Shown: piece by piece, positions 1-64,000 of the stretch
How the letters are laid out: each line of letters opens with the position of its first letter
Position numbering within the stretch: the stretch's first letter is position 1
Assembly (NCBI RefSeq): GCF_019977735.1
Contig: NZ_AP025018.1
Coordinates: forward strand, 6,204,580-6,268,579
Direction: 5' to 3'
Length of the DNA stretch: 64,000 bases
Source: Calothrix sp. PCC 7716
GTDB taxonomy: Bacteria; Cyanobacteriota; Cyanobacteriia; Cyanobacteriales; Nostocaceae
The notes under the pieces: generated by a model
Database searches by the model: none
What the model saw: the letters and a program-made list of their open reading frames with translations, nothing else
What the model was told of the DNA's origin: nothing
Translations under genes and position numbers: made by a program

Positions 1-406
1 AAATACCATATATCCTATCAAATATATACTTTAGCTTCTTTTGTCCTGATGTCATCGGTTCCTTGATACCAAAAAAACTTGAACAATTAACACCAGAATA
101 CATCCACATTCGCGCAAAGTCATCATATCCAACGGCATCAATACCGATGAAGTATGGTTTCTCGTAATCTGGGTGTATGTAAAAACGTATGTGTATAAGA
201 ATAGTACTGCACTGGCACTGGATACTTCTTCCTGGAAAGTGTATCGCGATGTGTATCGAATCCAGGTAACTTTTCCTTAATGTATACGATTCTTCCATAT
301 CCGGCGCCAAATCAATTCGTGTTTCAGGGAATTCGAGCTTGAGTAGGTTCGCTACTATACCTACCTTGGAAGTAAATTCTGGGCTATCTAAATGCTGCAC
401 TGCCAA
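1..406 (-). CDS. Hypothetical protein, 3' end outside the window
   Basis: An uninterrupted minus-strand frame of about 135 codons runs off the left edge, so the C-terminus is missing. An in-frame TGA lies directly upstream of TTG at 406; GTG at 400 is an alternative start and no strong ribosome binding site is visible. The visible product is soluble, with no signal peptide or membrane segment, and has motifs such as LLKLEFPETRIDL and YFIGIDAVGYDDF. I do not recognise the family. It could also be the tail of a longer decayed gene, because a short frame starting with ATG lies just upstream in another phase. A GGCGCC site lies inside. Confidence 0.4.
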   Translation of the reverse strand, partial: MAVQHLDSPEFTSKVGIVANLLKLEFPETRIDLAPDMEESYTLRKSYLDSIHIAIHFPGRSIQCQCSTILIHIRFYIHPDYEKPYFIGIDAVGYDDFARMWMYSGVNCSSFFGIKEPMTSGQKKLKYIFDRIYGI

Positions 407-605
407 TCATTAAATGATATTTTATCTCAATTAGCTTAACACACCTTTCAGTATACTCATATCACGCTTCGATACAACCAGATTATGAATTCCCGTAGGT
501 TGGTGTCGAGGAACGAGACCCAACACAACCCAACACAATCCATATAAACTAACTACTTTGTCATTTGCCCCTGACAATTATTGAAAAATAATATTGATAA
601 CTCTT

Positions 606-630
606 GATTTTAATGATAATCTTATCGTAA
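606..630 (+). promoter_or_regulatory. Fur-box-like operator upstream of the PepSY gene
   Basis: The stretch contains AATGATAATCTTATC, close to the classical Fur operator core AATGATAATCATTATC. It sits about 75-100 bp before the PepSY gene start. Iron-responsive repression is inferred from the match and from the iron-uptake context. Confidence 0.55.
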
Positions 631-704
631 GTTATATATAAGCTCTTCTAATCTAGCTACCGAGTTTCGATTACTTTAACTTTTAGCTGTAAGAAAATTT
701 GCTC

Positions 705-1784
705 ATGACACACAAGAATTTGATGCTGCAGCGTTATTTAGGGATTTTAGTAGCTTTGCTGCTAGCTGTTTTGGGTTTAACCGGCAGCATATTAGTTTTC
801 TATAAAGGAATAGACGATATTTTTTATCCAGCAACTTCTATTAATACGGGTGAACCAATTTCTTTGGAGCGAGTTGCAGGTGTAGTCAAGCAGAATTACC
901 CAGACAGCAAATTGTTATCTATTTCTTTAAAAAGTCAACCTATCGACGTTGTTGTTCGTTCAGATAAAGATAAATCAAACCAGTTTACAGATGTATATGT
1001 AAATCCTTATACCGCTCAGATTGTCTCTGCAACTAGAAGTAATGCGAGTATTAGAGGAGTGATTAATCAAATTCACACTAGTTTCCTTGCTGGAGAACCG
1101 GGTCATATATTTGTTGGTATTTGCGGGTTACTATTGATAGCGCGCGCAATTGGTGGATTAATCATTTTTCCTGGTTGGAAAAAGTTATCTACGGGTTTTA
1201 AAATTAGATGGAAGGCGCCTTCGCATTTAATTACTTATGACTTCCATAAAATAATTGGTATTACTGCCGTAGTGTTTTTGATTATGTCGGGTATAACTGG
1301 CGCCATATTAGTCTTCGATAAACAAGCAAGAGTTTTAGGATATGCCTTTTCTGCTATTAGGCAACCAGTAGAACTTGTTTCTGTAGTTCAAAAAGATACT
1401 CAAATACCGACTTTAGATGATTTCTTAAATACAGCAGAAACAGTATTACCTGGAGGAGAGACTACTTTTATTTATCCTGCCATTGACTCGAAGGCGCCTG
1501 TGCGGATACGTAAAAAGTTATCTAAAGACGTTAATCCTAATGGTAGCAGTTACATATATTTAAATCAATATAGCGGTGAAGTACTGGAAGTAAAGAATAT
1601 TAAATATGCACCTGGGGTGGAAAAATTCTTAGCTTGGATGTATCCAATTCATACTGGTGAATTTTTTGGGGCGCCAATGCGGTTCATATATATAATTTTA
1701 GGACTGGCGCCTGTCGTGTTGTTTATTACGGGATTTGTGATTTTTTGGAGTAAAACCCACGGCGCAATGGCTAGAAAAGCTTAG
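705..1784 (+). CDS. PepSY-associated TM protein (iron-uptake-linked)
   Basis: Integral inner-membrane protein of the PepSY_TM family, found with siderophore and heme uptake genes; some members act as ferric-siderophore reductases. About 359 aa. Hydrophobic segments lie near the N-terminus (YLGILVALLLAVLGLTGSIL), around residues 135-155 and 180-205, and near the C-terminus (FIYIILGLAPVVLFITGF), which is the usual four-helix layout with two periplasmic PepSY-like regions between. ATG at 705 is chosen over an in-frame TTG at 699. A Fur-like box lies upstream, and no partner gene follows within 380 bp. The reductase role here is inference; family membership is fairly secure from topology and motifs such as HTSFLAGEPGH and WMYPIHTGEFFG. 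Confidence 0.82.
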   Translation: MTHKNLMLQRYLGILVALLLAVLGLTGSILVFYKGIDDIFYPATSINTGEPISLERVAGVVKQNYPDSKLLSISLKSQPIDVVVRSDKDKSNQFTDVYVNPYTAQIVSATRSNASIRGVINQIHTSFLAGEPGHIFVGICGLLLIARAIGGLIIFPGWKKLSTGFKIRWKAPSHLITYDFHKIIGITAVVFLIMSGITGAILVFDKQARVLGYAFSAIRQPVELVSVVQKDTQIPTLDDFLNTAETVLPGGETTFIYPAIDSKAPVRIRKKLSKDVNPNGSSYIYLNQYSGEVLEVKNIKYAPGVEKFLAWMYPIHTGEFFGAPMRFIYIILGLAPVVLFITGFVIFWSKTHGAMARKA

Positions 1785-1890
1785 AATATATGATACTAGG
1801 TGAAATGCCTTGATTGGCGCCAGCAGTTCTCAATTTATACCTATGTTTACAAGGCTGTTAATATAGTTCTAGAAGTGGATTATATATATG

Positions 1891-2046
1891 TTAGTTATGA
1901 AGCGCAAAAAACCTTACTTGAATCACTTTTCTACTATGTAAACATTGACTTGGTGTAATACCATGCTTTTGCTTGAAAGCTACAGCAAAGTGTCCTAAGT
2001 GAGAATACCCAACCAAGTTCGCAACTTCGGCAACAGTACCATTATT
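1891..2046 (-). pseudogene. AraC-family regulator, C-terminal HTH remnant
   Basis: Translation of the minus strand gives GTVAEVANLVGYSHLGHFAV followed by AFKQKHGITPSQ, the second helix-turn-helix of a PchR-like AraC protein. It closely matches EVANAVGYSHLGYFAKSFKD in the intact regulator at 15778-16803. Only about 50 codons remain before a stop, and the upstream frame is closed. It is a leftover of a further siderophore regulator copy and cannot be functional alone. Confidence 0.8.
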
Positions 2047-2091
2047 TTAGGGTTTTTATTCTCAAATTATCGCCCAAAGTGTTAGCTCAAA

Positions 2092-2114
2092 CCATTATCA
2101 ACGATAATCATTGT
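2092..2114 (+). promoter_or_regulatory. Fur-box-like site upstream of 2170 gene
   Basis: CATTATCAACGATAATCATT contains the Fur half-sites ATTATC and GATAATCATT. It lies 55-80 bp before the hypothetical gene at 2170, which suggests iron control. This rests on sequence match only. Confidence 0.45.
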
Positions 2115-2169
2115 AAAATCATTGGCTATCGATTAAACTAAGGATTAGTTCTCTAATTTATAAATATAA

Positions 2170-2601
2170 ATGCTTACGCAAACCTTATCCCGCATCAAAC
2201 TTACCCCTACCGCTCACTGGAATTCTTTCGAGCAGTTTCGGACAGCTGGCGCCAATGCTCTTACTAATATTACACCGGGAACGGTGGGTACACTCCATAG
2301 TAAAACTGGTCAGTATCGCATCCTTACAGAAGCTGATTTCCAACATCTTTTAGGTATAGCTGCTGATGTGGAACGTCTTCAACAGGGTTTAAGTGTGGTG
2401 ATGAGAGCAGTACGGGTTGTGCAAAATCATCCCCAGGATTCAGAAACTTTAGCTTTATTAGCAGAAACAGTGGCAATGTTGAGCATGACCAACGTTTTAC
2501 CAACGACATCTCTCTCACCTCTGGCGCCGGAAGATATCAGCGTTGACCCAGAAGATGAAGTGATTCTTTCTCCCGAACAGATTCAACGCCCATTCGGTTA
2601 A
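2170..2601 (+). CDS. Conserved hypothetical protein
   Basis: A 143-aa soluble protein without signal peptide or membrane segment. The middle (about residues 50-110) is helical and leucine/valine-rich (DVERLQQGLSVVMRAVRVVQ), and the tail is acidic (SVDPEDEVILSPEQ). I do not recognise the family. It starts with ATG and lies just downstream of a Fur-like box and of an AraC remnant, so a role linked to iron regulation is possible but unproven. Two GGCGCC sites fall within the coding region, as in neighbouring native genes, so it looks resident rather than newly acquired. Confidence 0.6.
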   Translation: MLTQTLSRIKLTPTAHWNSFEQFRTAGANALTNITPGTVGTLHSKTGQYRILTEADFQHLLGIAADVERLQQGLSVVMRAVRVVQNHPQDSETLALLAETVAMLSMTNVLPTTSLSPLAPEDISVDPEDEVILSPEQIQRPFG

Positions 2602-2643
2602 GTGCATGTCTGATTTACCTAATGACTTATCCACTTTAAACTA

Positions 2644-2763
2644 TCATCGCTGAAAATTGTTATATTTATTACATTTAATCAGAATTAATTGCAAGAATTT
2701 TACCAGAAGTTGAGTTATAAATAAATCAAGCGGGAGTGGGCGCCTTGTATTGGTGGCGCCGTA
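2644..2763. repeat. 120-bp repeat, copy A (duplicated AraC upstream region)
   Basis: This stretch is about 92% identical to 4383-4502, with roughly nine differences. In copy B it is the region directly upstream of an AraC-type gene start (ATGACAGTA on the minus strand). Here the equivalent start reads ATGATAGTTTAA and stops after three codons. It is therefore the relic of a duplicated regulator promoter whose gene is gone. Two GGCGCC palindromes close the repeat. Between it and 2979 I see no gene. Confidence 0.8.
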
Positions 2764-2978
2764 GTCATCATGGTCATTGTTAGATGGGTATAAGGAGTTA
2801 GCCGTAATCAATAGCAATACACATATACTTGATTATCCTTAAAAGTGCCGAAACATTATGAATTACAAACGCTCTGCCCTTTAACCAAAATCATTATTAA
2901 TATAAAACTACTAATTAAATAGACCTTAGAGAAAGCAAATTTTACAAGAAACGTTTGTTTTATTAACGAATAAATAAT

Positions 2979-3962
2979 TCAAGACTTTTTGTATCGCTGC
3001 TTAGGACTGCGGGGTTTGTCGGGGTATTGCATTTGAACCAATCCGGCTTTGAGGGCGGGTAATAGATAGTTTTTACGGAAAGTGGGTTTGTGGGAGAGCC
3101 TGAGCCGTGCCATTAGCTGTTGGACGCTCCAGTATTGGTCGTCCATGATGTTTAGGAGCTGTTGGACTTGGTCGCTTACTTGGTCGCTTACTTGGTCGCT
3201 TACTTGGTCGGTGCTGTTCTGGATGAGGGTATCATGAATGATGTCGAGCATAAACTCGATGAAGGGTGTGATGTCGGCGGCGCGGTCGGCATCCTCTAGA
3301 ACTTGGTAGTAACGGTTTTGTTGGTCTTTAATGAGGCTTTCGATGGGGAGAAGATAGAACAGAGAGTTCCACTGTCCGAGGATGAGGGTTTGCCAGAGGC
3401 GACCCATGCGACCGTTGCCGTCGATGAAGGGGTGGATAAATTCGAGTTCGTAGTGGAAGACGCTGCTTTTGATAAGGGCGTGATCTTTTGAGGCTTTGAG
3501 CCAGTCGAGGAGGTCAGCCATGAGATGAGGAACTCGTTTAGCAGGAGGAGCAACATGGACGATTTGTTCGCCTTTATGGATGCCAACTTGACTTTTACGA
3601 AATTTTCCGGCTTCGGTAAGGATGTTGCTCATAAGGAGGTAATGAGCTTGGAGAAAGTCCTGCATGGAAGTTGGGTTCCAGGTGGGGAGGGCTTCGTAGG
3701 CGCGGATAGCTCCTTGGACTTCGGCAATTTCGCGCGGGGAACCGAGAACTCGTTTGCCTTCAACAATGGCGGTAATTTGGTCGAGGGAGAGGCTGTTGCC
3801 TTCGATGGCGAGAGTACTTTGAATAGTACGGATGCGATTTTGTTTGCGAAGTTGGGGGGAGGGCTGTCCGAAGGGGTTACTTAGTCGCCCCAGTTGTTCG
3901 GCTATCGCGCTTATTTGATTGATGATGCCAGCGCTAATGCTAAAGGGCGGTTTATAAGACAT
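2979..3962 (-). CDS. Fic-domain protein (class II, probable AMPylator)
   Basis: A 327-aa Fic protein. Such enzymes transfer AMP or related groups to target protein side chains. The catalytic motif HPFIDGNGRMGR (about residues 175-190) is intact, including His, the anion-binding GNGR and the final Arg. An N-terminal inhibitory helix motif STLAIEGN (S/TxxxEG/N, about residue 50) marks it as class II, self-inhibited. The C-terminal part resembles a winged helix (YWSVQQLMARLRLSHKPTFR). Between the two lies a linker of repeated DQVS units encoded by 12-bp repeats. It stands alone between AraC remnants; no antitoxin gene is visible. The target is unknown. Confidence 0.9.
   Translation of the reverse strand: MSYKPPFSISAGIINQISAIAEQLGRLSNPFGQPSPQLRKQNRIRTIQSTLAIEGNSLSLDQITAIVEGKRVLGSPREIAEVQGAIRAYEALPTWNPTSMQDFLQAHYLLMSNILTEAGKFRKSQVGIHKGEQIVHVAPPAKRVPHLMADLLDWLKASKDHALIKSSVFHYELEFIHPFIDGNGRMGRLWQTLILGQWNSLFYLLPIESLIKDQQNRYYQVLEDADRAADITPFIEFMLDIIHDTLIQNSTDQVSDQVSDQVSDQVQQLLNIMDDQYWSVQQLMARLRLSHKPTFRKNYLLPALKAGLVQMQYPDKPRSPKQRYKKS
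3167..3210. repeat. 12-bp tandem repeat inside the Fic gene
   Basis: About 3.5 copies of ACTTGGTCGCTT in phase with the codons, encoding DQVS repeats in the linker before the C-terminal domain. Copy-number change would lengthen or shorten the linker without shifting the frame. Confidence 0.85.
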
Positions 3963-3993
3963 TGAGACAAGGTGACACCTGTTTGTTCTTATA

Positions 3994-4386
3994 CTATTTT
4001 ACCATTATGTCAATCGGGGGCAGGGGAGCAGGGGAGCAGGGGAAGGTACGGAAAATCAAGTTATTGGGAACCCGACTACCAGAAATAAGAGTATGTCCTC
4101 CCCCAACCTGCCCATAGTTATCTGTTACTATTCCTGTAGCTAAGGCGCCGAATTGGAGGGGGTGGTGACAAACAGGAACTTTAATCGACATATCATGGTC
4201 ATATTTTCTGTCATAAATACATAACCAAAATTCAGGATACACTTCAATATTTAACTGACAACCTGTACCAAGTTGTTTGGACATTTGGTAAAAATCTTCA
4301 AAAGGTTCCAGAACTCGGTTACACGAACTATTTTGTTCGCTTTGAAACAAATCGTCGTGTTCCTCAAGGGTTAAGGTTACTGTCAT
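3994..4386 (-). pseudogene. Truncated PchR-like AraC regulator, N-terminal domain only
   Basis: 130 aa matching only the N-terminal ligand-sensing half of the AraC proteins at 25940 and 27213: compare LNIEVYPEFWLCIYDRKYDH with the VYPELSLEIRDIEYHD stretch there. The frame continues VPVCHHPLQFGALATGIVTD and then ends in a low-complexity tail (AGGGG repeats on the plus strand at 4018-4045). The DNA-binding half is missing, so it is a remnant; a dominant-negative or ligand-sink protein cannot be excluded. The start MTVT fits the MTIT/MTIN starts of the paralogs. Confidence 0.8.
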
Positions 4387-4502
4387 TGCTGAAAATTGTT
4401 ATATTTATTGTATTTAATAAGAATTAATTGCAATAATTTTACCATAAGTCGAGTTATAAATAAATCAAGCGGGAGTGGGCGCCTTGTGTTGGTGGCGCCG
4501 TA
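4383..4502. repeat. 120-bp repeat, copy B (upstream region of truncated AraC gene)
   Basis: Near-identical partner of 2644-2763. It contains the start codon and presumed promoter of the truncated regulator at 3994-4386 and AT-rich stretches such as AATAAGAATTAATTGCAATA that could bind a regulator. Confidence 0.8.
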
Positions 4503-4618
4503 AAGAGGGGATTTTCAACATAAATTACTTGCTAGAGCTTTTGAGCGATGAGGCTAGTGGTCTGTGTCATTAGCTTTATGTATTGAGTAGATACTTTTCC
4601 AGGTCATCGAGGATGAGA

Positions 4619-5320
4619 TTAATGGCAAAAATGTTTGCATGGTGCCAATATCGTCCTCGTTGCCGTACTCGCATTCGGCGCCCGATATCCATCCTGCTCT
4701 CCCGTCACCACCAACTCAATCGGGTCATCTTGCCGCGCGGCAGGTTCTTCTTGCAGCGCCTCAGTTGCAGGCTTTTCAGTAGTAATAGGCGCCTCTGGTT
4801 GTGGTTGTGTCGCAGTTGCCGCAGGTGCTACCCCAAAAACTAAAGCAGCATCATCATCATCAAACAACTCAACCGTTGGCTGACTTGTCTCACCGACCAC
4901 CGTCACCCGCACAGTATTTGCATCAACATTCGTAACTGTTATCTCAGTAATACCTGCGAGCGGTTTTTCCGAACGAAATGTAAAAGCTTCACCTGAAGGT
5001 AAACGCAACTGCCCACCAGAAATATCTGCAACAAAATTATTACCTGCACTACGATTTGTAACTTGCAGTTGCTGCCCTTGAGTAGTCTGTAGAATTACCT
5101 CCACACCTTTATCAGTGGGATTTGCCTTGACTCCAGTAATTGGTACAATACCCCCCTGGTTCCCCCCTTCCACAGACGGAACGTTCGTGGGATTAGTTGG
5201 TGTCGGCGCCTGTACTAATATTTGAGCGCTAGTTGCAGGGAGTTTGATTTGATTCAGTTGAGGAATTTTAGAATTTATTCCATGTTGTATTTTTGGAGAT
5301 GTAATATATATGGTGCTAAT
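4619..5320 (-). pseudogene. AMIN-TonB siderophore receptor, N-terminal remnant
   Basis: The frame encodes KIPQLNQIKLPATSAQILVQ, then the AMIN domain (ITGVKANPTDKGVEVILQTT onward) and the TonB-box region DDPIELVVTGEQDGYRAPNA, exactly as in the complete receptors at 38546 and 42321. It breaks off after ATRT, where intact copies continue with the plug domain, and stops ten codons later. The signal peptide is also absent: an in-frame TGA lies just upstream of 5320. Plug and barrel are lost, so no receptor can be made. Confidence 0.85.
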
Positions 5321-5354
5321 TCAAAAAATCCATACATTTGTATTTCTCAATACG

Positions 5355-6674
5355 TTATTTTCGATGATTTGTTGCAGCGCGCGTTGTAGAGACCGGGTTA
5401 ATACCAACCAGAGAATTTAAATTACCAATATACGGAATGGCGCCATATCGACCTTTGATATAATCACTCTCAAATGACGCATCATTACGGACTTTATACT
5501 CAGCCAACGAGTATAAATCTGTTGCACCATACTTATTTTTCTCTGTAAACCAAATTTGGTCTCTCCGAAATAGCTTGTTACTAAGTAAATTTGTATCGTG
5601 AGTCATGAAAATTAATTGAGCATTATTTGGATTTGTTTGGTTAGAGTTAAATAAGTTAACAATGGCACAACTAATCAAAGGATGAAGTCTAGCATCCAGT
5701 TCATCAAAAACAAGGACTTTCCCAAATTTAAGGGTATCTACAAGAAGACCAGCTAGTGCAAAGACTTTTTGCGTTCCTTCAGATTCTTGTTTCTCAATAT
5801 CAAATTTTTCTGTAGAAATATAGTTTCCATCATTATCAAACTTTTTATGTATCGTGTTTATCGATGTATGACTACTCTCTATTTTTGCAATGTTTTTACT
5901 CAAATCGCTCTGTATGCCGTTAAACAGAGAATCTGTATCTAATTGTATTTGCTCAACTCTTACATCACTAACGCCTAAATCAAGCTTTTTAATAAGTTGA
6001 ATAATCTCATCTCTATTTCTATCTTCAATCATGCATCTGATTATATATGCAAGATGCGCTGTATCGTCTAAGCCAGTGATAATATTTAATTGTTCTGTTA
6101 ACCAGTATAAAATTCTTTCGGCTATTTTAATATTAAACTGTGCTGATACAGATAAAAAAAGTGCGTTATCTCTTGTATAACGTTGAATTCCATCAGCATT
6201 ATACGTCTTAGAACTACTAATTTTGTTACCTTCACGCTCAAAAAGCTTGCTTTCTCTCAACTTAGGTACATAAAATAACCATTCAGAAACAACTTTATCT
6301 TGAGTTGCTTCAAACCCATATCTATATCTTTGACCATCTAATATAAAGACAATTTCAAAAAAAGATGGCTCTTTCTCGGTTTCTATACTAAGTCTAAAAC
6401 GCTCTACATTTATTTTTTCTGTGCTTTGAGTTTCTTTGAAGGAGTTAATCATGAACCACTTCATGAAACTTAAAGCTTTGGCTAAATTACTTTTACCACT
6501 AGCATTGGCGCCGTATATTGCAGCACTCTTGAGTAAAATTAGGTCAGTATCAACTGTAAAAACATTGTTTTCATCAAGATTCTTGTCTTTTGCCACAAGG
6601 TTTGCTGCCACCATGCTAAAGGTGACTTTTTCCTTGAATGACCTGTAGTTGCCGACGCTAAACTCGATGAGCAT
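5355..6674 (-). CDS. AAA family ATPase, RloA/OLD-like
   Basis: 439-aa ATP-binding protein of the AAA_15/AAA_21 (RloA, OLD-related) type. The opening MLIEFSVGNYRSFKEKVTFS is typical. Walker A is GANASGKSN (about residue 55), the signature region is ESEGTQKVFALAG, Walker B is VLVFDELDARLHP and a switch His follows in MTHDTNLL. Such ATPases usually work with a small RloB (Toprim-like) partner in phage-defence or restriction loci. No RloB lies next to it; the downstream DNA is a receptor remnant, so it is an orphan. ATG follows a short hairpin upstream. A defence role is inferred from the family. Confidence 0.8.
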   Translation of the reverse strand: MLIEFSVGNYRSFKEKVTFSMVAANLVAKDKNLDENNVFTVDTDLILLKSAAIYGANASGKSNLAKALSFMKWFMINSFKETQSTEKINVERFRLSIETEKEPSFFEIVFILDGQRYRYGFEATQDKVVSEWLFYVPKLRESKLFEREGNKISSSKTYNADGIQRYTRDNALFLSVSAQFNIKIAERILYWLTEQLNIITGLDDTAHLAYIIRCMIEDRNRDEIIQLIKKLDLGVSDVRVEQIQLDTDSLFNGIQSDLSKNIAKIESSHTSINTIHKKFDNDGNYISTEKFDIEKQESEGTQKVFALAGLLVDTLKFGKVLVFDELDARLHPLISCAIVNLFNSNQTNPNNAQLIFMTHDTNLLSNKLFRRDQIWFTEKNKYGATDLYSLAEYKVRNDASFESDYIKGRYGAIPYIGNLNSLVGINPVSTTRAATNHRK

Positions 6675-6984
6675 TTTGGGGCAAGTATAGTTTATTTAAT
6701 AAATTTGTGATTTTTTCACAAATCTATCCTTTAAATATAACACGATTGTTATTCGACTCTCCTCTGTGTTCTCTGAGCCTCTGTGGTAATTATATTTACT
6801 GAAAATAGGGGCAATAGTGTTGGGTTCTGCAAAGTCTCTACCCAACCTACAATCAAGGGGTTGGTGAGATTCTGGGTTACGGTTTGTTTTGTATCAATTT
6901 TTAATTGACATTAAATTGCATTAATGGTTGAATAATTAAACTATCTATCATAATTTATTAAGTTACCTCAAAGGAGGTTGTAAG
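6675..6984. other. Intergenic region without a gene
   Basis: Holds the hairpin at 6703-6723 and a dispersed low-complexity motif (CTCTGTGTTCTCTGAGCCTC) that recurs near 51040 and in weaker form near 7430 and 47660. No coding frame is convincing. Confidence 0.5.
6703..6723. promoter_or_regulatory. Inverted repeat upstream of the RloA-like gene
   Basis: Perfect 8-bp arms ATTTGTGA/TCACAAAT with a T-rich loop, 29 nt before the ATPase start codon. It could be an operator or part of a terminator; its function is unknown. Confidence 0.4.
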
Positions 6985-7353
6985 TTGCAGTTACCAGCTA
7001 CACTGCGGAAATTTTTAATGGGAAAATATCTTTCTCATCGGTTCGGCGCCGAGTCTGCTCAAGTTGTGGTGGCAACTGTGCTTCTTTGTGTGGCACTGGT
7101 TTTGGTGATGGGCGCCTATGGTTCAGGAAAATCTACATTATTAAAGTTAATGAGTCGGTTGCTGTTACCGATGGAGGGGACAGTATTTTTAGATGGGAAA
7201 GGAATTCATAATCAATCACCTTTATTAGTTGCACAGAAATTAGCATTATTACCACAGGAGCAAACAGTCCCTTCAGGTTTGACGGTGTGGCAACTTGTAG
7301 CATTGGGACGTGCGCCGCATCAACCTTGGTGGCAGTGGCAGTTGAAGTTATAA
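6985..7353 (+). pseudogene. Fused remnant of FecCD-type permease and FecE ATPase
   Basis: 122 codons starting at TTG behind a strong AAAGGAGG site. Residues 1-42 form a hydrophobic start (VVVATVLLCVALVLVMG) as in an iron-siderophore permease N-terminus (inferred). From residue 43 the protein is clearly a FecE-type ATPase: YGSGKSTLLKLMSRLLLPM, then LALLPQEQTVPSGLTVWQLV and GRAPHQPWW. The junction falls in GAYGSGKST, where a normal Walker A would read GPNGSGKST, and is written GGCGCC in DNA. The ATPase stops before the signature and Walker B. It is a deletion fusion of a former permease-ATPase operon next to the heme receptor. Confidence 0.75.
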
Positions 7354-7524
7354 AAACACCCGTCGGTTTGCAAGTTTGTCCGCTATCTCCATGTGCATAA
7401 AGCTTTGGTGCATCTTCTCTTCTCTTCTCTTTCTTCGTGTCCTTTGTGTCTACCCTGCGGGAAATCCTCCGGATTATGTGGTTTATCTCTTTAACGATTT
7501 AATTTTTTAGTGTGAGTTGAAGTT

Positions 7525-9867
7525 ATGAATTTACGTCTTATTCTCATTGGCTTAGTTTTCTTACCTTTTTGGGTTGTTCCCGCAGCACTTGCAGAATCTC
7601 AATCTGAAGATGAAATTCCGCGACTTAGTGATGTCAATTTACCATCTACAAAAGCAGAGTTACTAACGCAGCAACCAGAAAAATGTCCTCCCAAAAATAC
7701 AACAAAACCAGAAGATATACCTAAAGAGTGTAAAGAAGAAGAAAAAGATGAAGCTGATATTGAAATTACAGTGACGGGAACGCGAACACCTCGTTCTGTG
7801 GAAGAGTCACCAGGAACTATCACTGTAATAGATGAAGATGATATCAACGAAAGATTAATCCAAAATTTGGATGATTTAATTCGTTATGAACCTGGTGTTT
7901 CAACCAGTGGAGACCCACGTCGTTACGGTTTTCAAGACTTTAATATTCGTGGTATTGATGGAAATCGGGTTTTACTTCAAATTGATGGTGTTCGTTTACC
8001 TGATTCATTTAGATTTGGTAGTACACAATTAGGTAGAGATTATGTAGACCCAGAATCTTTTAAACGAGTCGAAATTATTCGCGGTTCTGCTTCTACTCTT
8101 TATGGTAGCGATGCGATTGGTGGTGTTGTCACTTTTTTAACAAAAGACCCTGCAGATTATCTCAAAGAATCAGGAGATGATGCTTTTTTTAGCAATAAGT
8201 TTGCTTATGATAGTGTCAATAGGGGAATTGCCAACACTGCAACCGTAGCAGGAAGGTTAGGTGATGTTGAAGGGTTACTAAGTTACACTCGACGTGATGG
8301 TTATGAACCACAAGTTAATAGTAACGCCACACCCAACCCTCAAGTCACGGACTCGAATAACTGGTTAGGGAAATTAGTATTTAACCTGGGAGAGTTTCAT
8401 CAACTCAAATTTACAGGTGAGTTCTTTAACCGCACTAGTGATACTAATGTTTTATCTTCTATTGGCATTGCGAATAACGCGCGCACCGATAGTTTACGCT
8501 CGACAGATGAAAGTCAACGCGATAGATATAGTCTCAACTACGAATATAATAACCCTGATGGAAAAGGTTTTTTCCAAGTTTTACGCAGTCAAATTTACTA
8601 TCAAGACTCCCGAAGTAACGAAGAATCTAACGAAATACGTCGTACAGGCGCCCCACTTGCTACAGGAATTGCTAACAGGCGCCGTTTTCGTTCTTCCACA
8701 TACCAAAATAATACCTTTGGTGGCGATATTCAACTAGAAAGTAACTTTTTTACAGGTGATATTAGTCACAGGCTAGTATATGGTACTGAAATCTCAAGTA
8801 CCAGAACATCTCGCTTGCGTGATGGCTTTCAAGAGAATATCGCGGCACCGGGGAATGTTGGTTTTATTACTAAACAAGTGGGTCCAGACTTATTCCCAGC
8901 AAAAGATATTGCCGACACTGACAGTAGCCGTTTTGGTATTTACTTGCAAAACGAAATCACTTGGGGCAATCTTTCATTAATCCCTGGTATTCGTTATGAT
9001 TCCTATAGCTTGACTCCTGACCCAGACGATATATATAGAAGAAGCTCTAATAATTTTCCAACTACAAAATTCTCAGATTCAGCGATTTCGCCCAAACTTG
9101 GCTTAGTCTATAATATCACTCCCGAAATTACAGGCTTTGCTCAATATGCTAGAGGTTTTCGGGCGCCGACTGCAGAAGACATCAACCCAGGTTTTACAAA
9201 CCCAGGTATATATCGTGCAATTCCTAACCCAGATTTAAAGGCAGAAAGCAGTGATAATTTTGAATTAGGCATTCGCGGTTCTTTTCCTGCTGGCAAATTC
9301 AGTCTTAGCGGCTTTTATAATACCTATAACAACTTTATCGACACCTTCGGTAGAGTTACTCCCACACCAGGATTAGCCGTTGGTTCATTCCAAACAGTCA
9401 ACCGTGGAGAAGTACGCATATACGGTGTAGAAGCAAAAGGTGAAGTACCATTAGGTTCTGGTTTGAGTTTGATTGCAAGTACAAGTTACAGTGTTGGTGA
9501 TGACTTGGAAAGTAATCGACCTTTGGCTTCTATTGACCCCTTTAAATTGGTCGCTGGACTACGATATCGGGCGCCAGAAAACCGTTGGGGAACAGAATTA
9601 ATTACTACATATGCAGGTAGTCCAAGAGTACCAAAAACTCAAGATGTTCCCAACCCCTTTGTACCTGATAGCTATTTCACCCTTGATTTAATTGGTTATT
9701 ACAATATCAACGAAAATGCTACATTCAATATTGGTGTATTTAACTTATTGAATGAACAGTATTGGCGCCGGGGTGATGTTCGTGGTCTGAGCGCTACTAA
9801 CCCAATTATTGATTTATTCGCTCAACCAGGTATTAACGTTACAGCTAGTGTAAGTGTGAGATTTTGA
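7525..9867 (+). CDS. TonB-dependent heme/hemoprotein receptor
   Basis: 780-aa outer-membrane receptor. It has a signal peptide (about residues 1-23), a TonB-box-like EITVTGTRTPR near residue 85, a plug with FNIRGIDGNRVLLQIDGVRL and EIIRGSASTLYGSDAIGGVV, and a 22-strand barrel ending in SVRF. It belongs to the hemoglobin/transferrin/lactoferrin receptor group: it has the FRAP box (GFRAPTAEDINPG) and the NPDL box (IPNPDLKAESSDNFELG). Unlike classical HemR/HutA, there is no histidine between FRAP and NPDL. It differs from the AMIN siderophore receptors further right. Upstream is a broken permease/ATPase remnant and downstream an SBP lipoprotein, so this is a heme-type uptake locus. Confidence 0.88.
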   Translation: MNLRLILIGLVFLPFWVVPAALAESQSEDEIPRLSDVNLPSTKAELLTQQPEKCPPKNTTKPEDIPKECKEEEKDEADIEITVTGTRTPRSVEESPGTITVIDEDDINERLIQNLDDLIRYEPGVSTSGDPRRYGFQDFNIRGIDGNRVLLQIDGVRLPDSFRFGSTQLGRDYVDPESFKRVEIIRGSASTLYGSDAIGGVVTFLTKDPADYLKESGDDAFFSNKFAYDSVNRGIANTATVAGRLGDVEGLLSYTRRDGYEPQVNSNATPNPQVTDSNNWLGKLVFNLGEFHQLKFTGEFFNRTSDTNVLSSIGIANNARTDSLRSTDESQRDRYSLNYEYNNPDGKGFFQVLRSQIYYQDSRSNEESNEIRRTGAPLATGIANRRRFRSSTYQNNTFGGDIQLESNFFTGDISHRLVYGTEISSTRTSRLRDGFQENIAAPGNVGFITKQVGPDLFPAKDIADTDSSRFGIYLQNEITWGNLSLIPGIRYDSYSLTPDPDDIYRRSSNNFPTTKFSDSAISPKLGLVYNITPEITGFAQYARGFRAPTAEDINPGFTNPGIYRAIPNPDLKAESSDNFELGIRGSFPAGKFSLSGFYNTYNNFIDTFGRVTPTPGLAVGSFQTVNRGEVRIYGVEAKGEVPLGSGLSLIASTSYSVGDDLESNRPLASIDPFKLVAGLRYRAPENRWGTELITTYAGSPRVPKTQDVPNPFVPDSYFTLDLIGYYNINENATFNIGVFNLLNEQYWRRGDVRGLSATNPIIDLFAQPGINVTASVSVRF

Positions 9868-9980
9868 TCCCCCCTAACCCCCCTTAATAAGGGGGGAACA
9901 AGAAAGGGAGTTTTAAGCCATAATTAACAGAGGAATTTATCCTATTCTTAGCCCCCCTTATTAAGGGGGGTTGGGGGGAT
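9867..9980. repeat. Large inverted repeat, MITE-like or terminator
   Basis: Two about 29-bp arms (ATCCCCCCTAACCCCCCTTA at the left, its complement at the right) flank about 55 bp, and each arm also contains the smaller palindrome CCCCCTTAATAAGGGGG. The left arm begins at the receptor stop codon. Elements of this form are dispersed in cyanobacterial genomes; here it may also terminate receptor transcription. Confidence 0.8.
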
Positions 9981-10012
9981 TAAATGATTACTACTAACAC
10001 AACTATAAAATT

Positions 10013-10906
10013 ATGAAACACCGTTTGATACTATCTATTATTGGCATCTTATTAACTCTAAATATAGCTGCCTGCCAAAACACAACTACTCCGCAAGCTA
10101 AAGAAACAACGGCGCCAACCCAAACACCAGTCACATCAGCAAAAAGAGTAGTAGCTCTCACTTCCCTATCTGCCGATATTATTTATCAGTTAGATAAATC
10201 TAAATTGGTAGGAATAACAGGAAGTAGCTTGCTGAATAAAAATCCCAACTTCAAAGATATCACGCGCGTGAGCGAGGGACAAACGCCACCTAACCTAGAG
10301 AAAATTGTAGCACTCAAACCAGATTTAGTAATTGGAGCAGAAGGATTTTCTAATCAGACTATAGAAAAAGTAAAACAACTAGGAATACCAACACTTCTTA
10401 CCAGAGTCAATGACTTTGAAGCATTAGAAGCACTGACAAAAAATCTTGCTCAAACTATAAACGCTGACCCTCAACCATTATTGAAGCGCTACCAAACATT
10501 TGTAGATACCAATATTAAACCTAATGCCTCTACATTAGTTTTAGCAAGCCGTCAACCAATACTATCACCTAACAAATCTAGTTGGGCAGGTAACTTACTT
10601 GAAAAATTTAATGTAAAAAATGTAACTGCTGACTTACAGGGTAAAAGTCCAATCAGGGGTTATATAACCTTATCTCCAGAAAAGATATTAGAAACCAATC
10701 CAAATACTATCATTCTCGTCACCCCTCCCCAAGGCGGTTCACAACAATCTATTTTGGAATCATTTAAGCAAGAATCTTTTTGGGGCAAACTAGAAGCCAC
10801 AAAAAATAATCGAGTTTACGTATTTGACTATTATGGCTTTGTCAATGCAGGTACTATAGATGCAATTGAAAAAGCCTGCAAACAATTAAAAGATGTATTG
10901 TCTTGA
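10013..10906 (+). CDS. ABC substrate-binding lipoprotein, heme/iron type
   Basis: 297-aa periplasmic-binding protein of the BtuF/FecB/HmuT fold (Peripla_BP_2). Lipobox NIAAC near residue 20 predicts a lipoprotein. Conserved features are RVVALTSLSADIIYQL, NLEKIVALKPDLVIG and the C-terminal FWGKLEATKNNRVYVFDYYG. It differs from the longer siderophore SBPs of this window: it lacks the HxxGxTCIP start motif. Position directly after the heme receptor suggests it hands heme or iron to an inner-membrane importer; the matching permease/ATPase is only a remnant at 6985. Substrate is inferred. Confidence 0.82.
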   Translation: MKHRLILSIIGILLTLNIAACQNTTTPQAKETTAPTQTPVTSAKRVVALTSLSADIIYQLDKSKLVGITGSSLLNKNPNFKDITRVSEGQTPPNLEKIVALKPDLVIGAEGFSNQTIEKVKQLGIPTLLTRVNDFEALEALTKNLAQTINADPQPLLKRYQTFVDTNIKPNASTLVLASRQPILSPNKSSWAGNLLEKFNVKNVTADLQGKSPIRGYITLSPEKILETNPNTIILVTPPQGGSQQSILESFKQESFWGKLEATKNNRVYVFDYYGFVNAGTIDAIEKACKQLKDVLS

Positions 10907-10961
10907 GCTAGTTTTAATGAGATAATTTCCTATAGGATTCTTTTTTGACTTTTGAACATAA

Positions 10962-11018
10962 CGTAAGGTGGGCACTGCCCACCATATCTAGGTTTTGGTG
11001 GGCACTGCCCACCTTACG
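10962..11018. repeat. Dispersed palindromic repeat (GTGGGCACTGCCCAC), double unit
   Basis: Two GGTGGGCACTGCCCACC palindromes, bounded by CGTAAG and CTTACG, form a larger inverted repeat. A single unit recurs at 14391-14417. Such elements can fold in RNA; no coding content. Confidence 0.8.
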
Positions 11019-11093
11019 GCTACAATGATTCGCAACTAGCTCAAGCACCAACTTGATGGTATTGTAAAAAATAAAACCAGTCAAGGAGATGGT

Positions 11094-11753
11094 TTGAAGG
11101 CTTTACTTGTCACCAATGTACTCCTAGTTTTGTTCCTATTCTGCCCAAGAGTTGCCGCGTCAAAACTAGCAGAGGTAGAAAACTTACAACCTTTACAATC
11201 AGAATTGGGGAAGCGAGATTTAAAACTGATTGATACTCTATTTGCTATCGCTTGCAAAAACTCTTCTATTGTCAGAGAAGCAAGAAAAGCTACGGGAATC
11301 CGCGCGTTTGAAGATGTTGTCAGTGTGGAACTATCACCTTCGCGCGGACTCATAAATTATAAGGGGTCTGATGGTTCATCTTCTGAACAAGAGCAAAGTT
11401 TTTCAATCTCTGTGACACTCGACCCAATTAAACTTATCACTGCAATTGATAAAATATCTGTGTTAGATACTCGGTATCATGAGACGATGCGGCAAAAGCG
11501 TCTTGAAGTCGTCCAGCGCTACATTGCTTATCTGCAAGCACAGCAACTAAGTATAATCGCAGCCCATAAAATGCAAGAATTTAATAATGGCGCCAACGCG
11601 ACTGCAAAAAAACTTCTCTCAAATTCTGAATATATCACTGTGACAACCGAAATGCTCAACACTCACTCGCGTGAAAGACTTGCATTAGAGGAACTCGCTG
11701 CCACCATCGGACTATCACCAGAACAAACACTGGTTATCTTAAAGCAGCACTAG
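11094..11753 (+). CDS. Exported hypothetical protein, helical
   Basis: 219 aa starting at TTG, preceded by AAGGAG at 5 nt spacing; an ATG three codons earlier is followed by a stop. A signal peptide is clear (ALLVTNVLLVLFLFCPRVAA). The mature part is mostly helical (residues about 130-215: YLQAQQLSIIAAHKMQEFNN and following) and faintly resembles the helical part of TolC-like proteins, but it is too short and lacks barrel strands. It lies after the heme-uptake genes with the same orientation. Function unknown; an accessory periplasmic role in uptake is only a guess. Confidence 0.6.
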   Translation: MKALLVTNVLLVLFLFCPRVAASKLAEVENLQPLQSELGKRDLKLIDTLFAIACKNSSIVREARKATGIRAFEDVVSVELSPSRGLINYKGSDGSSSEQEQSFSISVTLDPIKLITAIDKISVLDTRYHETMRQKRLEVVQRYIAYLQAQQLSIIAAHKMQEFNNGANATAKKLLSNSEYITVTTEMLNTHSRERLALEELAATIGLSPEQTLVILKQH

Positions 11754-11929
11754 TTAGGCGCCCATAACCGCACCATCGAGATTGTGACATTAAAGCATAA
11801 CATTAGTAAATCAATCTCTATGTCAACTATAATTAACAATAATACATGATTATTTACATTGTTGACAAAAGTTGTTATAGTTCTTTACATAAATTAACAT
11901 TTAACCACTTTAAACCTGGAGTACTGATC

Positions 11930-12109
11930 ATGCAAGACGCATCAAAAGGAAAAGTATCTGTGCCAGAGAGTTACAACGCTTGGAGTTGGGGTTTTACACC
12001 TGGAGCGGAAATTTGGAACGGGCGCCTAGCTATGTTAGGTTTTTTAGCAGCAGTTCTAATTGAAGTGTCTTCTGGAAAAGGCTTTCTCCACTTCTGGGGT
12101 ATTCTGTAA
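11930..12109 (+). CDS. High-light-inducible (Hli) CAB-like protein
   Basis: 59-aa single-helix chlorophyll-binding stress protein of the thylakoid membrane. The diagnostic helix is [19 protein letters not shown] with the chlorophyll-ligand pattern ExxNGRxAM, followed by [11 protein letters not shown]. The N-terminal arm ends in [11 protein letters not shown] at 11930 is chosen because the protein then matches the family and its paralog at 50455; a GGAG site precedes it, and the longer frame from 11846 has an atypical extension. Hli proteins protect photosystems under high light and also iron stress, which fits the neighbourhood. A strong terminator follows at 12199. Confidence 0.95.
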
Positions 12110-12198
12110 TTCTTTAAATTTTATTATTGCTGCATAGATATTTATGGAGTGCAGCTTTTTCTAGGACATTTAAGTAAGGAAAACGATATAATTGTTAC

Positions 12199-12236
12199 CT
12201 CTGTACTGCAATTTAGTACAGAGATTTTTATTTTTT
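12199..12236 (+). terminator. Rho-independent terminator after hli
   Basis: Perfect 9-bp stem CTCTGTACT/AGTACAGAG with a 7-nt loop followed by ATTTTTATTTTTT. It is about 90 nt after the hli stop and seems to end that transcript before the xisH region. Confidence 0.85.
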
Positions 12237-12307
12237 GAGGTTATCTAGTCAAATACATAGATGACAAAGTTTAAAATGTAAGAGCCGTTAACCGCCATTT
12301 TTTTAGG

Positions 12308-12725
12308 ATGCCAGCAAAAGATATCTACCACGAAGCCGTAAAGCAAGCATTGACCAAGGACGGCTGGAAAATTTTGGGAGAAGGTTATACTCTAGAATAT
12401 GGCGGCGATAATCTTTACGCTGATATTGCAGCAGAAAAACCTATTGCAGCCGAGCGAGAGAACCAAAGGATTATTGTCGAAGTTAAAAGCTTTCTGGGAC
12501 GTTCGTTTATGAACGATGAGCGAAATGGCAATAGGGCAATACATTATCTATCGCGATATTGTTGAAGCTAAAGCTTTGAATTTTTAATTGTATTTAGCAG
12601 TAACAATAGGTGTTTACAATACTGGCTTCCAAAAACAACTCGCTCGTCTTATAGTTGAACGAAATCAAGTAAATTTGTTGATTTTTGACCCTAAACAAGA
12701 GGTGTTGTTAGAATGGATAAATTAA
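12308..12725 (+). pseudogene. xisH: xisH, fdxN-element excision controlling factor, broken
   Basis: The start MPAKDIYHEAVKQALTKDGW, the AAEKPIAAERENQRIIVEVK core and the C-terminus (YLAVTIGVYNTGFQKQLARL, then VERNQVNLLIFDPKQEVLLE) are plainly XisH, a nuclease-fold protein (Asp/Glu-Lys core EVKSFLG) tied to heterocyst DNA excision. The frame shifts near 12515-12530 (GQYIIYRDIVEAKALNF is in another phase) and a TAA follows at about 12583. The end overlaps the xisI start, the normal arrangement. Product is therefore truncated at about 85 aa. No fdxN element is visible; many xisHI pairs lie outside such elements. Confidence 0.85.
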
Positions 12726-13054
12726 ATGCATATCGAGACTTAATAAAAAGAGTATTAAACTCATATCACGAGTTAAATATTCGAGCTAGCGATACAAAAA
12801 ATGAGAGCGTGTTAGTATTTGACTCAGAACATGACCATTATTTGCTGCTTATAATGGGTTGGCAAGACTCGGAGCGTATTAAGAACGTAATGATTCATGT
12901 ACATTTGAAAGGTGAAAAAATTTGGATTGAGGAAGATTGGACAGAGGATGGAGTTGCAACTGATTTATTACAAGCAGGTGTACCACACGATGATATTGTT
13001 TTGGCGTTTCATCCTCCCCATTTGCGGCAGTATACAGAGTTCGCTTCTGCTTAA
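12713..13054 (+). CDS. xisI: XisI, fdxN-element excision controlling factor
   Basis: 113-aa intact XisI-family protein: MDKLNAYRDLIKRVLNSYHE, DSEHDHYLLLIMGWQDSERI, then KIWIEEDWTEDGVATDLLQA and DIVLAFHPPHLRQYT, all family hallmarks. XisI works with XisH in programmed excision of the fdxN element in heterocysts; elsewhere the pair is of unknown use. ATG at 12713 lies inside the xisH 3' end. Because its xisH is broken, XisI is now unpartnered here. The 3' 110 bp recurs as a remnant at 14511-14631. Confidence 0.92.
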   Translation: MDKLNAYRDLIKRVLNSYHELNIRASDTKNESVLVFDSEHDHYLLLIMGWQDSERIKNVMIHVHLKGEKIWIEEDWTEDGVATDLLQAGVPHDDIVLAFHPPHLRQYTEFASA

Positions 13055-13234
13055 AACTCGCGCGTTTCACCAAGCAGCACATTAAAATATTATTGAAAAC
13101 TCTGTTTACGTACCCGACTCATGACAAAAATCTAAATATTACCCGTTTGCAGTATACGATGAATATCGGCGCCTGAAGAGGAGTAAGATTTAGCCAAGGT
13201 TTATGGAAATTATGGAAAAAATAAGAGCTTTTAA

Positions 13235-14283
13235 TTAATAATCTTCATTTTGTGTTTCAATTGTTACTGTATCTAACTCTGCTTCTAACTGCTCGATAGT
13301 TGGTAAACTTGCTTTCAATTGTTCTGGTAAAGCATCTCGTGACTGATAAGTTGAAACTCCAATAGGTTGATTTATTGCTCGCAGTGCATATTCTGCTATT
13401 GTCTTATTTTTCGCTTTACACAAAATTATGCCTATTGTAGGTTTATCATCTGGGTGACGCAGCAATCATCTACTACTGCAACATAAAAACTCATCTTGCC
13501 AGAAAATTCAGGTTTAAATTCTTCAACTTTCAGGTCGATTACTACATAACATCGTAATTTTAGATGATAAAATAGTGAATCAATGTAAAAGTCTTGGTCG
13601 CCAACTTCCAAATGATACTGGCTACCAACAAAAGCAAAACCTGTGCCTAACTCTAGTAAAAAATCACGAATCCTGTTTATTAAAGCGGTTTCTAGGTCAC
13701 GTTCTTGTGTTTCTTTGCTTAAAGAGAGAAAATCAAAATTATAAGGGTCTTTTAATAACTGTTGTGCTAATTCTGACTGTGGTTGAGGTAAAGTTTTGTC
13801 AAAGTAAGTAGTTGCCTTACCTTGACGATGGTATAGTTCGCTTTCTATCTGATGAACTAATACATTACGACTCCAAACGTATTGAATCGTTTGTTCAGCA
13901 TACCATAAGCGCTGTTCTGGCTGCTTCACCTTTTCAATTAAAGCAATATTGTGATACCAAGTAATTTGTGCAAGAGGTGCTTGCACAATTTGTTCGTCTG
14001 GGTATGATAAAGCGAAAGCTCTCATATACTTAAGATTACGCGCGGAAAATCCTTTCATATCGGGAAAAGCTTTTCGTAAGTCAGACGCAAGTTGTTCGAT
14101 GACTTTTGCACCCCACCCTTGTTGTTGCTGTCGCATCAAAATTTCATTGCCAATTTGCCAGTAAAGTAACACCAGTTCGCAGTTAACAGATAATGCTGCT
14201 CTAACTTGAGCGTTGCGAATACGCTCTTTTAGAGAGTTGAAAAAATCATCGCAACCATCTATTTGTAGTAGTTTTTCTGTCAT
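13235..14283 (-). pseudogene. YhcG/DUF1016-type PDDEXK nuclease, single frameshift
   Basis: Two frames belong to one gene. 13432-14283 has the N-terminal DUF1016 part (LLYWQIGNEILMRQQQQGWG, GFSARNLKYMRAFALSY) and most of the nuclease domain (FYIDSLFYHLKLRCYVVIDL, KVEEFKPEFSGKMSFYVAVV). 13235-13465 has the tail LLRHPDDKPTIGIILCKAKN. Loss of one base after VVDD switches phase, so the catalytic domain ends early. The family is linked to DNA cleavage and recombination of stalled or foreign DNA. With the tail restored it would be about 350 aa, the normal length. Residual activity is unlikely but not excluded. Confidence 0.85.
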
Positions 14284-14390
14284 GTAGCGACCCTGTTGAT
14301 TTTTTTAATTGTAAATATGCTACTATTATTCTTTCTATCACATTCTTTGATACAAAAATTCTAAATCGTTTTTGAAAAAATCTAAGCATT

Positions 14391-14417
14391 CGTAGGGTGG
14401 GCAGTGCCCACCTTACG
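14391..14417. repeat. Dispersed palindromic repeat, single unit
   Basis: CGTAGGGTGGGCAGTGCCCA and its mirror match the double unit at 10962-11018 with a G/C change at the centre. Confidence 0.75.
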
Positions 14418-14510
14418 TAAAAATCGAACAGGAATTCTATAGTTACCCTAAACCATTGTAGAGACGCGCGCTGAATCGCTTCGACTGACATAAAAATTTT
14501 CCTAAAAAAC

Positions 14511-14631
14511 TTAGGTGTACCGCGCGACGATATTGTGTTGGCGTTTCATCCTCCTCATCTGTAGCAGTATACAAAGTTCGCTTCTGCCTAAAACTCGCGC
14601 GTTCCACCAAACTGCACATTAAAATATTATT
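14511..14631 (+). pseudogene. xisI 3'-end remnant
   Basis: GVPRDDIVLAFHPPHL followed by a stop, then downstream DNA (AACTCGCGCGTT, AATATTATT), match 12978-13095, the end of the intact xisI and its flank. Only the last twenty codons survive. It shows that a second xisHI copy existed here or that the segment was duplicated. Confidence 0.8.
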
Positions 14632-14702
14632 ATTTACACACAAACATACTTAAGGATAATTGTATTATTAAGGTAGTGTTATCGGATAGTGGGAAATAGA
14701 TG

Positions 14703-15728
14703 ATGGATATACTCACGGCAGAAGAATATTGGCAACTACGGGAAGAAGCTATAGAAACAAATGGTAAGCGATTAGTACATCATGATGGATTTGATGAAAT
14801 TAGGCAGGGTGAACATGAATTGTTTAGAGATTTAACTCATTATATTGAGCTACGTCCGGGATTTGAAATGGTGATAGGAGAAAATACATATCATTCTGAC
14901 TTTAATTATTGTAGCCCTCACTATGACCAGCCTTATCCATTAATTTCTAAGTTTCATATCTCCGGAAGCTTTAGGACAATTACACCAGGAATAAAAGAAA
15001 TTTCTGATGATTATATTGAGCAAGTAGGAAAAAGCTATTTATATTATTTACCGGATTTAGAAGAGATTCATCAGTATTCAACTAACGAGCATTTATTAGT
15101 TATATGTATATTTATTGATATAGATGTATTTAAAAATTTTAGTCAAGGTTTTGAATTACTACCTGCTCCACTGCAAGCATTAATTAGTAAAAATTCTCCA
15201 CCCAGGTTTCATTCTACTGTTGGGGAGATAACGCCTGCGATGTTTGCAATTTTGCAGCAAATTCTCAAACCCCCCTATCAAGGGATAATGAAGCGGATGT
15301 ACCTGGAAAGTAAAGTCTTAGAACTGTTAGCACTGCAATTAGATCAGTTTTTGCATCGTGAACAAGCTATTTGTAGAGTTGCGAACTTAAGACCTGTGGA
15401 TATTGAGAAAGTCTATCACGCCAGAGATATTTTAATTAGTCAAGTCGAGAATCCACCATCATTGTTTGATTTAACTGATTTAGTGGGTTTAGGCGCCCGT
15501 AAACTGCGATACTGTTTTCGAGAGGTATTTGGTACGACTGTATTTGGCTACTTGCATGACTATCGTATGCAGCAAGCAAAAATCATGCTAGCAGGAACCA
15601 AGATGCAGGTTGCAGAAGTAGCGAACGCTGTTGGATATGCACATTTAGGCTATTTTGCCAAGTCTTTTAAAGACAAATTTGGAATTTCGCCAAAAGAATT
15701 TCAATTTGGGAAAAAGACACTAAAGTGA
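14703..15728 (+). CDS. PchR-like AraC-family regulator (twin 1)
   Basis: 341 aa. The N-terminal 230 residues form the ligand-sensing half found in PchR-like siderophore regulators; the C-terminal 100 residues carry two helix-turn-helix motifs (SLFDLTDLVGLGARKLRYCF and QVAEVANAVGYAHLGYFAKS, ending FKDKFGISPKEF). Such proteins activate receptor genes when the ferric siderophore is bound. It is a tandem twin of 15778-16803: the C-terminal halves are almost identical while the first 130 residues differ more. ATG at 14703 aligns exactly with the twin's start; ATG at 14700 is also possible. The receptor at 16893 is the likely target, now disrupted. Confidence 0.9.
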   Translation: MDILTAEEYWQLREEAIETNGKRLVHHDGFDEIRQGEHELFRDLTHYIELRPGFEMVIGENTYHSDFNYCSPHYDQPYPLISKFHISGSFRTITPGIKEISDDYIEQVGKSYLYYLPDLEEIHQYSTNEHLLVICIFIDIDVFKNFSQGFELLPAPLQALISKNSPPRFHSTVGEITPAMFAILQQILKPPYQGIMKRMYLESKVLELLALQLDQFLHREQAICRVANLRPVDIEKVYHARDILISQVENPPSLFDLTDLVGLGARKLRYCFREVFGTTVFGYLHDYRMQQAKIMLAGTKMQVAEVANAVGYAHLGYFAKSFKDKFGISPKEFQFGKKTLK

Positions 15729-15777
15729 CAATAATTGTATCATTAAAGTAGTGTTATCGGATAGTGGGAAATAGATA

Positions 15778-16803
15778 ATGGAAATACTTACGGCAGAAGA
15801 ATATTGCCTACTGCTGGAAGAAGCGATAGAAACAAATGGTAAGCTATTATTACATCATGATGAATTTGATGAAATTTGGCAATGTGAAAATAAATTTTCT
15901 AAAGATTTAGTTCATTATATAGAGTTACGTCCGGGATTTGCAATGTTTATATCAGAGCATACACATCATTCCGACTTAAATTATTGGAGTCCTCATCACG
16001 AACAGCCTTATCCATTAATATCTAAGTTTCATATCTCTGGAAGCTATCGGACAATTACACCAGGAATAAAAGAAATTCCTGATGATTATATTGAGCAAGT
16101 AGGAAAAAGCTATTTATTCTATTTACCTGATTTAGAAGAAATTCATCAGCTTTCAGCTAACGAATGTTATTTAGGTGTATCTATATCTATTGATATCGAC
16201 ATATTTAAAAATTTTACTAAAGATTTTGAATCGCTACCTGCTCCACTGCAAGCATTAATCAGTAAAAATTCTCCACCCAGGTTTCATTATACTGTTGGGG
16301 AGATTACGCCTGCGATGTTTGCGATTTTGCAGCAAATTCTCAAACCACCTTACCAGGGGATAATGAAGCGGATGTACTTGGAAAGCAAAGTCTTAGAATT
16401 GTTAGCACTGCAATTAGATCAGTTTGTGCATCGTGAACAAGCTATCTGTAGAGTTGCGAGCCTAAGACCCGTGGATATTGAGAAAGTGTATCACGCCAGA
16501 GATATTTTAATTAGTCAAGTTGAAAATCCACCATCACTGTTTGATTTAGCCGATTTAGTGGGTTTAGGCGCCCGTAAACTGCGATACTGTTTTCGAGAGG
16601 TATTTGGTACGACTGTATTTGGCTACTTACACGACTACCGTATGGAGCAAGCAAAAATCATGCTAGCTGGAACCAAGATGCAGGTTGCGGAAGTAGCAAA
16701 CGCTGTTGGCTATTCACATTTAGGCTATTTTGCCAAGTCTTTTAAAGACAAATTTGGAATTTCGCCAAAAGAATTTCAATTTGGGAAAAAGACACTAAAG
16801 TGA
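15778..16803 (+). CDS. PchR-like AraC-family regulator (twin 2)
   Basis: 341-aa twin of the preceding gene, 49 bp downstream, with the same upstream motif (GTTATCGGATAGTGGGAAAT) before the ATG, so the promoter or leader was duplicated with the gene. HTH motifs: SLFDLADLVGLGARKLRYCF and QVAEVANAVGYSHLGYFAKS. Sequence differences concentrate in the sensing half (for example ECYLGVSISIDIDIFKN against EHLLVICIFIDIDVFKN), which could mean different ligands with shared DNA sites. It precedes the IS-split receptor by 90 bp in the same direction. Confidence 0.9.
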   Translation: MEILTAEEYCLLLEEAIETNGKLLLHHDEFDEIWQCENKFSKDLVHYIELRPGFAMFISEHTHHSDLNYWSPHHEQPYPLISKFHISGSYRTITPGIKEIPDDYIEQVGKSYLFYLPDLEEIHQLSANECYLGVSISIDIDIFKNFTKDFESLPAPLQALISKNSPPRFHYTVGEITPAMFAILQQILKPPYQGIMKRMYLESKVLELLALQLDQFVHREQAICRVASLRPVDIEKVYHARDILISQVENPPSLFDLADLVGLGARKLRYCFREVFGTTVFGYLHDYRMEQAKIMLAGTKMQVAEVANAVGYSHLGYFAKSFKDKFGISPKEFQFGKKTLK

Positions 16804-16892
16804 TAAAAAATGGCTCTTTTATAGATAGACGAGATTTTGCAAACCTTGTAGCCTATGTTTAGTGAGGTATTTGAGAATATTTATCTATAGGT

Positions 16893-17329
16893 GTGAGTTT
16901 TATGCGAAAACCCTTAGCGGCTTTTGTGCGCTTGGATTGGCAATTATGGCTAATGGCTCTGATGTTGGTTGCATCTCAACCAGCTTGGGCGGATAATAAG
17001 GAATTACAATCGCAAAGGTACGGTTCAAATATAAATGATAATTACTTTCATAAATCATCTAAAAAGATTCCTCAACTAAGTGAGGTTGAACTTTTTTATA
17101 AGAGCGCTTCGGTACTTGTGCAGGCGCCGCAAGTTGTGCAAATAATGTCTGTAAGAGCAAATCCTACTTATAAAGGTGTGGAGTTAATTTTAGAGACAAC
17201 TCAAGGGAATCAACTGCAAGTAGCCAATCGCAGTACAGGTAATAACTTTATAGCTGATATAACTGGCGCCCAACTGCGTAATAAAAGTGGTGATGCTTTT
17301 ACGTTTAGTTCTCAAAAACCGCTTGCAGG
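16893..17329 (+). pseudogene. AMIN-TonB siderophore receptor, 5' part, cut by IS4-type element
   Basis: Starts at GTG 16893 or ATG 16902, with signal peptide (WLMALMLVASQPAWA), a linker with KKIPQLSEVELFYKSASVLV and the AMIN domain (VRANPTYKGVELILETTQGN, FSSQKPLAG). At 17330 the insertion sequence begins. On the far side (19068) the gene resumes in the barrel, so the rest of AMIN, TonB box, plug and first strands are missing. The insertion came with a deletion or with recombination between IS copies. Not functional. Confidence 0.9.
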
Positions 17330-17371
17330 CTGACTGCCTGACAGATTAATGTGGAAGGCAGTGAAATCGGG

Positions 17372-17782
17372 AGCATCCAGTGAAAGGCAGAAACACCATT
17401 ACAACAGGCGCCCCTTAAACACTTTAATTTTAAACATGGTTAAGTACAGTACTAACTACAGATACTACAAATTTAGTACAATACTCCTTTAATCTCTACT
17501 TACTCAATGAAGAATTATTCTCAATATTTCTCAAAATATTAACTAAAAAATCATACTAACAAAAACTATATCTAACAAAAGCGGAGGTTACAGGCTTTAG
17601 CCTGTAACGATGCCACGGCGCCTGAATTAAAACACAAGAATGAGTTAATACTGTAGAATCACAATACAGCATCATAACTGGTTTGCAATATTTTTATGTT
17701 TGATAAACACCAGTGTTTAATAGCGCTAGTGTTTAGCCAAGGGCACCTGTTGTAATGGTGTTTCTGCCTTTCACTGGATGCT
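17372..17782. repeat. 37-bp perfect inverted repeat nested in the IS
   Basis: The arm 17372-17408 (AGCATCCAGTGAAAGGCAGA and following) is the exact complement of 17746-17782. The arms flank 337 bp without a gene; inside is a smaller palindrome ACAGGCTTTAGCCTGT. The unit looks like a MITE or foldback element inserted within the IS. Confidence 0.85.
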
Positions 17783-17791
17783 GCCTTGAAA

Positions 17792-18961
17792 TCAAGGTCT
17801 GCACTCCAGGGAGTAGATGCGGGAAAACCATATCCCATAACTTATATCCTGGCGAGCTTTTTTGGAAGCAAAACAAGGCTCAGGGTCTTTTGGTAACAAA
17901 GGAATTGGGGTTAGCAATTGTCGCCCCTTATGAATAACACCTTTAAGCCAACTGATACCAATCTTAAGATAGCTTAGACCACGATTCCAATGAGGATCAA
18001 CACTTGAGCGCAGACCCGAGACTTGTACGGCCATGCCCTGTGCTGTGCTATAAAGTAAGGTTAAAGCAGCAATTAAATACAAACGGTCTAATGATTTTGC
18101 ATTTCTAAGGCAAGAGTCTTCCAATTCAAATGCGCCTGATTTGCTATCTAAAAACAGTTCCTCGACGCGAAACCTTAAAGCGTATTCATGCAACGTTTTT
18201 AAAGTTGGAGATTCATTTGTTACAACAGCCCAATGCTCGGATATCCCTTCTGGATAAGCGACTACCAGATTACAACGAATCAAACCGTCTTGCCATAATC
18301 CAACATTACGATAAAAAGCAGCTTCGCCTTTTTTAGGATAAATTAACGATGCTTCTATTGGGTGGCGCCTGATTCCATGTAACTGTGTGTCGCAAGTTAT
18401 ACGTATGCAATAATACCAATTACTTGCTTGTAACCAACTCAAAAAATCATGGTTAGCAAAACCTCTATCCGCAAGCATCATTACATTAGGGTGATTGCGT
18501 AGTAACCATCTAACTTTGCGTAACATTGGTTCGTATTCCTTAAATGCGACTGTTGCGCTACCATGCTCTAATACACGCCACAGTAATGGGATTGCCCGAC
18601 CACAGCATACTACTGAGATATGAATCATACAAAATCGATTCCATAACACGGTAGTATCAATCGCCAAATATAATCGATGGTTCTGCCAGTCTTTTAAAGC
18701 TGCCATTGCCAATGGTAAATATAATTTTTCGACACAAACCCTTCTGTTCTCTAGGAATCTGCGCCATCTGCGCTCATAACTTTGGGCTTGTTCTGCATTA
18801 CTTTGTACGTAGGGTTCCCATGCGCTCAAACTTAGCTGCCCACTATATATTAATCCATTAATCATCCAAGCCAAAGTTTTTAGATGGCGCAAGTCACAGT
18901 AAGTACAATATTGACGTAGATATCCAAATATCTGACTATATAGTTGGGTCGAGTTTAACAT
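17792..18961 (-). CDS. IS4-family transposase
   Basis: 389-aa DDE transposase. Catalytic residues are visible: D in YLAIDTTVLW, D in MMLADRGF and E in the family signature YALRFRVEELFLDSK, which fits the IS4 pattern Y-(2)-R-(3)-E-(6)-K exactly. It has an intact frame from ATG, about 106 bp from the element's right end. It should move this element and related copies by cut-and-paste. It reads against the receptor gene it interrupts. Confidence 0.93.
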   Translation of the reverse strand: MLNSTQLYSQIFGYLRQYCTYCDLRHLKTLAWMINGLIYSGQLSLSAWEPYVQSNAEQAQSYERRWRRFLENRRVCVEKLYLPLAMAALKDWQNHRLYLAIDTTVLWNRFCMIHISVVCCGRAIPLLWRVLEHGSATVAFKEYEPMLRKVRWLLRNHPNVMMLADRGFANHDFLSWLQASNWYYCIRITCDTQLHGIRRHPIEASLIYPKKGEAAFYRNVGLWQDGLIRCNLVVAYPEGISEHWAVVTNESPTLKTLHEYALRFRVEELFLDSKSGAFELEDSCLRNAKSLDRLYLIAALTLLYSTAQGMAVQVSGLRSSVDPHWNRGLSYLKIGISWLKGVIHKGRQLLTPIPLLPKDPEPCFASKKARQDISYGIWFSRIYSLECRP

Positions 18962-19067
18962 GATGCACTTGGTAGTAGTGTGGTAACTTCACCATCTCAT
19001 GTTTCTTGACCCTTTTATTAAATGCCCTGATTTTACAGGGTTTTCCAGACTTCTGTCAGGCAGTCAG

Positions 19068-20291
19068 CGAGTTGGGTATGACTTGGAACACAAATTTAAT
19101 GACAATTGGCAGCTACGCAGCGTTTTCGAGGCTGCTTGGCTAGACCAGGATAGAGGAATCGTATTTCCTCGTGGTTTAGAAGAGGATAATCGAACACTTC
19201 GCAGAGGATTAGATGAAGGACCTATTAATGCTAGGCTTTTCAACTTTGACACGTATTTTGTTGGTAAATTTGCTACAGGCGGTATTCAGCATCAATTGTT
19301 AACAGGATTTAACTATAGAAGAGATGAACAAGAGAGTTTCGGTAGTAAACCAGTTCGCGCATTAGCTCCTGTAGACATATTTAATCCTGTGTACAATCAA
19401 CCGATAGGAGAGGTCATCTTCGACGCCACTGAGGGAAAATCGAATGCAAATACTTATGGTTTTTACATTCAGGATCAAATTACGCTACTAGACAATCTCA
19501 AATTGCTTCTGGGAGGTCGATTTGACATTGCTAATCAGCGCATTATCAATAACTACCCAACAAATGACTCTGCTCAACAAGAAGTTTTTAGCCCCAGAGT
19601 TGGAATAGTCTATCAACCAATTCCTGCAATTTCTCTGTATGCTGCCTATGGACGCTCTTTTCTACCAATTATTAATGTGTTTGAAGATAGAACAATTTCA
19701 AAGCCTGAACGCGGCACACTGTATGAAGTTGGTGTCAAAGCAGACTTAAACGAGCGCATAAGTGCAACTTTAGCATTTTATGACCAAACTCGTACAAATA
19801 TCCGAACCGAAGACCCGAATGATCCACTGCGCGTTATCCAGGTGGGTGAACAAAATAGCCAAGGTATTGAGTTCAACATTGCGGGTGATATTCTACCCGG
19901 TTGGAACATAGTCGCAGGTTATGCTTACACCGATGCTCGTATTGCCAAAGACAACAGCTTTCCTGTTGGTAATCGCATTAATGGGGTTCCCGAAAACAGC
20001 TTTAACCTATGGACAACTTACAGATTTTCAGAAGGTAGTTTAAAAGGATTAGGGTTTGGCTTAGGGTTATTTTACCAAGGAGAAAGGCAAGGAAATTTAG
20101 CCAATACATTTCAACTACCTAGCTACCTCCGCACGGATGCTGCTATTTTCTATGAACAAGAACGATTCCGAGCTGGACTCAATTTTAGGAATGTGTTTAA
20201 TATTGAATATTACGAATCAGCTTTCAATATTAATCGTGTTTTTCCAGGCGCCCCCTTTGAAGTACAAGGAACTGTTTCCTGGAGATTTTGA
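19068..20291 (+). pseudogene. AMIN-TonB siderophore receptor, 3' barrel part
   Basis: Resumes in frame as VGYDLEHKFNDNWQLRSVFE and continues through LKLLLGGRFDIANQ, FSPRVGIVYQPIPAISLYAA and YLRTDAAIFYEQERFRAGLN to the terminal VSWRF. The apparent start at 18999 lies inside the IS. It is the second half of the receptor whose 5' part is at 16893-17329, or of a sister gene joined by deletion. Only one GGCGCC occurs here (20248). The SBP gene follows 10 bp later. Confidence 0.9.
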
Positions 20292-20301
20292 GTAGTTCTT
20301 C

Positions 20302-21273
20302 ATGAAAAAGTTACTGCATCGCCTTATATACATAATGCTCCTGGGAATCATCACATATATGCTTACTGTGGCTTGTAGCCTTAGTAACTCTGATAATCCT
20401 GAGAGCTTTGTCCAATCCGCGAATAACTGCCGCATAGTAAAGCATAGCATGGGGGAAACTTGTATTCCCCAAAATCCCAAACGTGTTGTTACTATTTTTC
20501 ATGGCATTTTAGGTAATGCATTATCTCTAGGTGTAAAACCAATTGCCAGCAGTGTGCTAGATATGCAGAATCCATTTCCTGCATATTTAAAAAATCAAGT
20601 TGATGGAATAGAGCAATTGGGTTATCAATATGAACCTAATTTAGAAAGAATATTGAAACTAAAACCAGACTTGATTCTTGTTTGGGAAAATATTCAAGCA
20701 ATTTACCCGCTTTTAGCGAAAATTAGCCCTACCGCAGTCGTCCCCTGGCGCGGTTCAGTCGCTTGGCGAGAACATATTGAATTTGTCGCCAAAGCTTTAG
20801 GCAAGGAAAAAGAAGTACAGCAAGGCTGGAAGCACTATTATCAGCGAGTAAATGAGCTAAAAGTAGCTTTAGGAACTCAGTATCAAGATAAAGAAATATC
20901 CGTTTTCAGTCCTACAAGCCAATGGGGGTTCTTTGTTGACGCAAAAAATTCATTTTCTGGGTCTATTCTAAATGACCTTGGACTAAAACGTCCAAAGCTA
21001 CAAGATGTCAATATATCAAGCGGCTATATTACATTTACCTCAGAGGAAGAATTGGAGATAATAAACGGTGATATTATGTTTGTCACAGTTGATCGAGAAG
21101 AGGACAGAAAAGCCTTTGAGAAAATTATACAAAAACCTCTGGGGAAAAAGCTTAAAGCAGTTCAACAGGGGCATGTATATTATGTAAACGGATTACCCTG
21201 GCTTAGTTCAAACTTCCTCGCTGCTGATGTCGTCCTTGATGATATCGAAAAATATCTTGTCAATACTCCTTAA
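20302..21273 (+). CDS. Iron-siderophore substrate-binding lipoprotein
   Basis: 323 aa of the Peripla_BP_2 (FecB/FhuD) class. Lipobox MLTVAC near residue 24. The mature part starts with NCRIVKHSMGETCIPQNPKR, a Cys pair shared by most SBPs of this window, then NLERILKLKPDLILV and the C-terminal LKAVQQGHVYYVNGLPW and LDDIEKYL. It should bind a ferric siderophore delivered by the receptor encoded just upstream, and was presumably co-transcribed with it (10-bp gap). Since that receptor is now split, expression may depend on an IS promoter. No permease genes are adjacent. Confidence 0.9.
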   Translation: MKKLLHRLIYIMLLGIITYMLTVACSLSNSDNPESFVQSANNCRIVKHSMGETCIPQNPKRVVTIFHGILGNALSLGVKPIASSVLDMQNPFPAYLKNQVDGIEQLGYQYEPNLERILKLKPDLILVWENIQAIYPLLAKISPTAVVPWRGSVAWREHIEFVAKALGKEKEVQQGWKHYYQRVNELKVALGTQYQDKEISVFSPTSQWGFFVDAKNSFSGSILNDLGLKRPKLQDVNISSGYITFTSEEELEIINGDIMFVTVDREEDRKAFEKIIQKPLGKKLKAVQQGHVYYVNGLPWLSSNFLAADVVLDDIEKYLVNTP

Positions 21274-21395
21274 ACACGAGGCAAGACGATTTTTTAAGAT
21301 GAATATTAGCTAAATACAATTGCCAAGCTTTGCTTTCAGTAGCAAAAAAGTATCTATTACAAGTCAACTAGCATTAATCCGCTCATTTGCTATTA

Positions 21396-21893
21396 CTAAC
21401 CTTTATTCAAGTTAATTAAATATTTTGTCTGACTTTTACCTTCAAAAGATTCGCCTGTGAGTTTGTTATTTTTAAATTTGGTCTTGAATTTCATCATAGT
21501 TTTGCCTTTATCTTTTAATTCCAATGTCACATCTTTATTATTAACTGTATTATTAACTGTGGCTGTTAAAGTACCGTTTTGAATAACAATATCTTTCTGA
21601 GTTTTTGTATCATATCCCCAAAATTTCCAAGTTCCTAGCTTAGTGTTACCAGCTTGAGAAAGTACATCAATCTCTATAGATGTGGCAGTATCGTCTCCTT
21701 TGGGTATAATTTGCCCTTTCCAGCTACCAACAATTGAAGGTTTGCTACTGATGACTTGACTAATTTTGTTAGAATTGGCTTGTTGCCCTTGGACAATTGT
21801 CGCAGATACTTGGGAAGCGGCGCCCAAAAATCCTATTCCAGATGATACAGCAAGTAAGGTAGCAAGAGCGATAGATTTGGTTACGAGTTTCAT
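21396..21893 (-). CDS. Exported hypothetical protein
   Basis: 165 aa with a clear signal peptide (IALATLLAVSSGIGFLGAAS, cleavage likely after QVSA). The mature part is short beta-rich segments: SIVGSWKGQIIPKGDDTATS, LGTWKFWGYD, MMKFKTKFKNNKLTGESF, similar in style to small lipocalin-like or META-like periplasmic domains, but I cannot name a family. It is convergent with the SBP at 20302. The start ATG is preceded by a GGATAA stretch. Function unknown. Confidence 0.7.
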   Translation of the reverse strand: MKLVTKSIALATLLAVSSGIGFLGAASQVSATIVQGQQANSNKISQVISSKPSIVGSWKGQIIPKGDDTATSIEIDVLSQAGNTKLGTWKFWGYDTKTQKDIVIQNGTLTATVNNTVNNKDVTLELKDKGKTMMKFKTKFKNNKLTGESFEGKSQTKYLINLNKG

Positions 21894-22182
21894 AAGTTAT
21901 TTATCCTGTTAGTTTTGGTGATTGAAAGTTGTTTTCCCTTTCTGTTAACAGGTATGTTGCCTTTCCCATGTTTATGCACTATCGAGGCGCCATAAATCGA
22001 CACCTGGTTACAAAATAACCCTAAAGTGACGTAACATCAAGGTTTCAAAGATTTTCAGAGCTTCATCCACAGGCGCCGTTTATCAAAAATTGAAGCATCA
22101 AGTAACTATGGCACATCAATTAACTATAAACCAATTTAGTTCAAAAATATTATCTAAAACTTTTACGTCATTACAGACCCAC

Positions 22183-22207
22183 GTAGAGACGCGAATCGCG
22201 TCTCTAC
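22183..22207. repeat. Dispersed hairpin repeat GTAGAGACGCG...CGCGTCTCTAC
   Basis: Nearly perfect 25-bp palindrome. Relatives lie at 59041-59068 and 61303-61331, and a half copy near 14459. A REP-like family common in filamentous cyanobacteria. Confidence 0.85.
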
Positions 22208-22600
22208 CCGCCAATTTGTGTGAAATGAGGGGTCTGAACACCTATTCGCTCTTCTGTATCCTCGCAAGGAAGGGGTTAGGGGTTAGGTTCTTGGTTAATA
22301 TTGATACTGTTAGATGCTTTGTGCCCGACTCATGACATATTAAACATGCTATCTAAAACAGTTAGCTTAAACTAGTAAAGCTTTGGTTAAGAAATTATTA
22401 TTTAGAGTTTAAAATTGGACGATTTATTTAATATTAAAATTTGCTTCTTGGGCTATGTATGAAATGCGACTAATTATGTTACTTATACTTTCGTATCCTG
22501 CTAATATCTAGATATAAATATACTCAAAGCGGGGTACTACTTTACTTTTATAACAAGTTTGAATCTTGAAGATGCTACCCTACGGGAAAACTCCGTTTAC

Positions 22601-22700
22601 GTGCCTCAGCATGACAGGGGATGCTTCGTTCCTTAGCATGACATGGGATGCTTCGTCCCTCAGCATGACATGGGATGCTTCGTCCCTCAGCATGACAGCG
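22601..22700. repeat. 27-bp tandem repeats (GATGCTTCGTCCCTCAGCAT type)
   Basis: About four imperfect units with ATGAC spaced at 27 bp (22611, 22638, 22665, 22692). Related to the 31-bp array at 56762-56947 and, inverted, to 61085-61200. Confidence 0.85.
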
Positions 22701-22780
22701 GATGATTAGTGTTTCAGGATGATAGATGTTCAGATTTTACCCGTTTGCAGTGTAGTTACCTTTCTCGAATAGGAGAGCCT

Positions 22781-24604
22781 ATGAAACGTCGTGTGCTGCG
22801 CGTCGGTGGGTTTGGTATAGGGCTAATTATTATTTTAGGTTTAGGTTGGTATTTGAATCAACCTAGATGTTTGAGGATTGCGGCTGGACGAGAGGGTGGA
22901 GATGCTCATAATTTTGCTTTGCTGATGAGAACGTTTTTACCTATATATTCTGATAATAAGGTTTGTGTAACTATAGTTGGCAGTTCTGTCGGCGCCAAAG
23001 GAGAGAAAGAAACTGATGGGACGCAAGAAAATTTGGATATGTTGGAAAGAAGGCAGGCTGATATAGTAACTGCCCAAGCTGATATTTTAATTATGAGAAA
23101 TTTGCCTAGCTTGGCGCCTGTTAATGCTGGTCGTTGGACTCCATCTCCTCAAAGGCAGTTGACTCAAGCGCAACTTGTGTCTGAGTTATTTCCTGATATG
23201 TACCAGCTAGTTGTTAGAAATGATTCTGATATCAAAACTGTTTCTGATTTAGCTCAGAATAAAAGAGTTGCAATGCCTCCGCGCGAGGGTGGTCAAATTG
23301 AGTCTTTCGCGTTTCTGATGCAATATTATGGTTTAATTACAGAGAGCCAACAGCTTGTACAATTAGTAGAGTTAAAGAATAATAATATTAAAAATGCTCT
23401 TTGTAGTCAGAAACAAATTGATGCTGTATTTTATGTGCGTGCGGTAGATAATGATAAAATACGACAAATACTTACGGAATGTGGACGTTTAGTTCCAATT
23501 GACCAAGCTGCCGCAATGACGCTTAAAAATCCTTATTTAAAAGAAGCGGAAATTCCTGAAGGCGCCTATCGAGGAGGTAGTAATCCTATACCAAGCAGTG
23601 GCGCCGATAATAAGCAAAAGTTAACAACAGTCAGTACTCCAAGGTTGCTACTAGCACATAAAGATGCTGATAGAGAAAAAATTCGTACAGTTACTAAAAT
23701 TCTTTATGACTATCGGCAGGAATTTATCAAAGCCATGCCATTGCTAGCTAATATGAGTCCTCCAGATAATATGAAATCTGGAATTGGCTTACCTATTCAT
23801 CCAGGCGCCCAAGCATATTATGATAGAGAAAAACCTTCTTGGCTAGAGAGGTATTCAGAAAGTTTAGGTTTTATAATTACTATAGCATCAATTGGGTTGT
23901 CTGGATTTTTATGGGTAACTCAACGGTTCGAGCAAATACGTAAAAATAAAGCGGATGATTATATTCGAGAAGTTAATTCATTAATGGATGCTGAAGACTG
24001 TATTCAAGCAGTAGTCGGATATTTAGACGCAGAACAATCTAACAATACTCAACAGCTTAAAACCTTCAAAGACCTGATAATTGACAAAGCGGCAAAAATT
24101 ATGATTGAAAAAAGAATTGCGGAACTCGCTAGTCAAAAAAGCTTAATATCAAATGAGTCTTTAATATCTTTCGGTAAGACTTTGCGAAAAATTATTAATG
24201 CAATTGAAAAACTTCCTGTAAATGTCTCTACCGAAATCTTTAATGATATTCCTTACAAAGCCACAGTAATTGTAGATAATTGGCAAATTGAACCTACAGA
24301 TATTTGGCAGAAAATTTTGAGAGTAACTTCAGCAGATGAATTACGGAAAACAGAGAAAAATAAATTCAATCAGAAAGATTTAGATGAAGTTTTACAAAAA
24401 TGTATAACCCCAGCTAACAAACGACAAATTCTACAATTAAGTGATTCTACTAAGTTTCTGCAATCTGAAATCTTAGAAATTCGCCGCGATATGAATGCTA
24501 TCTTTAAGCGCGCGGTTAATGCTTTAGTAGAAGAAAGAATATCACAAGAATCATTCCAGTCATTCCGCGTAATTTGGCAAGTTGCAGCAGATGGTATTAA
24601 ATAA
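22781..24604 (+). CDS. TAXI-family solute-binding protein with C-terminal membrane anchor and cytoplasmic domain
   Basis: 607 aa. ATG at 22781 follows AGGAG; the frame extends 24 codons upstream without features. A first hydrophobic segment (GFGIGLIIILGLGWYL) is followed by a TAXI/NMT1-like binding domain of about 320 residues (DMLERRQADIVTAQADILIM, DMYQLVVRNDSDIKTVSDLA, KQIDAVFYVRAV). A second membrane helix follows (FIITIASIGLSGFLWV, about residue 365), then a helical cytoplasmic part of about 220 residues. TAXI proteins normally serve TRAP transporters; no TRAP permease is near. This resembles stand-alone sensors or anchored receptors. Ligand unknown. Confidence 0.75.
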   Translation: MKRRVLRVGGFGIGLIIILGLGWYLNQPRCLRIAAGREGGDAHNFALLMRTFLPIYSDNKVCVTIVGSSVGAKGEKETDGTQENLDMLERRQADIVTAQADILIMRNLPSLAPVNAGRWTPSPQRQLTQAQLVSELFPDMYQLVVRNDSDIKTVSDLAQNKRVAMPPREGGQIESFAFLMQYYGLITESQQLVQLVELKNNNIKNALCSQKQIDAVFYVRAVDNDKIRQILTECGRLVPIDQAAAMTLKNPYLKEAEIPEGAYRGGSNPIPSSGADNKQKLTTVSTPRLLLAHKDADREKIRTVTKILYDYRQEFIKAMPLLANMSPPDNMKSGIGLPIHPGAQAYYDREKPSWLERYSESLGFIITIASIGLSGFLWVTQRFEQIRKNKADDYIREVNSLMDAEDCIQAVVGYLDAEQSNNTQQLKTFKDLIIDKAAKIMIEKRIAELASQKSLISNESLISFGKTLRKIINAIEKLPVNVSTEIFNDIPYKATVIVDNWQIEPTDIWQKILRVTSADELRKTEKNKFNQKDLDEVLQKCITPANKRQILQLSDSTKFLQSEILEIRRDMNAIFKRAVNALVEERISQESFQSFRVIWQVAADGIK

Positions 24605-24745
24605 AAGGTTAATAAACTGTTATCACATTGTTAATTTAATATAATGAAGCAAGTGCAAAACTGTAATTCATTAATTTTAAATGAGATAATACAATTAATG
24701 ATAGAGAATTCCTCTGATTTTAGCTCTAAAAGCTCTTCTTTTATA

Positions 24746-24891
24746 AATAGACCATTATATTTAGCTGTTCCTATTGATACATATAAAACTTTTTTCAAAA
24801 AAGGTTTGTTCAAGAGGCTGTCAAAATTTATCAGGTAAAACTCTTAGTTTATGACCCAGTTAAGGAGGAAATAGTTGAATGGAAAAATTAG
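24746..24891 (+). pseudogene. xisH remnant (C-terminal half)
   Basis: RPLYLAVPIDTYKTFFKK in one frame and FVQEAVKIYQVKLLVYDPVK then EEIVEWKN in the next frame reproduce the XisH C-terminus, with one frameshift near 24805. The N-terminal half is not recognisable upstream. Its end overlaps the degenerate xisI start, as in the intact arrangement. Confidence 0.8.
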
Positions 24892-25214
24892 GTAAATATA
24901 GTTCGGCAACTACTAACATCTATTGCTGCCATAGGCTACTGTGAATCAAATGCGAATGTGGAATGTCAGTTTATATGTGACACAGAAAATGACCATTATC
25001 AACTACTAGATATTGGTTGGGAAGAATATAACCGTATTTATAATTGTTTTATCCATATTGATATCAAAGATGAAAAAATTTGGATTCAAGAAAATATGAC
25101 AGAAAATGATTTAGCGTGCGCGTATTAGTTGAGATGGGTGTAAATAAGGAAGATATTATTTTAGGGTTACATCCGCCATATAAACGTCCTTATACAGGTT
25201 ATGGTGTAGCATAG
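24879..25214 (+). pseudogene. xisI remnant
   Basis: Recognisable pieces in different frames: ECQFICDTENDHYQLLDIGW, DEKIWIQENMTEND, LVEMGVNKEDIILGLHPPYK and RPYTGYGVA before the stop. At least two frameshifts break it. Together with the preceding xisH piece it is the third xisHI trace of the window. Confidence 0.8.
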
Positions 25215-25469
25215 TATTTTATTTATAACAGTTAAAGAAATGCCAGTTCTTGCGTATTTAGGGTGCTAATTTTGTGATTAAATTCGATAACTTTCCTTTG
25301 ATATCAAAGCTTACAGGTGCTTATAGTCCAAATTTAAACCTGGATACGAAATTTTAGTTAATAATGGCTGTAATATAAGTCATATAAAACTTTTAAGCTT
25401 ACTAATCATTTTTTTAGCACGCTAAGTACGTAAGAGGCATTGTCGCAGACAAATCGTCGTTTTTATTAT
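25215..25469. other. Intergenic region, no gene seen
   Basis: AT-rich; no frame with protein-like features, and no repeats recognised. Confidence 0.4.
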
Positions 25470-25656
25470 AAATTATCGACGTGCTGAAATTGAGCGTCAA
25501 CGTGCCGAAGCTGAACACGAACGTGCCGAAACTGCCAAAAAAGCGCAACGAGACGCAATACCTCGACTACTTGGGTTAGGCTTAACTATTGAGCAAATAG
25601 CGACCGCTCTATCATTATCTATCGATGAAGTCAAGCCTTTTTGCGATAATTTATAA
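25470..25656 (+). pseudogene. C-terminal tail remnant of a Uma2/Rpn-like nuclease-family protein
   Basis: Encodes RRAEIERQRAEAEHERAETA then AIPRLLGLGLTIEQIATALS and LSIDEVKPFCDNL before a stop. Coiled RAE repeats followed by a LGLTxEQIAxALxL helix are typical tails of cyanobacterial Uma2- or Rpn-type proteins. The nuclease domain is missing upstream. Confidence 0.65.
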
Positions 25657-25694
25657 TCAGCCTTTAACACATCAAAATTCCATCTGAAAACACA

Positions 25695-25730
25695 AACTCT
25701 TGTGGAGCGGGCAGGATGCCCGCTTCTTCT
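25695..25730. repeat. Dispersed repeat (CTTGTGGAGCGGGCAGGATG)
   Basis: A member of the CTTGTGGAGCGGGCATCC/GTTCCACAAG family also present at 49030-49126, 55716-55744 and 63160-63222. Confidence 0.65.
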
Positions 25731-25939
25731 ATATACAAGAAAATATAAATAAATGTAAATGTGAACCGTGGCTCACACTATATAGGCGCCCAAGCAGAAA
25801 TTACAACAAATCTTATTCAATGCGTCAAAATGCTATAACAATCCCCCAACCTATACTTGTATAAAACACAGTAAGCAGTGATAATTAATCTCAATAAGCG
25901 CTTTTGCCAACGCTAACACATACTATTTCATCGCTAGCC

Positions 25940-26959
25940 ATGACTATTACAATGATACAGACAGAGGAACAACAACTGTGGGATGAAGCAGCTGCAATGA
26001 GTACATGTAGCGTTGCGTCAGAAGATTTTGAATTTATTCACGAAATTCCAAAGCTGTTTGGTAATGGGTATATCCGATTTATTGATATTTATCCTGAAAT
26101 TACTCTGAGAATTCGTGACTATGAATACTATGATGATGTAATCTTAAAAGTTCCCACTTCTAATCATCCTCTGGAATTTGGGACATTACTTTCAGGTATA
26201 ATGATAGATGAATGTGGACAGTTTGGGGAAGGGTATACATTTATTTCTGGTGGTGGTATTCAGAAAAAAATGACTGGGAAAATTTTCAAATCTCAGCGCA
26301 TTGTAGGTGTTGATATTCATATGCCACCCGAACTATTAAAGACTTTCTTCCCAGGAAAAGACGGAGAAGTCTCTCCAGAGTTGAAGTTGCTTGTAAAAGG
26401 TGATGACTGGCAAACATTAATTTATCCAAAAACTACAAATGCGATACAAGGGGTAGTGCAGCAAATTGTCAACTGTCCTTTACAAGGTATTATAAAGCAG
26501 ATGTACTTGCAAGGTAAAGTGCTGGAACTGATGGCATTACAGTTAAGTACAATTATGGCAAATGATTGTAAGCTAGCATCTGAGTCGCAATTACAAGCCG
26601 GAACTATTGCCAAAATTCATTATGCCAAGGATATTCTACTTTCCCGCTTAGAAAATCCACCGTCATTATTAGAATTAGCACAACAAGTAAAGTTGAGCGA
26701 ACGCACCTTACAAAAAGGCTTTCAATCACTGTTTGGCATTACAGTACTAAGTTACGTAATCGACAAGCGCATGGAACGAGCAGAACATTTGCTACGAGAA
26801 GGAAACCGTACAGTTACAGAAGTTGCAATGATAAGTGGGTATTCAAACATATCACATTTTTCTGCTGCCTTCAAGCGTAAATTTAGCATTACCCCTAAAG
26901 AATGTTTGTTGGGAAAAATGACTGTTTCGCGATATGAAAGTGCTTCGGAGATGTTTTAG
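25940..26959 (+). CDS. PchR-like AraC-family regulator (second twin pair, copy 1)
   Basis: 339 aa. The N-terminal sensing half has FLEFIH-type start motifs (DFEFIHEIPKLFGNGYIRFI), YTFISGGGIQKKM and VDIHMPPELLKTFFPGKDG; the C-terminal HTH pair is SLLELAQQVKLSERTLQKGF and VTEVAMISGYSNISHFSAAF, then KRKFSITPKE. ATG at 25940 (MTITM) matches the MTIT/MTIN starts of all paralogs; a frame from TTG 25904 adds twelve residues. It is one of two tandem copies with a 1273-bp period. Upstream the stretch GTGATAATTAATCTCAATAA, shared with copy 2, may be an iron-responsive site. Expected to regulate the receptor at 28320. Confidence 0.9.
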   Translation: MTITMIQTEEQQLWDEAAAMSTCSVASEDFEFIHEIPKLFGNGYIRFIDIYPEITLRIRDYEYYDDVILKVPTSNHPLEFGTLLSGIMIDECGQFGEGYTFISGGGIQKKMTGKIFKSQRIVGVDIHMPPELLKTFFPGKDGEVSPELKLLVKGDDWQTLIYPKTTNAIQGVVQQIVNCPLQGIIKQMYLQGKVLELMALQLSTIMANDCKLASESQLQAGTIAKIHYAKDILLSRLENPPSLLELAQQVKLSERTLQKGFQSLFGITVLSYVIDKRMERAEHLLREGNRTVTEVAMISGYSNISHFSAAFKRKFSITPKECLLGKMTVSRYESASEMF

Positions 26960-27212
26960 AATGAAGAGACACAACTTCTTTATTTGTGAGTGAGGAAGGA
27001 AAGCAATTAAACCAGGCAAGTTTTAGATTGACAAATGTATTATTTACGTAGCTTAAGCGCTACTGCAAAAATTATAGCAATAAATATTGTTAATGCAGCT
27101 AAATGCTACAAAAATCCCCAAGCCTGTACTTGTATAAAACTCAGTAAGCAGTGATAATTAATCTCAATAAGCACTTTTGCCGACGCTAACACATAATATT
27201 TCATCATTAGTC

Positions 27213-28211
27213 ATGACTATTACCCTAACACAGAAAGAAAACCTCGAGTTGTGGGATGAAGCAGCAGCAATGAGTACATATAACGTTGCGTCAGAGGATT
27301 TTGAATTTATTTGCGAAGTTCCAAAGCTGTTTGGTAGTGGGTATGCCCGGTTTATTGATGTTTATCCGGAACTTTCTCTAGAAATTCGCGACATTGAATA
27401 TCATGATGATTTAATCATAAAATTTCCTACTTCTAATCATCCTGTGCAATTTGGGGGACTAGTTTCAGGAGTAATAACAGATAGCTGTGGATACTATGGG
27501 GAAGGGTATACGTTTATTTCTGGTGCCGGTGTTCAGAAAAAAATGACTTGGAAAGTTCCCAAATTTCAACGCATTGTAGCTGTTGATATTCATATGCCAC
27601 CCGAACTATTAGCGACTTTTTTCCCAGGAAAAGACGGAGAAACCTCTCCAGAGTTGAAGTTACTTGTGAAGGGTGATGACTGGCAAACATTAATTTACCC
27701 CAAAACTACAAATACGATACAAGGGGTATTGCAGCAAATTGCCAACTGCCCTTTACAAGGTATTACAAAGCAAATATATTTACAAGGTAAGGTGCTGGAA
27801 CTGATGGCATTACAGTTAAGTCCAATTCTGGCAAATGATAGTAAGCTTGAATCTGCGCCGCAATTACACGCTAGTACTATTGCCAAAATTCATTATGCTA
27901 AGGAGATTTTGCTTTCCCGGTTAGAAAATCCACCTTCATTATTAGAGTTAGCACAACAAGTCAAGTTAAGCGAACGCACCTTACAAAAAGGCTTTCAATC
28001 ACTGTTTGGCATTACAGTATTAAGTTACGTTATCGATAAGCGCATGGAACGAGCAGAACATTTGCTACGAGAAGGAAACCGTACAGTTACAGAAGTTGCA
28101 ATGATAAGCGGGTATTCAAACATATCACATTTTTCTGCTGCCTTCAAGCGTAAATTTAGCATTACCCCTAAAGAATGTTTGTTGGGTAAAATGACTGTTT
28201 CGCGATATTAA
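27213..28211 (+). CDS. PchR-like AraC-family regulator (second twin pair, copy 2)
   Basis: 332-aa tandem duplicate of 25940-26959. The last 95 residues are identical to copy 1 by eye, while the sensing half differs at many positions (ARFIDVYPELSLEIRDIEYH against IRFIDIYPEITLRIRDYEYY). The upstream 100 bp is also duplicated. Identical DNA-binding halves with diverging sensor halves suggest that both act on the same promoter with different ligands, or recent gene conversion of the 3' half. The IS-split receptor starts 109 bp downstream in the same direction. Confidence 0.9.
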   Translation: MTITLTQKENLELWDEAAAMSTYNVASEDFEFICEVPKLFGSGYARFIDVYPELSLEIRDIEYHDDLIIKFPTSNHPVQFGGLVSGVITDSCGYYGEGYTFISGAGVQKKMTWKVPKFQRIVAVDIHMPPELLATFFPGKDGETSPELKLLVKGDDWQTLIYPKTTNTIQGVLQQIANCPLQGITKQIYLQGKVLELMALQLSPILANDSKLESAPQLHASTIAKIHYAKEILLSRLENPPSLLELAQQVKLSERTLQKGFQSLFGITVLSYVIDKRMERAEHLLREGNRTVTEVAMISGYSNISHFSAAFKRKFSITPKECLLGKMTVSRY

Positions 28212-29853
28212 TCATGTTTTTGGGTAGACACGGTTGCTTGATATCCTCTAAATTGTACACAGTTTATTAAGAATTATTATCAGTTAATAAATTTAACGAG
28301 TAGAGTGTGAGGTAATATCGTGGGAATTAAGCAACCGTTGCATCATTTCGTTTTGTGGTCGTTAATGACTGTAGCATCGTTTGTATTACCGAATTCTGTG
28401 TTGGCAGAGATTAAAACTTTTGATAAGGATACACCTACAGGTAAGCAACTAAATTCTTCTCCGAATTTGGCTGCTGATACTTTATTTAGAGTAACTGGTG
28501 TAAAGCTTAATCGTAAAGACAATAAAATAGAAGTAATTTTAGAAACATCGGCAGGACAGAAACTACAGCCAACCAGTCGCACTGAAGGGAATACTTTTAT
28601 TGTAGATATTCCTAATAGTCAACTATTTCTGGCTTCTGGGAGTAAAGAATTTGTCACTAATAAACCCTTAGACGGAATTAGTACTGTCACAGTTACTCAA
28701 GTAAACAATAATACTATACAACTGAGAGTAACAGGTGAGGCAGAGTTGCCACAAGTTGAGTTGTTTGATGGAAATGAGGGTCTTATCTTTGCTGTGGCGC
28801 CTGCTAATATAACCCAAGCACCGCAACCAGAGGCGCCGCAAGCAAATGAAAAGCCAGTAACTGAGGCGCTGCAAGATAAACCAGCAGCGCAACAGGACGA
28901 CCCAATTGAGTTAGTGGTGACGGGTGAGCAGGATGGGTATCGCGCACAAGAAGCAACAACAGCAACAAGAACAAATACACCATTGCGAGATATTCCCCAG
29001 TCAATTCAAGTCATCCCCCAACAGGTTATCCAAGACCAGCAAGCCACTCGTCTAGTAGAAGTATTGAAAAATGCACCTGGTGTTGTGCTAGGTGGTCGAT
29101 CACCTCGCGATCCTCTCAATATCATTAACATTCGGGGATTTGATGCATCTAATGATATTCTAATCAATGGTTTGCCAGATCCTACAAGCTCAGAAATAGC
29201 GTTTGGGTCAAATATTGAGCGAGTTGAGGTTCTTAAAGGACCTGCTTCAGTTCTATTTGGTCAAGGTGGGCTTGGTGGTAGCGTTAATTTAGTAACAAAG
29301 CAGCCATTGCCTACTCCTTTCTATTCTGTGGAGGCTTCTGCTGGTAGCTACAATCTTTATCGTGGTGCGATTGATTTAACTGGTCCATTGAATGAAAGTA
29401 AAACGGTATTGTATCGCTTGAATGCTTCTGCTCAAACTAGGGAAAGCTTTATTGATTTCTATGGACACCGAGACTATTTAGTGGCGCCTTCTTTGGCATT
29501 TCAACTCGGTGATAAAACCAAGCTGACATTAGCTGCAGAGTATGCCCTTTCAGAGGGAACCTATGATTTTGGATTGCCTCCCAGAGGCACTGTTTTACCT
29601 AACCCCAATGGCAGAATTCCTCGCAACCGTTTTGTCAGCGAACCAGATTTTAACGACACCTCAAATGAGGTATTTCGTATCGGCTATGATTTTGAACATC
29701 GCTTTAGTGATGACTGGCAAGCAAGGAGCGTTTTCCGGACTTCTTTGTTTCGCCTAAGACGAGACACTGTATTTCCTTTAGCATTGCAAAACGATGGGCG
29801 TACCTTAAATAGAGGAGCAGAGGATGGTACTGAATACAATAATAATACTTATA

Positions 29854-31026
29854 AGTAGGTGGGCAGAAAAATTTATAGGTATGTAACAAAAACTTAACCT
29901 GAGCTATTTTTGTTAAATTTTACACGTTGTGTACTGTAATTACCTTTTTCTCCTCTAGTTTCAATACCATCAATCACAGCATAAGCAAGGTCTAATTCAT
30001 CATCAAAACTTTGCCCACGTAATTCGTCTTTTTTTAAGTGCTGCCATTCCAACTCAATCGGGTTCATTTCAGAGCAATATTTGGGTAAGAAAAACATATA
30101 TAAACCCATTTGCTCCCACTTTGCCCACAATTGTTGTACTTCTCTACATCTATGTACTGGTCCATTATCTTGCACGATTACTCTCATGCGTCCTAATTCT
30201 TGTGCTTCCTGCGCTTCTCTCTCCATCATTTGGATATATGACCAACGGTCAATACCTCCAATTACAAGCCCATAAACAAAGCTTATTAATGGTTGTAAAA
30301 ATCCAATAATGCTTAACCTGCGACCACGACGTGCTGTTTGTTCCACACGTTTTTGCTCACCTTTAAAGTAATATGTATAGCTGGGTTCACTCCATGCACA
30401 AAAGCCTGATTCGTCTAAATATTTTAAATCTATTTCTCCGGCGCCTGCTGAAAGTTCAAGCATATCTAAGTCTGCTTGCTTATTCTCTCGTACTACCGGG
30501 TCTTGCTTTCCCTTGTGACTTTTCCTTGTTCGCTTCCAATTGACCCCCTTTTTTTGAGTACCCGTCTTATTCTGTCGGGACTCAGCTTAATTGAATGTTC
30601 ACGTTCTAATTTTTGGGCTAGTTGAAGACTATTGTATGTACGCGGTTCTTCTCTAAGGCATTTTTCCAAAAACACTATGTTATCTTCATTCCATTTTGGT
30701 TTTCTTCCTCTACCAGGTTGTTCCCAAAGTCCTTCTAACCCTTGTTTTTCCCATTTGTGCAGAACATCTCTTACAGTTTGAACAGTCAAATTAAAGTGAG
30801 CAGCTATATTCTCCACATACCAGCCATGTGCGCTCAACCTAATTATTGCCGCTCGGTCTTTGACCTTGCGTGGTACGTCTGCCGTTCTTATCTTTAATAG
30901 GGTTTGGTCTTGCTCATGAGTCAAAAATACTCTTAAACGGGCGCCCATACTTTTTGTTACCTCGGTACATGCATTTTCCGTATTTATATATCTTTACATA
31001 GTTTGGTTTATTTTTGCCTACCTACT
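29854..31026. mobile_element. IS630-family insertion sequence, 1173 bp
   Basis: Ends are AGTAGGTGGGCAGAAAAA at the left and the complement of AGTAGGTAGGCAAAAATA at the right, flanked by the TA dinucleotide on both sides (29852-29853, 31027-31028), the hallmark of IS630/Tc1 elements. It carries a two-frame transposase on the minus strand. Confidence 0.92.
29894..30948 (-). CDS. IS630-family transposase, two frames joined by -1 frameshifting
   Basis: Frame 1 (30493-30948) encodes the N-terminal helix-turn-helix part (VRDVLHKWEKQGLEGLWEQP). Frame 2 (ending 29894) carries the DDE domain: D in KYLDESGF, D in VIVQDNGPVH and E in CSEMNPIELEW. At the junction the minus strand reads CAAAAAAAGGGGG (plus 30544-30556), a classical slippery run. 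A -1 shift there continues as KKKGVNWKRTRKSHKGKQDP and joins both halves through ENKQADLDMLELSAG. This is the normal expression mode of many IS630 elements, so the transposase is probably active rather than broken. Confidence 0.88.
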
Positions 31027-32090
31027 TAATCTAGACAATTATATTATCGGTAACTTTGCTACGGGTAGTATCAAGCATCAGATAGTAGCAGGATTTAATC
31101 TAAGAAGAACTGATATTGACTATAAATCTAATCTCAGCTTAAATTATGCTCCCCTTGATATTTTTAACCCTGTGTATAGGCGTACTCCAACAAATCCGAG
31201 ATTTGTACCACAGGCTAACAAAGATACGGTGCAGCAATTAGGTATTTACCTCCAGAATCAAATTACATTGGCAGAAAACTTAAAGTTGCTTTTGGGTGGA
31301 CGCTTTGATATTGCCAATCAAAATTTTCAGGCGCCACTTACCCAAACAACTGACTTTAAGCAAACAGAGGCTTTTAGCCCCCGTGTTGGGATTGTTTACC
31401 AGCCCATTCAACCGATCTCCCTTTATGCTAGCTATAGTCGTTCGTTTAATTACTTAACATCTAGTGGATTCGCTCCCGCAGAGGCTGAACCAGAACGAGG
31501 TACACAGTACGAAATTGGTGTCAAAGCTGATATTACAGATCGATTAGCTGCAACGCTGGCATTTTATGACTTAACTCGTTCCAACCTGCCAACATCCGAT
31601 CCCGATAATCCTTTCCAAAGCATTTTAGTTGGAAAACAACGAAGCCGTGGGATTGAGTTTGATATTTCTGGTGAAATCTTGCGGGGATGGAATGTCATTG
31701 CAGGTTATGCTTTCACCAATGCAGAAATCACGGAAGACAATGACTTGCCAATTGGTAATCAATTGAATAATGTGCCGAAACACGCCCTCAACCTATGGAC
31801 AACCTATGAACTTCAATCTGGCAGTTTGAAAGGATTGGGCTTTGGTCTGGGAGTCTTCTACTACGGAGATCGTCAAGGTGAGTTAGGAAATACCTTTGAG
31901 TTGCCAGGTTATACACGAACGGATGCTGCTATATTCTACAAACGGGACAACTTCCGAGCTTCGCTCAATATAAGGAATTTGTTCGATGTTGATTATTTTG
32001 TCTCGGCTCAAAACCGAAATCGCGTTCTCCCAGGAGACCCACTGACAGTACAGGGTACAATTTCTTGGCAGTTTTAAGAGTTAGATGTTC

Positions 32091-32206
32091 ATGAGAATTT
32101 CTGTAATTTGATTTTATCAAATTCTCGATTTCAAAACATTTATGAGCAGTTATCTGATGTTGCGCCTACTATTGCATTGAATAATCCTTTTCGGTGGGTA
32201 GGGAGT
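32091..32206 (+). pseudogene. SBP gene remnant
   Basis: ATGAGAATTTCTGTAATTTG at the start mirrors the start of the SBP gene at 32467, and further on YEQLSDVAPTIALNN parallels YQLLSDMAPTVVLKL of the same gene, after an internal deletion. It sits where the SBP of the split receptor is expected. Only a trace remains. Confidence 0.75.
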
Positions 32207-32320
32207 GCAACGGATGATGAACGGATGTAACGGATAGTTGATTCGTTTAAAGGAGGCGCCGTAAAAGAAAATTTTGTTTGTATCAAATAAATCATCCGTT
32301 ACATCCGTTGTATCCGTTGC
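32207..32320. repeat. CGGAT-type inverted repeat element, copy 1
   Basis: Left end GCAACGGATGATGAACGGAT, right end complement of GCAACGGATACAACGGATGT. Similar elements lie at 38453-38532 and 46068-46166. MITE-like; no coding content. Confidence 0.8.
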
Positions 32321-32422
32321 TAACCAACTCCTCAAAACTTTTGACATAGACCACTACACTAGACCCTTCGCTCCCGCGCGCTTTTAGTTTAAGTTTATCT
32401 AATAAAATCGTATTACTCCCCA

Positions 32423-32452
32423 ATACAGGGCAGAATTTCTTGGCATTTTTGA
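32423..32452 (+). pseudogene. Receptor 3'-end remnant
   Basis: Encodes IQGRISWHF and a stop, matching the VQGTISWQF end of the receptor at 32077. It immediately precedes an intact SBP gene, as in the normal receptor-SBP order, so a second receptor once stood here. Confidence 0.75.
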
Positions 32453-32466
32453 GTAGTTGGATACCC

Positions 32467-33429
32467 ATGAGAATTTCTTTACGTTACTTTACTTGTCTGA
32501 TGTTATTGGTAGTCTTGACGTTAACATTTGTTTGGGGTCGTAGTACAAATATAGAGCATAATGTCGCAAGCACAAAGCAGCAAACGAGAGATTGCCGAGT
32601 AGTGGAACATGTGATGGGTGAGACTTGTATTCCTAATAATCCTCAAAGAGTTGTGACATTGTGGATAAGCACTTTGCGTACCACCTTGGCATTGAGTATC
32701 AAACCTGTTGCATCTACATATATTCCAGGAGAACCTTTCCCTGCTCACCTTAAAGGACAAATAGATGACTTTGAGTACATTGGCACTTTAGCAGAACCAA
32801 ACTTGGAAAAGATTTTACAACTTAAGCCAGATTTAATTTTGGCTAACACTCGGTTGCAAAATATCTATCAGCTGTTATCTGACATGGCGCCTACTGTGGT
32901 GCTAAAACTACCTAGTCCACCACTCCCGTGGCAACAACACCTAGAAGATGTCGCTAAAATTCTTGATAAGGAAAAAGTTAGTGAGCAGTTGGTTGACGAA
33001 TATTGGCGCCGGATTGAAAAACTAAAACTTGCTTTAGGCACCCGTCGCTCTCTTCAGGTATCAGTTGCCACAATATCCCCACCGTATGGGATATTTATAT
33101 ATGGACAACAGCATCCTGTTAGCGCAGTTTTAAATGATATCGGACTACAACGCCCATTATCGCAAAGAGGAGATTTCTTTACAATAGATAATATTTCCCA
33201 GGAGCGATTATCTGATATTGATGGTGATGTTATCTTCCTTTCATATAGAGGAGGAAAAGCCGCGAAGGAAGTTTTAGAGAAGCTCCAACAAAAACCTTTA
33301 TGGCGCCAACTCAAAGCAGTTCAACAAAATCAAGTTTATATTGTAGATGCTGCACACTGGTATGGTTTCGATGTTTTAGCAATGAACGCTGTTATTGATG
33401 ATTTATTCAAATACTTGGTGGCGCCTTGA
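32467..33429 (+). CDS. Iron-siderophore substrate-binding protein without lipobox
   Basis: 320 aa, Peripla_BP_2 class. ATG at 32467 aligns with paralogs; the frame from TTG 32440 only adds remnant receptor DNA. The signal region (LMLLVVLTLTFVWGRSTN) lacks the lipobox Cys present in the close relative at 53409 (FALISACSRN), so it may be soluble in the periplasm or anchored. The motif DCRVVEHVMGETCIPNNPQR with the Cys pair is kept, as are NLEKILQLKPDLILA, KPLWRQLKAVQQNQVYIVDA and AVIDDLFKYLV. Binds ferric siderophore by family. It stands alone after receptor remnants. Confidence 0.88.
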   Translation: MRISLRYFTCLMLLVVLTLTFVWGRSTNIEHNVASTKQQTRDCRVVEHVMGETCIPNNPQRVVTLWISTLRTTLALSIKPVASTYIPGEPFPAHLKGQIDDFEYIGTLAEPNLEKILQLKPDLILANTRLQNIYQLLSDMAPTVVLKLPSPPLPWQQHLEDVAKILDKEKVSEQLVDEYWRRIEKLKLALGTRRSLQVSVATISPPYGIFIYGQQHPVSAVLNDIGLQRPLSQRGDFFTIDNISQERLSDIDGDVIFLSYRGGKAAKEVLEKLQQKPLWRQLKAVQQNQVYIVDAAHWYGFDVLAMNAVIDDLFKYLVAP

Positions 33430-33502
33430 CAAACATGCTCAAAAACTTCAAATCTTCATTTTGCACCAGCCAGTTGTGGAAAATGGCGCCTGTATTTAAT
33501 AA

Positions 33503-33534
33503 GATTCCCGACAACTTTTACGAAGTCGGGAATC
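33503..33534. terminator. Hairpin between convergent genes
   Basis: Perfect 10-bp stem GATTCCCGAC/GTCGGGAATC with a 12-nt loop, 74 bp after the SBP stop. There is no U-run, so a terminator role is only suggested. Confidence 0.5.
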
Positions 33535-33558
33535 TAGGTATGCGAGACAATTATAAGA

Positions 33559-33993
33559 TTATCTATTTAACCAAGCCTCTAAATCAGAAATACTTGAGAA
33601 ATCTAGAAAATCTTCTCCTAAAGCTTCAAGTTGCTCTGTTGTCAAGCCTTGGAGACGTTCAATAATTGATGAGTCGATGGCGCCGAATTTCCGATTAAGC
33701 AAGCGACTTACAAGCCGAAAAGCCTCATTTTTCTCACCTCTCTTTTCTCCTCGCTTTTCTCCTCTCTCTTCTCCTTGTTTTTCTCCTTTTTGTAATATGT
33801 CCTGATAAATTACTGATTCTTTCATAATGTCCTCACTTAATAAATTGCGAATCATTGTTTTGTCAAACTTGAGACCGGCTAATATTTGTGTGTATGCAGC
33901 AGTATTTTGTCTATCACCTCTATTTGGAATTGTAGCAATCTTCTCGACAACTTGCGACAGTAACGCTTCTGGTGAACTTGTTGCTGCTAATGG
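33559..33993 (-). pseudogene. Rpn-type nuclease/transposase family protein, C-terminal part
   Basis: The frame reads ALLSQVVEKIATIPNRGDRQ, NTAAYTQILAGLKFDKTMIR, MKESVIYQDILQKGEKQGEE, then charged GEKRGEK repeats and a DUF4351-like end (LNRKFGAIDSSIIERLQGLT, LEAWLNR). This is the C-terminal third of the Rpn/PD-(D/E)XK transposase-like proteins abundant in cyanobacteria. The nuclease domain is missing: homology begins at a GGCGCC only 4 bp from the ABC gene stop. A short product from ATG 33855 (98 aa) could still be made. Confidence 0.75.
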
Positions 33994-33997
33994 CGCC

Positions 33998-35746
33998 TTA
34001 CCGTTGATTAATTACAATAACTTGGTCTGCGCGATTGATTAGCCATTCACGGTGTGATACTACTAAAATAGTATGTTGTTGGTTTTGAGTGTTATATAGG
34101 TGCCGCCAAAGTTGTTCTTCTGTTTGTACGTCTAATGCGCTGGAGATATCATCAAATACTAATAATTCTGGTTGACGTATTAAAGCGCGCGCTATGGCTG
34201 CACGTTGTAGTTGACCACCTGAAAGACGAACTCCTTTGTAACCGACTAGTGTTTCTAGTCCCAAGGGCATAGCAGCGATATCTTCGGTAAATACTGAGTT
34301 ATATAGTGCTTTTTCGATGTTTTCTCGTGGCGCCTGCCAGCCAAGTAAAAGGTTATCTCGCAATGTTTGACTGAATAATTGAGGAATTTGTGGTACGTAA
34401 GCGCTGCGAGGAGGAGTAAAAAAGTTCGCTGGGTCATCTATTAAGCAACCGTTCCAATATATTTTACCTGCTTGTAAGGGTAATAATCCTAATAAAACTT
34501 GTAGTAGGGTAGTTTTTCCTGCTCCAATGTCTCCTGTGATTACATTTAAAGTTCCTCGTTGTATTTCAAAGCTGATATTTTCAATTCCTTGGTTGCTTCC
34601 TTGATGTAGGTAGGTCAGGTTTTCAACGGTTAATGTTTGTAGTTTGGAATAGTTTGGTTGTATTGGTTCTATTTTAGGTAAGTTTTGTCTTTTTCCCCAG
34701 ATGTTATTTAGGTAAAGCGGTTGAGGTGTAACTAAAGTATCAGATAAATTAGTATTATCTTCTATTAAGTCGCTCATGCGCTCAAAAGAGACTTCTGTTT
34801 GTTTAGTTAAAGCAATAAATTCTCCAAAAAATGTGATAAAGTCAGTTATATATGCTAAATAATATACAAATAAAGCAAAGTCTCCAACTGTGAATCCAAC
34901 ATTGTTTTTTAGTAAGTTTGCGCTTAATAGTAATGTTATTCCTGTACCAAAGTTTACCAGGTTTTGAAAGCTAGAATTTAAGATAGCCGTAAATAATTGG
35001 TCTTTGAGCATAGTTCGGCGCCGTTGGTCATTAAGCTTTTGAAAATGATTAATTACCGATGTTTCGGCGCCTGCAACTTTTATGGCTTGTACTGAGTTAA
35101 ATATTTCACCTATTAATCCTGTGACATTCTCAGTTGCCATACGACTCGCACGACGATAGCGTTTAATACGGTGTTCCATTTGTTGGATGGAAGCTACAAT
35201 TCCAACTACAGGCAAAAATATCAAAATAGTCATCTGCCAATTGATGCTTGCTAAAATGATAAAGGCGATTAAAGCAAATACTCCCGCGTCAAATAGTTCA
35301 GAAGTGCTAACAACATTATCTTCAATGAGTCCAACGTCATCACGGAAGTAACTAATTAATTCTCCTAATGCTAAAGTGTTTTGAGATTGGTTTTCTCTTT
35401 TTAAAGCTAGTGCAGCAGGACGATTGAGAATTATACGCAATAAATTATGTCGTATCAAAGCACTCATTGTGAAACGGTGTTGAGTTTTTGTGATGCGACC
35501 AATAAAAATAAATATTACTCTGCTAATTCCAGTGGCAACTAAGAAAATAACAAACGTCCAAGATGATAAGCTAAGTTGAGATTGATTTGTAAGGGTATTC
35601 AAAAATTCTCGAATAATCAATCCTGGTATAATAGGGAGTCCGGCAATAAACAGCCAAAAAAAGGCATCAATTAAATATAATCTCAAATTATAGCGAATCA
35701 TCCGCCATAAAAGTTGTTTGGTATCAATTTTTTTATTTTGGTTCAT
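33998..35746 (-). CDS. ABC half-transporter, exporter fold (chain with degenerate ATP site)
   Basis: 582 aa with an N-terminal six-helix exporter-type membrane domain (residues about 15-320) and a C-terminal nucleotide-binding domain: Walker A TGDIGAGKTTLL, signature LSGGQLQRAAIARAL, Walker B LLVFDDISSALD, switch His in VVSHREW. The residue after Walker B is Asp instead of the catalytic Glu, so this chain supplies the degenerate site. Its start overlaps the upstream ABC gene by 4 nt (ATGA). The partner is 35743-37464, and an SBP gene overlaps that one in turn. A siderophore import function, as in IrtAB/YbtPQ, is inferred from this coupling. Confidence 0.88.
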   Translation of the reverse strand: MNQNKKIDTKQLLWRMIRYNLRLYLIDAFFWLFIAGLPIIPGLIIREFLNTLTNQSQLSLSSWTFVIFLVATGISRVIFIFIGRITKTQHRFTMSALIRHNLLRIILNRPAALALKRENQSQNTLALGELISYFRDDVGLIEDNVVSTSELFDAGVFALIAFIILASINWQMTILIFLPVVGIVASIQQMEHRIKRYRRASRMATENVTGLIGEIFNSVQAIKVAGAETSVINHFQKLNDQRRRTMLKDQLFTAILNSSFQNLVNFGTGITLLLSANLLKNNVGFTVGDFALFVYYLAYITDFITFFGEFIALTKQTEVSFERMSDLIEDNTNLSDTLVTPQPLYLNNIWGKRQNLPKIEPIQPNYSKLQTLTVENLTYLHQGSNQGIENISFEIQRGTLNVITGDIGAGKTTLLQVLLGLLPLQAGKIYWNGCLIDDPANFFTPPRSAYVPQIPQLFSQTLRDNLLLGWQAPRENIEKALYNSVFTEDIAAMPLGLETLVGYKGVRLSGGQLQRAAIARALIRQPELLVFDDISSALDVQTEEQLWRHLYNTQNQQHTILVVSHREWLINRADQVIVINQR

Positions 35747-37464
35747 CCAAGAAATGTCCTTAATAATTGAGCAAAATGAGAATGATAATTATTTTGTAAC
35801 TCTTGGCGCCTGCCATATTCTAGAACTTCTCCATTTTCTAATATCAAAACTTGATTGGCTCGCTGTATAGTTTGGAGACGATGGGCTATAATTATTGCTG
35901 TACGTCCTAATAATAATTTATCGATTGCTGCTTCTAAATTCTTTTCTGTGTTAGGGTCAAGACGAGAGGAAGCTTCATCAAGAATAACTAAACTAGGATT
36001 TTTGAGAAAAACACGAGCAAAAGCAAGTAGTTGTGCTTGTCCTGCAGAAAGTCCTGTACTATCTGATGCTAAGATTGTATCTAAGCCATTGGGAAGTGAA
36101 GATAACCATTTATATAAACCTAATTCTGTTAAAATATCTATAATCTCTGTATCGTTAATGGCAGGATTAAAAAAAGTTAAGTTATTACGGACTGTAGTGT
36201 GAAATAGCTGTACATTTTGGGTAACAATACCTATTCGTGTACGTAATTCTTTTGAAGATATTTGTGGACTGGGAATATTGTTTAAACGTATATAACCTGA
36301 TTGCGGTTCATAAAATTTCATTAATAAGCGTGTAATTGTAGTTTTGCCGCTTCCAGTGCGTCCTAAAATTCCTAATACTTGATTTTGGGGTAAGTCAAAT
36401 GATAGATTATTAAGCGCGCGCTGATTATCTGATTCATAACTAAAACAAACATTATCAAATTCTACCGATAATGCTCCAGCTTCTAATACCTGTAGATTAG
36501 TTGCCTCTTGTTTTACAGGATAGTCTAAAATTTCCTGAACACGATAAATACTAGCTTCTGCTTGTTGAAAGTTTTCTAATTCCTCACGGATTTTTTCGAT
36601 TGGTTCTTGTAGTAAGTTTGTATAGTGAAATAATACATAAATTGTACCGATACTAACTGCCTTTCGGTTCCATAAATAAGCACTTATTCCTAAAGCGAGA
36701 GCATTCCCAACAGCAAATAATCCTACTGTTGTTGCCCAAAGAGTAGTATCGGCAAAACGAGCTTTATGGTAAATAGAAAGCCAAGGTTGTAAAAATTTAT
36801 AAAAACGGTGGATAACAAAATTCACAGCACCATTAGCGCGGATATCTTCTAAACCTACAATATATTCACCGATAAAACCAAAAAATTCTGCACTCACTTG
36901 ACGATAAGTAGTCCAAGGTATAATTGCAAGGGGTCGTAAACTTACTAGTATAATGAGTGCTATAAGGCTAAATACAGTTAAAGAGGCGCCGATACGCCAA
37001 TCTTGTAAAAATAGTATGATTAAAATGCCAGTAAGTAAAATAGCATTGCCCAAAATATTAATAACTAATTGCGAAAAAAATAGTGATAAAGCATTCACAT
37101 CACCATCTACCCTTTCTATTAACTCACCAGGTGTACGAGACTTAAAAAAAGAAAAATCTAAAGAAAGACAGTGAGTAACTAAGTCAGTGCGAAGCGCGTT
37201 AGTCGCAGTCCAAGCAACATTTTCGCTCAGGTAAGTTATAACTATAGAAAAAACTTGAGTTAGAATTGCAACTACAATGAAAATAACAGCAGCAAAATAA
37301 AGTGTTTGAGTAGAAACACCTGCAACAGCAGTATCTATAAAGTAACCAATGATTTGCGGATTGACTAATTGTAGAGCAATATTAGATAACAGCGCTAGAG
37401 TCAACCAAATAGCGCGCGTTTTTTGAGGAATCAGATATTTTGATAATAAATTTGTATATTTCAT
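35743..37464 (-). CDS. ABC half-transporter, exporter fold (partner chain)
   Basis: 573 aa. Six-helix membrane domain (residues about 15-310), then an ABC domain with Walker A GILGRTGSGKTT, signature LSAGQAQLLAFARVF, Walker B LVILDEASSRLDP with the catalytic Glu, and IIIAHRLQ. The signature deviates from LSGGQ and would face the degenerate site of the partner chain, the usual pattern of heterodimeric exporters-fold transporters. Starts 4 nt inside the end of the SBP gene at 37461-38429, and its own end overlaps the next ABC gene, so the three are translationally coupled. Substrate inferred to be a ferric siderophore. Confidence 0.88.
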   Translation of the reverse strand: MKYTNLLSKYLIPQKTRAIWLTLALLSNIALQLVNPQIIGYFIDTAVAGVSTQTLYFAAVIFIVVAILTQVFSIVITYLSENVAWTATNALRTDLVTHCLSLDFSFFKSRTPGELIERVDGDVNALSLFFSQLVINILGNAILLTGILIILFLQDWRIGASLTVFSLIALIILVSLRPLAIIPWTTYRQVSAEFFGFIGEYIVGLEDIRANGAVNFVIHRFYKFLQPWLSIYHKARFADTTLWATTVGLFAVGNALALGISAYLWNRKAVSIGTIYVLFHYTNLLQEPIEKIREELENFQQAEASIYRVQEILDYPVKQEATNLQVLEAGALSVEFDNVCFSYESDNQRALNNLSFDLPQNQVLGILGRTGSGKTTITRLLMKFYEPQSGYIRLNNIPSPQISSKELRTRIGIVTQNVQLFHTTVRNNLTFFNPAINDTEIIDILTELGLYKWLSSLPNGLDTILASDSTGLSAGQAQLLAFARVFLKNPSLVILDEASSRLDPNTEKNLEAAIDKLLLGRTAIIIAHRLQTIQRANQVLILENGEVLEYGRRQELQNNYHSHFAQLLRTFLG

Positions 37465-38429
37465 TTAATTAAATATTTAAATAAATCATCAATAACAGCA
37501 TTTGCTGCCAACATTCCGCTACCAATCCAATAGTCAGGGACTATATAAACTTTGTTTTGTTGCACAGATTTTAAATTTTGCCATAGCGGATTTGTTAGCA
37601 ATTGTTTTAACTTTTTGTGAGCTATTTCATTTCCTTGAGACGTATTTTCAGCAGTCCAAATAAAGATAACATCGCCATCTGCCTGTTCTATTAATTCATT
37701 GCTAATAGACATTTGAATTGAATTGTTAAATAATTTTTCTGCTTCTGATGCAGTAAAGTCTTGAGATTTAGGACGAGATAATCCAGCATCTTGTAAAATT
37801 GTACCGCAGAAAGAATCACGCAAATAGAGATTAATTCTATCTGGATAAACCCGCACTACAGAAACTTTAAGTTTAGAGGGATTATTCATTTTCTGTTTCA
37901 ACTCATTTAGACGATTATAATATTTATCCATCACTTGGCGCCCAACATCTTTTTTATCGAGTGCTACACTCATTTGTTCAAAAACTTCTCTCCAGTTACC
38001 GCTATGTTCAAACTCAAACAGTAAAGTTGGTGCAATTTTTGAAGTTTGAGAATAAATTTGTTGTTGATAGTCACCCCCCAAAATTAAATCGGGTTTAATT
38101 GCTACAATACTTTCTAAATTTGGCTCACCAGCTTTACCAATATTTTTTACTCCGACAAACTGTTCTTGTAAGTACGAGGTAAAATCGGATATGATGCTAC
38201 CAATTGGTTTAATTCCAAGTGCAGTCGCATTTTCAAATGAAGCATCATCTATAGTTACAAGTCGTGTAAACTTTTCTGGAATACAGGTAACTCCCGCAGC
38301 ATGTTCAACATTACGACAAGATGTGTTTTGATTAATACGGATAGACTCATTTCTATAACAAGCTACAGTCAGCAGCAAGCTACAAAATACCACAATTCCA
38401 AATTGTAACCAGTAAGTAAAGCTTTTCAT
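37461..38429 (-). CDS. Iron-siderophore substrate-binding lipoprotein coupled to ABC pair
   Basis: 322 aa; ATG at 38429 is chosen because the signal peptide then begins normally (MKSFTYWLQFGIVVFCSLLL) with lipobox LLTVAC; the frame extends 17 codons upstream into a repeat. The mature start SCRNVEHAAGVTCIPEKFTR keeps the Cys pair. NLESIVAIKPDLILGGDYQQ and the C-terminal LKSVQQNKVYIVPDYWIGSG and AVIDDLFKYLI are family features. Its stop overlaps the first ABC gene by 4 nt. It lies behind the complete receptor at 38546. Together they look like a full uptake operon: receptor, SBP, ABC heterodimer. Confidence 0.9.
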   Translation of the reverse strand: MKSFTYWLQFGIVVFCSLLLTVACYRNESIRINQNTSCRNVEHAAGVTCIPEKFTRLVTIDDASFENATALGIKPIGSIISDFTSYLQEQFVGVKNIGKAGEPNLESIVAIKPDLILGGDYQQQIYSQTSKIAPTLLFEFEHSGNWREVFEQMSVALDKKDVGRQVMDKYYNRLNELKQKMNNPSKLKVSVVRVYPDRINLYLRDSFCGTILQDAGLSRPKSQDFTASEAEKLFNNSIQMSISNELIEQADGDVIFIWTAENTSQGNEIAHKKLKQLLTNPLWQNLKSVQQNKVYIVPDYWIGSGMLAANAVIDDLFKYLIK

Positions 38430-38452
38430 CAGTTTTGATAGGTAGGGTAGTG

Positions 38453-38532
38453 GCAACGGATAAATGAACGGATGTAACAAACCTCCATCGCCCTCTGCAG
38501 CACTTATCCGTTACATCCGTTGTATCCACTGC
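38453..38532. repeat. CGGAT-type inverted repeat element, copy 2
   Basis: GCAACGGATAAATGAACGGA at one end and TTACATCCGTTGTATCCACT at the other, between receptor and SBP genes. Shorter inner part than copies 1 and 3. Confidence 0.8.
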
Positions 38533-38545
38533 AAATACGCACATT

Positions 38546-41131
38546 TTAAAACTCTACAGCAAAGGAACCAATTATCGTTAAAGGTTCACCATAATAAACA
38601 CCCAAACGACTACCTTCTGAACCGATAAAGTAAGTTTTATCAAAAAGATTACGAATATTTAAAGCTGCTCTCCAATTATCACGCTTGTAGTATAATGCTG
38701 CATCTGTACGCACATAGCTAGGAAGTACATAGCTATTATCTAAGTCTCCAAAGCGGTCGCCTACAAAAAATAGTCCTAGCCCAAAACCTAATCCTTGTAA
38801 ACTACCTTTTTGTAGTTCATAAGTTGTCCATAAAGAAGCTGCGTGTTCTGGAATATTTTCCCGGCGCCGTCCTTCAAGACCTGTGGTATCTTTACTCACG
38901 AATGCGTCTATATAACCATAGGATGCAATCACTTTCCAACCTGGGGTAATTTCACCAGCAATGTCAAATTCAATACCACGGCTTGTTTGTTCTCCAGTTT
39001 GAATTGAGTCATTTGGGTCAGATGAATTGGGGTCGTCAACGGTGACATTTTGTTTGCGGAGGTCATATAATGCTAAAGTGGCGCTCAAATTGCGAGTAAT
39101 ATCAGCTTTGACACCTACTTCAAATTGCCTTCCTGTTTCTGGTTTGAACGGTTGACTATTGCCATTACGACTGGTACTAAAACTAGGTTCAAATGAAGTT
39201 GCATAAGATGCGTAAAGCGAGATATTTTGAGATGGTTGGTAAACTATCCCTAAGCGCGGGCTAAAGTTACTATCAGACTGTGAAAATTCTTGCTTTGCTT
39301 CACCCAAGTTTCTTTCGCTGCGACTTTGCTCAAAAATATCAAATCGTCCTCCTGCAAGTAATTTTAGTTGGGGAGTAAGTTCAATTTGGTCTTGGATGTA
39401 AAAGCCATATTTATCAAGGCTATCATCGCGAAAGAAATTTAATATGGGTTGCTTGGGATATTCTAAACGCGCGTAGACTGGATTAAAAATGTTGATAGAT
39501 GGATAAGGTTCAAAGTCTCCAAAAGTTCCATCTTCAGTATTTTTAGTATAATCAAATCCGAACAACAGTTTATGTTTAATAGAACCTGTCGAAAAATTAC
39601 CTACCACGTTTGTTTGAACTGAATAAGCATTATCTCGACGTTCAGAAAAATAACTCAATCTACTTAGCTCACCTGTTTCCTCATCAAGAGAGTCGCGCAG
39701 AGGATAGTAACGTGCTAAATTCACAAATTGCGCGCGGAAGGAATTTCTAACTGACCATTGGTCATTAAACTTATGGTCGAGTAAATAACTAAAATTCGTT
39801 ACATTAATTTCCACGTTCTGGAATGGTTCACCTAAAAACCTCTCTCGTGGTAAGTTTGCTGGACGATTACCTATTGCGACTGTACCATCATCCGCAGTTC
39901 GAGTTTCCTCAAGCCAATTACCATTTACTGTTAGGGTTGTTTGGGGTGAGAGTGCAAATTTAAATTTGGGAGCAATAAATAAACGCTCTGAATTTACGAA
40001 GTCACGGAAACTCCCCGCATTTTCATAAAAAGCATTGAAGCGATAGAGTAAGCTTTTACTATCATTGAGTGGTCCCGATAAATCAACGGCGCCTCGATAA
40101 GTACTAAAACTTCCAACAGTTCCCTCGAACGAATAAAACGGTTGAGCTAAAGGTTGCTTGGAAACCAAGTTCACCAAACCACCTGGAGGTGCATCACCAA
40201 ATAATACTGAAGCAGGACCTTTAAGAACTTCAATCCTTTCAATATCAGCAGTTTCAATAAAACCACCATAATTTTGATATGAACGAATACCATCTTGAAA
40301 TACATTTGCATCAAAACCGCGTAAAGAAATATACTCGCTAAATCCTTGGTAATAACCAGCACTAGTAGAACCGCTCGTGTTTTGCAGTGCATCTCTAACG
40401 CGAATTGTTCCTTGGTCTTCTAAAACTTCGCGCGGTATGACTTGAATTGACTGGGGAATATCACGAATAGGTGTGTCAGTTCTAGTTGCACTTGTCGCTT
40501 CTTCTGCGCGGTAACTGTTTTGCTCACCTGTAACTACCAATTCAATTGGGTCTTGGTTTTCAGGTTGGTTTTCAGGTTGATTTTCAACTTTGGGTTCTTC
40601 GGGTTTTGGCTGTTGAGTTTGTTCTGGTGTTTGATTTACAGGTGGTTCTGGCGCCTGAGTTATTGGTACAGTTGATGTGACACCAAAAACTAAACCTTCA
40701 TCCCCTTCAAATAATTCTACCGCAGGTAAGCTTCCCGAACCTGTAACTGTTAACCGCACAGTATTTGTATCAATATTGTTGACTATGACTGAGGTGATAT
40801 CTTTAGTAGGATTATTTTGTTGGTATGTATCACCACTTGGTAGACGTAATTGAGCATTTGGAATATCCGCAATAAAAGTATTTCCTTCACTTTTATTAAC
40901 AGGTTGCAGCTTATCCCCTTGGGTTGTCTCTAAAATTATCTCAAATCCCTTGTCTGTCGAATTTAGCCGCACACCTGTAATTTCAATTGTCGCTTGGGAA
41001 ATGTTAATGGGAGAAGCAAACGGTAAAATCTTTCTTTTCGTGAGTTCTGTATTCACCTCTGCCCGCGCGGGTAGTGTCGCAAACGCAGTACTAACAACTA
41101 TTGTCCAAACCAGTTTTTGCAAACTTGTCAT
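38546..41131 (-). CDS. AMIN-domain TonB-dependent siderophore receptor (complete)
   Basis: 861 aa, outer membrane. Order: signal peptide (LVWTIVVSTAFATLPARA), AMIN domain about residues 45-155 (ITGVRLNSTDKGFEIILETT), proline/glutamine-rich linker with PENQ repeats, TonB box region DPIELVVTGEQ, plug (RDIPQSIQVIPREVLEDQGT, ERIEVLKGPASVLFGDAPPG), 22-strand barrel with LKLLAGGRFDIFEQ, ending IGSFAVEF. It belongs to the TonB-siderophore group (FhuA/FpvA type), length normal once the AMIN extension is counted. AMIN domains bind periplasmic envelope components in other proteins; the reason for one here is unknown. Upstream lie direct repeats that may be an AraC-family operator. First gene of the receptor-SBP-ABC series. 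Confidence 0.95.
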   Translation of the reverse strand: MTSLQKLVWTIVVSTAFATLPARAEVNTELTKRKILPFASPINISQATIEITGVRLNSTDKGFEIILETTQGDKLQPVNKSEGNTFIADIPNAQLRLPSGDTYQQNNPTKDITSVIVNNIDTNTVRLTVTGSGSLPAVELFEGDEGLVFGVTSTVPITQAPEPPVNQTPEQTQQPKPEEPKVENQPENQPENQDPIELVVTGEQNSYRAEEATSATRTDTPIRDIPQSIQVIPREVLEDQGTIRVRDALQNTSGSTSAGYYQGFSEYISLRGFDANVFQDGIRSYQNYGGFIETADIERIEVLKGPASVLFGDAPPGGLVNLVSKQPLAQPFYSFEGTVGSFSTYRGAVDLSGPLNDSKSLLYRFNAFYENAGSFRDFVNSERLFIAPKFKFALSPQTTLTVNGNWLEETRTADDGTVAIGNRPANLPRERFLGEPFQNVEINVTNFSYLLDHKFNDQWSVRNSFRAQFVNLARYYPLRDSLDEETGELSRLSYFSERRDNAYSVQTNVVGNFSTGSIKHKLLFGFDYTKNTEDGTFGDFEPYPSINIFNPVYARLEYPKQPILNFFRDDSLDKYGFYIQDQIELTPQLKLLAGGRFDIFEQSRSERNLGEAKQEFSQSDSNFSPRLGIVYQPSQNISLYASYATSFEPSFSTSRNGNSQPFKPETGRQFEVGVKADITRNLSATLALYDLRKQNVTVDDPNSSDPNDSIQTGEQTSRGIEFDIAGEITPGWKVIASYGYIDAFVSKDTTGLEGRRRENIPEHAASLWTTYELQKGSLQGLGFGLGLFFVGDRFGDLDNSYVLPSYVRTDAALYYKRDNWRAALNIRNLFDKTYFIGSEGSRLGVYYGEPLTIIGSFAVEF

Positions 41132-41225
41132 AGCTCCTCACATATAATAAAGATTAATAATATTCCTGAACTAGAATCATTATTAAGAAGCTTACAGGAA
41201 ATGCCTTGCTAGCGGATGATGACAA

Positions 41226-41263
41226 TGAACGCTAGACGGAATATTTTGAACGCTAGGCGGAAT
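41226..41263 (-). promoter_or_regulatory. Candidate AraC-family operator: direct repeat with 21-bp period
   Basis: TGAACGCTAGACGGAAT at 41226 and TGAACGCTAGGCGGAAT at 41247 differ by one base and are exactly two helical turns apart, as expected for tandem AraC-type half-sites. They lie 95-132 bp before the receptor start at 41131. A single related copy is at 46168-46188 and variants at 44970-45005. They could instead derive from an AraC gene end, since CTAGGCGGAATTTTTC also encodes the last codons of the regulator at 46177. Confidence 0.5.
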
Positions 41264-41324
41264 TTTTCATTTGAATCCTAATATTTACTTATTATCCAAT
41301 AGATACTTATATAAGTCATCGTAA

Positions 41325-42290
41325 TTACCCTAAATATTTAAACAGGTCGTCAAGTAATTTATTTACTCCTAAAAAACCATATGTCCACCACCTATTATCT
41401 AGAACACTATATATTTGATTGTTTTTTGCAACTTTTAGATTAGATAAAAGAGGATTTTTGAAAAAAGATTGTTTTAGCTCCTTAGAACTACTGATAACAA
41501 ACAGAACATCAGCATCAAACTTATGCAATTCTTCAATACTTGATGGTAAAGTTTGTTCTTTTTGAGTTGCTAGCACTTTTATAAGTCTTAACCCGATATC
41601 CTTGAAAACTTGATTGTAAGTTTCTTGTCCAGCAAATGTTCCAATAAGATTTGGTGTATAAAGATGAATTACTGAGACTTCTATATCTTTGAGACGCTCA
41701 CCCATCTGTTGTTGTAGTTGTTTAATCCGTTCATTGTATTTAGTTATAACTTCTTCTGCTTTTTCACTTACATCTAAGAGTTGAGCAATATAACGTAAAT
41801 TTTCTTTAAATGAATAATTAAGGCTTGGCAAGTCTATTACTACTGTAGGTGCTATAGCAGCCATTTGCTTATAAAAGCTTCTTTGGTATTCGCGCATCAA
41901 AATTAAATCTGGTTTAAGCATGAGAATCTTTTCCAAAGATGGTTGATTTCCCACACCCACAAATTCTATACCAGCGGCTTCATCATTAGTCACACCACGA
42001 AATAAAAAATCGTACTCTCGATAATAAGTCACTGTACCAATTGGTTTGATACCAAGAGACAATACTGGGTCTAAAAGGCTGATATCGTTTAATACAATGA
42101 TTCGTTTTGGCTTGACGGGAATTATTGACTCTCCAAAAGGATGTCTGACTAGTTTTGTGGCTGTTGGCAGTTGAGAAGTAGATATACTATTATTTTTAAT
42201 TAGTGCATTTTGAGAAATATTTCCATGAGTTACCCAAAGTAAAATGATAGTAGCCATCCCTAGCAAAAACAGTTTGATGGAACTGTTCAT
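41325..42290 (-). CDS. Divergent iron-siderophore substrate-binding protein
   Basis: 321 aa. Signal segment LFLLGMATIILLWVTHGN without a lipobox Cys. The usual mature start becomes LVRHPFGESIIPVKPKRIIV, so both Cys of the pair are lost, but the position of the motif is clear. SLEKILMLKPDLILMREYQR, KNPLLSNLKVAKNNQIYSVL and LLDDLFKYL are conserved. It lies 30 bp after the receptor at 42321 in the same direction, so the two are co-transcribed. It probably binds the siderophore imported by that receptor and passes it to an inner-membrane ABC system. A different anchoring mode is inferred. Confidence 0.88.
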   Translation of the reverse strand: MNSSIKLFLLGMATIILLWVTHGNISQNALIKNNSISTSQLPTATKLVRHPFGESIIPVKPKRIIVLNDISLLDPVLSLGIKPIGTVTYYREYDFLFRGVTNDEAAGIEFVGVGNQPSLEKILMLKPDLILMREYQRSFYKQMAAIAPTVVIDLPSLNYSFKENLRYIAQLLDVSEKAEEVITKYNERIKQLQQQMGERLKDIEVSVIHLYTPNLIGTFAGQETYNQVFKDIGLRLIKVLATQKEQTLPSSIEELHKFDADVLFVISSSKELKQSFFKNPLLSNLKVAKNNQIYSVLDNRWWTYGFLGVNKLLDDLFKYLG

Positions 42291-42320
42291 ATTAATACCT
42301 CCTCCTGCCTTTTGCCATAT

Positions 42321-44843
42321 TTAAAACTCAAACGAGATTGAACCTACAACCGTAAACGGCGCCCCAGGAATAACTGTATTTCTACCAAAGTTAAATGCCT
42401 CGAAATACCTCACTCCAAATAAGTTTTCCATATTAATGGCAGCTTTCCAGTTATCTCGCTTATAAAAGATAGCAGCATCGGTTCGTAGGTAACTAGGTAA
42501 TACAAAACCATCATCAGAATCATTGGTAGGGATATCACCACCAGGTCTATCTGAAAGATAAAACAATCCTAAACCAAAACCCAAACCTTTCAAATTACCC
42601 TGGCGAAATTCATAAGTTGACCATAAACTAGCTTTGTGTTCTGGTACTTTGGGTATTTTGGCGCCAATTCTCAAATCAGTACTTTGAGTAACTTCCGCAT
42701 TAGTATAACCGTAAGAGGCAATAATATTCCATCCAGGTAGAATTTCTCCAGAAATATCTAGTTCAACACCTCGACTTCTCTGTTCCCCAATAGGAATACT
42801 AAAACCATCAGGGTCATTGGGGTCAGTAGTGCCAATATTTGTTTTAGTAAGTTCGTATGCAGCTAAAGTTGCTGAAAGTTTTTCATTAAAATCAGCTTTG
42901 ATACCTACTTCATACTGAGTTCCTCGTTCAGGTGGTAAAAATGTACCGTCCGCGCGTTGAGCAAAATTTGGTGCAAACGAACGACTATAACTTGCATAGA
43001 GTGAAATAGGTTTAATTGGTTGATATACAAAACCAATTCGTGGAGTAAAAGCTTCATCATACTGACTACTAGCAGTATCTGAGATTCTATCGAACTGATT
43101 TTGGTTTACAATATCAAAACGACCACCTAGTAGTAGCTTAAAATTATCAGAAAATGCTATTTGGTCTTGCAGAAAAATACCCGCTGTCTCTGTCTGCGAA
43201 TTACCGTTTCGAGTTGCGATAAGTTCTGAAAGCGCAGGTCGTGGGATAGCATTGTAAACTGGATCAAAAATATTTATAGATGGAGTAAGTCCTCTAGGGA
43301 GTCTTCTCTGTGAACCATCTGTCTTTTGTCTAGCTAAATCGATTCCAAATAAAAGTGTATGCTGAATTGAACCCGTTGTAAATTTACCCACAACATTGGT
43401 TTGCAGAGAGTACTGTTCTAAATAATCATCATTGGAGCGAAAGTTTCGTGATAGTTCACCTGTTTCCTCATCCAATTCTAAAGGTTGCGCGCGGTAATCA
43501 AAGCTATGATTTGAAGTGTATCGAAAAGCATTACGGAGTGTTAAATTTTCATTAAAACGATGCTCTAAGCTATAACCGACATTTACCTCTTCCACTTCGC
43601 GCGTATCTCTAGGTTCCCCCAAAAATCTACTAGTGGGGATATTCGCAACACTTCGACCTAAAGCTACCACACCTTGGTCAAACCCACGTTTGTCTTTAGC
43701 ATAATCGACATTAACCAATACATTGGTTTTATCACCCAGCTTTAAGTCAAAAATGGGGCCAAAAAAGAAACGCTCACTATTGACAAAATCTCGAAAACTG
43801 CCAGCATTCTCGTAAGCAACGTTTAATCTATAGAGTAATGTCTTGTCTGAGTTGAGTGGTCCAGAAACATCAATACTTGGTCGGTAGAAACCAAAGTTAC
43901 CTACAGAAAAACCACCAGAGTAATAGGGTGTACTCAGCGGTTTCTTTGTTACTAAATTAATTATACCTCCAGGTTCAGCATTTCCGAATAAGACAGAAGC
44001 AGGACCCTTGAGAACTTCTATTTGCTCAACAGTAGACAGTTCTCGTAATGTGTCGCTGAATTCTCTAAAACCATCTCGAAAAGTAGTGGTAAAATCAAAA
44101 CCCCTAATATTAAAATTATCAACAGTTCCTGCAAAACTATCACCTTCTACAATACCACTTACATTACGTATTGCATCTGTGAGTCGAATAACTTTTTGGT
44201 CTTCTAAAACTTGTCTGGGAATTACCTGAATTGACTGGGGAATGTCGCGTATAGGTGTATCAGTTCTGGTTCCAGCAGTTGCATTAGGCGCCCGGTAACT
44301 ATCCTGTTCACCAGTCACTACTAATTCAATTGCCTCCCCTTGCTCAGAAGAAGATATGGGGTTTGGCGCCGTAGATGTTGCAGGTAAAACACCAAAAATT
44401 AAAGCTTCGTTATCATCGAATAGTTCTACTTTTGGAACACCAACCTCACCCGTTATTGTTAATTGGATATTATTATCAGTATTATTTATAATAGTAATTT
44501 CAGTAATTCCCGCAATTGGTTTTTCCTGACGAAATGCATTACCAGAAGGCAAAAGCAACTGAGCATTAGGAATATCAACAATGAAATTATTGCCCTCACT
44601 TCTAGAAGTAGGCTTAAGTACATCACCTTGCTTTGTTTCCAAAATTACCTCAATCCCCTCCTCACCTTGCTCAATTCGTACCCCCCGCACTTCTACTACA
44701 GAATTTTGGACAAGCAGTGAGGCAGTACTATAAAAGACTTCGGTATTACCATGACGTGTCTCAGCAGAAGCTGATTGCATCATGATGGCAAAAGCAGACA
44801 CTGTAATTAAAAGCGGACAAAGACATTGTTTGTTGAAGCTCAT
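42321..44843 (-). CDS. AMIN-domain TonB-dependent siderophore receptor (complete)
   Basis: 840 aa. ATG at 44843 is chosen; an in-frame TTG lies two codons upstream, and AGGGGA precedes both. Signal peptide (LLITVSAFAIMMQSASA), AMIN domain (VRGVRIEQGEEGIEVILETK), TonB-box region AIELVVTGEQDSYRAPNA, plug (RDIPQSIQVIPRQVLEDQKV, EQIEVLKGPASVLFGNAEPG), barrel with LKLLLGGRFDIVNQNQF, ending VGSISFEF. Second complete receptor of the minus-strand block, followed by its SBP. A Fur-like GATAATCTGCATGATAAG and direct repeats lie upstream, next to two AraC genes, so both iron and ligand control are likely. The ferric siderophore bound is unknown. Confidence 0.95.
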   Translation of the reverse strand: MSFNKQCLCPLLITVSAFAIMMQSASAETRHGNTEVFYSTASLLVQNSVVEVRGVRIEQGEEGIEVILETKQGDVLKPTSRSEGNNFIVDIPNAQLLLPSGNAFRQEKPIAGITEITIINNTDNNIQLTITGEVGVPKVELFDDNEALIFGVLPATSTAPNPISSSEQGEAIELVVTGEQDSYRAPNATAGTRTDTPIRDIPQSIQVIPRQVLEDQKVIRLTDAIRNVSGIVEGDSFAGTVDNFNIRGFDFTTTFRDGFREFSDTLRELSTVEQIEVLKGPASVLFGNAEPGGIINLVTKKPLSTPYYSGGFSVGNFGFYRPSIDVSGPLNSDKTLLYRLNVAYENAGSFRDFVNSERFFFGPIFDLKLGDKTNVLVNVDYAKDKRGFDQGVVALGRSVANIPTSRFLGEPRDTREVEEVNVGYSLEHRFNENLTLRNAFRYTSNHSFDYRAQPLELDEETGELSRNFRSNDDYLEQYSLQTNVVGKFTTGSIQHTLLFGIDLARQKTDGSQRRLPRGLTPSINIFDPVYNAIPRPALSELIATRNGNSQTETAGIFLQDQIAFSDNFKLLLGGRFDIVNQNQFDRISDTASSQYDEAFTPRIGFVYQPIKPISLYASYSRSFAPNFAQRADGTFLPPERGTQYEVGIKADFNEKLSATLAAYELTKTNIGTTDPNDPDGFSIPIGEQRSRGVELDISGEILPGWNIIASYGYTNAEVTQSTDLRIGAKIPKVPEHKASLWSTYEFRQGNLKGLGFGLGLFYLSDRPGGDIPTNDSDDGFVLPSYLRTDAAIFYKRDNWKAAINMENLFGVRYFEAFNFGRNTVIPGAPFTVVGSISFEF

Positions 44844-44931
44844 TATCAATTTCCCCTCACACCAAATTTGCAGACATTACTAGTAAGCCTTCTTCGCTTC
44901 GATACTTTTAATAAAAGTTCTCAAATAAAAC

Positions 44932-44950
44932 TGATAATCTGCATGATAAG
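44932..44950 (-). promoter_or_regulatory. Fur-like box upstream of receptor
   Basis: TGATAATCTGCATGATAAG has GATAAT and GATAAG hexamers in Fur spacing, about 90-107 bp before the ATG of the receptor at 44843. Confidence 0.45.
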
Positions 44951-44969
44951 GGACTTTAAAGCTTCTCCC

Positions 44970-45005
44970 GACTCAAAGACGGATTTTTTACGACTCCAAA
45001 ACGGA
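44970..45005 (-). promoter_or_regulatory. Direct repeat GACTCNAARACGGA, 22-bp period
   Basis: GACTCAAAGACGGATTTTTT (44970) and GACTCCAAAACGGATTTTTT (44992), with the second copy inside the end of the AraC gene at 44988. They resemble the 41226 repeats in the CGGAWTTTTT part and lie 127-162 bp before a receptor start. Either regulator sites or a tandem duplication of the AraC 3' end. Confidence 0.4.
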
Positions 45006-46013
45006 TTTTTTGGAATCACCATATTTGCGAGAGTTGGAATATATACTAGGATTAACGCCAAACTTACGTTTAAAAGCGGCTGCAAAATGGCTGCGATTCG
45101 CATAACCTACTGCTCTAGCTACACCTGTTATCGTCAAATCACCCTGTTCTAATAGTTTTTGTGCTTGTTCCATACGATACTGATGCAAGCAACCAAATAC
45201 AGTTGTTCCAAAGCAATGACGAAAGCCAATTTTTAATTTAAAGTCATTCAATCCTACTTGCCGTGACAGTTCTAGCAAAGATGGAGGGTTATGATAGCGA
45301 GTAAGTAGAATGTTCTTAGCTTGATGGATACGGTCAATATCTTCTGGTTTAAATTTATCTATACTATTTTGAGTTTTATAGCTTGGTTGTAACTGTTCTA
45401 AATATAAAGCCATTAATTCAAACACCTTACTTTGCAAATATATCTGTTGCGTAAAACCTTGGTAAGGACAATTAATAATTTGTTGTGCGACCACATGCAT
45501 TGCAGGAGTTACCTTTAAACCAGAGAAGCACTCCTGCCAATCATTTTCTTTGATTAATGGTAGTAACTCTGGAGGAAATTGTCCTAAAGAGTCAGAGAAA
45601 AATACTTTCAGTAAATCAGGTTCAATGTGGATATTAATACCAAAATTCTGTTTTTTACCTTGCCAATTTGCAATTTCTTTTCGTGCAATTCCACTACCAA
45701 AAAGACAACTTTCTTTAGGACTAACTCTGACACCTGCTTCATCACTCCAAAAAAAGCCGGAAAATATAATACCAAACTCCACAATATGCTCTCTAACAAA
45801 CATTTGTACACTCAAATCATCTATTAACTGATAGTCAAAAATTGTTAAATAAACCCCGTTACAGATTGAAAACTCTCGTATATAACCTTGACCAATAGTT
45901 TCAGGGAAACGAGATAAAAATTCAAAATCGTTTGATGTTATGTTTTCATTATTATCTTGTACTTGTTCTTCCCAAAGTTCACTGTAATTTGTGGTTGAGA
46001 GATTGATAGTCAT
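44988..46013 (-). CDS. PchR-like AraC-family regulator
   Basis: 341 aa. Sensing half with DFEFLSRFPETIGQGYIREF, HIVEFGIIFSGFFWSDEAGV and INIHIEPDLLKVFFSDSLGQ; C-terminal HTH pair SLLELSRQVGLNDFKLKIGF and ITGVARAVGYANRSHFAAAF then KRKFGVNPS. Starts MTINLS like the paralogs. It is the nearest gene upstream of the receptor at 42321, in the same direction with a 139-bp gap, which suggests that it activates this receptor on binding the ferric siderophore. A second AraC gene precedes it by about 160 bp with a repeat element between. Confidence 0.92.
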   Translation of the reverse strand: MTINLSTTNYSELWEEQVQDNNENITSNDFEFLSRFPETIGQGYIREFSICNGVYLTIFDYQLIDDLSVQMFVREHIVEFGIIFSGFFWSDEAGVRVSPKESCLFGSGIARKEIANWQGKKQNFGINIHIEPDLLKVFFSDSLGQFPPELLPLIKENDWQECFSGLKVTPAMHVVAQQIINCPYQGFTQQIYLQSKVFELMALYLEQLQPSYKTQNSIDKFKPEDIDRIHQAKNILLTRYHNPPSLLELSRQVGLNDFKLKIGFRHCFGTTVFGCLHQYRMEQAQKLLEQGDLTITGVARAVGYANRSHFAAAFKRKFGVNPSIYSNSRKYGDSKKSVLES

Positions 46014-46067
46014 ATATTAATAATTTATATTTTTAGCTGTTGTTGTCGGCGCCGAGGTAGAAAATTG

Positions 46068-46166
46068 GCAACGGATGATAAACGGATATAGCGGATAGGT
46101 TATTTTAAACAATTAGACTTTTTATGTAACAAATCATTTATCCGTTGCATCCGTAGTATCCGTTAC
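46068..46166. repeat. CGGAT-type inverted repeat element, copy 3
   Basis: GCAACGGATGATAAACGGAT at the left and TCCGTTGCATCCGTAGTATC near the right end, between two AraC genes. Confidence 0.8.
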
Positions 46167-46176
46167 AAACAGACTA

Positions 46177-47163
46177 CTAGGCGGAATTTTTCCAGTTGAT
46201 TAGGTACTGTTTAGGATTAATACCAAATTTTTTCCGAAAAGCTGTGGCGAAATAGCTACGACTAGCAAAGCCAACAGATGATGCAACTTCTGCAATACTC
46301 ATATCTCCTATTAGCAAAAGCTGCTGTGCTTTCTCCAAACGGTAATCATGTAAATATCCAAATACTGTTGTTCCAAAGCATTGTCGAAACCCGCGCTTTA
46401 AGGTACAGTCATTTAAACCCGCTATTCTCGCCAATTCTATCAACGAAGGTGGATTATCTAGTCTCTGTAATAAAATCTCCTTTGCATGATGGATACGCTC
46501 AATGTCATGATTATTTAACTTAAAAATATCTTTTTTACCTTCACGTTCGGTTAAATCAGCTTCGACAAGCAAGCTCATTAACTCAAACACTTTGCTTTCT
46601 AAATATATTCGTTTAGTTGTTCCTTGATAAGGACAATGCAAAATTTGCTGTAATATTACCTGCATTGCTGGCGTGATGGCACCTACAGTAGTATAGTACA
46701 ATTCACCTGCATCTCTAATTAGATGCGCGAGTTCAGAAGGTAGTTGTCCAGTACTATCTCCCAGGAACGAAAGAAGAGTTTCTGGAGGCAAATGGACATT
46801 CACCTCTACACACCTTTCGGATGATTTCGTTTCAAATGCTTCAAAAGGCGCCGTTCCGCTACCATAAAGAGCATATTGTCCAGAACCCAAGGAAAAATCA
46901 TCACTTTGATAATTCCCAGAAAGATAAAAGCAATATTCTAAAACATGCGCGCGTTCTGGCAACTTGAGACGTATATCATCGTGAAATTGACAATCGTTTA
47001 TTTCCAAATCTACTTCAGAGCGCAACTTAATTGTTCGACTAGTTCCTTTAGCTAATTCTTCTGGATATTTCCACATCCAGTCTAACTCATCTTTAACATC
47101 ATATTGATGCCCCTGAATTGCAGTGACTAATTCCCAATCGTTTTGTGAAATAATTATTGTCAT
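46177..47163 (-). CDS. PchR-like AraC-family regulator
   Basis: 328 aa. Sensing half is more divergent than in other copies (RTIKLRSEVDLEINDCQFHD, YALYGSGTAPFEAFETKSSE, VNVHLPPETLLSFLGDSTGQ), while the DNA-binding half is typical: SLIELARIAGLNDCTLKRGF and IAEVASSVGFASRSYFATAF then RKKFGINPKQY. Starts MTIIIS. Follows the DUF1636 gene by 48 bp in the same direction, so may be transcribed with it and with the next AraC gene. The last codons (CTAGGCGGAATTTTTC on the plus strand) are repeated in a promoter at 41250. Confidence 0.92.
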   Translation of the reverse strand: MTIIISQNDWELVTAIQGHQYDVKDELDWMWKYPEELAKGTSRTIKLRSEVDLEINDCQFHDDIRLKLPERAHVLEYCFYLSGNYQSDDFSLGSGQYALYGSGTAPFEAFETKSSERCVEVNVHLPPETLLSFLGDSTGQLPSELAHLIRDAGELYYTTVGAITPAMQVILQQILHCPYQGTTKRIYLESKVFELMSLLVEADLTEREGKKDIFKLNNHDIERIHHAKEILLQRLDNPPSLIELARIAGLNDCTLKRGFRQCFGTTVFGYLHDYRLEKAQQLLLIGDMSIAEVASSVGFASRSYFATAFRKKFGINPKQYLINWKNSA

Positions 47164-47211
47164 TGAATTTATTTAATCTTAAATTTATATACAAATACTG
47201 GTAATAATTCT

Positions 47212-47607
47212 TCAATCAACTTTTACTGACGGAATAGTAGCTACAATTGCTGGCTGTAAAATTTCAGGAAATTTTTTCCAAGCAATAACCCCTTTACGAC
47301 TGTTGATATATAGTTTCAGAAAATCTAGTAAAGCGGTATTAGCGTTTTCCTCTGGAACAATATCCGCAAAAAGATAAGTGGGTTTTTCTGGACTGCTGAC
47401 TGCGACAACACAACCACGACTACATGCCCATAAACATTCCACAGGCTCAATTTTCAGAGCTTCAGATTGTAACTGCTCATTACATGTAGTTTCAGATAAG
47501 GCATTTAGCTGTTCAACTAAACGAGAACCATCGGAAAGCTGACCTTCTGCTAGTTCTTCTTCTGAGCGATGACAAGATTTGCAGACAAATAATGTGTGTA
47601 CAGTCAT
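47212..47607 (-). CDS. DUF1636-type metal-binding (ferredoxin-like) protein
   Basis: 131 aa. LFVCKSCHRSEEE at the N-terminus and EPVECLWACSRGCVVAVSSP in the middle give four or five cysteines placed as in DUF1636, a thioredoxin-fold, 2Fe-2S ferredoxin-like family. Function in the family is not settled; members are often linked to metal or cobalamin/iron metabolism. Location ahead of two siderophore regulators supports an iron-related task such as reductive release or metal sensing, which is inference. Full-length for the family. Confidence 0.8.
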   Translation of the reverse strand: MTVHTLFVCKSCHRSEEELAEGQLSDGSRLVEQLNALSETTCNEQLQSEALKIEPVECLWACSRGCVVAVSSPEKPTYLFADIVPEENANTALLDFLKLYINSRKGVIAWKKFPEILQPAIVATIPSVKVD

Positions 47608-48147
47608 AGGTTTTAGTACTCGCGTGCGAAAAACAACTCATCTTCATGGCGTCTATCCCAGTTCCCTCTGTTACCTTCGTGTCTCTGAGTTGGCGCCAAG
47701 ATAATAAGAAAAATTATTAGTAATACTACCACATTATTTGCAGTAATTGCGCTACATCCCAATTACTGCAAATAATTTTTAAATACTTTTAAGGAATGAT
47801 TCTGACTATTGCCATACGGAAATACCAAACCCCCACAAGGGTTTGGCAAGAATATAGCACTATACCATAAGGAACTATTGAAGTAGGGGTTTTTACGACA
47901 GGCTAAAGGAATTATCTAACCATGACTGAAGATTAATGGATATCCCCAGCGCTACTAGCAATTTAATTCTTGAGATTATTTTTCAATAAATTGGAAATTT
48001 TGTCAAGAGTCTATAAAAAATTTCTAGCTAGTGATTATGTAGGCGCATCAACTCTACTTGAGATAGATTATTAATAAAATTTTTAAGTGTTCCTCAAGTT
48101 AGATAAGAAAATTCTTAAATAACCTAACATAGCGATTCACCTTGGGT
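47608..48147. other. 540-bp intergenic region with a strong hairpin
   Basis: No gene seen. It holds the 17-bp perfect inverted repeat at 47733-47776 and one GGCGCC. The rest is AT-rich without convincing frames. Confidence 0.6.
47733..47776. promoter_or_regulatory. 17-bp perfect inverted repeat
   Basis: ATTATTTGCAGTAATTG and its exact complement with a 10-nt spacer, followed on the plus strand by TTTTT. It lies 126 bp upstream of the DUF1636 start and 370 bp after the hydrolase gene: operator, attenuator or terminator are all possible. Confidence 0.5.
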
Positions 48148-48891
48148 TCACCTCACCAAGTACTCTGGCAAAGCATTGGGAAGTTGCTGCTGCGAGTCGT
48201 GGTGATGCCAAAAGTTAAGTACTTGGGCGCCAACAAGCTCTGGATGGAAGAAGTGAAAGAAGTGTTTTCCTTGGGGACATAAAACGAAGCGGTCGCTTTG
48301 CTTTAAATAAGGTTGCCATGCTCGCACCATATCAGGCTCAACTATAGTGTCATCCAAGCTACCATAAACCATCAGTGGAACTTTCACGCATGTTGGGCGT
48401 AACGACACTTTTTTATACAAAGAGTGAGGCGAAAGTGAGTTATTCAAATCTTGCTCTAAAACCCCTTCTAACTTTTTGGTAGTATATTTATCTTGGTAGC
48501 CAAATAAGTTATAAACCATGCTATTCAAAATCGATGCACGGCTTCTAAATGGAATATGCTCATAGTAACTAGCTTGCCAGTCAACAGCAGCATCGGCGCC
48601 TACAGCCAACAAAGTTAAAGATTCAACATTCTCTGGATATTTACAGGTATAAAGTAATGCCAGCAATCCTGCAGTACTATGACCAATCAGGTGTAGCTTT
48701 TTATTCTGACATAGTAAATAGTCATGAAGTGCTGAAACTGCTGCATCCAAGCAACCCGTTCCATCTTCATTTGGGTAACACTTCCACTCTTGTACTCTTA
48801 CCCTTGGCGCCAAATACTCAAGCAAAGGTTGATTAAAACATCCTAAACTAGGACTCGTAGTCAACCACAAAACATCAGTGAGCGTAGACAT
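48148..48891 (-). CDS. Alpha/beta hydrolase
   Basis: 247 aa; ATG at 48891 has GGAG seven bases upstream. Nucleophile elbow LHLIGHSTAGLLAL (Ser about residue 73), probable acid in YGSLDDTIVEPD and His in QGKHFFHFFHPE complete a catalytic triad of the alpha/beta hydrolase fold. Cap region WQASYYEHIPFRSRASILNS. It may be an esterase, lipase or thioesterase; because it heads the minus-strand siderophore block, a siderophore esterase or a tailoring role is conceivable, but no direct evidence exists and 540 bp separate it from the next gene. Confidence 0.8.
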   Translation of the reverse strand: MSTLTDVLWLTTSPSLGCFNQPLLEYLAPRVRVQEWKCYPNEDGTGCLDAAVSALHDYLLCQNKKLHLIGHSTAGLLALLYTCKYPENVESLTLLAVGADAAVDWQASYYEHIPFRSRASILNSMVYNLFGYQDKYTTKKLEGVLEQDLNNSLSPHSLYKKVSLRPTCVKVPLMVYGSLDDTIVEPDMVRAWQPYLKQSDRFVLCPQGKHFFHFFHPELVGAQVLNFWHHHDSQQQLPNALPEYLVR

Positions 48892-49019
48892 CAAATTCTC
48901 CTAAAGACAAAAAATTGCAAGCACCGTAGTGGAAATTTGTTAAGAATAATATTCATTTGTGATGAAAGTGAGTTTATCCTAAAATATAATTTATTGCAAA
49001 TAATTTTTTACAGTCTTGC

Positions 49020-49126
49020 AGAACAGTCTTGTAAAACAGTCTTGTGGAGCGGGCATCCCTGCCCGCCTGCCTTTAATCAAAAAAGATGCTTCTATTACAG
49101 CCAAGGATGCCTGTTCCACAAGATTG
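49020..49126. repeat. Dispersed repeat family (CTTGTGGAGCGGGCATCC ... GGATGCCTGTTCCACAAG)
   Basis: Inverted ends around a variable centre, preceded by three CAGTCTTG repeats. A second full copy lies at 63160-63222 and partial ones at 25695 and 55716. Confidence 0.8.
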
Positions 49127-49229
49127 TTAGCAATAGGATAGTTATTGCCTCAATTGAGAATAAGTTTCACTTATGCTTAAATAAGAATGTATCTATATCT
49201 ACTTCTTGCTGCAGCATTATTGTAAAAAT

Positions 49230-49460
49230 ATGAACAAAGATGAATTCTTATATCCGCGCGCGAAGTACTATGGAGAATTTACTCCAGAGAATTTGGTGTT
49301 TAATGCTAACTTACAAGAGTTTTCACAAAGAATAGGATATATATCCGCTTTGCAGACTGGGGGTAAAATTTCACCATATGAAGCTTATTACAAGATAAAA
49401 ATTGCTTGGAAAACCCTTAAGCGAACAAGAAAGCAACTAGGAATTCGTTCGGAACCTTAG
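49230..49460 (+). CDS. Small conserved cyanobacterial protein (DUF7219-like)
   Basis: 76 aa from ATG 49230: DEFLYPRAKYYGEFTPENLV, FNANLQEFSQRIGYISALQT, GGKISPYEAYYKIKIAWKTL and KRTRKQLGI. This layout is widespread in cyanobacteria as a small protein of unknown function (I recall it as DUF7219). No membrane or signal segments. The region 48892-49229 before it holds only the repeat at 49020. Convergent with 49472-49744. Confidence 0.8.
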   Translation: MNKDEFLYPRAKYYGEFTPENLVFNANLQEFSQRIGYISALQTGGKISPYEAYYKIKIAWKTLKRTRKQLGIRSEP

Positions 49461-49471
49461 CAGTAAAGCTT

Positions 49472-49744
49472 TTAATCAAACTTCCCTTGCCTTTTTCGGT
49501 AATTTTTACTATCGTAGGCTTCTAGTTCATAGTCAATACAGCCTATAGCTTCTTCCGTACATACTTTACTTGGATGTACCGTACACTTGAGGCGAAAATC
49601 ATTAGTGAAAAAACCGCAGTTATGGCAAGGAATTTGATGCATCCTTTTCACTTGTGCTGACCCTTGCTTGAAAGCTTCTACCACACTCCACCCAAAAAAC
49701 AGCATCATCGAAACCCATATGCAGATAAACAATATCGCTAGCAT
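49472..49744 (-). CDS. Small conserved membrane protein with Cys motifs
   Basis: 90 aa. One N-terminal helix (MLAILFICIWVSMMLFFGWS) and a soluble domain with CHNCGFFTND, LKCTVHPSKVCTEEAIGC and IDYELEA. The four to five cysteines may bind metal or form a small zinc or iron-sulfur site. The family appears conserved in cyanobacteria but I cannot name a function. Single gene; convergent with the preceding one. Confidence 0.75.
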   Translation of the reverse strand: MLAILFICIWVSMMLFFGWSVVEAFKQGSAQVKRMHQIPCHNCGFFTNDFRLKCTVHPSKVCTEEAIGCIDYELEAYDSKNYRKRQGKFD

Positions 49745-49984
49745 TATTTATTAGTCCTTGTACAATTCTGAATTATTAACTAGACAACGTAACTTACAGG
49801 CGCCTTGAGTAAACATGCGTCAAGATAAACTTAAGCACACTTAATTTCAAAAATATTTGCGCCCTTTATCTATGTTTATCATAGATTAAACCTATTCAAA
49901 ACTATTCTCATCTACAAATGGCGTTACGATATATAAAATTATTCAGCTAGGTGGTGGTTAATCTTCTGTAATACAAAAAGAAAT

Positions 49985-50082
49985 ATACGAAAATACTTCT
50001 AGAGTCAGCTTGAAACCAACACTAGAAGTAATCGCCAATGATGTCGATGTAATACATATCCCGGATAGCTTTACATTATCTA
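49985..50082 (-). ncRNA. Candidate small RNA A (tandem pair with 50281-50380)
   Basis: Read on the minus strand it has a TGCTTTATTATA promoter-like motif (around 50081-50093), a conserved TGTATTACATCG, and ends with ACTTCTAGTGTT pairing with GACTCTAGAAGT followed by ATTTTC, a terminator-like hairpin (49995-50029). The same order recurs 297 bp away with a different but pairing stem. No frame is conserved between the copies. Ends are estimates. Confidence 0.5.
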
Positions 50083-50280
50083 TAATAAAGCATAAACGCT
50101 AATTTTTCTTAATTAACACAAAAATCTTAACTATTCTCACGGTTCTTCTAGAACTATTGCTGCCCAAATGACGCAAACAAGTATCACGTTTAAGCATAAG
50201 AAAATTTTTGAACTAACGTCCATATATTGCATAGAGCGAGTACCCTAGATTTTGCTTAATTTACTGCCTTGTATAAAAGT

Positions 50281-50380
50281 ATAGAAAAGTACTTCTAGAG
50301 TTGTGTCAGCGTCCAACTCTAAAAGTCACCCATCAAAGCGATGTAATACAGTTCTCAGGTAGTTGTAGAACTATCTGCTT
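50281..50380 (-). ncRNA. Candidate small RNA B
   Basis: Second copy: TGCTTTATTATA at 50381-50392, then GATAGTTCTACAACTACC, TGTATTACATCG, and a 13-bp hairpin ACTTTTAGAGTTG/CAACTCTAGAAGT (50290-50325) before ACTTTTC. The upstream motif follows the hli stop (50455) by about 60 nt on the same strand, so either an independent sRNA or a processed hli 3' region. Confidence 0.5.
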
Positions 50381-50454
50381 ATAATAAAGCACAAACGAAA
50401 TTAATTCTCAACTGTTCGCAAAAATTATTATTGCCTGAAGTATCGTAGCGGTTG

Positions 50455-50634
50455 CTACATAATTCCCCAGAAATTTAGAATACCTTTCCCTGAAGATAAC
50501 TCAATGACTACTACCACAAGGAAACCTAGCATAGCTAGGCGCCCGTTCCAAATCTCTGCTTGAGGAGTAAACCAAGGGCGCCAAGCATTGCTATTTCCAG
50601 TTACTGTAGGGGTATTCTTTGTTACATCTGGCAT
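50455..50634 (-). CDS. High-light-inducible (Hli) CAB-like protein, second copy
   Basis: 59 aa, not obvious to gene callers because of its size: MPDVTKNTPTVTGNSNAWRP, then [39 protein letters not shown]. The helix with ExxNGRxAMxGF is the chlorophyll-binding signature, and the protein aligns along its full length with the copy at 11930. Single-helix thylakoid protein that binds pigments and protects photosystems under light or nutrient stress. GAGG-like Shine-Dalgarno is weak. Two candidate sRNAs lie just downstream on the same strand. Confidence 0.93.
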   Translation of the reverse strand: MPDVTKNTPTVTGNSNAWRPWFTPQAEIWNGRLAMLGFLVVVVIELSSGKGILNFWGIM

Positions 50635-50709
50635 AATTAAAACCTCAAATAGACAAAGTACATGTTACACAAGCTATAGCAAAAAATTAGCATTAATTTT
50701 ATACATATC

Positions 50710-50955
50710 ATGCTCAACGATACTAACAGCTATCCAGATTTAGCGACAGCGATGCGCGGGGTTTGCGAGAATTGGTGTAATGTTCACGGTTTCACCGAAC
50801 CATTTTGCCGTAATGGTGAATGGTGGGCATTTCCTCCGAAAGGGGTGATGCCAGTAAAAATAAAAGATGTCATGGAAAAGAACAACGAAGCTCAGTGTGT
50901 ATATATAGGTAGAGTTTCCTTTCTGCTTTTACCTGATGGCTCATTTTTTACCTAA
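50710..50955 (+). CDS. Small conserved hypothetical protein
   Basis: 81 aa: NSYPDLATAMRGVCENWCNV, GFTEPFCRNGEWWAFPPKGV, MPVKIKDVMEKN, SFLLLPDGSFFT. Soluble, three Cys, Trp-rich centre. Looks like a conserved cyanobacterial family of unknown function; divergent from the hli gene with 75 bp between, so the two may share a regulatory region. After it, 50956-51241 holds no gene, only the dispersed CTCTGTGCCCTCTGCG motif. Confidence 0.7.
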   Translation: MLNDTNSYPDLATAMRGVCENWCNVHGFTEPFCRNGEWWAFPPKGVMPVKIKDVMEKNNEAQCVYIGRVSFLLLPDGSFFT

Positions 50956-51241
50956 TAGCATTTGAGTTAAGTTGTTACGAAGCTGTAAAGCATGATTTAA
51001 CTCCTAACTCTTAAAAAGATTCATCTGTACATTACCTCTTACCTCTGTGCCCTCTGCGTCTCTGTGGTAAAAAACATATTACTGCACATCACCAAACAAA
51101 TATGCAATGTCTTTTATGCAGTTGAGTGATTTTTATGGAAGTACTGGGCAAAAACAAAAGTTAGTAAACTTGATTGAGTCTTCTAAAGCGAAAGCACTTG
51201 AATTTTTAGCTTGAGTTCAAAAAAATATGGATTGCTAAATG

Positions 51242-51665
51242 TTAGTATTCTTGAACTAGATAAGCACAGCGTCTATCACCTTGTAAAATATGTTCGGTAC
51301 GCTCGATTTTAACGTTTTCGCCTAAGATACTACTAAATAGTTCTAACTCTGATGTGCATAACATCGAGCAATTTTGTGCTGCAGTACAAATTGAACAATG
51401 ATTTTCGACTAATAATATACCATCTTTTTGTTCGATTACTTCTGCCATATATCCTTCTTGAGTGCGAATATCTGCAAGTACTGCGGCTATAGAGCGCCAA
51501 TTATCTTGAATATTTTTATCATTAAGTTGGGTTATAATTTTTTCAGTGTAACTTTTGAGTTGGGCTTGTGTGCGTTCATTTATAAGCTTAGATAAACCAT
51601 CAACACCAAAAATTAGGCTGACTCCTTCAATAAGTTTTACTACTAAATCAGAATGACTATCAGTC
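51242..51665 (-). pseudogene. SufR-like iron-sulfur transcription regulator, C-terminal remnant
   Basis: DLVVKLIEGVSLIFGVDGLS, AVLADIRTQEGYMAEVIEQK, ENHCSICTAAQNCSMLCTSE and VKIERTEHILQGDRRCAYLV match the C-terminal sensor part of SufR-type regulators, with the cluster-ligand cysteines present. The N-terminal helix-turn-helix is absent: the frame runs on into the antisense of a truncated receptor at about 51663. Rearrangement removed the 5' ends of both genes. Confidence 0.8.
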
Positions 51666-53342
51666 GAGCAAGTGGAAGTACTCAAAGGACCCGCCTCAGT
51701 TTTGTTTGGGGCTGTTGAACCAGGTGGAATCGTCAACGTTACTACCAAGCAACCCCTGAGTACACCTTATTATAAACTTGGATTAGAGGTAGGAAATTAT
51801 GGGTTTTATCAGCCCAGCATTGATGTATCTGGACCTTTGACTACAGATAAAAACCTGCTTTATCGTTTTATCGCTAGTTATCAAGCCTCAGATAGTTTTG
51901 TCGATTTTGCTAATTCGGAGCTAATTACAATTGCTCCCTCAATCACTTGGAAATTAGGCGATCGCACAACCTTAAATCTTTATTATGAGTATATTCGCTC
52001 GGAACAAAATCCTTATAAGGCAGACGTTCCCGTTTTCAGTGATAATACGTTTGGCTTGCCCCGAAATCGCTATGTCGGCTATCCCGATCTTGATTTTGCG
52101 ATTAAAGATGTCCACAAATTAGGTTATGCCCTAAACCACCAATTCAATGACAATTGGCAGCTTCGCAATAATATTGCTGTAGTTACTAGCGCTGCGAAAG
52201 ATGCTTATACTTACTTCTCAGAACTAGTAGATGATCGTTTTCTCGTTGCTAGTTCGATTGATCGACGCGAATATTCTATCGATAACTATTTTGGACAAAT
52301 TGACTTGCTGGGTAAGTTCAAGACAGGAGCGGTTGCACACCAGCTTTTGATAGGTTTTGAAGCCAATCGCAGAGTTAGTAACTTTGAGCTTCGTACTAGT
52401 CAAGGTCCAGGCGATTTAGATCTCCTTAACCCGAACTACGATACTTCAAGTTACCAATTCCTACCAATCTCTCGCTTCGCTTATTATGAGCCGATTCAAT
52501 CTTACGGGATCTACCTGCAAGACCAAATCACGTTACTAAATAACCTGAAACTTCTGATTGGTGGGCGCTTTGATTGGGTTGAACGAACATTTGATATTGT
52601 TGGTGAGCCTGCTCAAGAACAAAGTGATAGTGCTTTTAGCCCCAGAATTGGGTTGGTGTATCAGCCTAGTGACATAGTTTCTCTCTATGCCAGCTATAGT
52701 AGGTCATTTACTCCTACATTTGGATTTAATCCGGATGGTAGAGCATTCAAACCGACCAAAGGAACACAGTACGAAGCTGGTATCAAAGCTGACTTTTTAG
52801 AGGGAAGGCTTTCGACAACATTAGCCGCATATCAAATCACGAAGTCGAATGTGACAACGCCCGACCCTAACAATCCTAATTTTTCTATACAGGTAGGGGA
52901 ACAAGAGAGTCGAGGTATTGAGTTGGATATTGCCGGCGAGATCTTGCCAGGGTTGAAGGTGATAGCATCCTATGCCCATACCAATGCAGAAGTTACTGAA
53001 GATAACACTGCGACTGTAGGTAATCGATTAAATAATGTCCCAGAGAATCAAGCTAGCCTCTGGACAACCTACCAAATACAGAAAGGCGATTTGCAGGGCT
53101 TAGGATTTGGCTTTGGGTTGTTTTATGTTGGTGATCGCCAAGGTGATTTAGATAATTCGTTTATACTACCGAGCTATTTACGTACCGATGCGGCGATTTA
53201 TTATCGTAGAAATGGTTTTAACGCAGCTATTAATATTCGTAATTTGTTCGACAAGACCTACTATGAATATTCTTACGGGAGATTCTATAACCAATTGGGC
53301 GATCCCTTTACAATAATTGTCTCAGTCAGTTGGGAGTTTTAA
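51663..53342 (+). pseudogene. TonB-dependent siderophore receptor, 5'-truncated
   Basis: Homology starts abruptly at VEQVEVLKGPASVLFGAVEP in the plug and runs through the whole barrel (LKLLIGGRFDWVERTF, FSPRIGLVYQPSDIVSLYAS, YLRTDAAIYYRRNGFNAAIN) to SVSWEF. Signal peptide, AMIN domain, TonB box and first plug half are lost, so it cannot be exported. It contains the only HIP1 octamer (GCGATCGC, 51957) I saw in the window and no GGCGCC, unlike neighbours. The SBP gene follows 66 bp later and is intact. Confidence 0.9.
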
Positions 53343-53408
53343 CTAGCTTCCATGTTGGCTATTGGCTAAACAGCGTGGTGCAATTGTTTCAATCTATACT
53401 TGTTGTTA

Positions 53409-54377
53409 ATGTTTTTACGTCGCTTTACCCGTCTGCTATTATTGGGAGTCTTGACGTTTGCACTTATTTCGGCTTGTAGCAGGAATCTGGATGATAGTGC
53501 TACAAGCTGGAAACAGCCAATGGAAAACTGCCGAAAAGTACAACATTTGATGGGAGAAACTTGTGTCCCCCTCCATCCCCGACGAGTTGTCACACTATGG
53601 CCAAGTTTTTTGGCTAATTCGCTTGCTTTGGGGATTAAACCAATTGCAACAGCATACGATTCAGGTTTGCCTTTTCCAGAATATCTTCGAGACAAAGTAG
53701 ATGGTGTTGAATTGATTGGAAGCGTAAATGAACCAAATCTGGAGAATATTTTGCTTTTGAAGCCCGATCTCATTTTAGCTCATCCTTATGTTCTAAATCC
53801 TTATTACAAGCTGCTCTCTCGCATTGCACCTACGGTCATAATCGGAAGTTCAGATGTGCTAACTCGTCGTTGGGATCAAGATTTGCTAGACCTTGCTAAA
53901 ATCTTGAATCAAGAAGAAAGTGTCAATAAATTAATGAAAGAATATTGGCTGCGTATTGAAAAACTTAAACAAGCTTTGGGCGATCTCCGTCATCGAATGC
54001 AAGTATCAGTTGCCTCGACAAATGCATTGTCTGGAATTTGGGCTTATGGAGAAAAAAGTCCTGTTGGCACAATTATCAATGATATTAACCTACAACGTCC
54101 GGCATCACAAAAGGGAAATTTTTATTATATAGAAAACATTTCCGAAGAGCGTTTATCTGATATTGATGGTGATGTTCTCTTCTTTTTATCTTGGGGAAGC
54201 AAAACTGCTAAGGAGGCTTTAGAGAAGCTTCAAGAAAAACCTTTGTGGCGCCAACTTAAAGCAGTTCAACAAAATAAAGCATATATTGTAGATGGTTCAC
54301 ATTGGCATGATAGTGATATTATGGCAGTCAACGCAATACTTGATGATTTATTTAAATACCTAGTTAATCATTCGTAA
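53409..54377 (+). CDS. Iron-siderophore substrate-binding lipoprotein
   Basis: 322 aa; ATG at 53409 is preferred over TTG 53400. Signal peptide with lipobox LISAC, then NCRKVQHLMGETCVPLHPRR with the Cys pair, NLENILLLKPDLILAHPY, KPLWRQLKAVQQNKAYIVDG and AILDDLFKYLV. Closest relative in the window is 32467-33429, which shares RLSDIDGDV and WRQLKAVQQN. Probably co-transcribed with the truncated receptor upstream. Since the gene is intact, it may serve another receptor. One GGCGCC at 54247. Confidence 0.9.
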   Translation: MFLRRFTRLLLLGVLTFALISACSRNLDDSATSWKQPMENCRKVQHLMGETCVPLHPRRVVTLWPSFLANSLALGIKPIATAYDSGLPFPEYLRDKVDGVELIGSVNEPNLENILLLKPDLILAHPYVLNPYYKLLSRIAPTVIIGSSDVLTRRWDQDLLDLAKILNQEESVNKLMKEYWLRIEKLKQALGDLRHRMQVSVASTNALSGIWAYGEKSPVGTIINDINLQRPASQKGNFYYIENISEERLSDIDGDVLFFLSWGSKTAKEALEKLQEKPLWRQLKAVQQNKAYIVDGSHWHDSDIMAVNAILDDLFKYLVNHS

Positions 54378-54693
54378 AAATCATGCGTTGCAGAGACCGA
54401 GTGCCGGGGGCTAGCTCTACACAGAATCAATTACATGAACTAATAAAAATTTTATATTAAGTGTTTGTACTGAGTTATAATAGTCTTGTTGTTTTGGTTA
54501 AAACAAAACCCTCGACAACTCCAATAGTCAAAGTATGCGCGTCTCTAGAGGTGTATTTATTTACTGCGTCAATACCAACGTTTTTTCAATCCCACATTCC
54601 GCACAGAGTGGCGCCATATGCTTAAAAATCTGATTTAAAATTCCCCGTCGGTAAAGCTAACTATTTGGAAATATATAAATATGGAGAATGTAT
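54378..54693. other. Intergenic region, no gene seen
   Basis: About 316 bp, AT-rich, one GGCGCC at 54611. No frame or repeat of note apart from GCAGAGACCGAG near 54391, a possible fragment of the GTAGAGAC repeat family. Confidence 0.4.
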
Positions 54694-55107
54694 CTACGTG
54701 AGCAAGTCACAAACTAATTTTTTAAAGAGTGACACAGAAACTATAGTTGTCTGTACTAAAGATTGAGCTTCAGTAAAATCTAAGTCTCCAGTAATCAAAA
54801 AATCCCCATTAGCCTCAATTGCACAAGCTAAAAATTTAGCGTCCTTTTGGTCTCTTGGAAAATCAATTTCTAATTTAGGACTGATTAAAACTGTAGCATT
54901 ATCAAAAATATCATTCCAACGATTGAGTTGCTCTTGAGTTAATTTAAACTTATTTCTGGCTAAAACTTCTTTGTACTCTTGTAAAATTTATGCTGATACC
55001 ACCCATTCGATTTCTGGATTACTAACAACAAAAAGAACAACAAACTCTGGATTTCTACCAGATAAAGCCGCAGAGACTAGGATGTTAGTATCAATAATTA
55101 CTTTCAT
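54694..55107 (-). pseudogene. PIN-domain toxin with internal stop codon
   Basis: Frame from ATG 55107: MKVIIDTNILVSAALSGRNP, then WVVSA, a TAA at 54988-54990, then ILQEYKEVLARNKFKLTQEQ, DFPRDQKDAKFLACAIEANG, DFLITGDLDF. Apart from the stop it is a complete 137-codon PIN ribonuclease (acidic residues D6, E about 45, D about 95, D about 113) of the putative toxin, PIN family. A single GAA-to-TAA change would explain the stop. It overlaps the antitoxin gene by 4 nt. Confidence 0.85.
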
Positions 55108-55343
55108 TTGCCTTGACGATAAGCCTCTATCTCTGCAGCTATCTCCTCATCAGTTAATGGATTATCTTGGTGTAAAGCTTGAGTTTCTTTCAGTAACTGA
55201 CGTAATTTTTCCGCTAAGGTTTCTCTTTCAAAGTCTTCTGCTAAAACAATTACTTCAACTCTTTGTCCGGGTTTAAAAGGTAACCCTGACAAAACCATAT
55301 GATTTGGGTCTTCTATAGTGATATATCTTTTATAAGCATTCAT
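55104..55343 (-). CDS. Antitoxin of the PIN-toxin pair
   Basis: 79 aa: MNAYKRYITIEDPNHMVLSG, LPFKPGQRVEVIVLAEDFER, ETLAEKLRQLLKETQALHQD, EEIAAEIEAYRQGK. The AbrB-like beta start with a PFKPGQRVEV loop and a helical acidic tail is the usual partner of PIN toxins in cyanobacteria. Its stop overlaps the toxin start (ATGA), so the pair is an operon. With the toxin broken, the antitoxin is relaxed; it may still autoregulate. Confidence 0.85.
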   Translation of the reverse strand: MNAYKRYITIEDPNHMVLSGLPFKPGQRVEVIVLAEDFERETLAEKLRQLLKETQALHQDNPLTDEEIAAEIEAYRQGK

Positions 55344-55772
55344 AAGATTTTCTTGTAATTTAGCTTTAATTATATCGCGTTATTGGGTTTATTCAGACTC
55401 TTCGTGCTTCCTACTTGAGAAGTTCAATACTTATGTACTGAATAGCTTTGCTGAGGGTAGCTTCTTGCCAAAGCTGGCGCAACTTCCTAAATTTTACAAC
55501 ATCCATAACGAAAGTTGTCATTTCTGGCTTTAAAGCTATGTACGGTATCGTTGGGGTATTCTTCCTACTCTTAAGTAGTAAACGATTAGATCAAGCATAA
55601 CATACTTTTGTACTATATTTCATAAGAATTTTTACTTTGTCTAGTCGAAACACTCAAAAATATGCTTAAATTCTGCTTTATATATTGCTTGTGTCTATAA
55701 ATTTGTAAGCTGTGTTAAGACGGGCAAGATGCCCGTTCCACAAGATGAGATAAGATGCTACAAGATGGGTTG
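55344..55772. other. Intergenic region with a short dispersed repeat
   Basis: No gene seen. At 55716-55744 ACGGGCAAGATGCCCGTTCC belongs to the CTTGTGGAGCGGGCATCC family. Confidence 0.5.
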
Positions 55773-56654
55773 TTATAATTTGAGGTTTTTTGGGAATATA
55801 TTTGATACAGATTCTTTGAGTTCTGGGCGTGTTAGCAAGCCTTGGGATGGGCTGAATAAGAAGGCTAAGATGAAGAATGAACCTGTTACTAATACTATTG
55901 TGGCGCCTGATGGTGCATCTAAATGGTAGCTTAGATACATTCCTAATACGCTGGATAATACACCGATGATGGAACCTAGCACCATCATGATGTGTAATTT
56001 TCTTACTAGTAGGTAAGCGGTGCTTGGTGGTCCTATTAACATGGCAATAACTAAACCGGCGCCTACTGTTTGCAATGAAACAACAACCGCAATAGTCATG
56101 GCAACTACTAAACCTAAATAATAAAACTGTACTGGCATTCCATCAGCTTGGGCGCCGAGGGGGTCGAATGTATAGTATAGTAATTCTTTGAAAAATAAAA
56201 ACACTAATGCTAAGACTATTAGTGTTGTAATTAGGGTCATTTTCATATCTTCTTCGTTGACCCCAAGGATATTTCCGAATAGAATATCCATTAAATCAAG
56301 TTTGTTGGCGCCGGGTAGTACTTTGAGTAATGTTACACCTAATGCTGTAAATATAGATAGAATAATTGCCATTGCTGTATCTAATTTTAAACGCGATTGC
56401 GATTCTATCCAAGCTAAACCGAGGGCACTAATTACTCCGGCAATAAAGGCGCCTAACGATAGAGAAACTCCCATTACATATGCTATGGGCAGTCCTGGTA
56501 AAATTGAGTGGGATATTGCATGAGACATCATCCCCATCTGCTGCACAATCATATAACTACCCACTACAGCGCAGAGAATGCCCATTAAGATACCAACTAT
56601 AATGGCATTCACCATAAACTCTGAGCGTAAAGGTTCTAGAAACCAATTTAACAT
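55773..56654 (-). CDS. Mn/Zn-type ABC transporter permease (TroCD/ZnuB family)
   Basis: 293 aa with eight or nine hydrophobic segments over the full length, starting MLNWFLEPLRSEFMVNAIIV. Family motifs: VGSYMIVQQMGMMSHAISHS, LPGLPIAYVMGV, VGAGLVIAMLIGPPSTAYLL, with the histidines of the translocation pathway. It forms the membrane channel of a metal uptake system with the ATPase at 56964 and the binding protein at 57993. A 309-bp gap filled with six 31-bp repeats separates it from the ATPase gene, unusual inside a transporter operon. Metal specificity is not fixed by this subunit. Confidence 0.92.
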   Translation of the reverse strand: MLNWFLEPLRSEFMVNAIIVGILMGILCAVVGSYMIVQQMGMMSHAISHSILPGLPIAYVMGVSLSLGAFIAGVISALGLAWIESQSRLKLDTAMAIILSIFTALGVTLLKVLPGANKLDLMDILFGNILGVNEEDMKMTLITTLIVLALVFLFFKELLYYTFDPLGAQADGMPVQFYYLGLVVAMTIAVVVSLQTVGAGLVIAMLIGPPSTAYLLVRKLHIMMVLGSIIGVLSSVLGMYLSYHLDAPSGATIVLVTGSFFILAFLFSPSQGLLTRPELKESVSNIFPKNLKL

Positions 56655-56761
56655 TTGTTATTTCCTCTGATTATAAAGACTTTACCTGGGAGCATAGCTA
56701 TTTTGTCGGAATATAATTTGTCATTCTGAGCGCAGCGAAGAATCTTAGTTACATTTGAGTT

Positions 56762-56947
56762 TTTTAAGATGCTTCGTGCCTCAGCATGACAGTTTTAAGA
56801 TGCTTCGTGCCTCAGCATGACAGTTTTAAGATGCTTCGTGCCTCAGCATGACAGTTTTAAGATGCTTCGTGCCTCAGCATGACAGTTTTAAGATGCTTCG
56901 TGCCTCAGCATGACAGTTTTAAGATGCTTTGTGCCTCAGCATGACAG
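56762..56947. repeat. Six 31-bp tandem repeats between ATPase and permease genes
   Basis: Unit TTTTAAGATGCTTCGTGCCT plus CAGCATGACAG, period exactly 31 (56762, 56793, 56824, 56855, 56886, 56917); the last has one change (TTTGTGCC). There are no spacers, so it is not a CRISPR array. Related to 22601-22700 and 61085-61200. Confidence 0.95.
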
Positions 56948-56963
56948 TTTGAGATGTTCTACT

Positions 56964-57683
56964 TTACTTTCCCATTAAACCTAGCGACATTCCGTATGCT
57001 TGCTGAATATTACTTGGTGTAAATACTTCGCTTTTAGAGCCTAAAGCTATTAATTCTTTATTTAGCAGTAACAGTTTATCGTAATAGTTTAATGTTTCGC
57101 CTAAATCATGGTTGATTACTAGTAATGTCTTTCCTTCGCTCTTAAGTTCCTGAAAGACTTGGAATATTACATCCTCTGTTTTCTTATCTACCCCTGTAAA
57201 TGGCTCATCGAATAAAAATAAGTCTGCTTGCTTTGCTAACGCGCGCGCGATAAATACTCTCTGCTGCTGTCCACCCGATAATTCCCCAATTTGGCGCCCT
57301 TTTAACCCTGCCATTCCCACTTTTTCTAAAGCTGTAGCAGCTAACTCAATAGACATTCGACTCGGTTGACGAAACAACCCCGTTTTCACCGTCCGCGCCA
57401 TCATCACAACATCCCATACTGTAGTAGGATAATCCCAGTCGATGTTAGCACGTTGAGGCACATAAGCAGTTTTAGATAAAATTCGCCGTAACAACTGCCC
57501 GTTGAACTTAACTACTCCACTCACTACAGGTATCAAACCCAGCATGGCTTTCACCATCGTACTTTTCCCGGCGCCGTTGGGACCAATAATACCAGCTATT
57601 TGACCAGAATTAAGGTTGAAACTAACACCTTGCAATGCGTAGCTCCCTCGGTAACGAACTGACAAGTTTTCTACTTCTATCAT
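56964..57683 (-). CDS. Mn/Zn-type ABC transporter ATP-binding protein
   Basis: 239 aa. Walker A GIIGPNGAGKSTMVKAML, Q-loop region TAYVPQRANIDWDYPTTVWD, signature LSGGQQQRVFIARAL, Walker B LFLFDEPFTGVDKKT, switch NHDLGETLNYYD. The PQRxxIDWDYPTTVWDVVMM stretch is typical of the SitB/TroB/MntB group for Mn, Fe or Zn rather than of ZnuC. Divergent from the binding protein gene with a shared 309-bp control region. Energises import through the permease at 55773. Confidence 0.92.
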   Translation of the reverse strand: MIEVENLSVRYRGSYALQGVSFNLNSGQIAGIIGPNGAGKSTMVKAMLGLIPVVSGVVKFNGQLLRRILSKTAYVPQRANIDWDYPTTVWDVVMMARTVKTGLFRQPSRMSIELAATALEKVGMAGLKGRQIGELSGGQQQRVFIARALAKQADLFLFDEPFTGVDKKTEDVIFQVFQELKSEGKTLLVINHDLGETLNYYDKLLLLNKELIALGSKSEVFTPSNIQQAYGMSLGLMGK

Positions 57684-57796
57684 CTATTTGACTCCCGCTA
57701 GCCCCTTTCCATAAATTGGTAACAACGTAGCTTATTATACATAAATTGCTAGTAGCAAATAATAAAAGCTAGCATTAAGCTTCAACTATTTTTACA

Positions 57797-57813
57797 ATAA
57801 TGATTATCATTCA
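57797..57813. promoter_or_regulatory. Fur/Zur-like palindrome in a divergent promoter
   Basis: ATAATGATTATCATTCA, read on the other strand TGATAATCATTAT, is close to both the Fur core and the cyanobacterial Zur box pattern. It lies between the divergent ATPase and SBP genes and may control both. Confidence 0.6.
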
Positions 57814-57992
57814 AATGTAATATTGTCTATAATTTCATTCAAGTCGAATACGCTACTATAGCTAAATGTGTTTGAATAACTCAACTTGATTGGCAAAGTA
57901 CAGTATTCGACTTGAGTTTAAAAATTTCTTTAGAATTATTGATACTCAGTCTCAATAGTTAACAGTCCACAGTAAATTAGCAGGCATTAATT

Positions 57993-59012
57993 ATGAAGGT
58001 GTTTAGAGGAGTTGAAAGAAATTCGTTTTGGGGCGCCGCATTTATTGCAGTAGCGCTAAGTATAACAGGTTGCGCTGAGTCCACGCCAACATCACAAGCA
58101 ACCGCTAGTCCCGAAGCTACGAGTGCTGCATCTCCCGCTGCAAATACCAGTACAGGTAAACTAAAAGTAGTTGCATCATATAGCGTACCCTGTAACCTTG
58201 TGCAAGAAGTTGCTCAAGATAAAGTAGACCTCAACTGTTTAATTGAACCAGCACAAGACCCCCATGTCTATGAAGCAACTCCAAAAGACCGACAAGCTAT
58301 TGATGAAGCGAATATTGTCTTTTATGGAGGAATACAGTTTGAGCCTGCCATAGTAGATATGGTACAAGCAAGTAAAAGTACGGCGCCTAAAATTGCTTTG
58401 AACGAAATAGCAGCTCCTGCTGGTGAACGTCTTTCATTAGAAGAAGACGGCAAAAAAGAAGAAGACCCCCATGTTTGGCATGATGTCAAAAATGGAATCG
58501 ACATGGTAGAGGCAATTAGAACTAACCTAGCAAAAGTAGACAGTGCAAACGCCGATTTTTATAATAAAAATGCTGATGCACTCGTTGCAAAGCTAAAGAA
58601 ACTTGACGCTTGGGTACCTCAACAAATAGCGACCATTCCAGCAAACCAACGTCGTTTAGTAACAACACACGACGCATTAGGTTACTTTGCCAAAGCATAT
58701 GGTTTGAAAGTAGAAGGAACATTAGTAGGAGTTTCCACTGAAGAAGAACCCACAGCAGCCAAAGTAAAATCTCTCTCAGATGGAATCAAAAAAGCTAAAG
58801 TTCCTACAATATTTGCAGAATTAACAGCAAACGACAAAGTACTTAAGACAGTAGCAAAAGAAGCGAACGTCAAAATCTCCGAAAGACCCATAGTCGCTGA
58901 TGGACTTGGTGATAAAGGTACTCCTGAAGCTACTTATGTAGGAATGATTGAATCTAATACCTGTACCATCGTCAATAACCTAGGTGGTAAATGTACTGCG
59001 TTTAAACCATAG
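57993..59012 (+). CDS. Metal-binding ABC lipoprotein (TroA/ZnuA class)
   Basis: 339 aa cluster A-I binding protein. Lipobox SITGC, a Ser/Ala/Thr/Pro linker, then conserved metal ligands: His in QDPHVYEATP, His in EDPHVWHD, His in TTHDALGYFAKAYG and Asp in VADGLGDKG. Three His plus Asp matches TroA/ZnuA; Mn-type PsaA/MntC proteins have Glu in the third place. There is an acidic stretch (LEEDGKKEED) but no His-rich loop as in many ZnuA. Zn is therefore somewhat favoured, with Mn possible since the ATPase is of the SitB type. Divergent from its ATPase and permease genes. Confidence 0.9.
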   Translation: MKVFRGVERNSFWGAAFIAVALSITGCAESTPTSQATASPEATSAASPAANTSTGKLKVVASYSVPCNLVQEVAQDKVDLNCLIEPAQDPHVYEATPKDRQAIDEANIVFYGGIQFEPAIVDMVQASKSTAPKIALNEIAAPAGERLSLEEDGKKEEDPHVWHDVKNGIDMVEAIRTNLAKVDSANADFYNKNADALVAKLKKLDAWVPQQIATIPANQRRLVTTHDALGYFAKAYGLKVEGTLVGVSTEEEPTAAKVKSLSDGIKKAKVPTIFAELTANDKVLKTVAKEANVKISERPIVADGLGDKGTPEATYVGMIESNTCTIVNNLGGKCTAFKP

Positions 59013-59040
59013 GGTTTCCCAATCATATAAAAACGTAAAT

Positions 59041-59068
59041 GTAGAGACGCGATATATCGCGTCTCTAC
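59041..59068. repeat. Hairpin repeat GTAGAGACGCG...CGCGTCTCTAC
   Basis: Perfect 28-bp palindrome 29 nt after the SBP stop and followed by GATTTTTT, so it may act as terminator. Same family as 22183 and 61303. Confidence 0.8.
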
Positions 59069-59101
59069 AATGTGTGATTTTTTACAAATAATTTATAATA
59101 C

Positions 59102-59686
59102 CTACATATGTAATTTATTTAAAACAATTTCTCGATTGGTTTGAAGATTCTCAAAGTCAGGCTTCATCGCAATGGCTTTATCAAAAGATGCTAATGACTC
59201 TTGATAACGACCAAGATTAAATAAAGCATCTCCTTGGTTATTCCAAGCAAGTACTTCTCCTGATATTCCCCATTTTTTATTACCGAAGAGTGCATATTTA
59301 CATGATTTCAATGCTTCTGAGTATCTTTGTAAAGCACTTAATACTCCACAACGGTTTGCTAATACTAGAGAATATTCTGAGTCAATCAATAAAGCGTGAT
59401 TATAGGTATTTAATGCTTCTGAGTAGCGACCTAGTTTAAATAATTTCTCGCCTCGATTGTTCCATGATATAATATCGTCCGGATTTAACATTATCGCTAA
59501 ATTACAAACTTTGATTCCTTCTTCTCCAGATAAAAGTTTACAGTATTGGGGTATTAAACGAATATCTACGGCGCCGGGAGCTATGTCCATATTATCCATC
59601 GGGCTTGAATCTGAAGCGTATACTGGTTTAATCAGAAATAAGATTGTGGTTATAATTATTACTATTATCCGTAAATAATATTTCAT
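59102..59686 (-). CDS. Exported TPR-repeat protein
   Basis: 194 aa with a signal peptide (IIVIIITTILFLIKPVYA). Three TPR units follow: WNNRGEKLFKLGRYSEALNT, LANRCGVLSALQRYSEALKS and WNNQGDALFNLGRYQESLAS, then FDKAIAMKPDF. TPRs mediate protein-protein contacts; partner and location (periplasm or lumen) are unknown. Convergent with the metal SBP gene, across a hairpin repeat. Normal length for small cyanobacterial TPR proteins. Confidence 0.82.
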   Translation of the reverse strand: MKYYLRIIVIIITTILFLIKPVYASDSSPMDNMDIAPGAVDIRLIPQYCKLLSGEEGIKVCNLAIMLNPDDIISWNNRGEKLFKLGRYSEALNTYNHALLIDSEYSLVLANRCGVLSALQRYSEALKSCKYALFGNKKWGISGEVLAWNNQGDALFNLGRYQESLASFDKAIAMKPDFENLQTNREIVLNKLHM

Positions 59687-59711
59687 GTGTGTTGTTGATA
59701 TATTTTAATTT

Positions 59712-59770
59712 GGTGCGTGGCGCTACAGGGTTATTTTTTTCTTTGAAGGGTTGTTGGTGGCGCCACGCAC
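59712..59770. repeat. Inverted repeat GGTGCGTGGCGC...GGCGCCACGCACC
   Basis: Imperfect 15-bp arms with a 29-nt loop between the TPR and MFS genes; one arm contains GGCGCC. REP-like. Confidence 0.7.
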
Positions 59771-59866
59771 CCTACTGTAATCAAAAATAATTATAAATGC
59801 TGTTCAAAAGCATACATCTTTAAGGGTATTCTATAGAATATTGCATTACTACACGGCAATATACAG

Positions 59867-61078
59867 ATGAGTGTTACAAAAGGGCAACCTCCTCGGAAGA
59901 ATAAGTTTTTCGCGAATATTCAGCGCATTCCCCGTAATGTTTGGGTACTCGGTTTTGTAAGCTTACTTACTGATATTAGTTCAGAAACGGTTAATTCGCT
60001 ATTGCCATTATTTCTCGTTTCGACGTTCCAAACTGGAGTTCTCACAATTGGAATTATTGAGGGTATTGCCGAAGCGACTGCTGCTATCGTCAAAATGTTC
60101 TCTGGTGTGATAAGTGATTATTTCGCGAGTCGTAAGAGTTTGGCAGTGATAGGATATGGACTTTCGACGCTGGTAAAACCTTTATTTGCGCTTGCTACTA
60201 GTCCTGCTTGGATTTTAGCAGCTAGGTTTGGCGACCGTGTTGGTAAGGGTATTCGAGTGGCGCCTCGTGATGCTTTAGTCGCAGATGATACACCAGAAGA
60301 AATACGCGGCGCCGCTTATGGGTTGAGGCAGTCACTTGATACTATTGGTGCTTTCTTGGGACCAGTGTTGGCATTTGGCTTAATGGCAGCTTCGGGAAAT
60401 AACTTCCGCTTTGTATTTTGGTCTTCTTTGGCGCCTGGAATTATTGCAGTAATTTTACTAGCATTCGGTGTACGTGAAAGAATAAGAGGAAAATCACAGG
60501 AATCAAAACGACAGCCATTAAATTGGAAAATACTTGGTAGACTTGACCGCAAATACTGGATGTTAGTAGCTGTAGCATTACTATTTAATCTTGGAAACTC
60601 TAGCAACGCTTTTCTATTACTGCGCGCTTCTTCTGTTGGGATATCAGATGCTTTTGTACCACTTACTCTATTAGTAGTGAATTTCAGTTACTGTTTTAGC
60701 GCTTACCCCGCAGGAGTACTATCTGACCATTTAGGGCGAGTAAAGCTGTTAGTAACAGGATTTCTGCTATACGCTTTAGTCTATCTAGGATTTGCATTTG
60801 CTCAAACACAATGGCAAATATGGACATTATTCGCACTCTATGGTCTTCACCTAGGCATCAGCAAAGGAATATTATCAGCATTAATTGCCGATAGAGTACC
60901 AAGAGAACTACGAGGAACAGGATTTGGTTTTATTAACCTAGCAACAGGTATCTCACTCCTATTCGCAAGTCTCATCGCTGGTGGACTTTGGCAATATTAC
61001 GGCGCCCATGCCACATTCATCGCTGGTAGTATATTTGCATTGGCAGCAACCATAATGTTGATATTGGAAGAAAAATAA
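59867..61078 (+). CDS. MFS transporter
   Basis: 403 aa with twelve predicted hydrophobic segments. LGFVSLLTDISSETVNSLLP at the start and the loop motif RFGDRVGKGIRVAPRDALVA, plus IRGAAYGLRQSLDTIGAFLG, are typical of a broad MFS subgroup of small-molecule or drug exporters in bacteria and cyanobacteria. GVLSDHLGRVKLLV is the repeat motif of the second half. Substrate not predictable. Siderophore export by MFS proteins is known in other systems, but nothing here shows it. Confidence 0.88.
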   Translation: MSVTKGQPPRKNKFFANIQRIPRNVWVLGFVSLLTDISSETVNSLLPLFLVSTFQTGVLTIGIIEGIAEATAAIVKMFSGVISDYFASRKSLAVIGYGLSTLVKPLFALATSPAWILAARFGDRVGKGIRVAPRDALVADDTPEEIRGAAYGLRQSLDTIGAFLGPVLAFGLMAASGNNFRFVFWSSLAPGIIAVILLAFGVRERIRGKSQESKRQPLNWKILGRLDRKYWMLVAVALLFNLGNSSNAFLLLRASSVGISDAFVPLTLLVVNFSYCFSAYPAGVLSDHLGRVKLLVTGFLLYALVYLGFAFAQTQWQIWTLFALYGLHLGISKGILSALIADRVPRELRGTGFGFINLATGISLLFASLIAGGLWQYYGAHATFIAGSIFALAATIMLILEEK

Positions 61079-61084
61079 CCAAAC

Positions 61085-61200
61085 GGCGCCCATCCTGTCA
61101 TGCTGAGGCACGAAGCATCTCAATACTCCTGTCATGCGAAGGCGCCCATCCTGTCATGCTGAGGCACGAAGCATCTCAATACTCCTGTCATGCTGAGGGA
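61085..61200. repeat. Two 56-bp direct repeats (GGCGCCCATCCTGTCATGCT)
   Basis: Units at 61085 and 61141 contain the inverse of the GATGCTTCGTGCCTCAGCAT motif seen at 56762 and end in a partial third copy. No gene in 61079-61346. Confidence 0.85.
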
Positions 61201-61302
61201 CATAAACGGAGTTTTCCCGCTTTCTTAGCATCTTCTACCATGCATTAATCAATAAATTTAATGTACATACAAACGATAAAAAAATGTAAAAATTATATCT
61301 AC

Positions 61303-61331
61303 GTAGAGACCGTATTTAATTCGGTCTCTAC
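61303..61331. repeat. Hairpin repeat GTAGAGACCG...CGGTCTCTAC
   Basis: Variant of the 22183/59041 family; the stem change C/G is compensated on both sides. Could terminate the operon ending at 61347 on the minus strand. Confidence 0.75.
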
Positions 61332-61346
61332 AACGCACCCAAGCGT

Positions 61347-61673
61347 TTACGCTTGCGCTATTGGTGTTACCCAACCACCTGTGGCATAACGAATAGCATC
61401 AGTATTTATCCGGAGTGCCAGCTCATCAACCCTTTCCTCTAAATCTGGAGGAGTATCTGTAACCACTCCGTGCCAAAATAATGCGTGAATTTCCGTATGT
61501 TTTGGATATTGCATTTGTACCAATTCTGGCTTAAATCTTAGTTCCTTTGCAATGTCCATCAACTCAGCAACATCTACTAAAGCAAGGTTCACCGATAGAA
61601 ACCGTTTCCCTTTTTCTGGAATGGCACCTAATATTTTTATTCCCTCAATTGTCGATTTTAGTGTTGCTATCAT
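61347..61673 (-). CDS. Hypothetical protein, third gene of small operon
   Basis: 108 aa: MIATLKSTIEGIKILGAIPE, LSVNLALVDVAELMDIAKEL, RFKPELVQMQYPKHTEIHAL, FWHGVVTDTPPDLEERVDEL, then ATGGWVTPIA. Soluble alpha/beta-looking protein, no recognised family. Overlaps the preceding gene by 29 nt, so the two are translationally coupled. May be a partner in a small toxin-antitoxin-like or plasmid-type module; this is inference from gene layout only. Confidence 0.6.
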   Translation of the reverse strand: MIATLKSTIEGIKILGAIPEKGKRFLSVNLALVDVAELMDIAKELRFKPELVQMQYPKHTEIHALFWHGVVTDTPPDLEERVDELALRINTDAIRYATGGWVTPIAQA

Positions 61674-61878
61674 AGCTTATTACCTCGGCTCTAAACCAAC
61701 AGATAAACTTGTACGTACCGTCTTTACTTGGTGTCTTTGTCGCTTGAGTCACGTTAATGACTTCGGTGAGCGGAAACTGACTTGCAATAAGTTCACACTT
61801 TGATTGTGCCATTGCTCTTGAAGATGCCCATACAGTATCTTCCCATTCCTCATATGGGTTATCAGGGTCTTGAAGCAT
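61645..61878 (-). CDS. Hypothetical protein, second gene of small operon
   Basis: 77 aa: MLQDPDNPYEEWEDTVWASS, RAMAQSKCELIASQFPLTEV, NVTQATKTPSKDGTYKFICW, FRAEVISYDSNTK. Not recognised; it could be a small alpha/beta domain. The start overlaps the stop of the ribbon-helix-helix gene by one base (TAATG), and its end overlaps the next gene, which makes a tight three-gene operon. Confidence 0.6.
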   Translation of the reverse strand: MLQDPDNPYEEWEDTVWASSRAMAQSKCELIASQFPLTEVINVTQATKTPSKDGTYKFICWFRAEVISYDSNTKIDN

Positions 61879-62111
61879 TAGCTCATTGCCTTTGAATTTG
61901 TAACCTTACGTCCGGCATTCCTACGTTTGCCTCCACGGTTATCCCCAATAGGCATAGCATCAATCGGTATTTCCCCTTGTTGTTTTGCATGGCTAAACAA
62001 CAAGTTTTCAAGGTAACGATTCATAGAGGCGTTGCGCTTTTGTGCCAGCGATTCTAAAGCCTCTAACACTCGTTCATCGAGCTTAAAAGATTTGTTCTTT
62101 CGTTCAGTCAT
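61878..62111 (-). CDS. Ribbon-helix-helix-type small regulator
   Basis: 77 aa from ATG 62111 (MTERKNKSFKLDERVLEALE, SLAQKRNASMNRYLENLLFS). The short beta strand KSFKLDE followed by two helices with the xNxSMNRYLENLL pattern is typical of Arc/CopG-like DNA-binding proteins and antitoxins. The C-terminal tail (GGKRRNAGRKV) is basic. First gene of a three-gene operon; a 14-bp perfect palindrome upstream at 62207 is a candidate operator. Confidence 0.72.
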   Translation of the reverse strand: MTERKNKSFKLDERVLEALESLAQKRNASMNRYLENLLFSHAKQQGEIPIDAMPIGDNRGGKRRNAGRKVTNSKAMS

Positions 62112-62643
62112 ACTTAAATAGTTATATAGCACAATAGCTTGCATTCGCTATTTAGATTAAAGCTTGACGAGTTAATCTTAGCATCATCAATAATCAAAAA
62201 CAATACTTTTGATATCAAAATTGATTTAGTCTCTTGGTGTAGTAAAGCCCGACTTCGGCGATGTTTGGGATATCAGGGAGTGTCTAACATAAAATATTCC
62301 ATGTTTTTTCAAAAATGTTGCTTTTGAATGTTTCTCATACTGACGTACCAACTGTATCTTTAATAACTTTTCCGAAACTCTTGACAAACTATCTCATTTA
62401 TTAAAAAATAATTTCAGCAACTAAATTGTCAAGACTCGCTCTGGAGCATCTTTTTCTACCGGAGTGGTAATTTGATAATTCCTTTACCCTGTCTGTCGTA
62501 AATCCCTGTGTAACTAGTTCCTTGTGGTTAGTGGCTATATTCTTACCAAATCCTTTATTAGGGTTTGGGTTTTTTATTATGGCTATTGCTCAAATTATAT
62601 TGATAATTATTTCTAATAAATTGATAGGAGTTTAACCTGAAGT
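62112..62643. other. Intergenic region with a candidate operator
   Basis: No gene seen. It holds the palindrome at 62207-62220 and AT-rich sequence. Confidence 0.5.
62207..62220. promoter_or_regulatory. Perfect palindrome TTTTGATATCAAAA
   Basis: 14-bp palindrome 96 bp upstream of the ribbon-helix-helix gene start, flanked by CAATAC and TTG. Candidate autoregulatory site. Confidence 0.5.
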
Positions 62644-62859
62644 ATGATGTTTACCTTACCCGGCGCCGCTGACATTAGCAAAAATATATTTTGTTCAAGA
62701 AAGCTTAAGAATCAGCGGACTGGCTGTTTAAGCGATGATTACGCCGAAGAATTGAGAGGTTTGATAGGTGAGCGTTGGAATGAAGTCTGGAGTGTTGTTA
62801 AAGCAAGACACAGGAAAAAGCAAGAATTGTCTGAAGTTGAGAGTGCAAAGCAGTGTTAA
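62644..62859 (+). CDS. Small hypothetical protein
   Basis: 71 aa: MMFTLPGAADISKNIFCSRK, CLSDDYAEELRGLIGERWNE, VWSVVKARHRKKQELSEVES. The second half is helical and charged. There is a GGAG site (TAGGAG) about 16 nt upstream of ATG. Not recognised. Could be a real small gene or a remnant; a GGCGCC lies in it. Confidence 0.4.
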   Translation: MMFTLPGAADISKNIFCSRKLKNQRTGCLSDDYAEELRGLIGERWNEVWSVVKARHRKKQELSEVESAKQC

Positions 62860-63111
62860 GGATTCGTTAAGTAGTATTAACGTATAACTTAATATTTTAT
62901 TAACCATTAGGAAACTTATTCTATTGCTATCTACTGGCAACAAGTATAATATTTGTTCAAATCCACTTACACTCAATGAAAGCAGCACATGTAACGGTTA
63001 TCCAGATAATCCGTTACGTGCTTTTGTTTGTGGCAGTTTGTGTACACGTCATTTTTTTAGCCAAGATACAAAGAACTGTAAATCTATAAACTAGCTACTT
63101 GAAAACTTATA

Positions 63112-63147
63112 TTAGATGACTTATTTAAATACTTAGTTCACAGTTAA
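63112..63147 (+). pseudogene. SBP 3'-end remnant
   Basis: Encodes LDDLFKYLVHS and a stop, the conserved end of the siderophore SBPs of this window (compare LDDLFKYLVNHS at 54340). Only the last eleven codons remain, upstream of another exporter-fold ABC gene. Confidence 0.75.
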
Positions 63148-63154
63148 TTTCTGA

Positions 63155-63222
63155 TCTTGTGGAGCGGGCATCCTTGCCCGCCTCCTTTAAGTTGAAACAG
63201 GCAGGGATGCCTGTTCCACAAG
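63155..63222. repeat. Dispersed repeat, full copy (CTTGTGGAGCGGGCATCCTT)
   Basis: Inverted ends CTTGTGGAGCGGGCATCC and GGATGCCTGTTCCACAAG around a short centre; same family as 49020-49126. Confidence 0.8.
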
Positions 63223-63367
63223 AGAAAATGATTTATTTTTGGAAAATTTTAATAAAATGACCCTTTTGGGATAAAAAAATGCCGTTTTTGGATAGACTAC
63301 GGTGCCCAAAAAATATTATGCTTAGTGTATTTGACTTACAGATACTATAAATAACACTCTTTCACCA

Positions 63368-64000
63368 ATGACAGCAAAACCCCACCCACTAGGACGCTTG
63401 CTCAATTATGGGCGCCAATACCGTCAGCAAATATGGCAAGCAAGTGCTTTTTCTATCATCAATACTATTTTAGATTTGGCGCCGCCTTGGTTAGTAGGTG
63501 TTGCTGTTGATATTTTAGTGCAACAACAGAATTCTAGTATAGCTAAGTTCGGTGTAAAAGATGTTGTTCAACAGTTTTTAGTGCTTTCGATTGTCACAGT
63601 GATTATTTGGGTTTTTGAATCACTTTCCCAATATATATATGATAGGCTATGGCGTAATTTAGCACAAAATATTCAGCATAATTTGCGATTAGAAGCTTAC
63701 AATCATTTGCAAGAACTAGAGTTAGCTTATTTTGAGGATAGTAGTACAGGTGGTTTAATGTCTATTCTCAATGATGATATTAACCAGCTAGAGGATTTTC
63801 TCAATGGTGGCGCCAATGAGATTATACAGATTACCACATCGCTAATTATTCTCATCGGCGGCGCCTTGTTGATGTTACCTCTCAGCATTACCATAGCAGC
63901 AATGTTACCAATGCCGTTTATTGTGTGGGGTTCATTGATTTACCAAAATCGTTTAGAATCACGTTATGCTGATGTGCGAGACAAAGTAGGTAACTTGAGC
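63368..64000 (+). CDS. ABC exporter-fold half-transporter, 5' part (runs off window)
   Basis: 211 codons visible from ATG 63368, no stop before the right edge. MTAKPHPLGRLLNYGRQYRQ, then transmembrane segments (IINTILDLAPPWLVGVAVDI, FLVLSIVTVIIWVFESLSQY) and the coupling-helix stretch LAYFEDSSTGGLMSILNDDI, NQLEDFLNGG typical of type IV (exporter-fold) ABC proteins of the MsbA/multidrug group. The ATPase domain should follow outside the window. Not closely similar to the pair at 33998-37464. Four GGCGCC in 0.6 kb. Confidence 0.9.
   Translation, partial: MTAKPHPLGRLLNYGRQYRQQIWQASAFSIINTILDLAPPWLVGVAVDILVQQQNSSIAKFGVKDVVQQFLVLSIVTVIIWVFESLSQYIYDRLWRNLAQNIQHNLRLEAYNHLQELELAYFEDSSTGGLMSILNDDINQLEDFLNGGANEIIQITTSLIILIGGALLMLPLSITIAAMLPMPFIVWGSLIYQNRLESRYADVRDKVGNLS

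Follow-up and report, generated by a model that had tools for sequence, protein, structure and literature searches.

Our analysis supports GGCGCC as the highly iterated palindrome of a single genus of cyanobacteria, the Calothrix PCC 7103/Dulcicalothrix desertica group (here, the Calothrix genus), where it stands in the place of HIP1. Read together, the sequence comparisons favor, with a probability of roughly 60%, an explanation in which a GRCGYC methyltransferase was kept as a solitary enzyme, a CGATCG enzyme was lost, and GGCGCC was amassed before the genus radiated and is now held by site-specific constraint. The GGCGCC-for-HIP1 swap itself is already known. Elhai 2015 (PMC4390886) described GGCGCC as a HIP1 substitute in Calothrix PCC 7103 and D253, on the basis of one genome and 19 kb of D253, and termed such swaps sporadic rather than properties of clades. 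Calothrix PCC 7103 is among the genomes compared here (G061) and is a genus-mate of Calothrix sp. PCC 7716, the genome under study. To that report we add genus-wide sharing, a solitary core methyltransferase, and data on site turnover.

GGCGCC was counted in the window (the whole 64-kb stretch analyzed), where it occurs 108 times; dinucleotide-preserving shuffles (n=100) gave a mean of 4.1 and a maximum of 9. The GC content is 38.1%. The first-pass annotation had counted about 110 sites by eye, with about 4 expected by chance at about 39% GC, and all three figures proved close. The 6-bp sites lie between positions 303 and 63865, carry no strand assignment, and start at 303, 1214, 1299, 1493, 1670, 1706, 1816, 2248, 2523, 2739, 2755, 4144, 4478, 4494, 4677, 4788, 5205, 5439, 6507, 7045, 7111, 8647, 8678, 9162, 9570, 9764, 10111, 11589, 11757, 12021, 13168, 15492, 16567, 17123, 17265, 17407, 17617, 18364, 20247, 21819, 21986, 22072, 22991, 23113, 23561, 23600, 23804, 25785, 28796, 28832, 29483, 30440, 30940, 31330, 32255, 32886, 33005, 33302, 33420, 33485, 33679, 33992, 34329, 35017, 35066, 35805, 36985, 37937, 38863, 40088, 40650, 42358, 42660, 44287, 44365, 46048, 46847, 47692, 48226, 48595, 48806, 49799, 50538, 50577, 54247, 54610, 55902, 56058, 56151, 56307, 56448, 57293, 57570, 58032, 58382, 59570, 59759, 60259, 60308, 60430, 61001, 61085, 61141, 62662, 63411, 63478, 63809, and 63860. 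Their spacing is approximately random (CV 1.08).

The excess is real and genome-wide. The whole genome (12.37 Mb, 10 contigs) contains 20,380 GGCGCC sites, a count far from expectation, and 7 copies of the reversed control, CCGCGG. Sites are also dense outside the window: each of 20 additional 20-kb stretches of the genome carries 0.95 to 2.8 sites per kb. In 464 kb, GGCGCC ranked far ahead of the rest of the 64 palindromic hexamers, with 804 observed and 35 expected from dinucleotides (22.7×), followed by CGCGCG (6.6×) and GCGCGC (3.2×). Of the 56 with at least one G or C, 24 were below 0.25×, 19 at 0.5× to 1×, and 11 at 1× or above. Sites were found in both coding and noncoding DNA, as had been noted by eye: 606 lie within open reading frames (ORFs) of at least 150 amino acids (1.83 per kb) and 197 outside them (1.49 per kb). 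The other GRCGYC words were rare in the 464 kb (GGCGTC, 0.26×; GACGTC, 0.03×). GGTGCC/GGCACC stood at 1.24× in this genome and at 0.80× to 1.55× in samples of the other six Calothrix genus genomes.

HIP1, the octamer GCGATCGC, is at background in this genome. Its sole copy in the window (0.27 expected by shuffling) is at positions 51958 to 51965, with no strand assigned, one base from the position 51957 first given for it. Genome-wide, we counted 66 copies (5.3 per Mb) and 64 of the reversed control, so GCGATCGC is not enriched. The properties by which Elhai 2015 defines such a palindrome are all present for GGCGCC: it is GC rich and the strongest word genome-wide, HIP1 is lost, and a methyltransferase gene is found whose predicted target, by homology, includes GGCGCC.

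All seven Calothrix genus genomes examined contain 1,150 to 1,711 GGCGCC sites per Mb and only 4 to 23 HIP1 copies per Mb, while none of 210 genomes from the rest of the family exceeds 111 GGCGCC per Mb. This comparison shows a swap common to every sequenced member examined, in which GGCGCC has replaced HIP1. The proposal that GGCGCC is the lineage's own iterated palindrome is thus borne out in outline, and it had already been published. A phylum-wide sample of 386 genomes was screened for further GGCGCC lineages. Two candidates were rejected: G420 (2,493 sites; control, 38) has a count ordinary for 49% GC and retains HIP1, and in G284 (9,489 sites; control, 2,450) HIP1 is gone from the sample, but the word is looser than GGCGCC. 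High GGCGCC counts accompanied by high control counts were seen in G255 (14,895 and 9,970), G232 (12,912 and 9,210), and G262 (6,677 and 1,346), and high ratios at low counts in G401 (283 and 2) and G477 (461 and 23).

A gene for a BsaHI-like m5C methyltransferase, with GRCGYC as its target by homology, is present in all seven genus genomes. The other six enzymes are 83 to 92% identical to that of this genome, and the gene adjoins a RuBisCO-like gene in six of the seven. In this genome (G000) it lies at C1:10950497-10951501, and its PCC 7103 orthologue (G061) at C7:8004457-8005404. In the seven pairs reported, dN/dS was 0.10 to 0.17, showing a core gene under purifying selection. The motifs GGPPCQ, ENV, QxRxR, and GNAVPV are present in six of the seven orthologues; G062 has SGPPCQ and ANAVPV. 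The recognition domain shows almost no variation across the seven enzymes and a single homologue adjoining a HindVP-type endonuclease (L167), which served for this comparison in place of the M.BsaHI sequence. A conserved arginine sits 11 residues ahead of the threonine in the PSPT motif, matching the description in PMC2413257, where M.BsaHI is reported to methylate the central C of GRCGYC and thereby to block HhaI at GGCGCC. The candidate is therefore probably not specific for GGCGCC but a GRCGYC (BsaHI-type) m5C methyltransferase without its endonuclease. Of the methyltransferase link suggested in the first-pass annotation, the orphan gene stands and the GGCGCC-specific enzyme probably does not. 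A degenerate enzyme alone leaves the depletion of GGCGTC and GACGTC unexplained. Avoidance of GGCGCC in other carriers was considered as proof of specificity and dropped: 50 carriers had 0.98 and 153 noncarriers 5.07 GGCGCC per Mb (P = 0.001; 7 genomes with partial genes dropped, and G024 and G055, with distant matches only, entered as noncarriers), but the control word was also lower (3.37 versus 9.55), and a within-genus permutation gave a P value of 0.11.

The HindVP-type endonuclease (PF09519) was found in none of the seven genus genomes, compared with 39 of the 55 other methyltransferase carriers searched. This indicates a solitary enzyme instead of a full BsaHI/HindVP restriction-modification system. 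Carriers with PF09519 had fewer GGCGCC sites than those without (median, 0.71 versus 8.51 per Mb; 39 versus 16 genomes; P = 0.0004 ignoring relatedness, with four genomes of one genus, g26, included). The 16 carriers without PF09519, a few of which have a broken methyltransferase, reach at most 42.6 GGCGCC per Mb, so a solitary methyltransferase is not sufficient for GGCGCC build-up. A putative CGATCG methyltransferase (the L189 group, so assigned because it occurs together with HIP1 and on the basis of Elhai's text) was matched in 206 of 210 relatives, some matches being distant (G096 at 9e-52), and in none of the seven Calothrix genus members. Four genomes without a CGATCG-like enzyme (G032, G079, G083, and G180) have nevertheless kept HIP1.

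Site turnover was followed at 72,785 hexamer positions aligned in at least five genomes, within syntenic, conserved stretches. GGCGCC ranked first in between-species conservation among 1,902 hexamer classes (0.800, versus 0.527 from the flanks; the 5,660 pairwise counts draw repeatedly on the same GGCGCC sites). Conservation was also high outside ORFs (0.765 versus 0.356; n = 68). Flank changes amounted to 5.9%, versus 26.4% in other CpG hexamers. On the tips, GGCGCC underwent 49 losses and 3 gains, with 56 of 165 sites in other patterns; the 3 gains are ordinary beside the 99 of the other 63 all-GC hexamers (about 1.6 each). Because losses exceed gains, the set of sites is not at equilibrium, and this alone accounts for part of the pairwise conservation. 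None of 28 polarized near-sites became GGCGCC (77 of 181 sites were unpolarized). Creation of GGCGCC therefore seems hardly visible today, and the sites seem to be retained by site-specific constraint.

The single-base partners of GGCGCC are mostly C3-to-T changes (394 of 604), that is, GGTGCC/GGCACC. This is the least suppressed change at the sites, but its rate is 8.0%, versus 13.9% for CpG transitions elsewhere, and the 11th lowest of 111 contexts. With a rate per site lower than the average for other CpG, we rejected it as a clean footprint of methylation, to which it lends weak support. In each genome, GGTGCC/GGCACC makes up 4 to 14%, a share that shows no growth with branch length, and the states are mostly tip specific; in G064, multibase differences at 39 of 117 sites may hide some of them. 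Total tip losses roughly track branch length, save in G061 (12 seen versus 2.9 expected). These patterns lend weak support to the removal of GGTGCC/GGCACC states over time.

According to our model, a BsaHI/HindVP-type restriction-modification pair recognizing GRCGYC would have entered an ancestor of the genus, which would then have lost the endonuclease of the pair as well as its CGATCG methyltransferase. The remaining solitary enzyme would methylate the central cytosine (GG-mC-GCC), and GGCGCC would have accumulated ahead of the genus radiation. The sites would now be held by site-specific constraint, either selection or site-protecting repair, and most likely by selection on the methylated site. 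Methylated GGCGCC might then serve as a chromosomal landmark with the job that HIP1 has elsewhere, for example, as a mark of strand or self during repair or DNA uptake. C3-to-T change, as expected from deamination of methylated C3, would be the main route of loss, with such states seemingly removed over time. More tentatively, the roughly 20,000 sites may have been built once, before the radiation, after which creation stopped and slow decay set in under site-specific retention, with deamination of the methylated cytosine as the main leak.

The alternative we hold to be possible, though doubtful, is the mismatch-repair ratchet published in Elhai 2015 (PMC4390886), in which a methylated C after G steers repair to keep mutations that complete a site, so that sites accumulate as an unselected by-product up to about one per kb. 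The ratchet needs methylation of the central C, as performed by M.BsaHI (PMC2413257), and it predicts both a density of about one per kb (1.15 to 1.71 observed) and the accumulation of GGCGCC over other GRCGYC words. An earlier, smaller, and looser polarized test also agreed with it, CG having been gained at 2 of 3 TG/CA near-sites versus 196 of 2,060 elsewhere. However, the ratchet acts by biased creation, and neither the tip gains, ordinary for an all-GC hexamer and far fewer than the losses, nor the 28 polarized near-sites reveal such a bias. It may have built the GGCGCC set ahead of the genus split and then ceased.

Repair of the very-short-patch type, carried out in E. coli by Vsr with Dcm, would convert T:G mismatches in GGTGCC/GGCGCC to C:G and so both make and preserve GGCGCC. 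The preservation is indeed site specific, and the T-containing states are no more abundant on longer branches. Such repair should nevertheless suppress C3-to-T change the most, whereas this is the least suppressed change, and GGTGCC/GGCACC is not depleted (1.24× in this genome, 0.80× to 1.55× in samples of the other six); we regard this explanation as improbable. More improbable still is that restriction systems cause many palindromes to be avoided and that GGCGCC is simply one that goes unpenalized. The 24 hexamers below 0.25× and the lack of PF09519 in the genus agree with such an escape, but release from avoidance returns a word to expectation, not to 15 to 23 times expectation, and the 16 other carriers without the endonuclease stay poor in GGCGCC; the size of the excess already refutes it. 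An origin of GGCGCC without any special process, from codon preference, GC-rich genes, or biased dinucleotides, is already refuted as well. GGC-GCC does make up 309 of the 584 codon pairs for Gly-Ala in sampled ORFs, but GGC (20) and GCC (41) are rare in the remaining pairs, so that codon preference alone predicts few GGC-GCC. In addition, 297 sites lie in the other two frames, others lie outside ORFs, and the dinucleotide model is exceeded 22.7-fold.

If the more tentative reading, of sites built once and since then retained, is true, a genus can swap iterated methylated landmarks by exchanging methyltransferases and keep the new one through speciation. That would favor a functional role for iterated palindromes over their being no more than a continuing by-product of mutation. 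Turnover data bear on whether sites are made or merely kept. A genus-wide swap of both word and candidate methyltransferase, in cultured strains, makes the word separable from its role, so that hypotheses of methylation, repair, and selection can be tested by deletion and by comparison of relatives.

Among known systems, HIP1 of most cyanobacteria is likewise a GC-rich palindrome found genome-wide at about one per kb and associated with a methyltransferase; it differs in word and length and in its CGATCG-type m5C enzyme, in place of the GRCGYC type here. BsaHI/HindVP systems share a methyltransferase whose recognition domain is almost invariant. In other genera, the homologues have PF09519 as the neighboring endonuclease, and three R.BsaHI motifs are present in the one that was scanned, whereas the Calothrix genus lacks the endonuclease and has the target word enriched, not avoided. 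G284, of the same order but another family, resembles the genus in having no HIP1 in an 84-kb sample (142× in its genus-mate G281), enriched GGCGCC, and a BsaHI-like methyltransferase (55% identical) without PF09519. Its word is a looser, GCGC-based one (AGCGCC/GGCGCT, 5.8×; CGGCGCCG, 25×; GGCGCC, 3.8×), and since GGCGCT is not a GRCGYC site, another enzyme may act there. The closest match is the palindrome that Elhai described in PCC 7103 and D253, with the same word and genus, HIP1 lost, a GRCGYC methyltransferase, and other GRCGYC words depleted; in contrast to the sporadic swaps of that report, GGCGCC is carried here by all seven genus genomes examined.

We found 108 GGCGCC sites in the window, compared to a mean of 4.1 and a maximum of 9 in 100 dinucleotide shuffles, close to the first-pass annotation's count of about 110 versus about 4 by chance. 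The sole copy of HIP1, the iterated octamer palindrome of most cyanobacteria, lies at 51958, one base from the position annotated (51957). The excess is neither confined to the window nor near expectation elsewhere, since the whole genome (G000; 12,367,066 bases, 10 contigs), in which the window spans C1:6204580-6268579, holds 20,380 GGCGCC and 7 copies of the reversed control word CCGCGG. Palindromes were counted against a dinucleotide model in a 464-kb sample comprising the window and 20 stretches of 20 kb, 11 of them picked around methyltransferase genes. GGCGCC was the top word, at 22.7 times expectation (804 versus 35), followed by CGCGCG (6.6-fold) and GCGCGC (3.2-fold), and it occurred at 0.95 to 2.8 sites per kb in all 20 stretches, including those of the small contigs C2 and C4. 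Among the 56 palindromic hexamers containing G or C, 24 fell below 0.25-fold, 2 more below 0.5-fold, 19 between 0.5- and 1-fold, and 11 at 1-fold or above. Depleted examples include TGCGCA (1 versus 102 expected) and GACGTC (1 versus 37 expected); GATC and GGCC stood at 0.11- and 0.08-fold. GGCGCC spacing along the window was approximately random. In the sample, 606 sites lay within open reading frames (ORFs) of at least 150 aa (1.83/kb) and 197 outside (1.49/kb), with all three frames used (309, 112, and 185). The second over-represented palindrome, CGCGCG, occurs 32 times in the window (e.g., at 1141, 49255, and 57240; shuffle mean, 3.0).

Other features of the window were also recorded. Ten of its 39 ORFs of at least 150 aa were scanned, and five resembled TonB-dependent receptors (7525-9867, 18999-20291, 38546-41131, 42321-44849, and 51672-53342). 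The others included a periplasmic binding protein, an AraC-type regulator, an ABC transporter, and an MFS transporter, so the receptor and transporter genes perhaps form an iron-siderophore uptake region. Full or partial copies of a segment of about 440 bp (33557-33997), perhaps a mobile-element remnant, occur at several sites in this and other genomes of the genus, with 72 to 96% identity. An element of about 110 bp (approximately 46054-46170) has many dispersed copies, about 78 to 89% identical, in the genus genomes; within the aligned or extracted stretches only partial matches of about 40 to 55 bp were seen. The window gave no Rfam match.

To place the word taxonomically, we counted GGCGCC and HIP1 in 217 genomes of the family: seven of the genus and 210 others in 55 genera. 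The seven are Calothrix sp. PCC 7716, Dulcicalothrix desertica PCC 7102 (G060), Calothrix PCC 7103 (G061), Calothrix HK-06 (NIES-2101; G062), Calothrix NIES-4105 (G063), and the metagenome-assembled genomes C42_A2020_038 (G064) and FI2-JRJ7 (G065). Each carries 7,475 to 20,380 GGCGCC (1,150 to 1,711/Mb) and 31 to 163 HIP1 (3.6 to 22.6/Mb), and samples of the other six showed a GGCGCC excess of 14.7- to 22.7-fold. In those samples CGCGCG stood at 4.5- to 8.8-fold and TGCGCA at 0 to 2 copies. The highest GGCGCC count among the 210 was 1,053 (G084; 111/Mb), with 1,270 copies of the control word, and 207 of them had at least 100 HIP1 per Mb, the exceptions being G182 (9/Mb), G194 (50/Mb), and G191 (82/Mb). 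The proposal that GGCGCC is this lineage's own iterated palindrome in place of HIP1 therefore holds for 7 of 7 genomes of the genus and 0 of 210 others. From a phylum-wide sample of 386 genomes, two outliers were examined closely. G420 proved ordinary and was rejected as a further GGCGCC lineage. G284, of another family, had no HIP1 in an 84-kb sample, compared to 142-fold HIP1 in its genus-mate G281; its iterated GCGC word (loci L136 to L140), mainly AGCGCC/GGCGCT and CGGCGCCG, is related to GGCGCC but looser. The GC content of G284 is about 7 points above that of G281. In another class of the phylum, G262 has 6,677 GGCGCC in 5.3 Mb versus 1,346 copies of the control word.

We then compared the methyltransferases. 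For METHYLTRANSFERASE, the profile PF00145 matched 9 to 17 times in each of the seven genomes. A tree was built from 109 methyltransferases (minimum length, 270 aa), with nine HIP1-bearing genomes sampled (six chosen as HIP1 rich; G194 is low in HIP1). One clade, which we infer to be the CGATCG enzyme, had a member in all nine, in none of the seven, and not in G284. A search with one clade member (E up to 1e-50) matched 206 of the 210 other family genomes and none of the seven. The four exceptions (G032, G079, G083, and G180) retain HIP1.

Three 50%-identity clusters were common to all seven genomes, cluster A only as fragments in G062. The core member of cluster C (G000:C1:10950497-10951501) has 335 aa; its six orthologues, one per genome, are 83 to 92% identical to it and form with it a supported clade, with dN/dS of 0.10 to 0.17 among the seven pairs listed. 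The gene adjoins a RuBisCO-like gene in six of the seven genomes (one scanned, the others by similarity) and has different neighbors in G062. Homologues, including remote and disrupted ones, occur in 59 of the 210 other genomes (E up to 1e-30). At 17 of 23 such loci retrieved, the neighbor belonged to a single family of ORFs reaching 377 aa, with fragments at some of the loci. The HindVP-type endonuclease PF09519, partner of BsaHI-like methyltransferases, was found in 39 of 55 carriers, sometimes as fragments (the four carriers with only a partial or a distant gene, G019, G024, G055, and G185, being excluded), in 0 of the seven genomes, and in 0 of 4 genomes tested from the genus of G284. Because the endonuclease is absent, the orthologues form one clade, and the neighborhood is kept in six of seven, the cluster C enzyme is, judging from sequence, solitary in the genus, and its gene appears to be vertically inherited. 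The recognition domain is almost invariant among the seven proteins, the protein of locus L167, and that of G284. M.BsaHI has been shown to act on the central C of GRCGYC, which it methylates (PMC2413257). The suggestion of an orphan methyltransferase specific for GGCGCC thus stands as to the solitary gene, present in all seven genomes, but the target by homology, GRCGYC, is wider than GGCGCC. Median GGCGCC density was 0.71/Mb in the 39 carriers with the endonuclease versus 8.51/Mb in the 16 without (P = 0.0004), as would fit a pair that acts on GGCGCC. GGCGCC is not iterated in any of these 16; therefore, a solitary enzyme is not sufficient. A second cluster C copy in G000 is split into two ORFs (L016; G000:C2:307409-310972), and an adjoining ORF matches DpdA, a DNA deazapurine-modification protein.

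To follow site turnover, syntenic stretches of all seven genomes were aligned. G063 and G064 stood apart from the other five, among which G000 and G060 were closest. Over 21 pairs, GGCGCC was retained in 0.800 of 5,660 site comparisons versus 0.527 expected from the flanks, and between G000 and the other six it ranked first of 1,902 hexamer classes in conservation. Each of the three reading frames showed the excess, as did sequence outside ORFs (0.765 versus 0.356; n = 68). Changes at positions 1, 2, 5, and 6 with CpG intact amounted to 5.9% versus 26.4% in other CpG hexamers, a smaller share than in any other of the 116 classes. At the center, changes that were not CpG transitions amounted to 0.4% versus 7.3%, and CpG transitions to 8.0% versus 13.9% (11th lowest of 111). 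C3 to T accounted for 394 of the 604 single-base partners of GGCGCC. At sites where one or more genomes have GGCGCC, the resulting GGTGCC/GGCACC made up 14% in Calothrix PCC 7103, 9% in G065, and 4 to 6% in the remaining five. PCC 7103 had 20 such states at 145 readable sites versus 47 at 843 in the other six (P = 0.001), a pattern that would fit more deamination or less efficient removal in this strain. Longer branches did not carry a larger share of these states (rank correlation, -0.34; n = 7). Total tip losses approximately followed branch length, except in PCC 7103 (12 versus 2.9 expected); G064 has the longest branch and the lowest GGCGCC density.

According to the model proposed by Elhai 2015 (PMC4390886), G-mC-directed mismatch repair acts as a ratchet that creates such words. 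At the tips, however, GGCGCC showed 49 losses versus 3 gains (P = 1e-11), compared to 22,395 losses and 22,441 gains for other hexamers; of the 165 sites, 57 were intact in every genome represented and 56 followed other patterns. Three gains are ordinary for an all-GC hexamer (the other 63 had 99). That so few new sites appear speaks against a ratchet still at work, though one may have operated earlier. A word that is only lost appears better conserved pairwise than one in balance, and since taking the root of the expected 0.527 gives 0.73, compared to the 0.800 observed, the loss-gain asymmetry may account for most, not all, of the conservation excess. Given the reciprocal swap across the genus and the site-specific retention within genes as well as outside them, we favor, from these sequence comparisons, a role of a putatively methylated site that could be filled by either word, HIP1 or GGCGCC. 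The retention itself may reflect either selection or a repair process that protects the sites.

Selection for HIP1 is the topic of Xu et al. 2018, as cited in a passage of PMC6604393. Text searches of open-licence literature returned no report later than Elhai 2015 of GGCGCC as an iterated cyanobacterial word. That GGCGCC substitutes for HIP1 in Calothrix PCC 7103 is already published: Elhai 2015 describes the replacement in this strain and in a 19-kb sequence sample from Calothrix D253, reports a damaged CGATCG methyltransferase as well as two GRCGYC methyltransferases in PCC 7103, and regards exceptional words as sporadic rather than distributed by clade.
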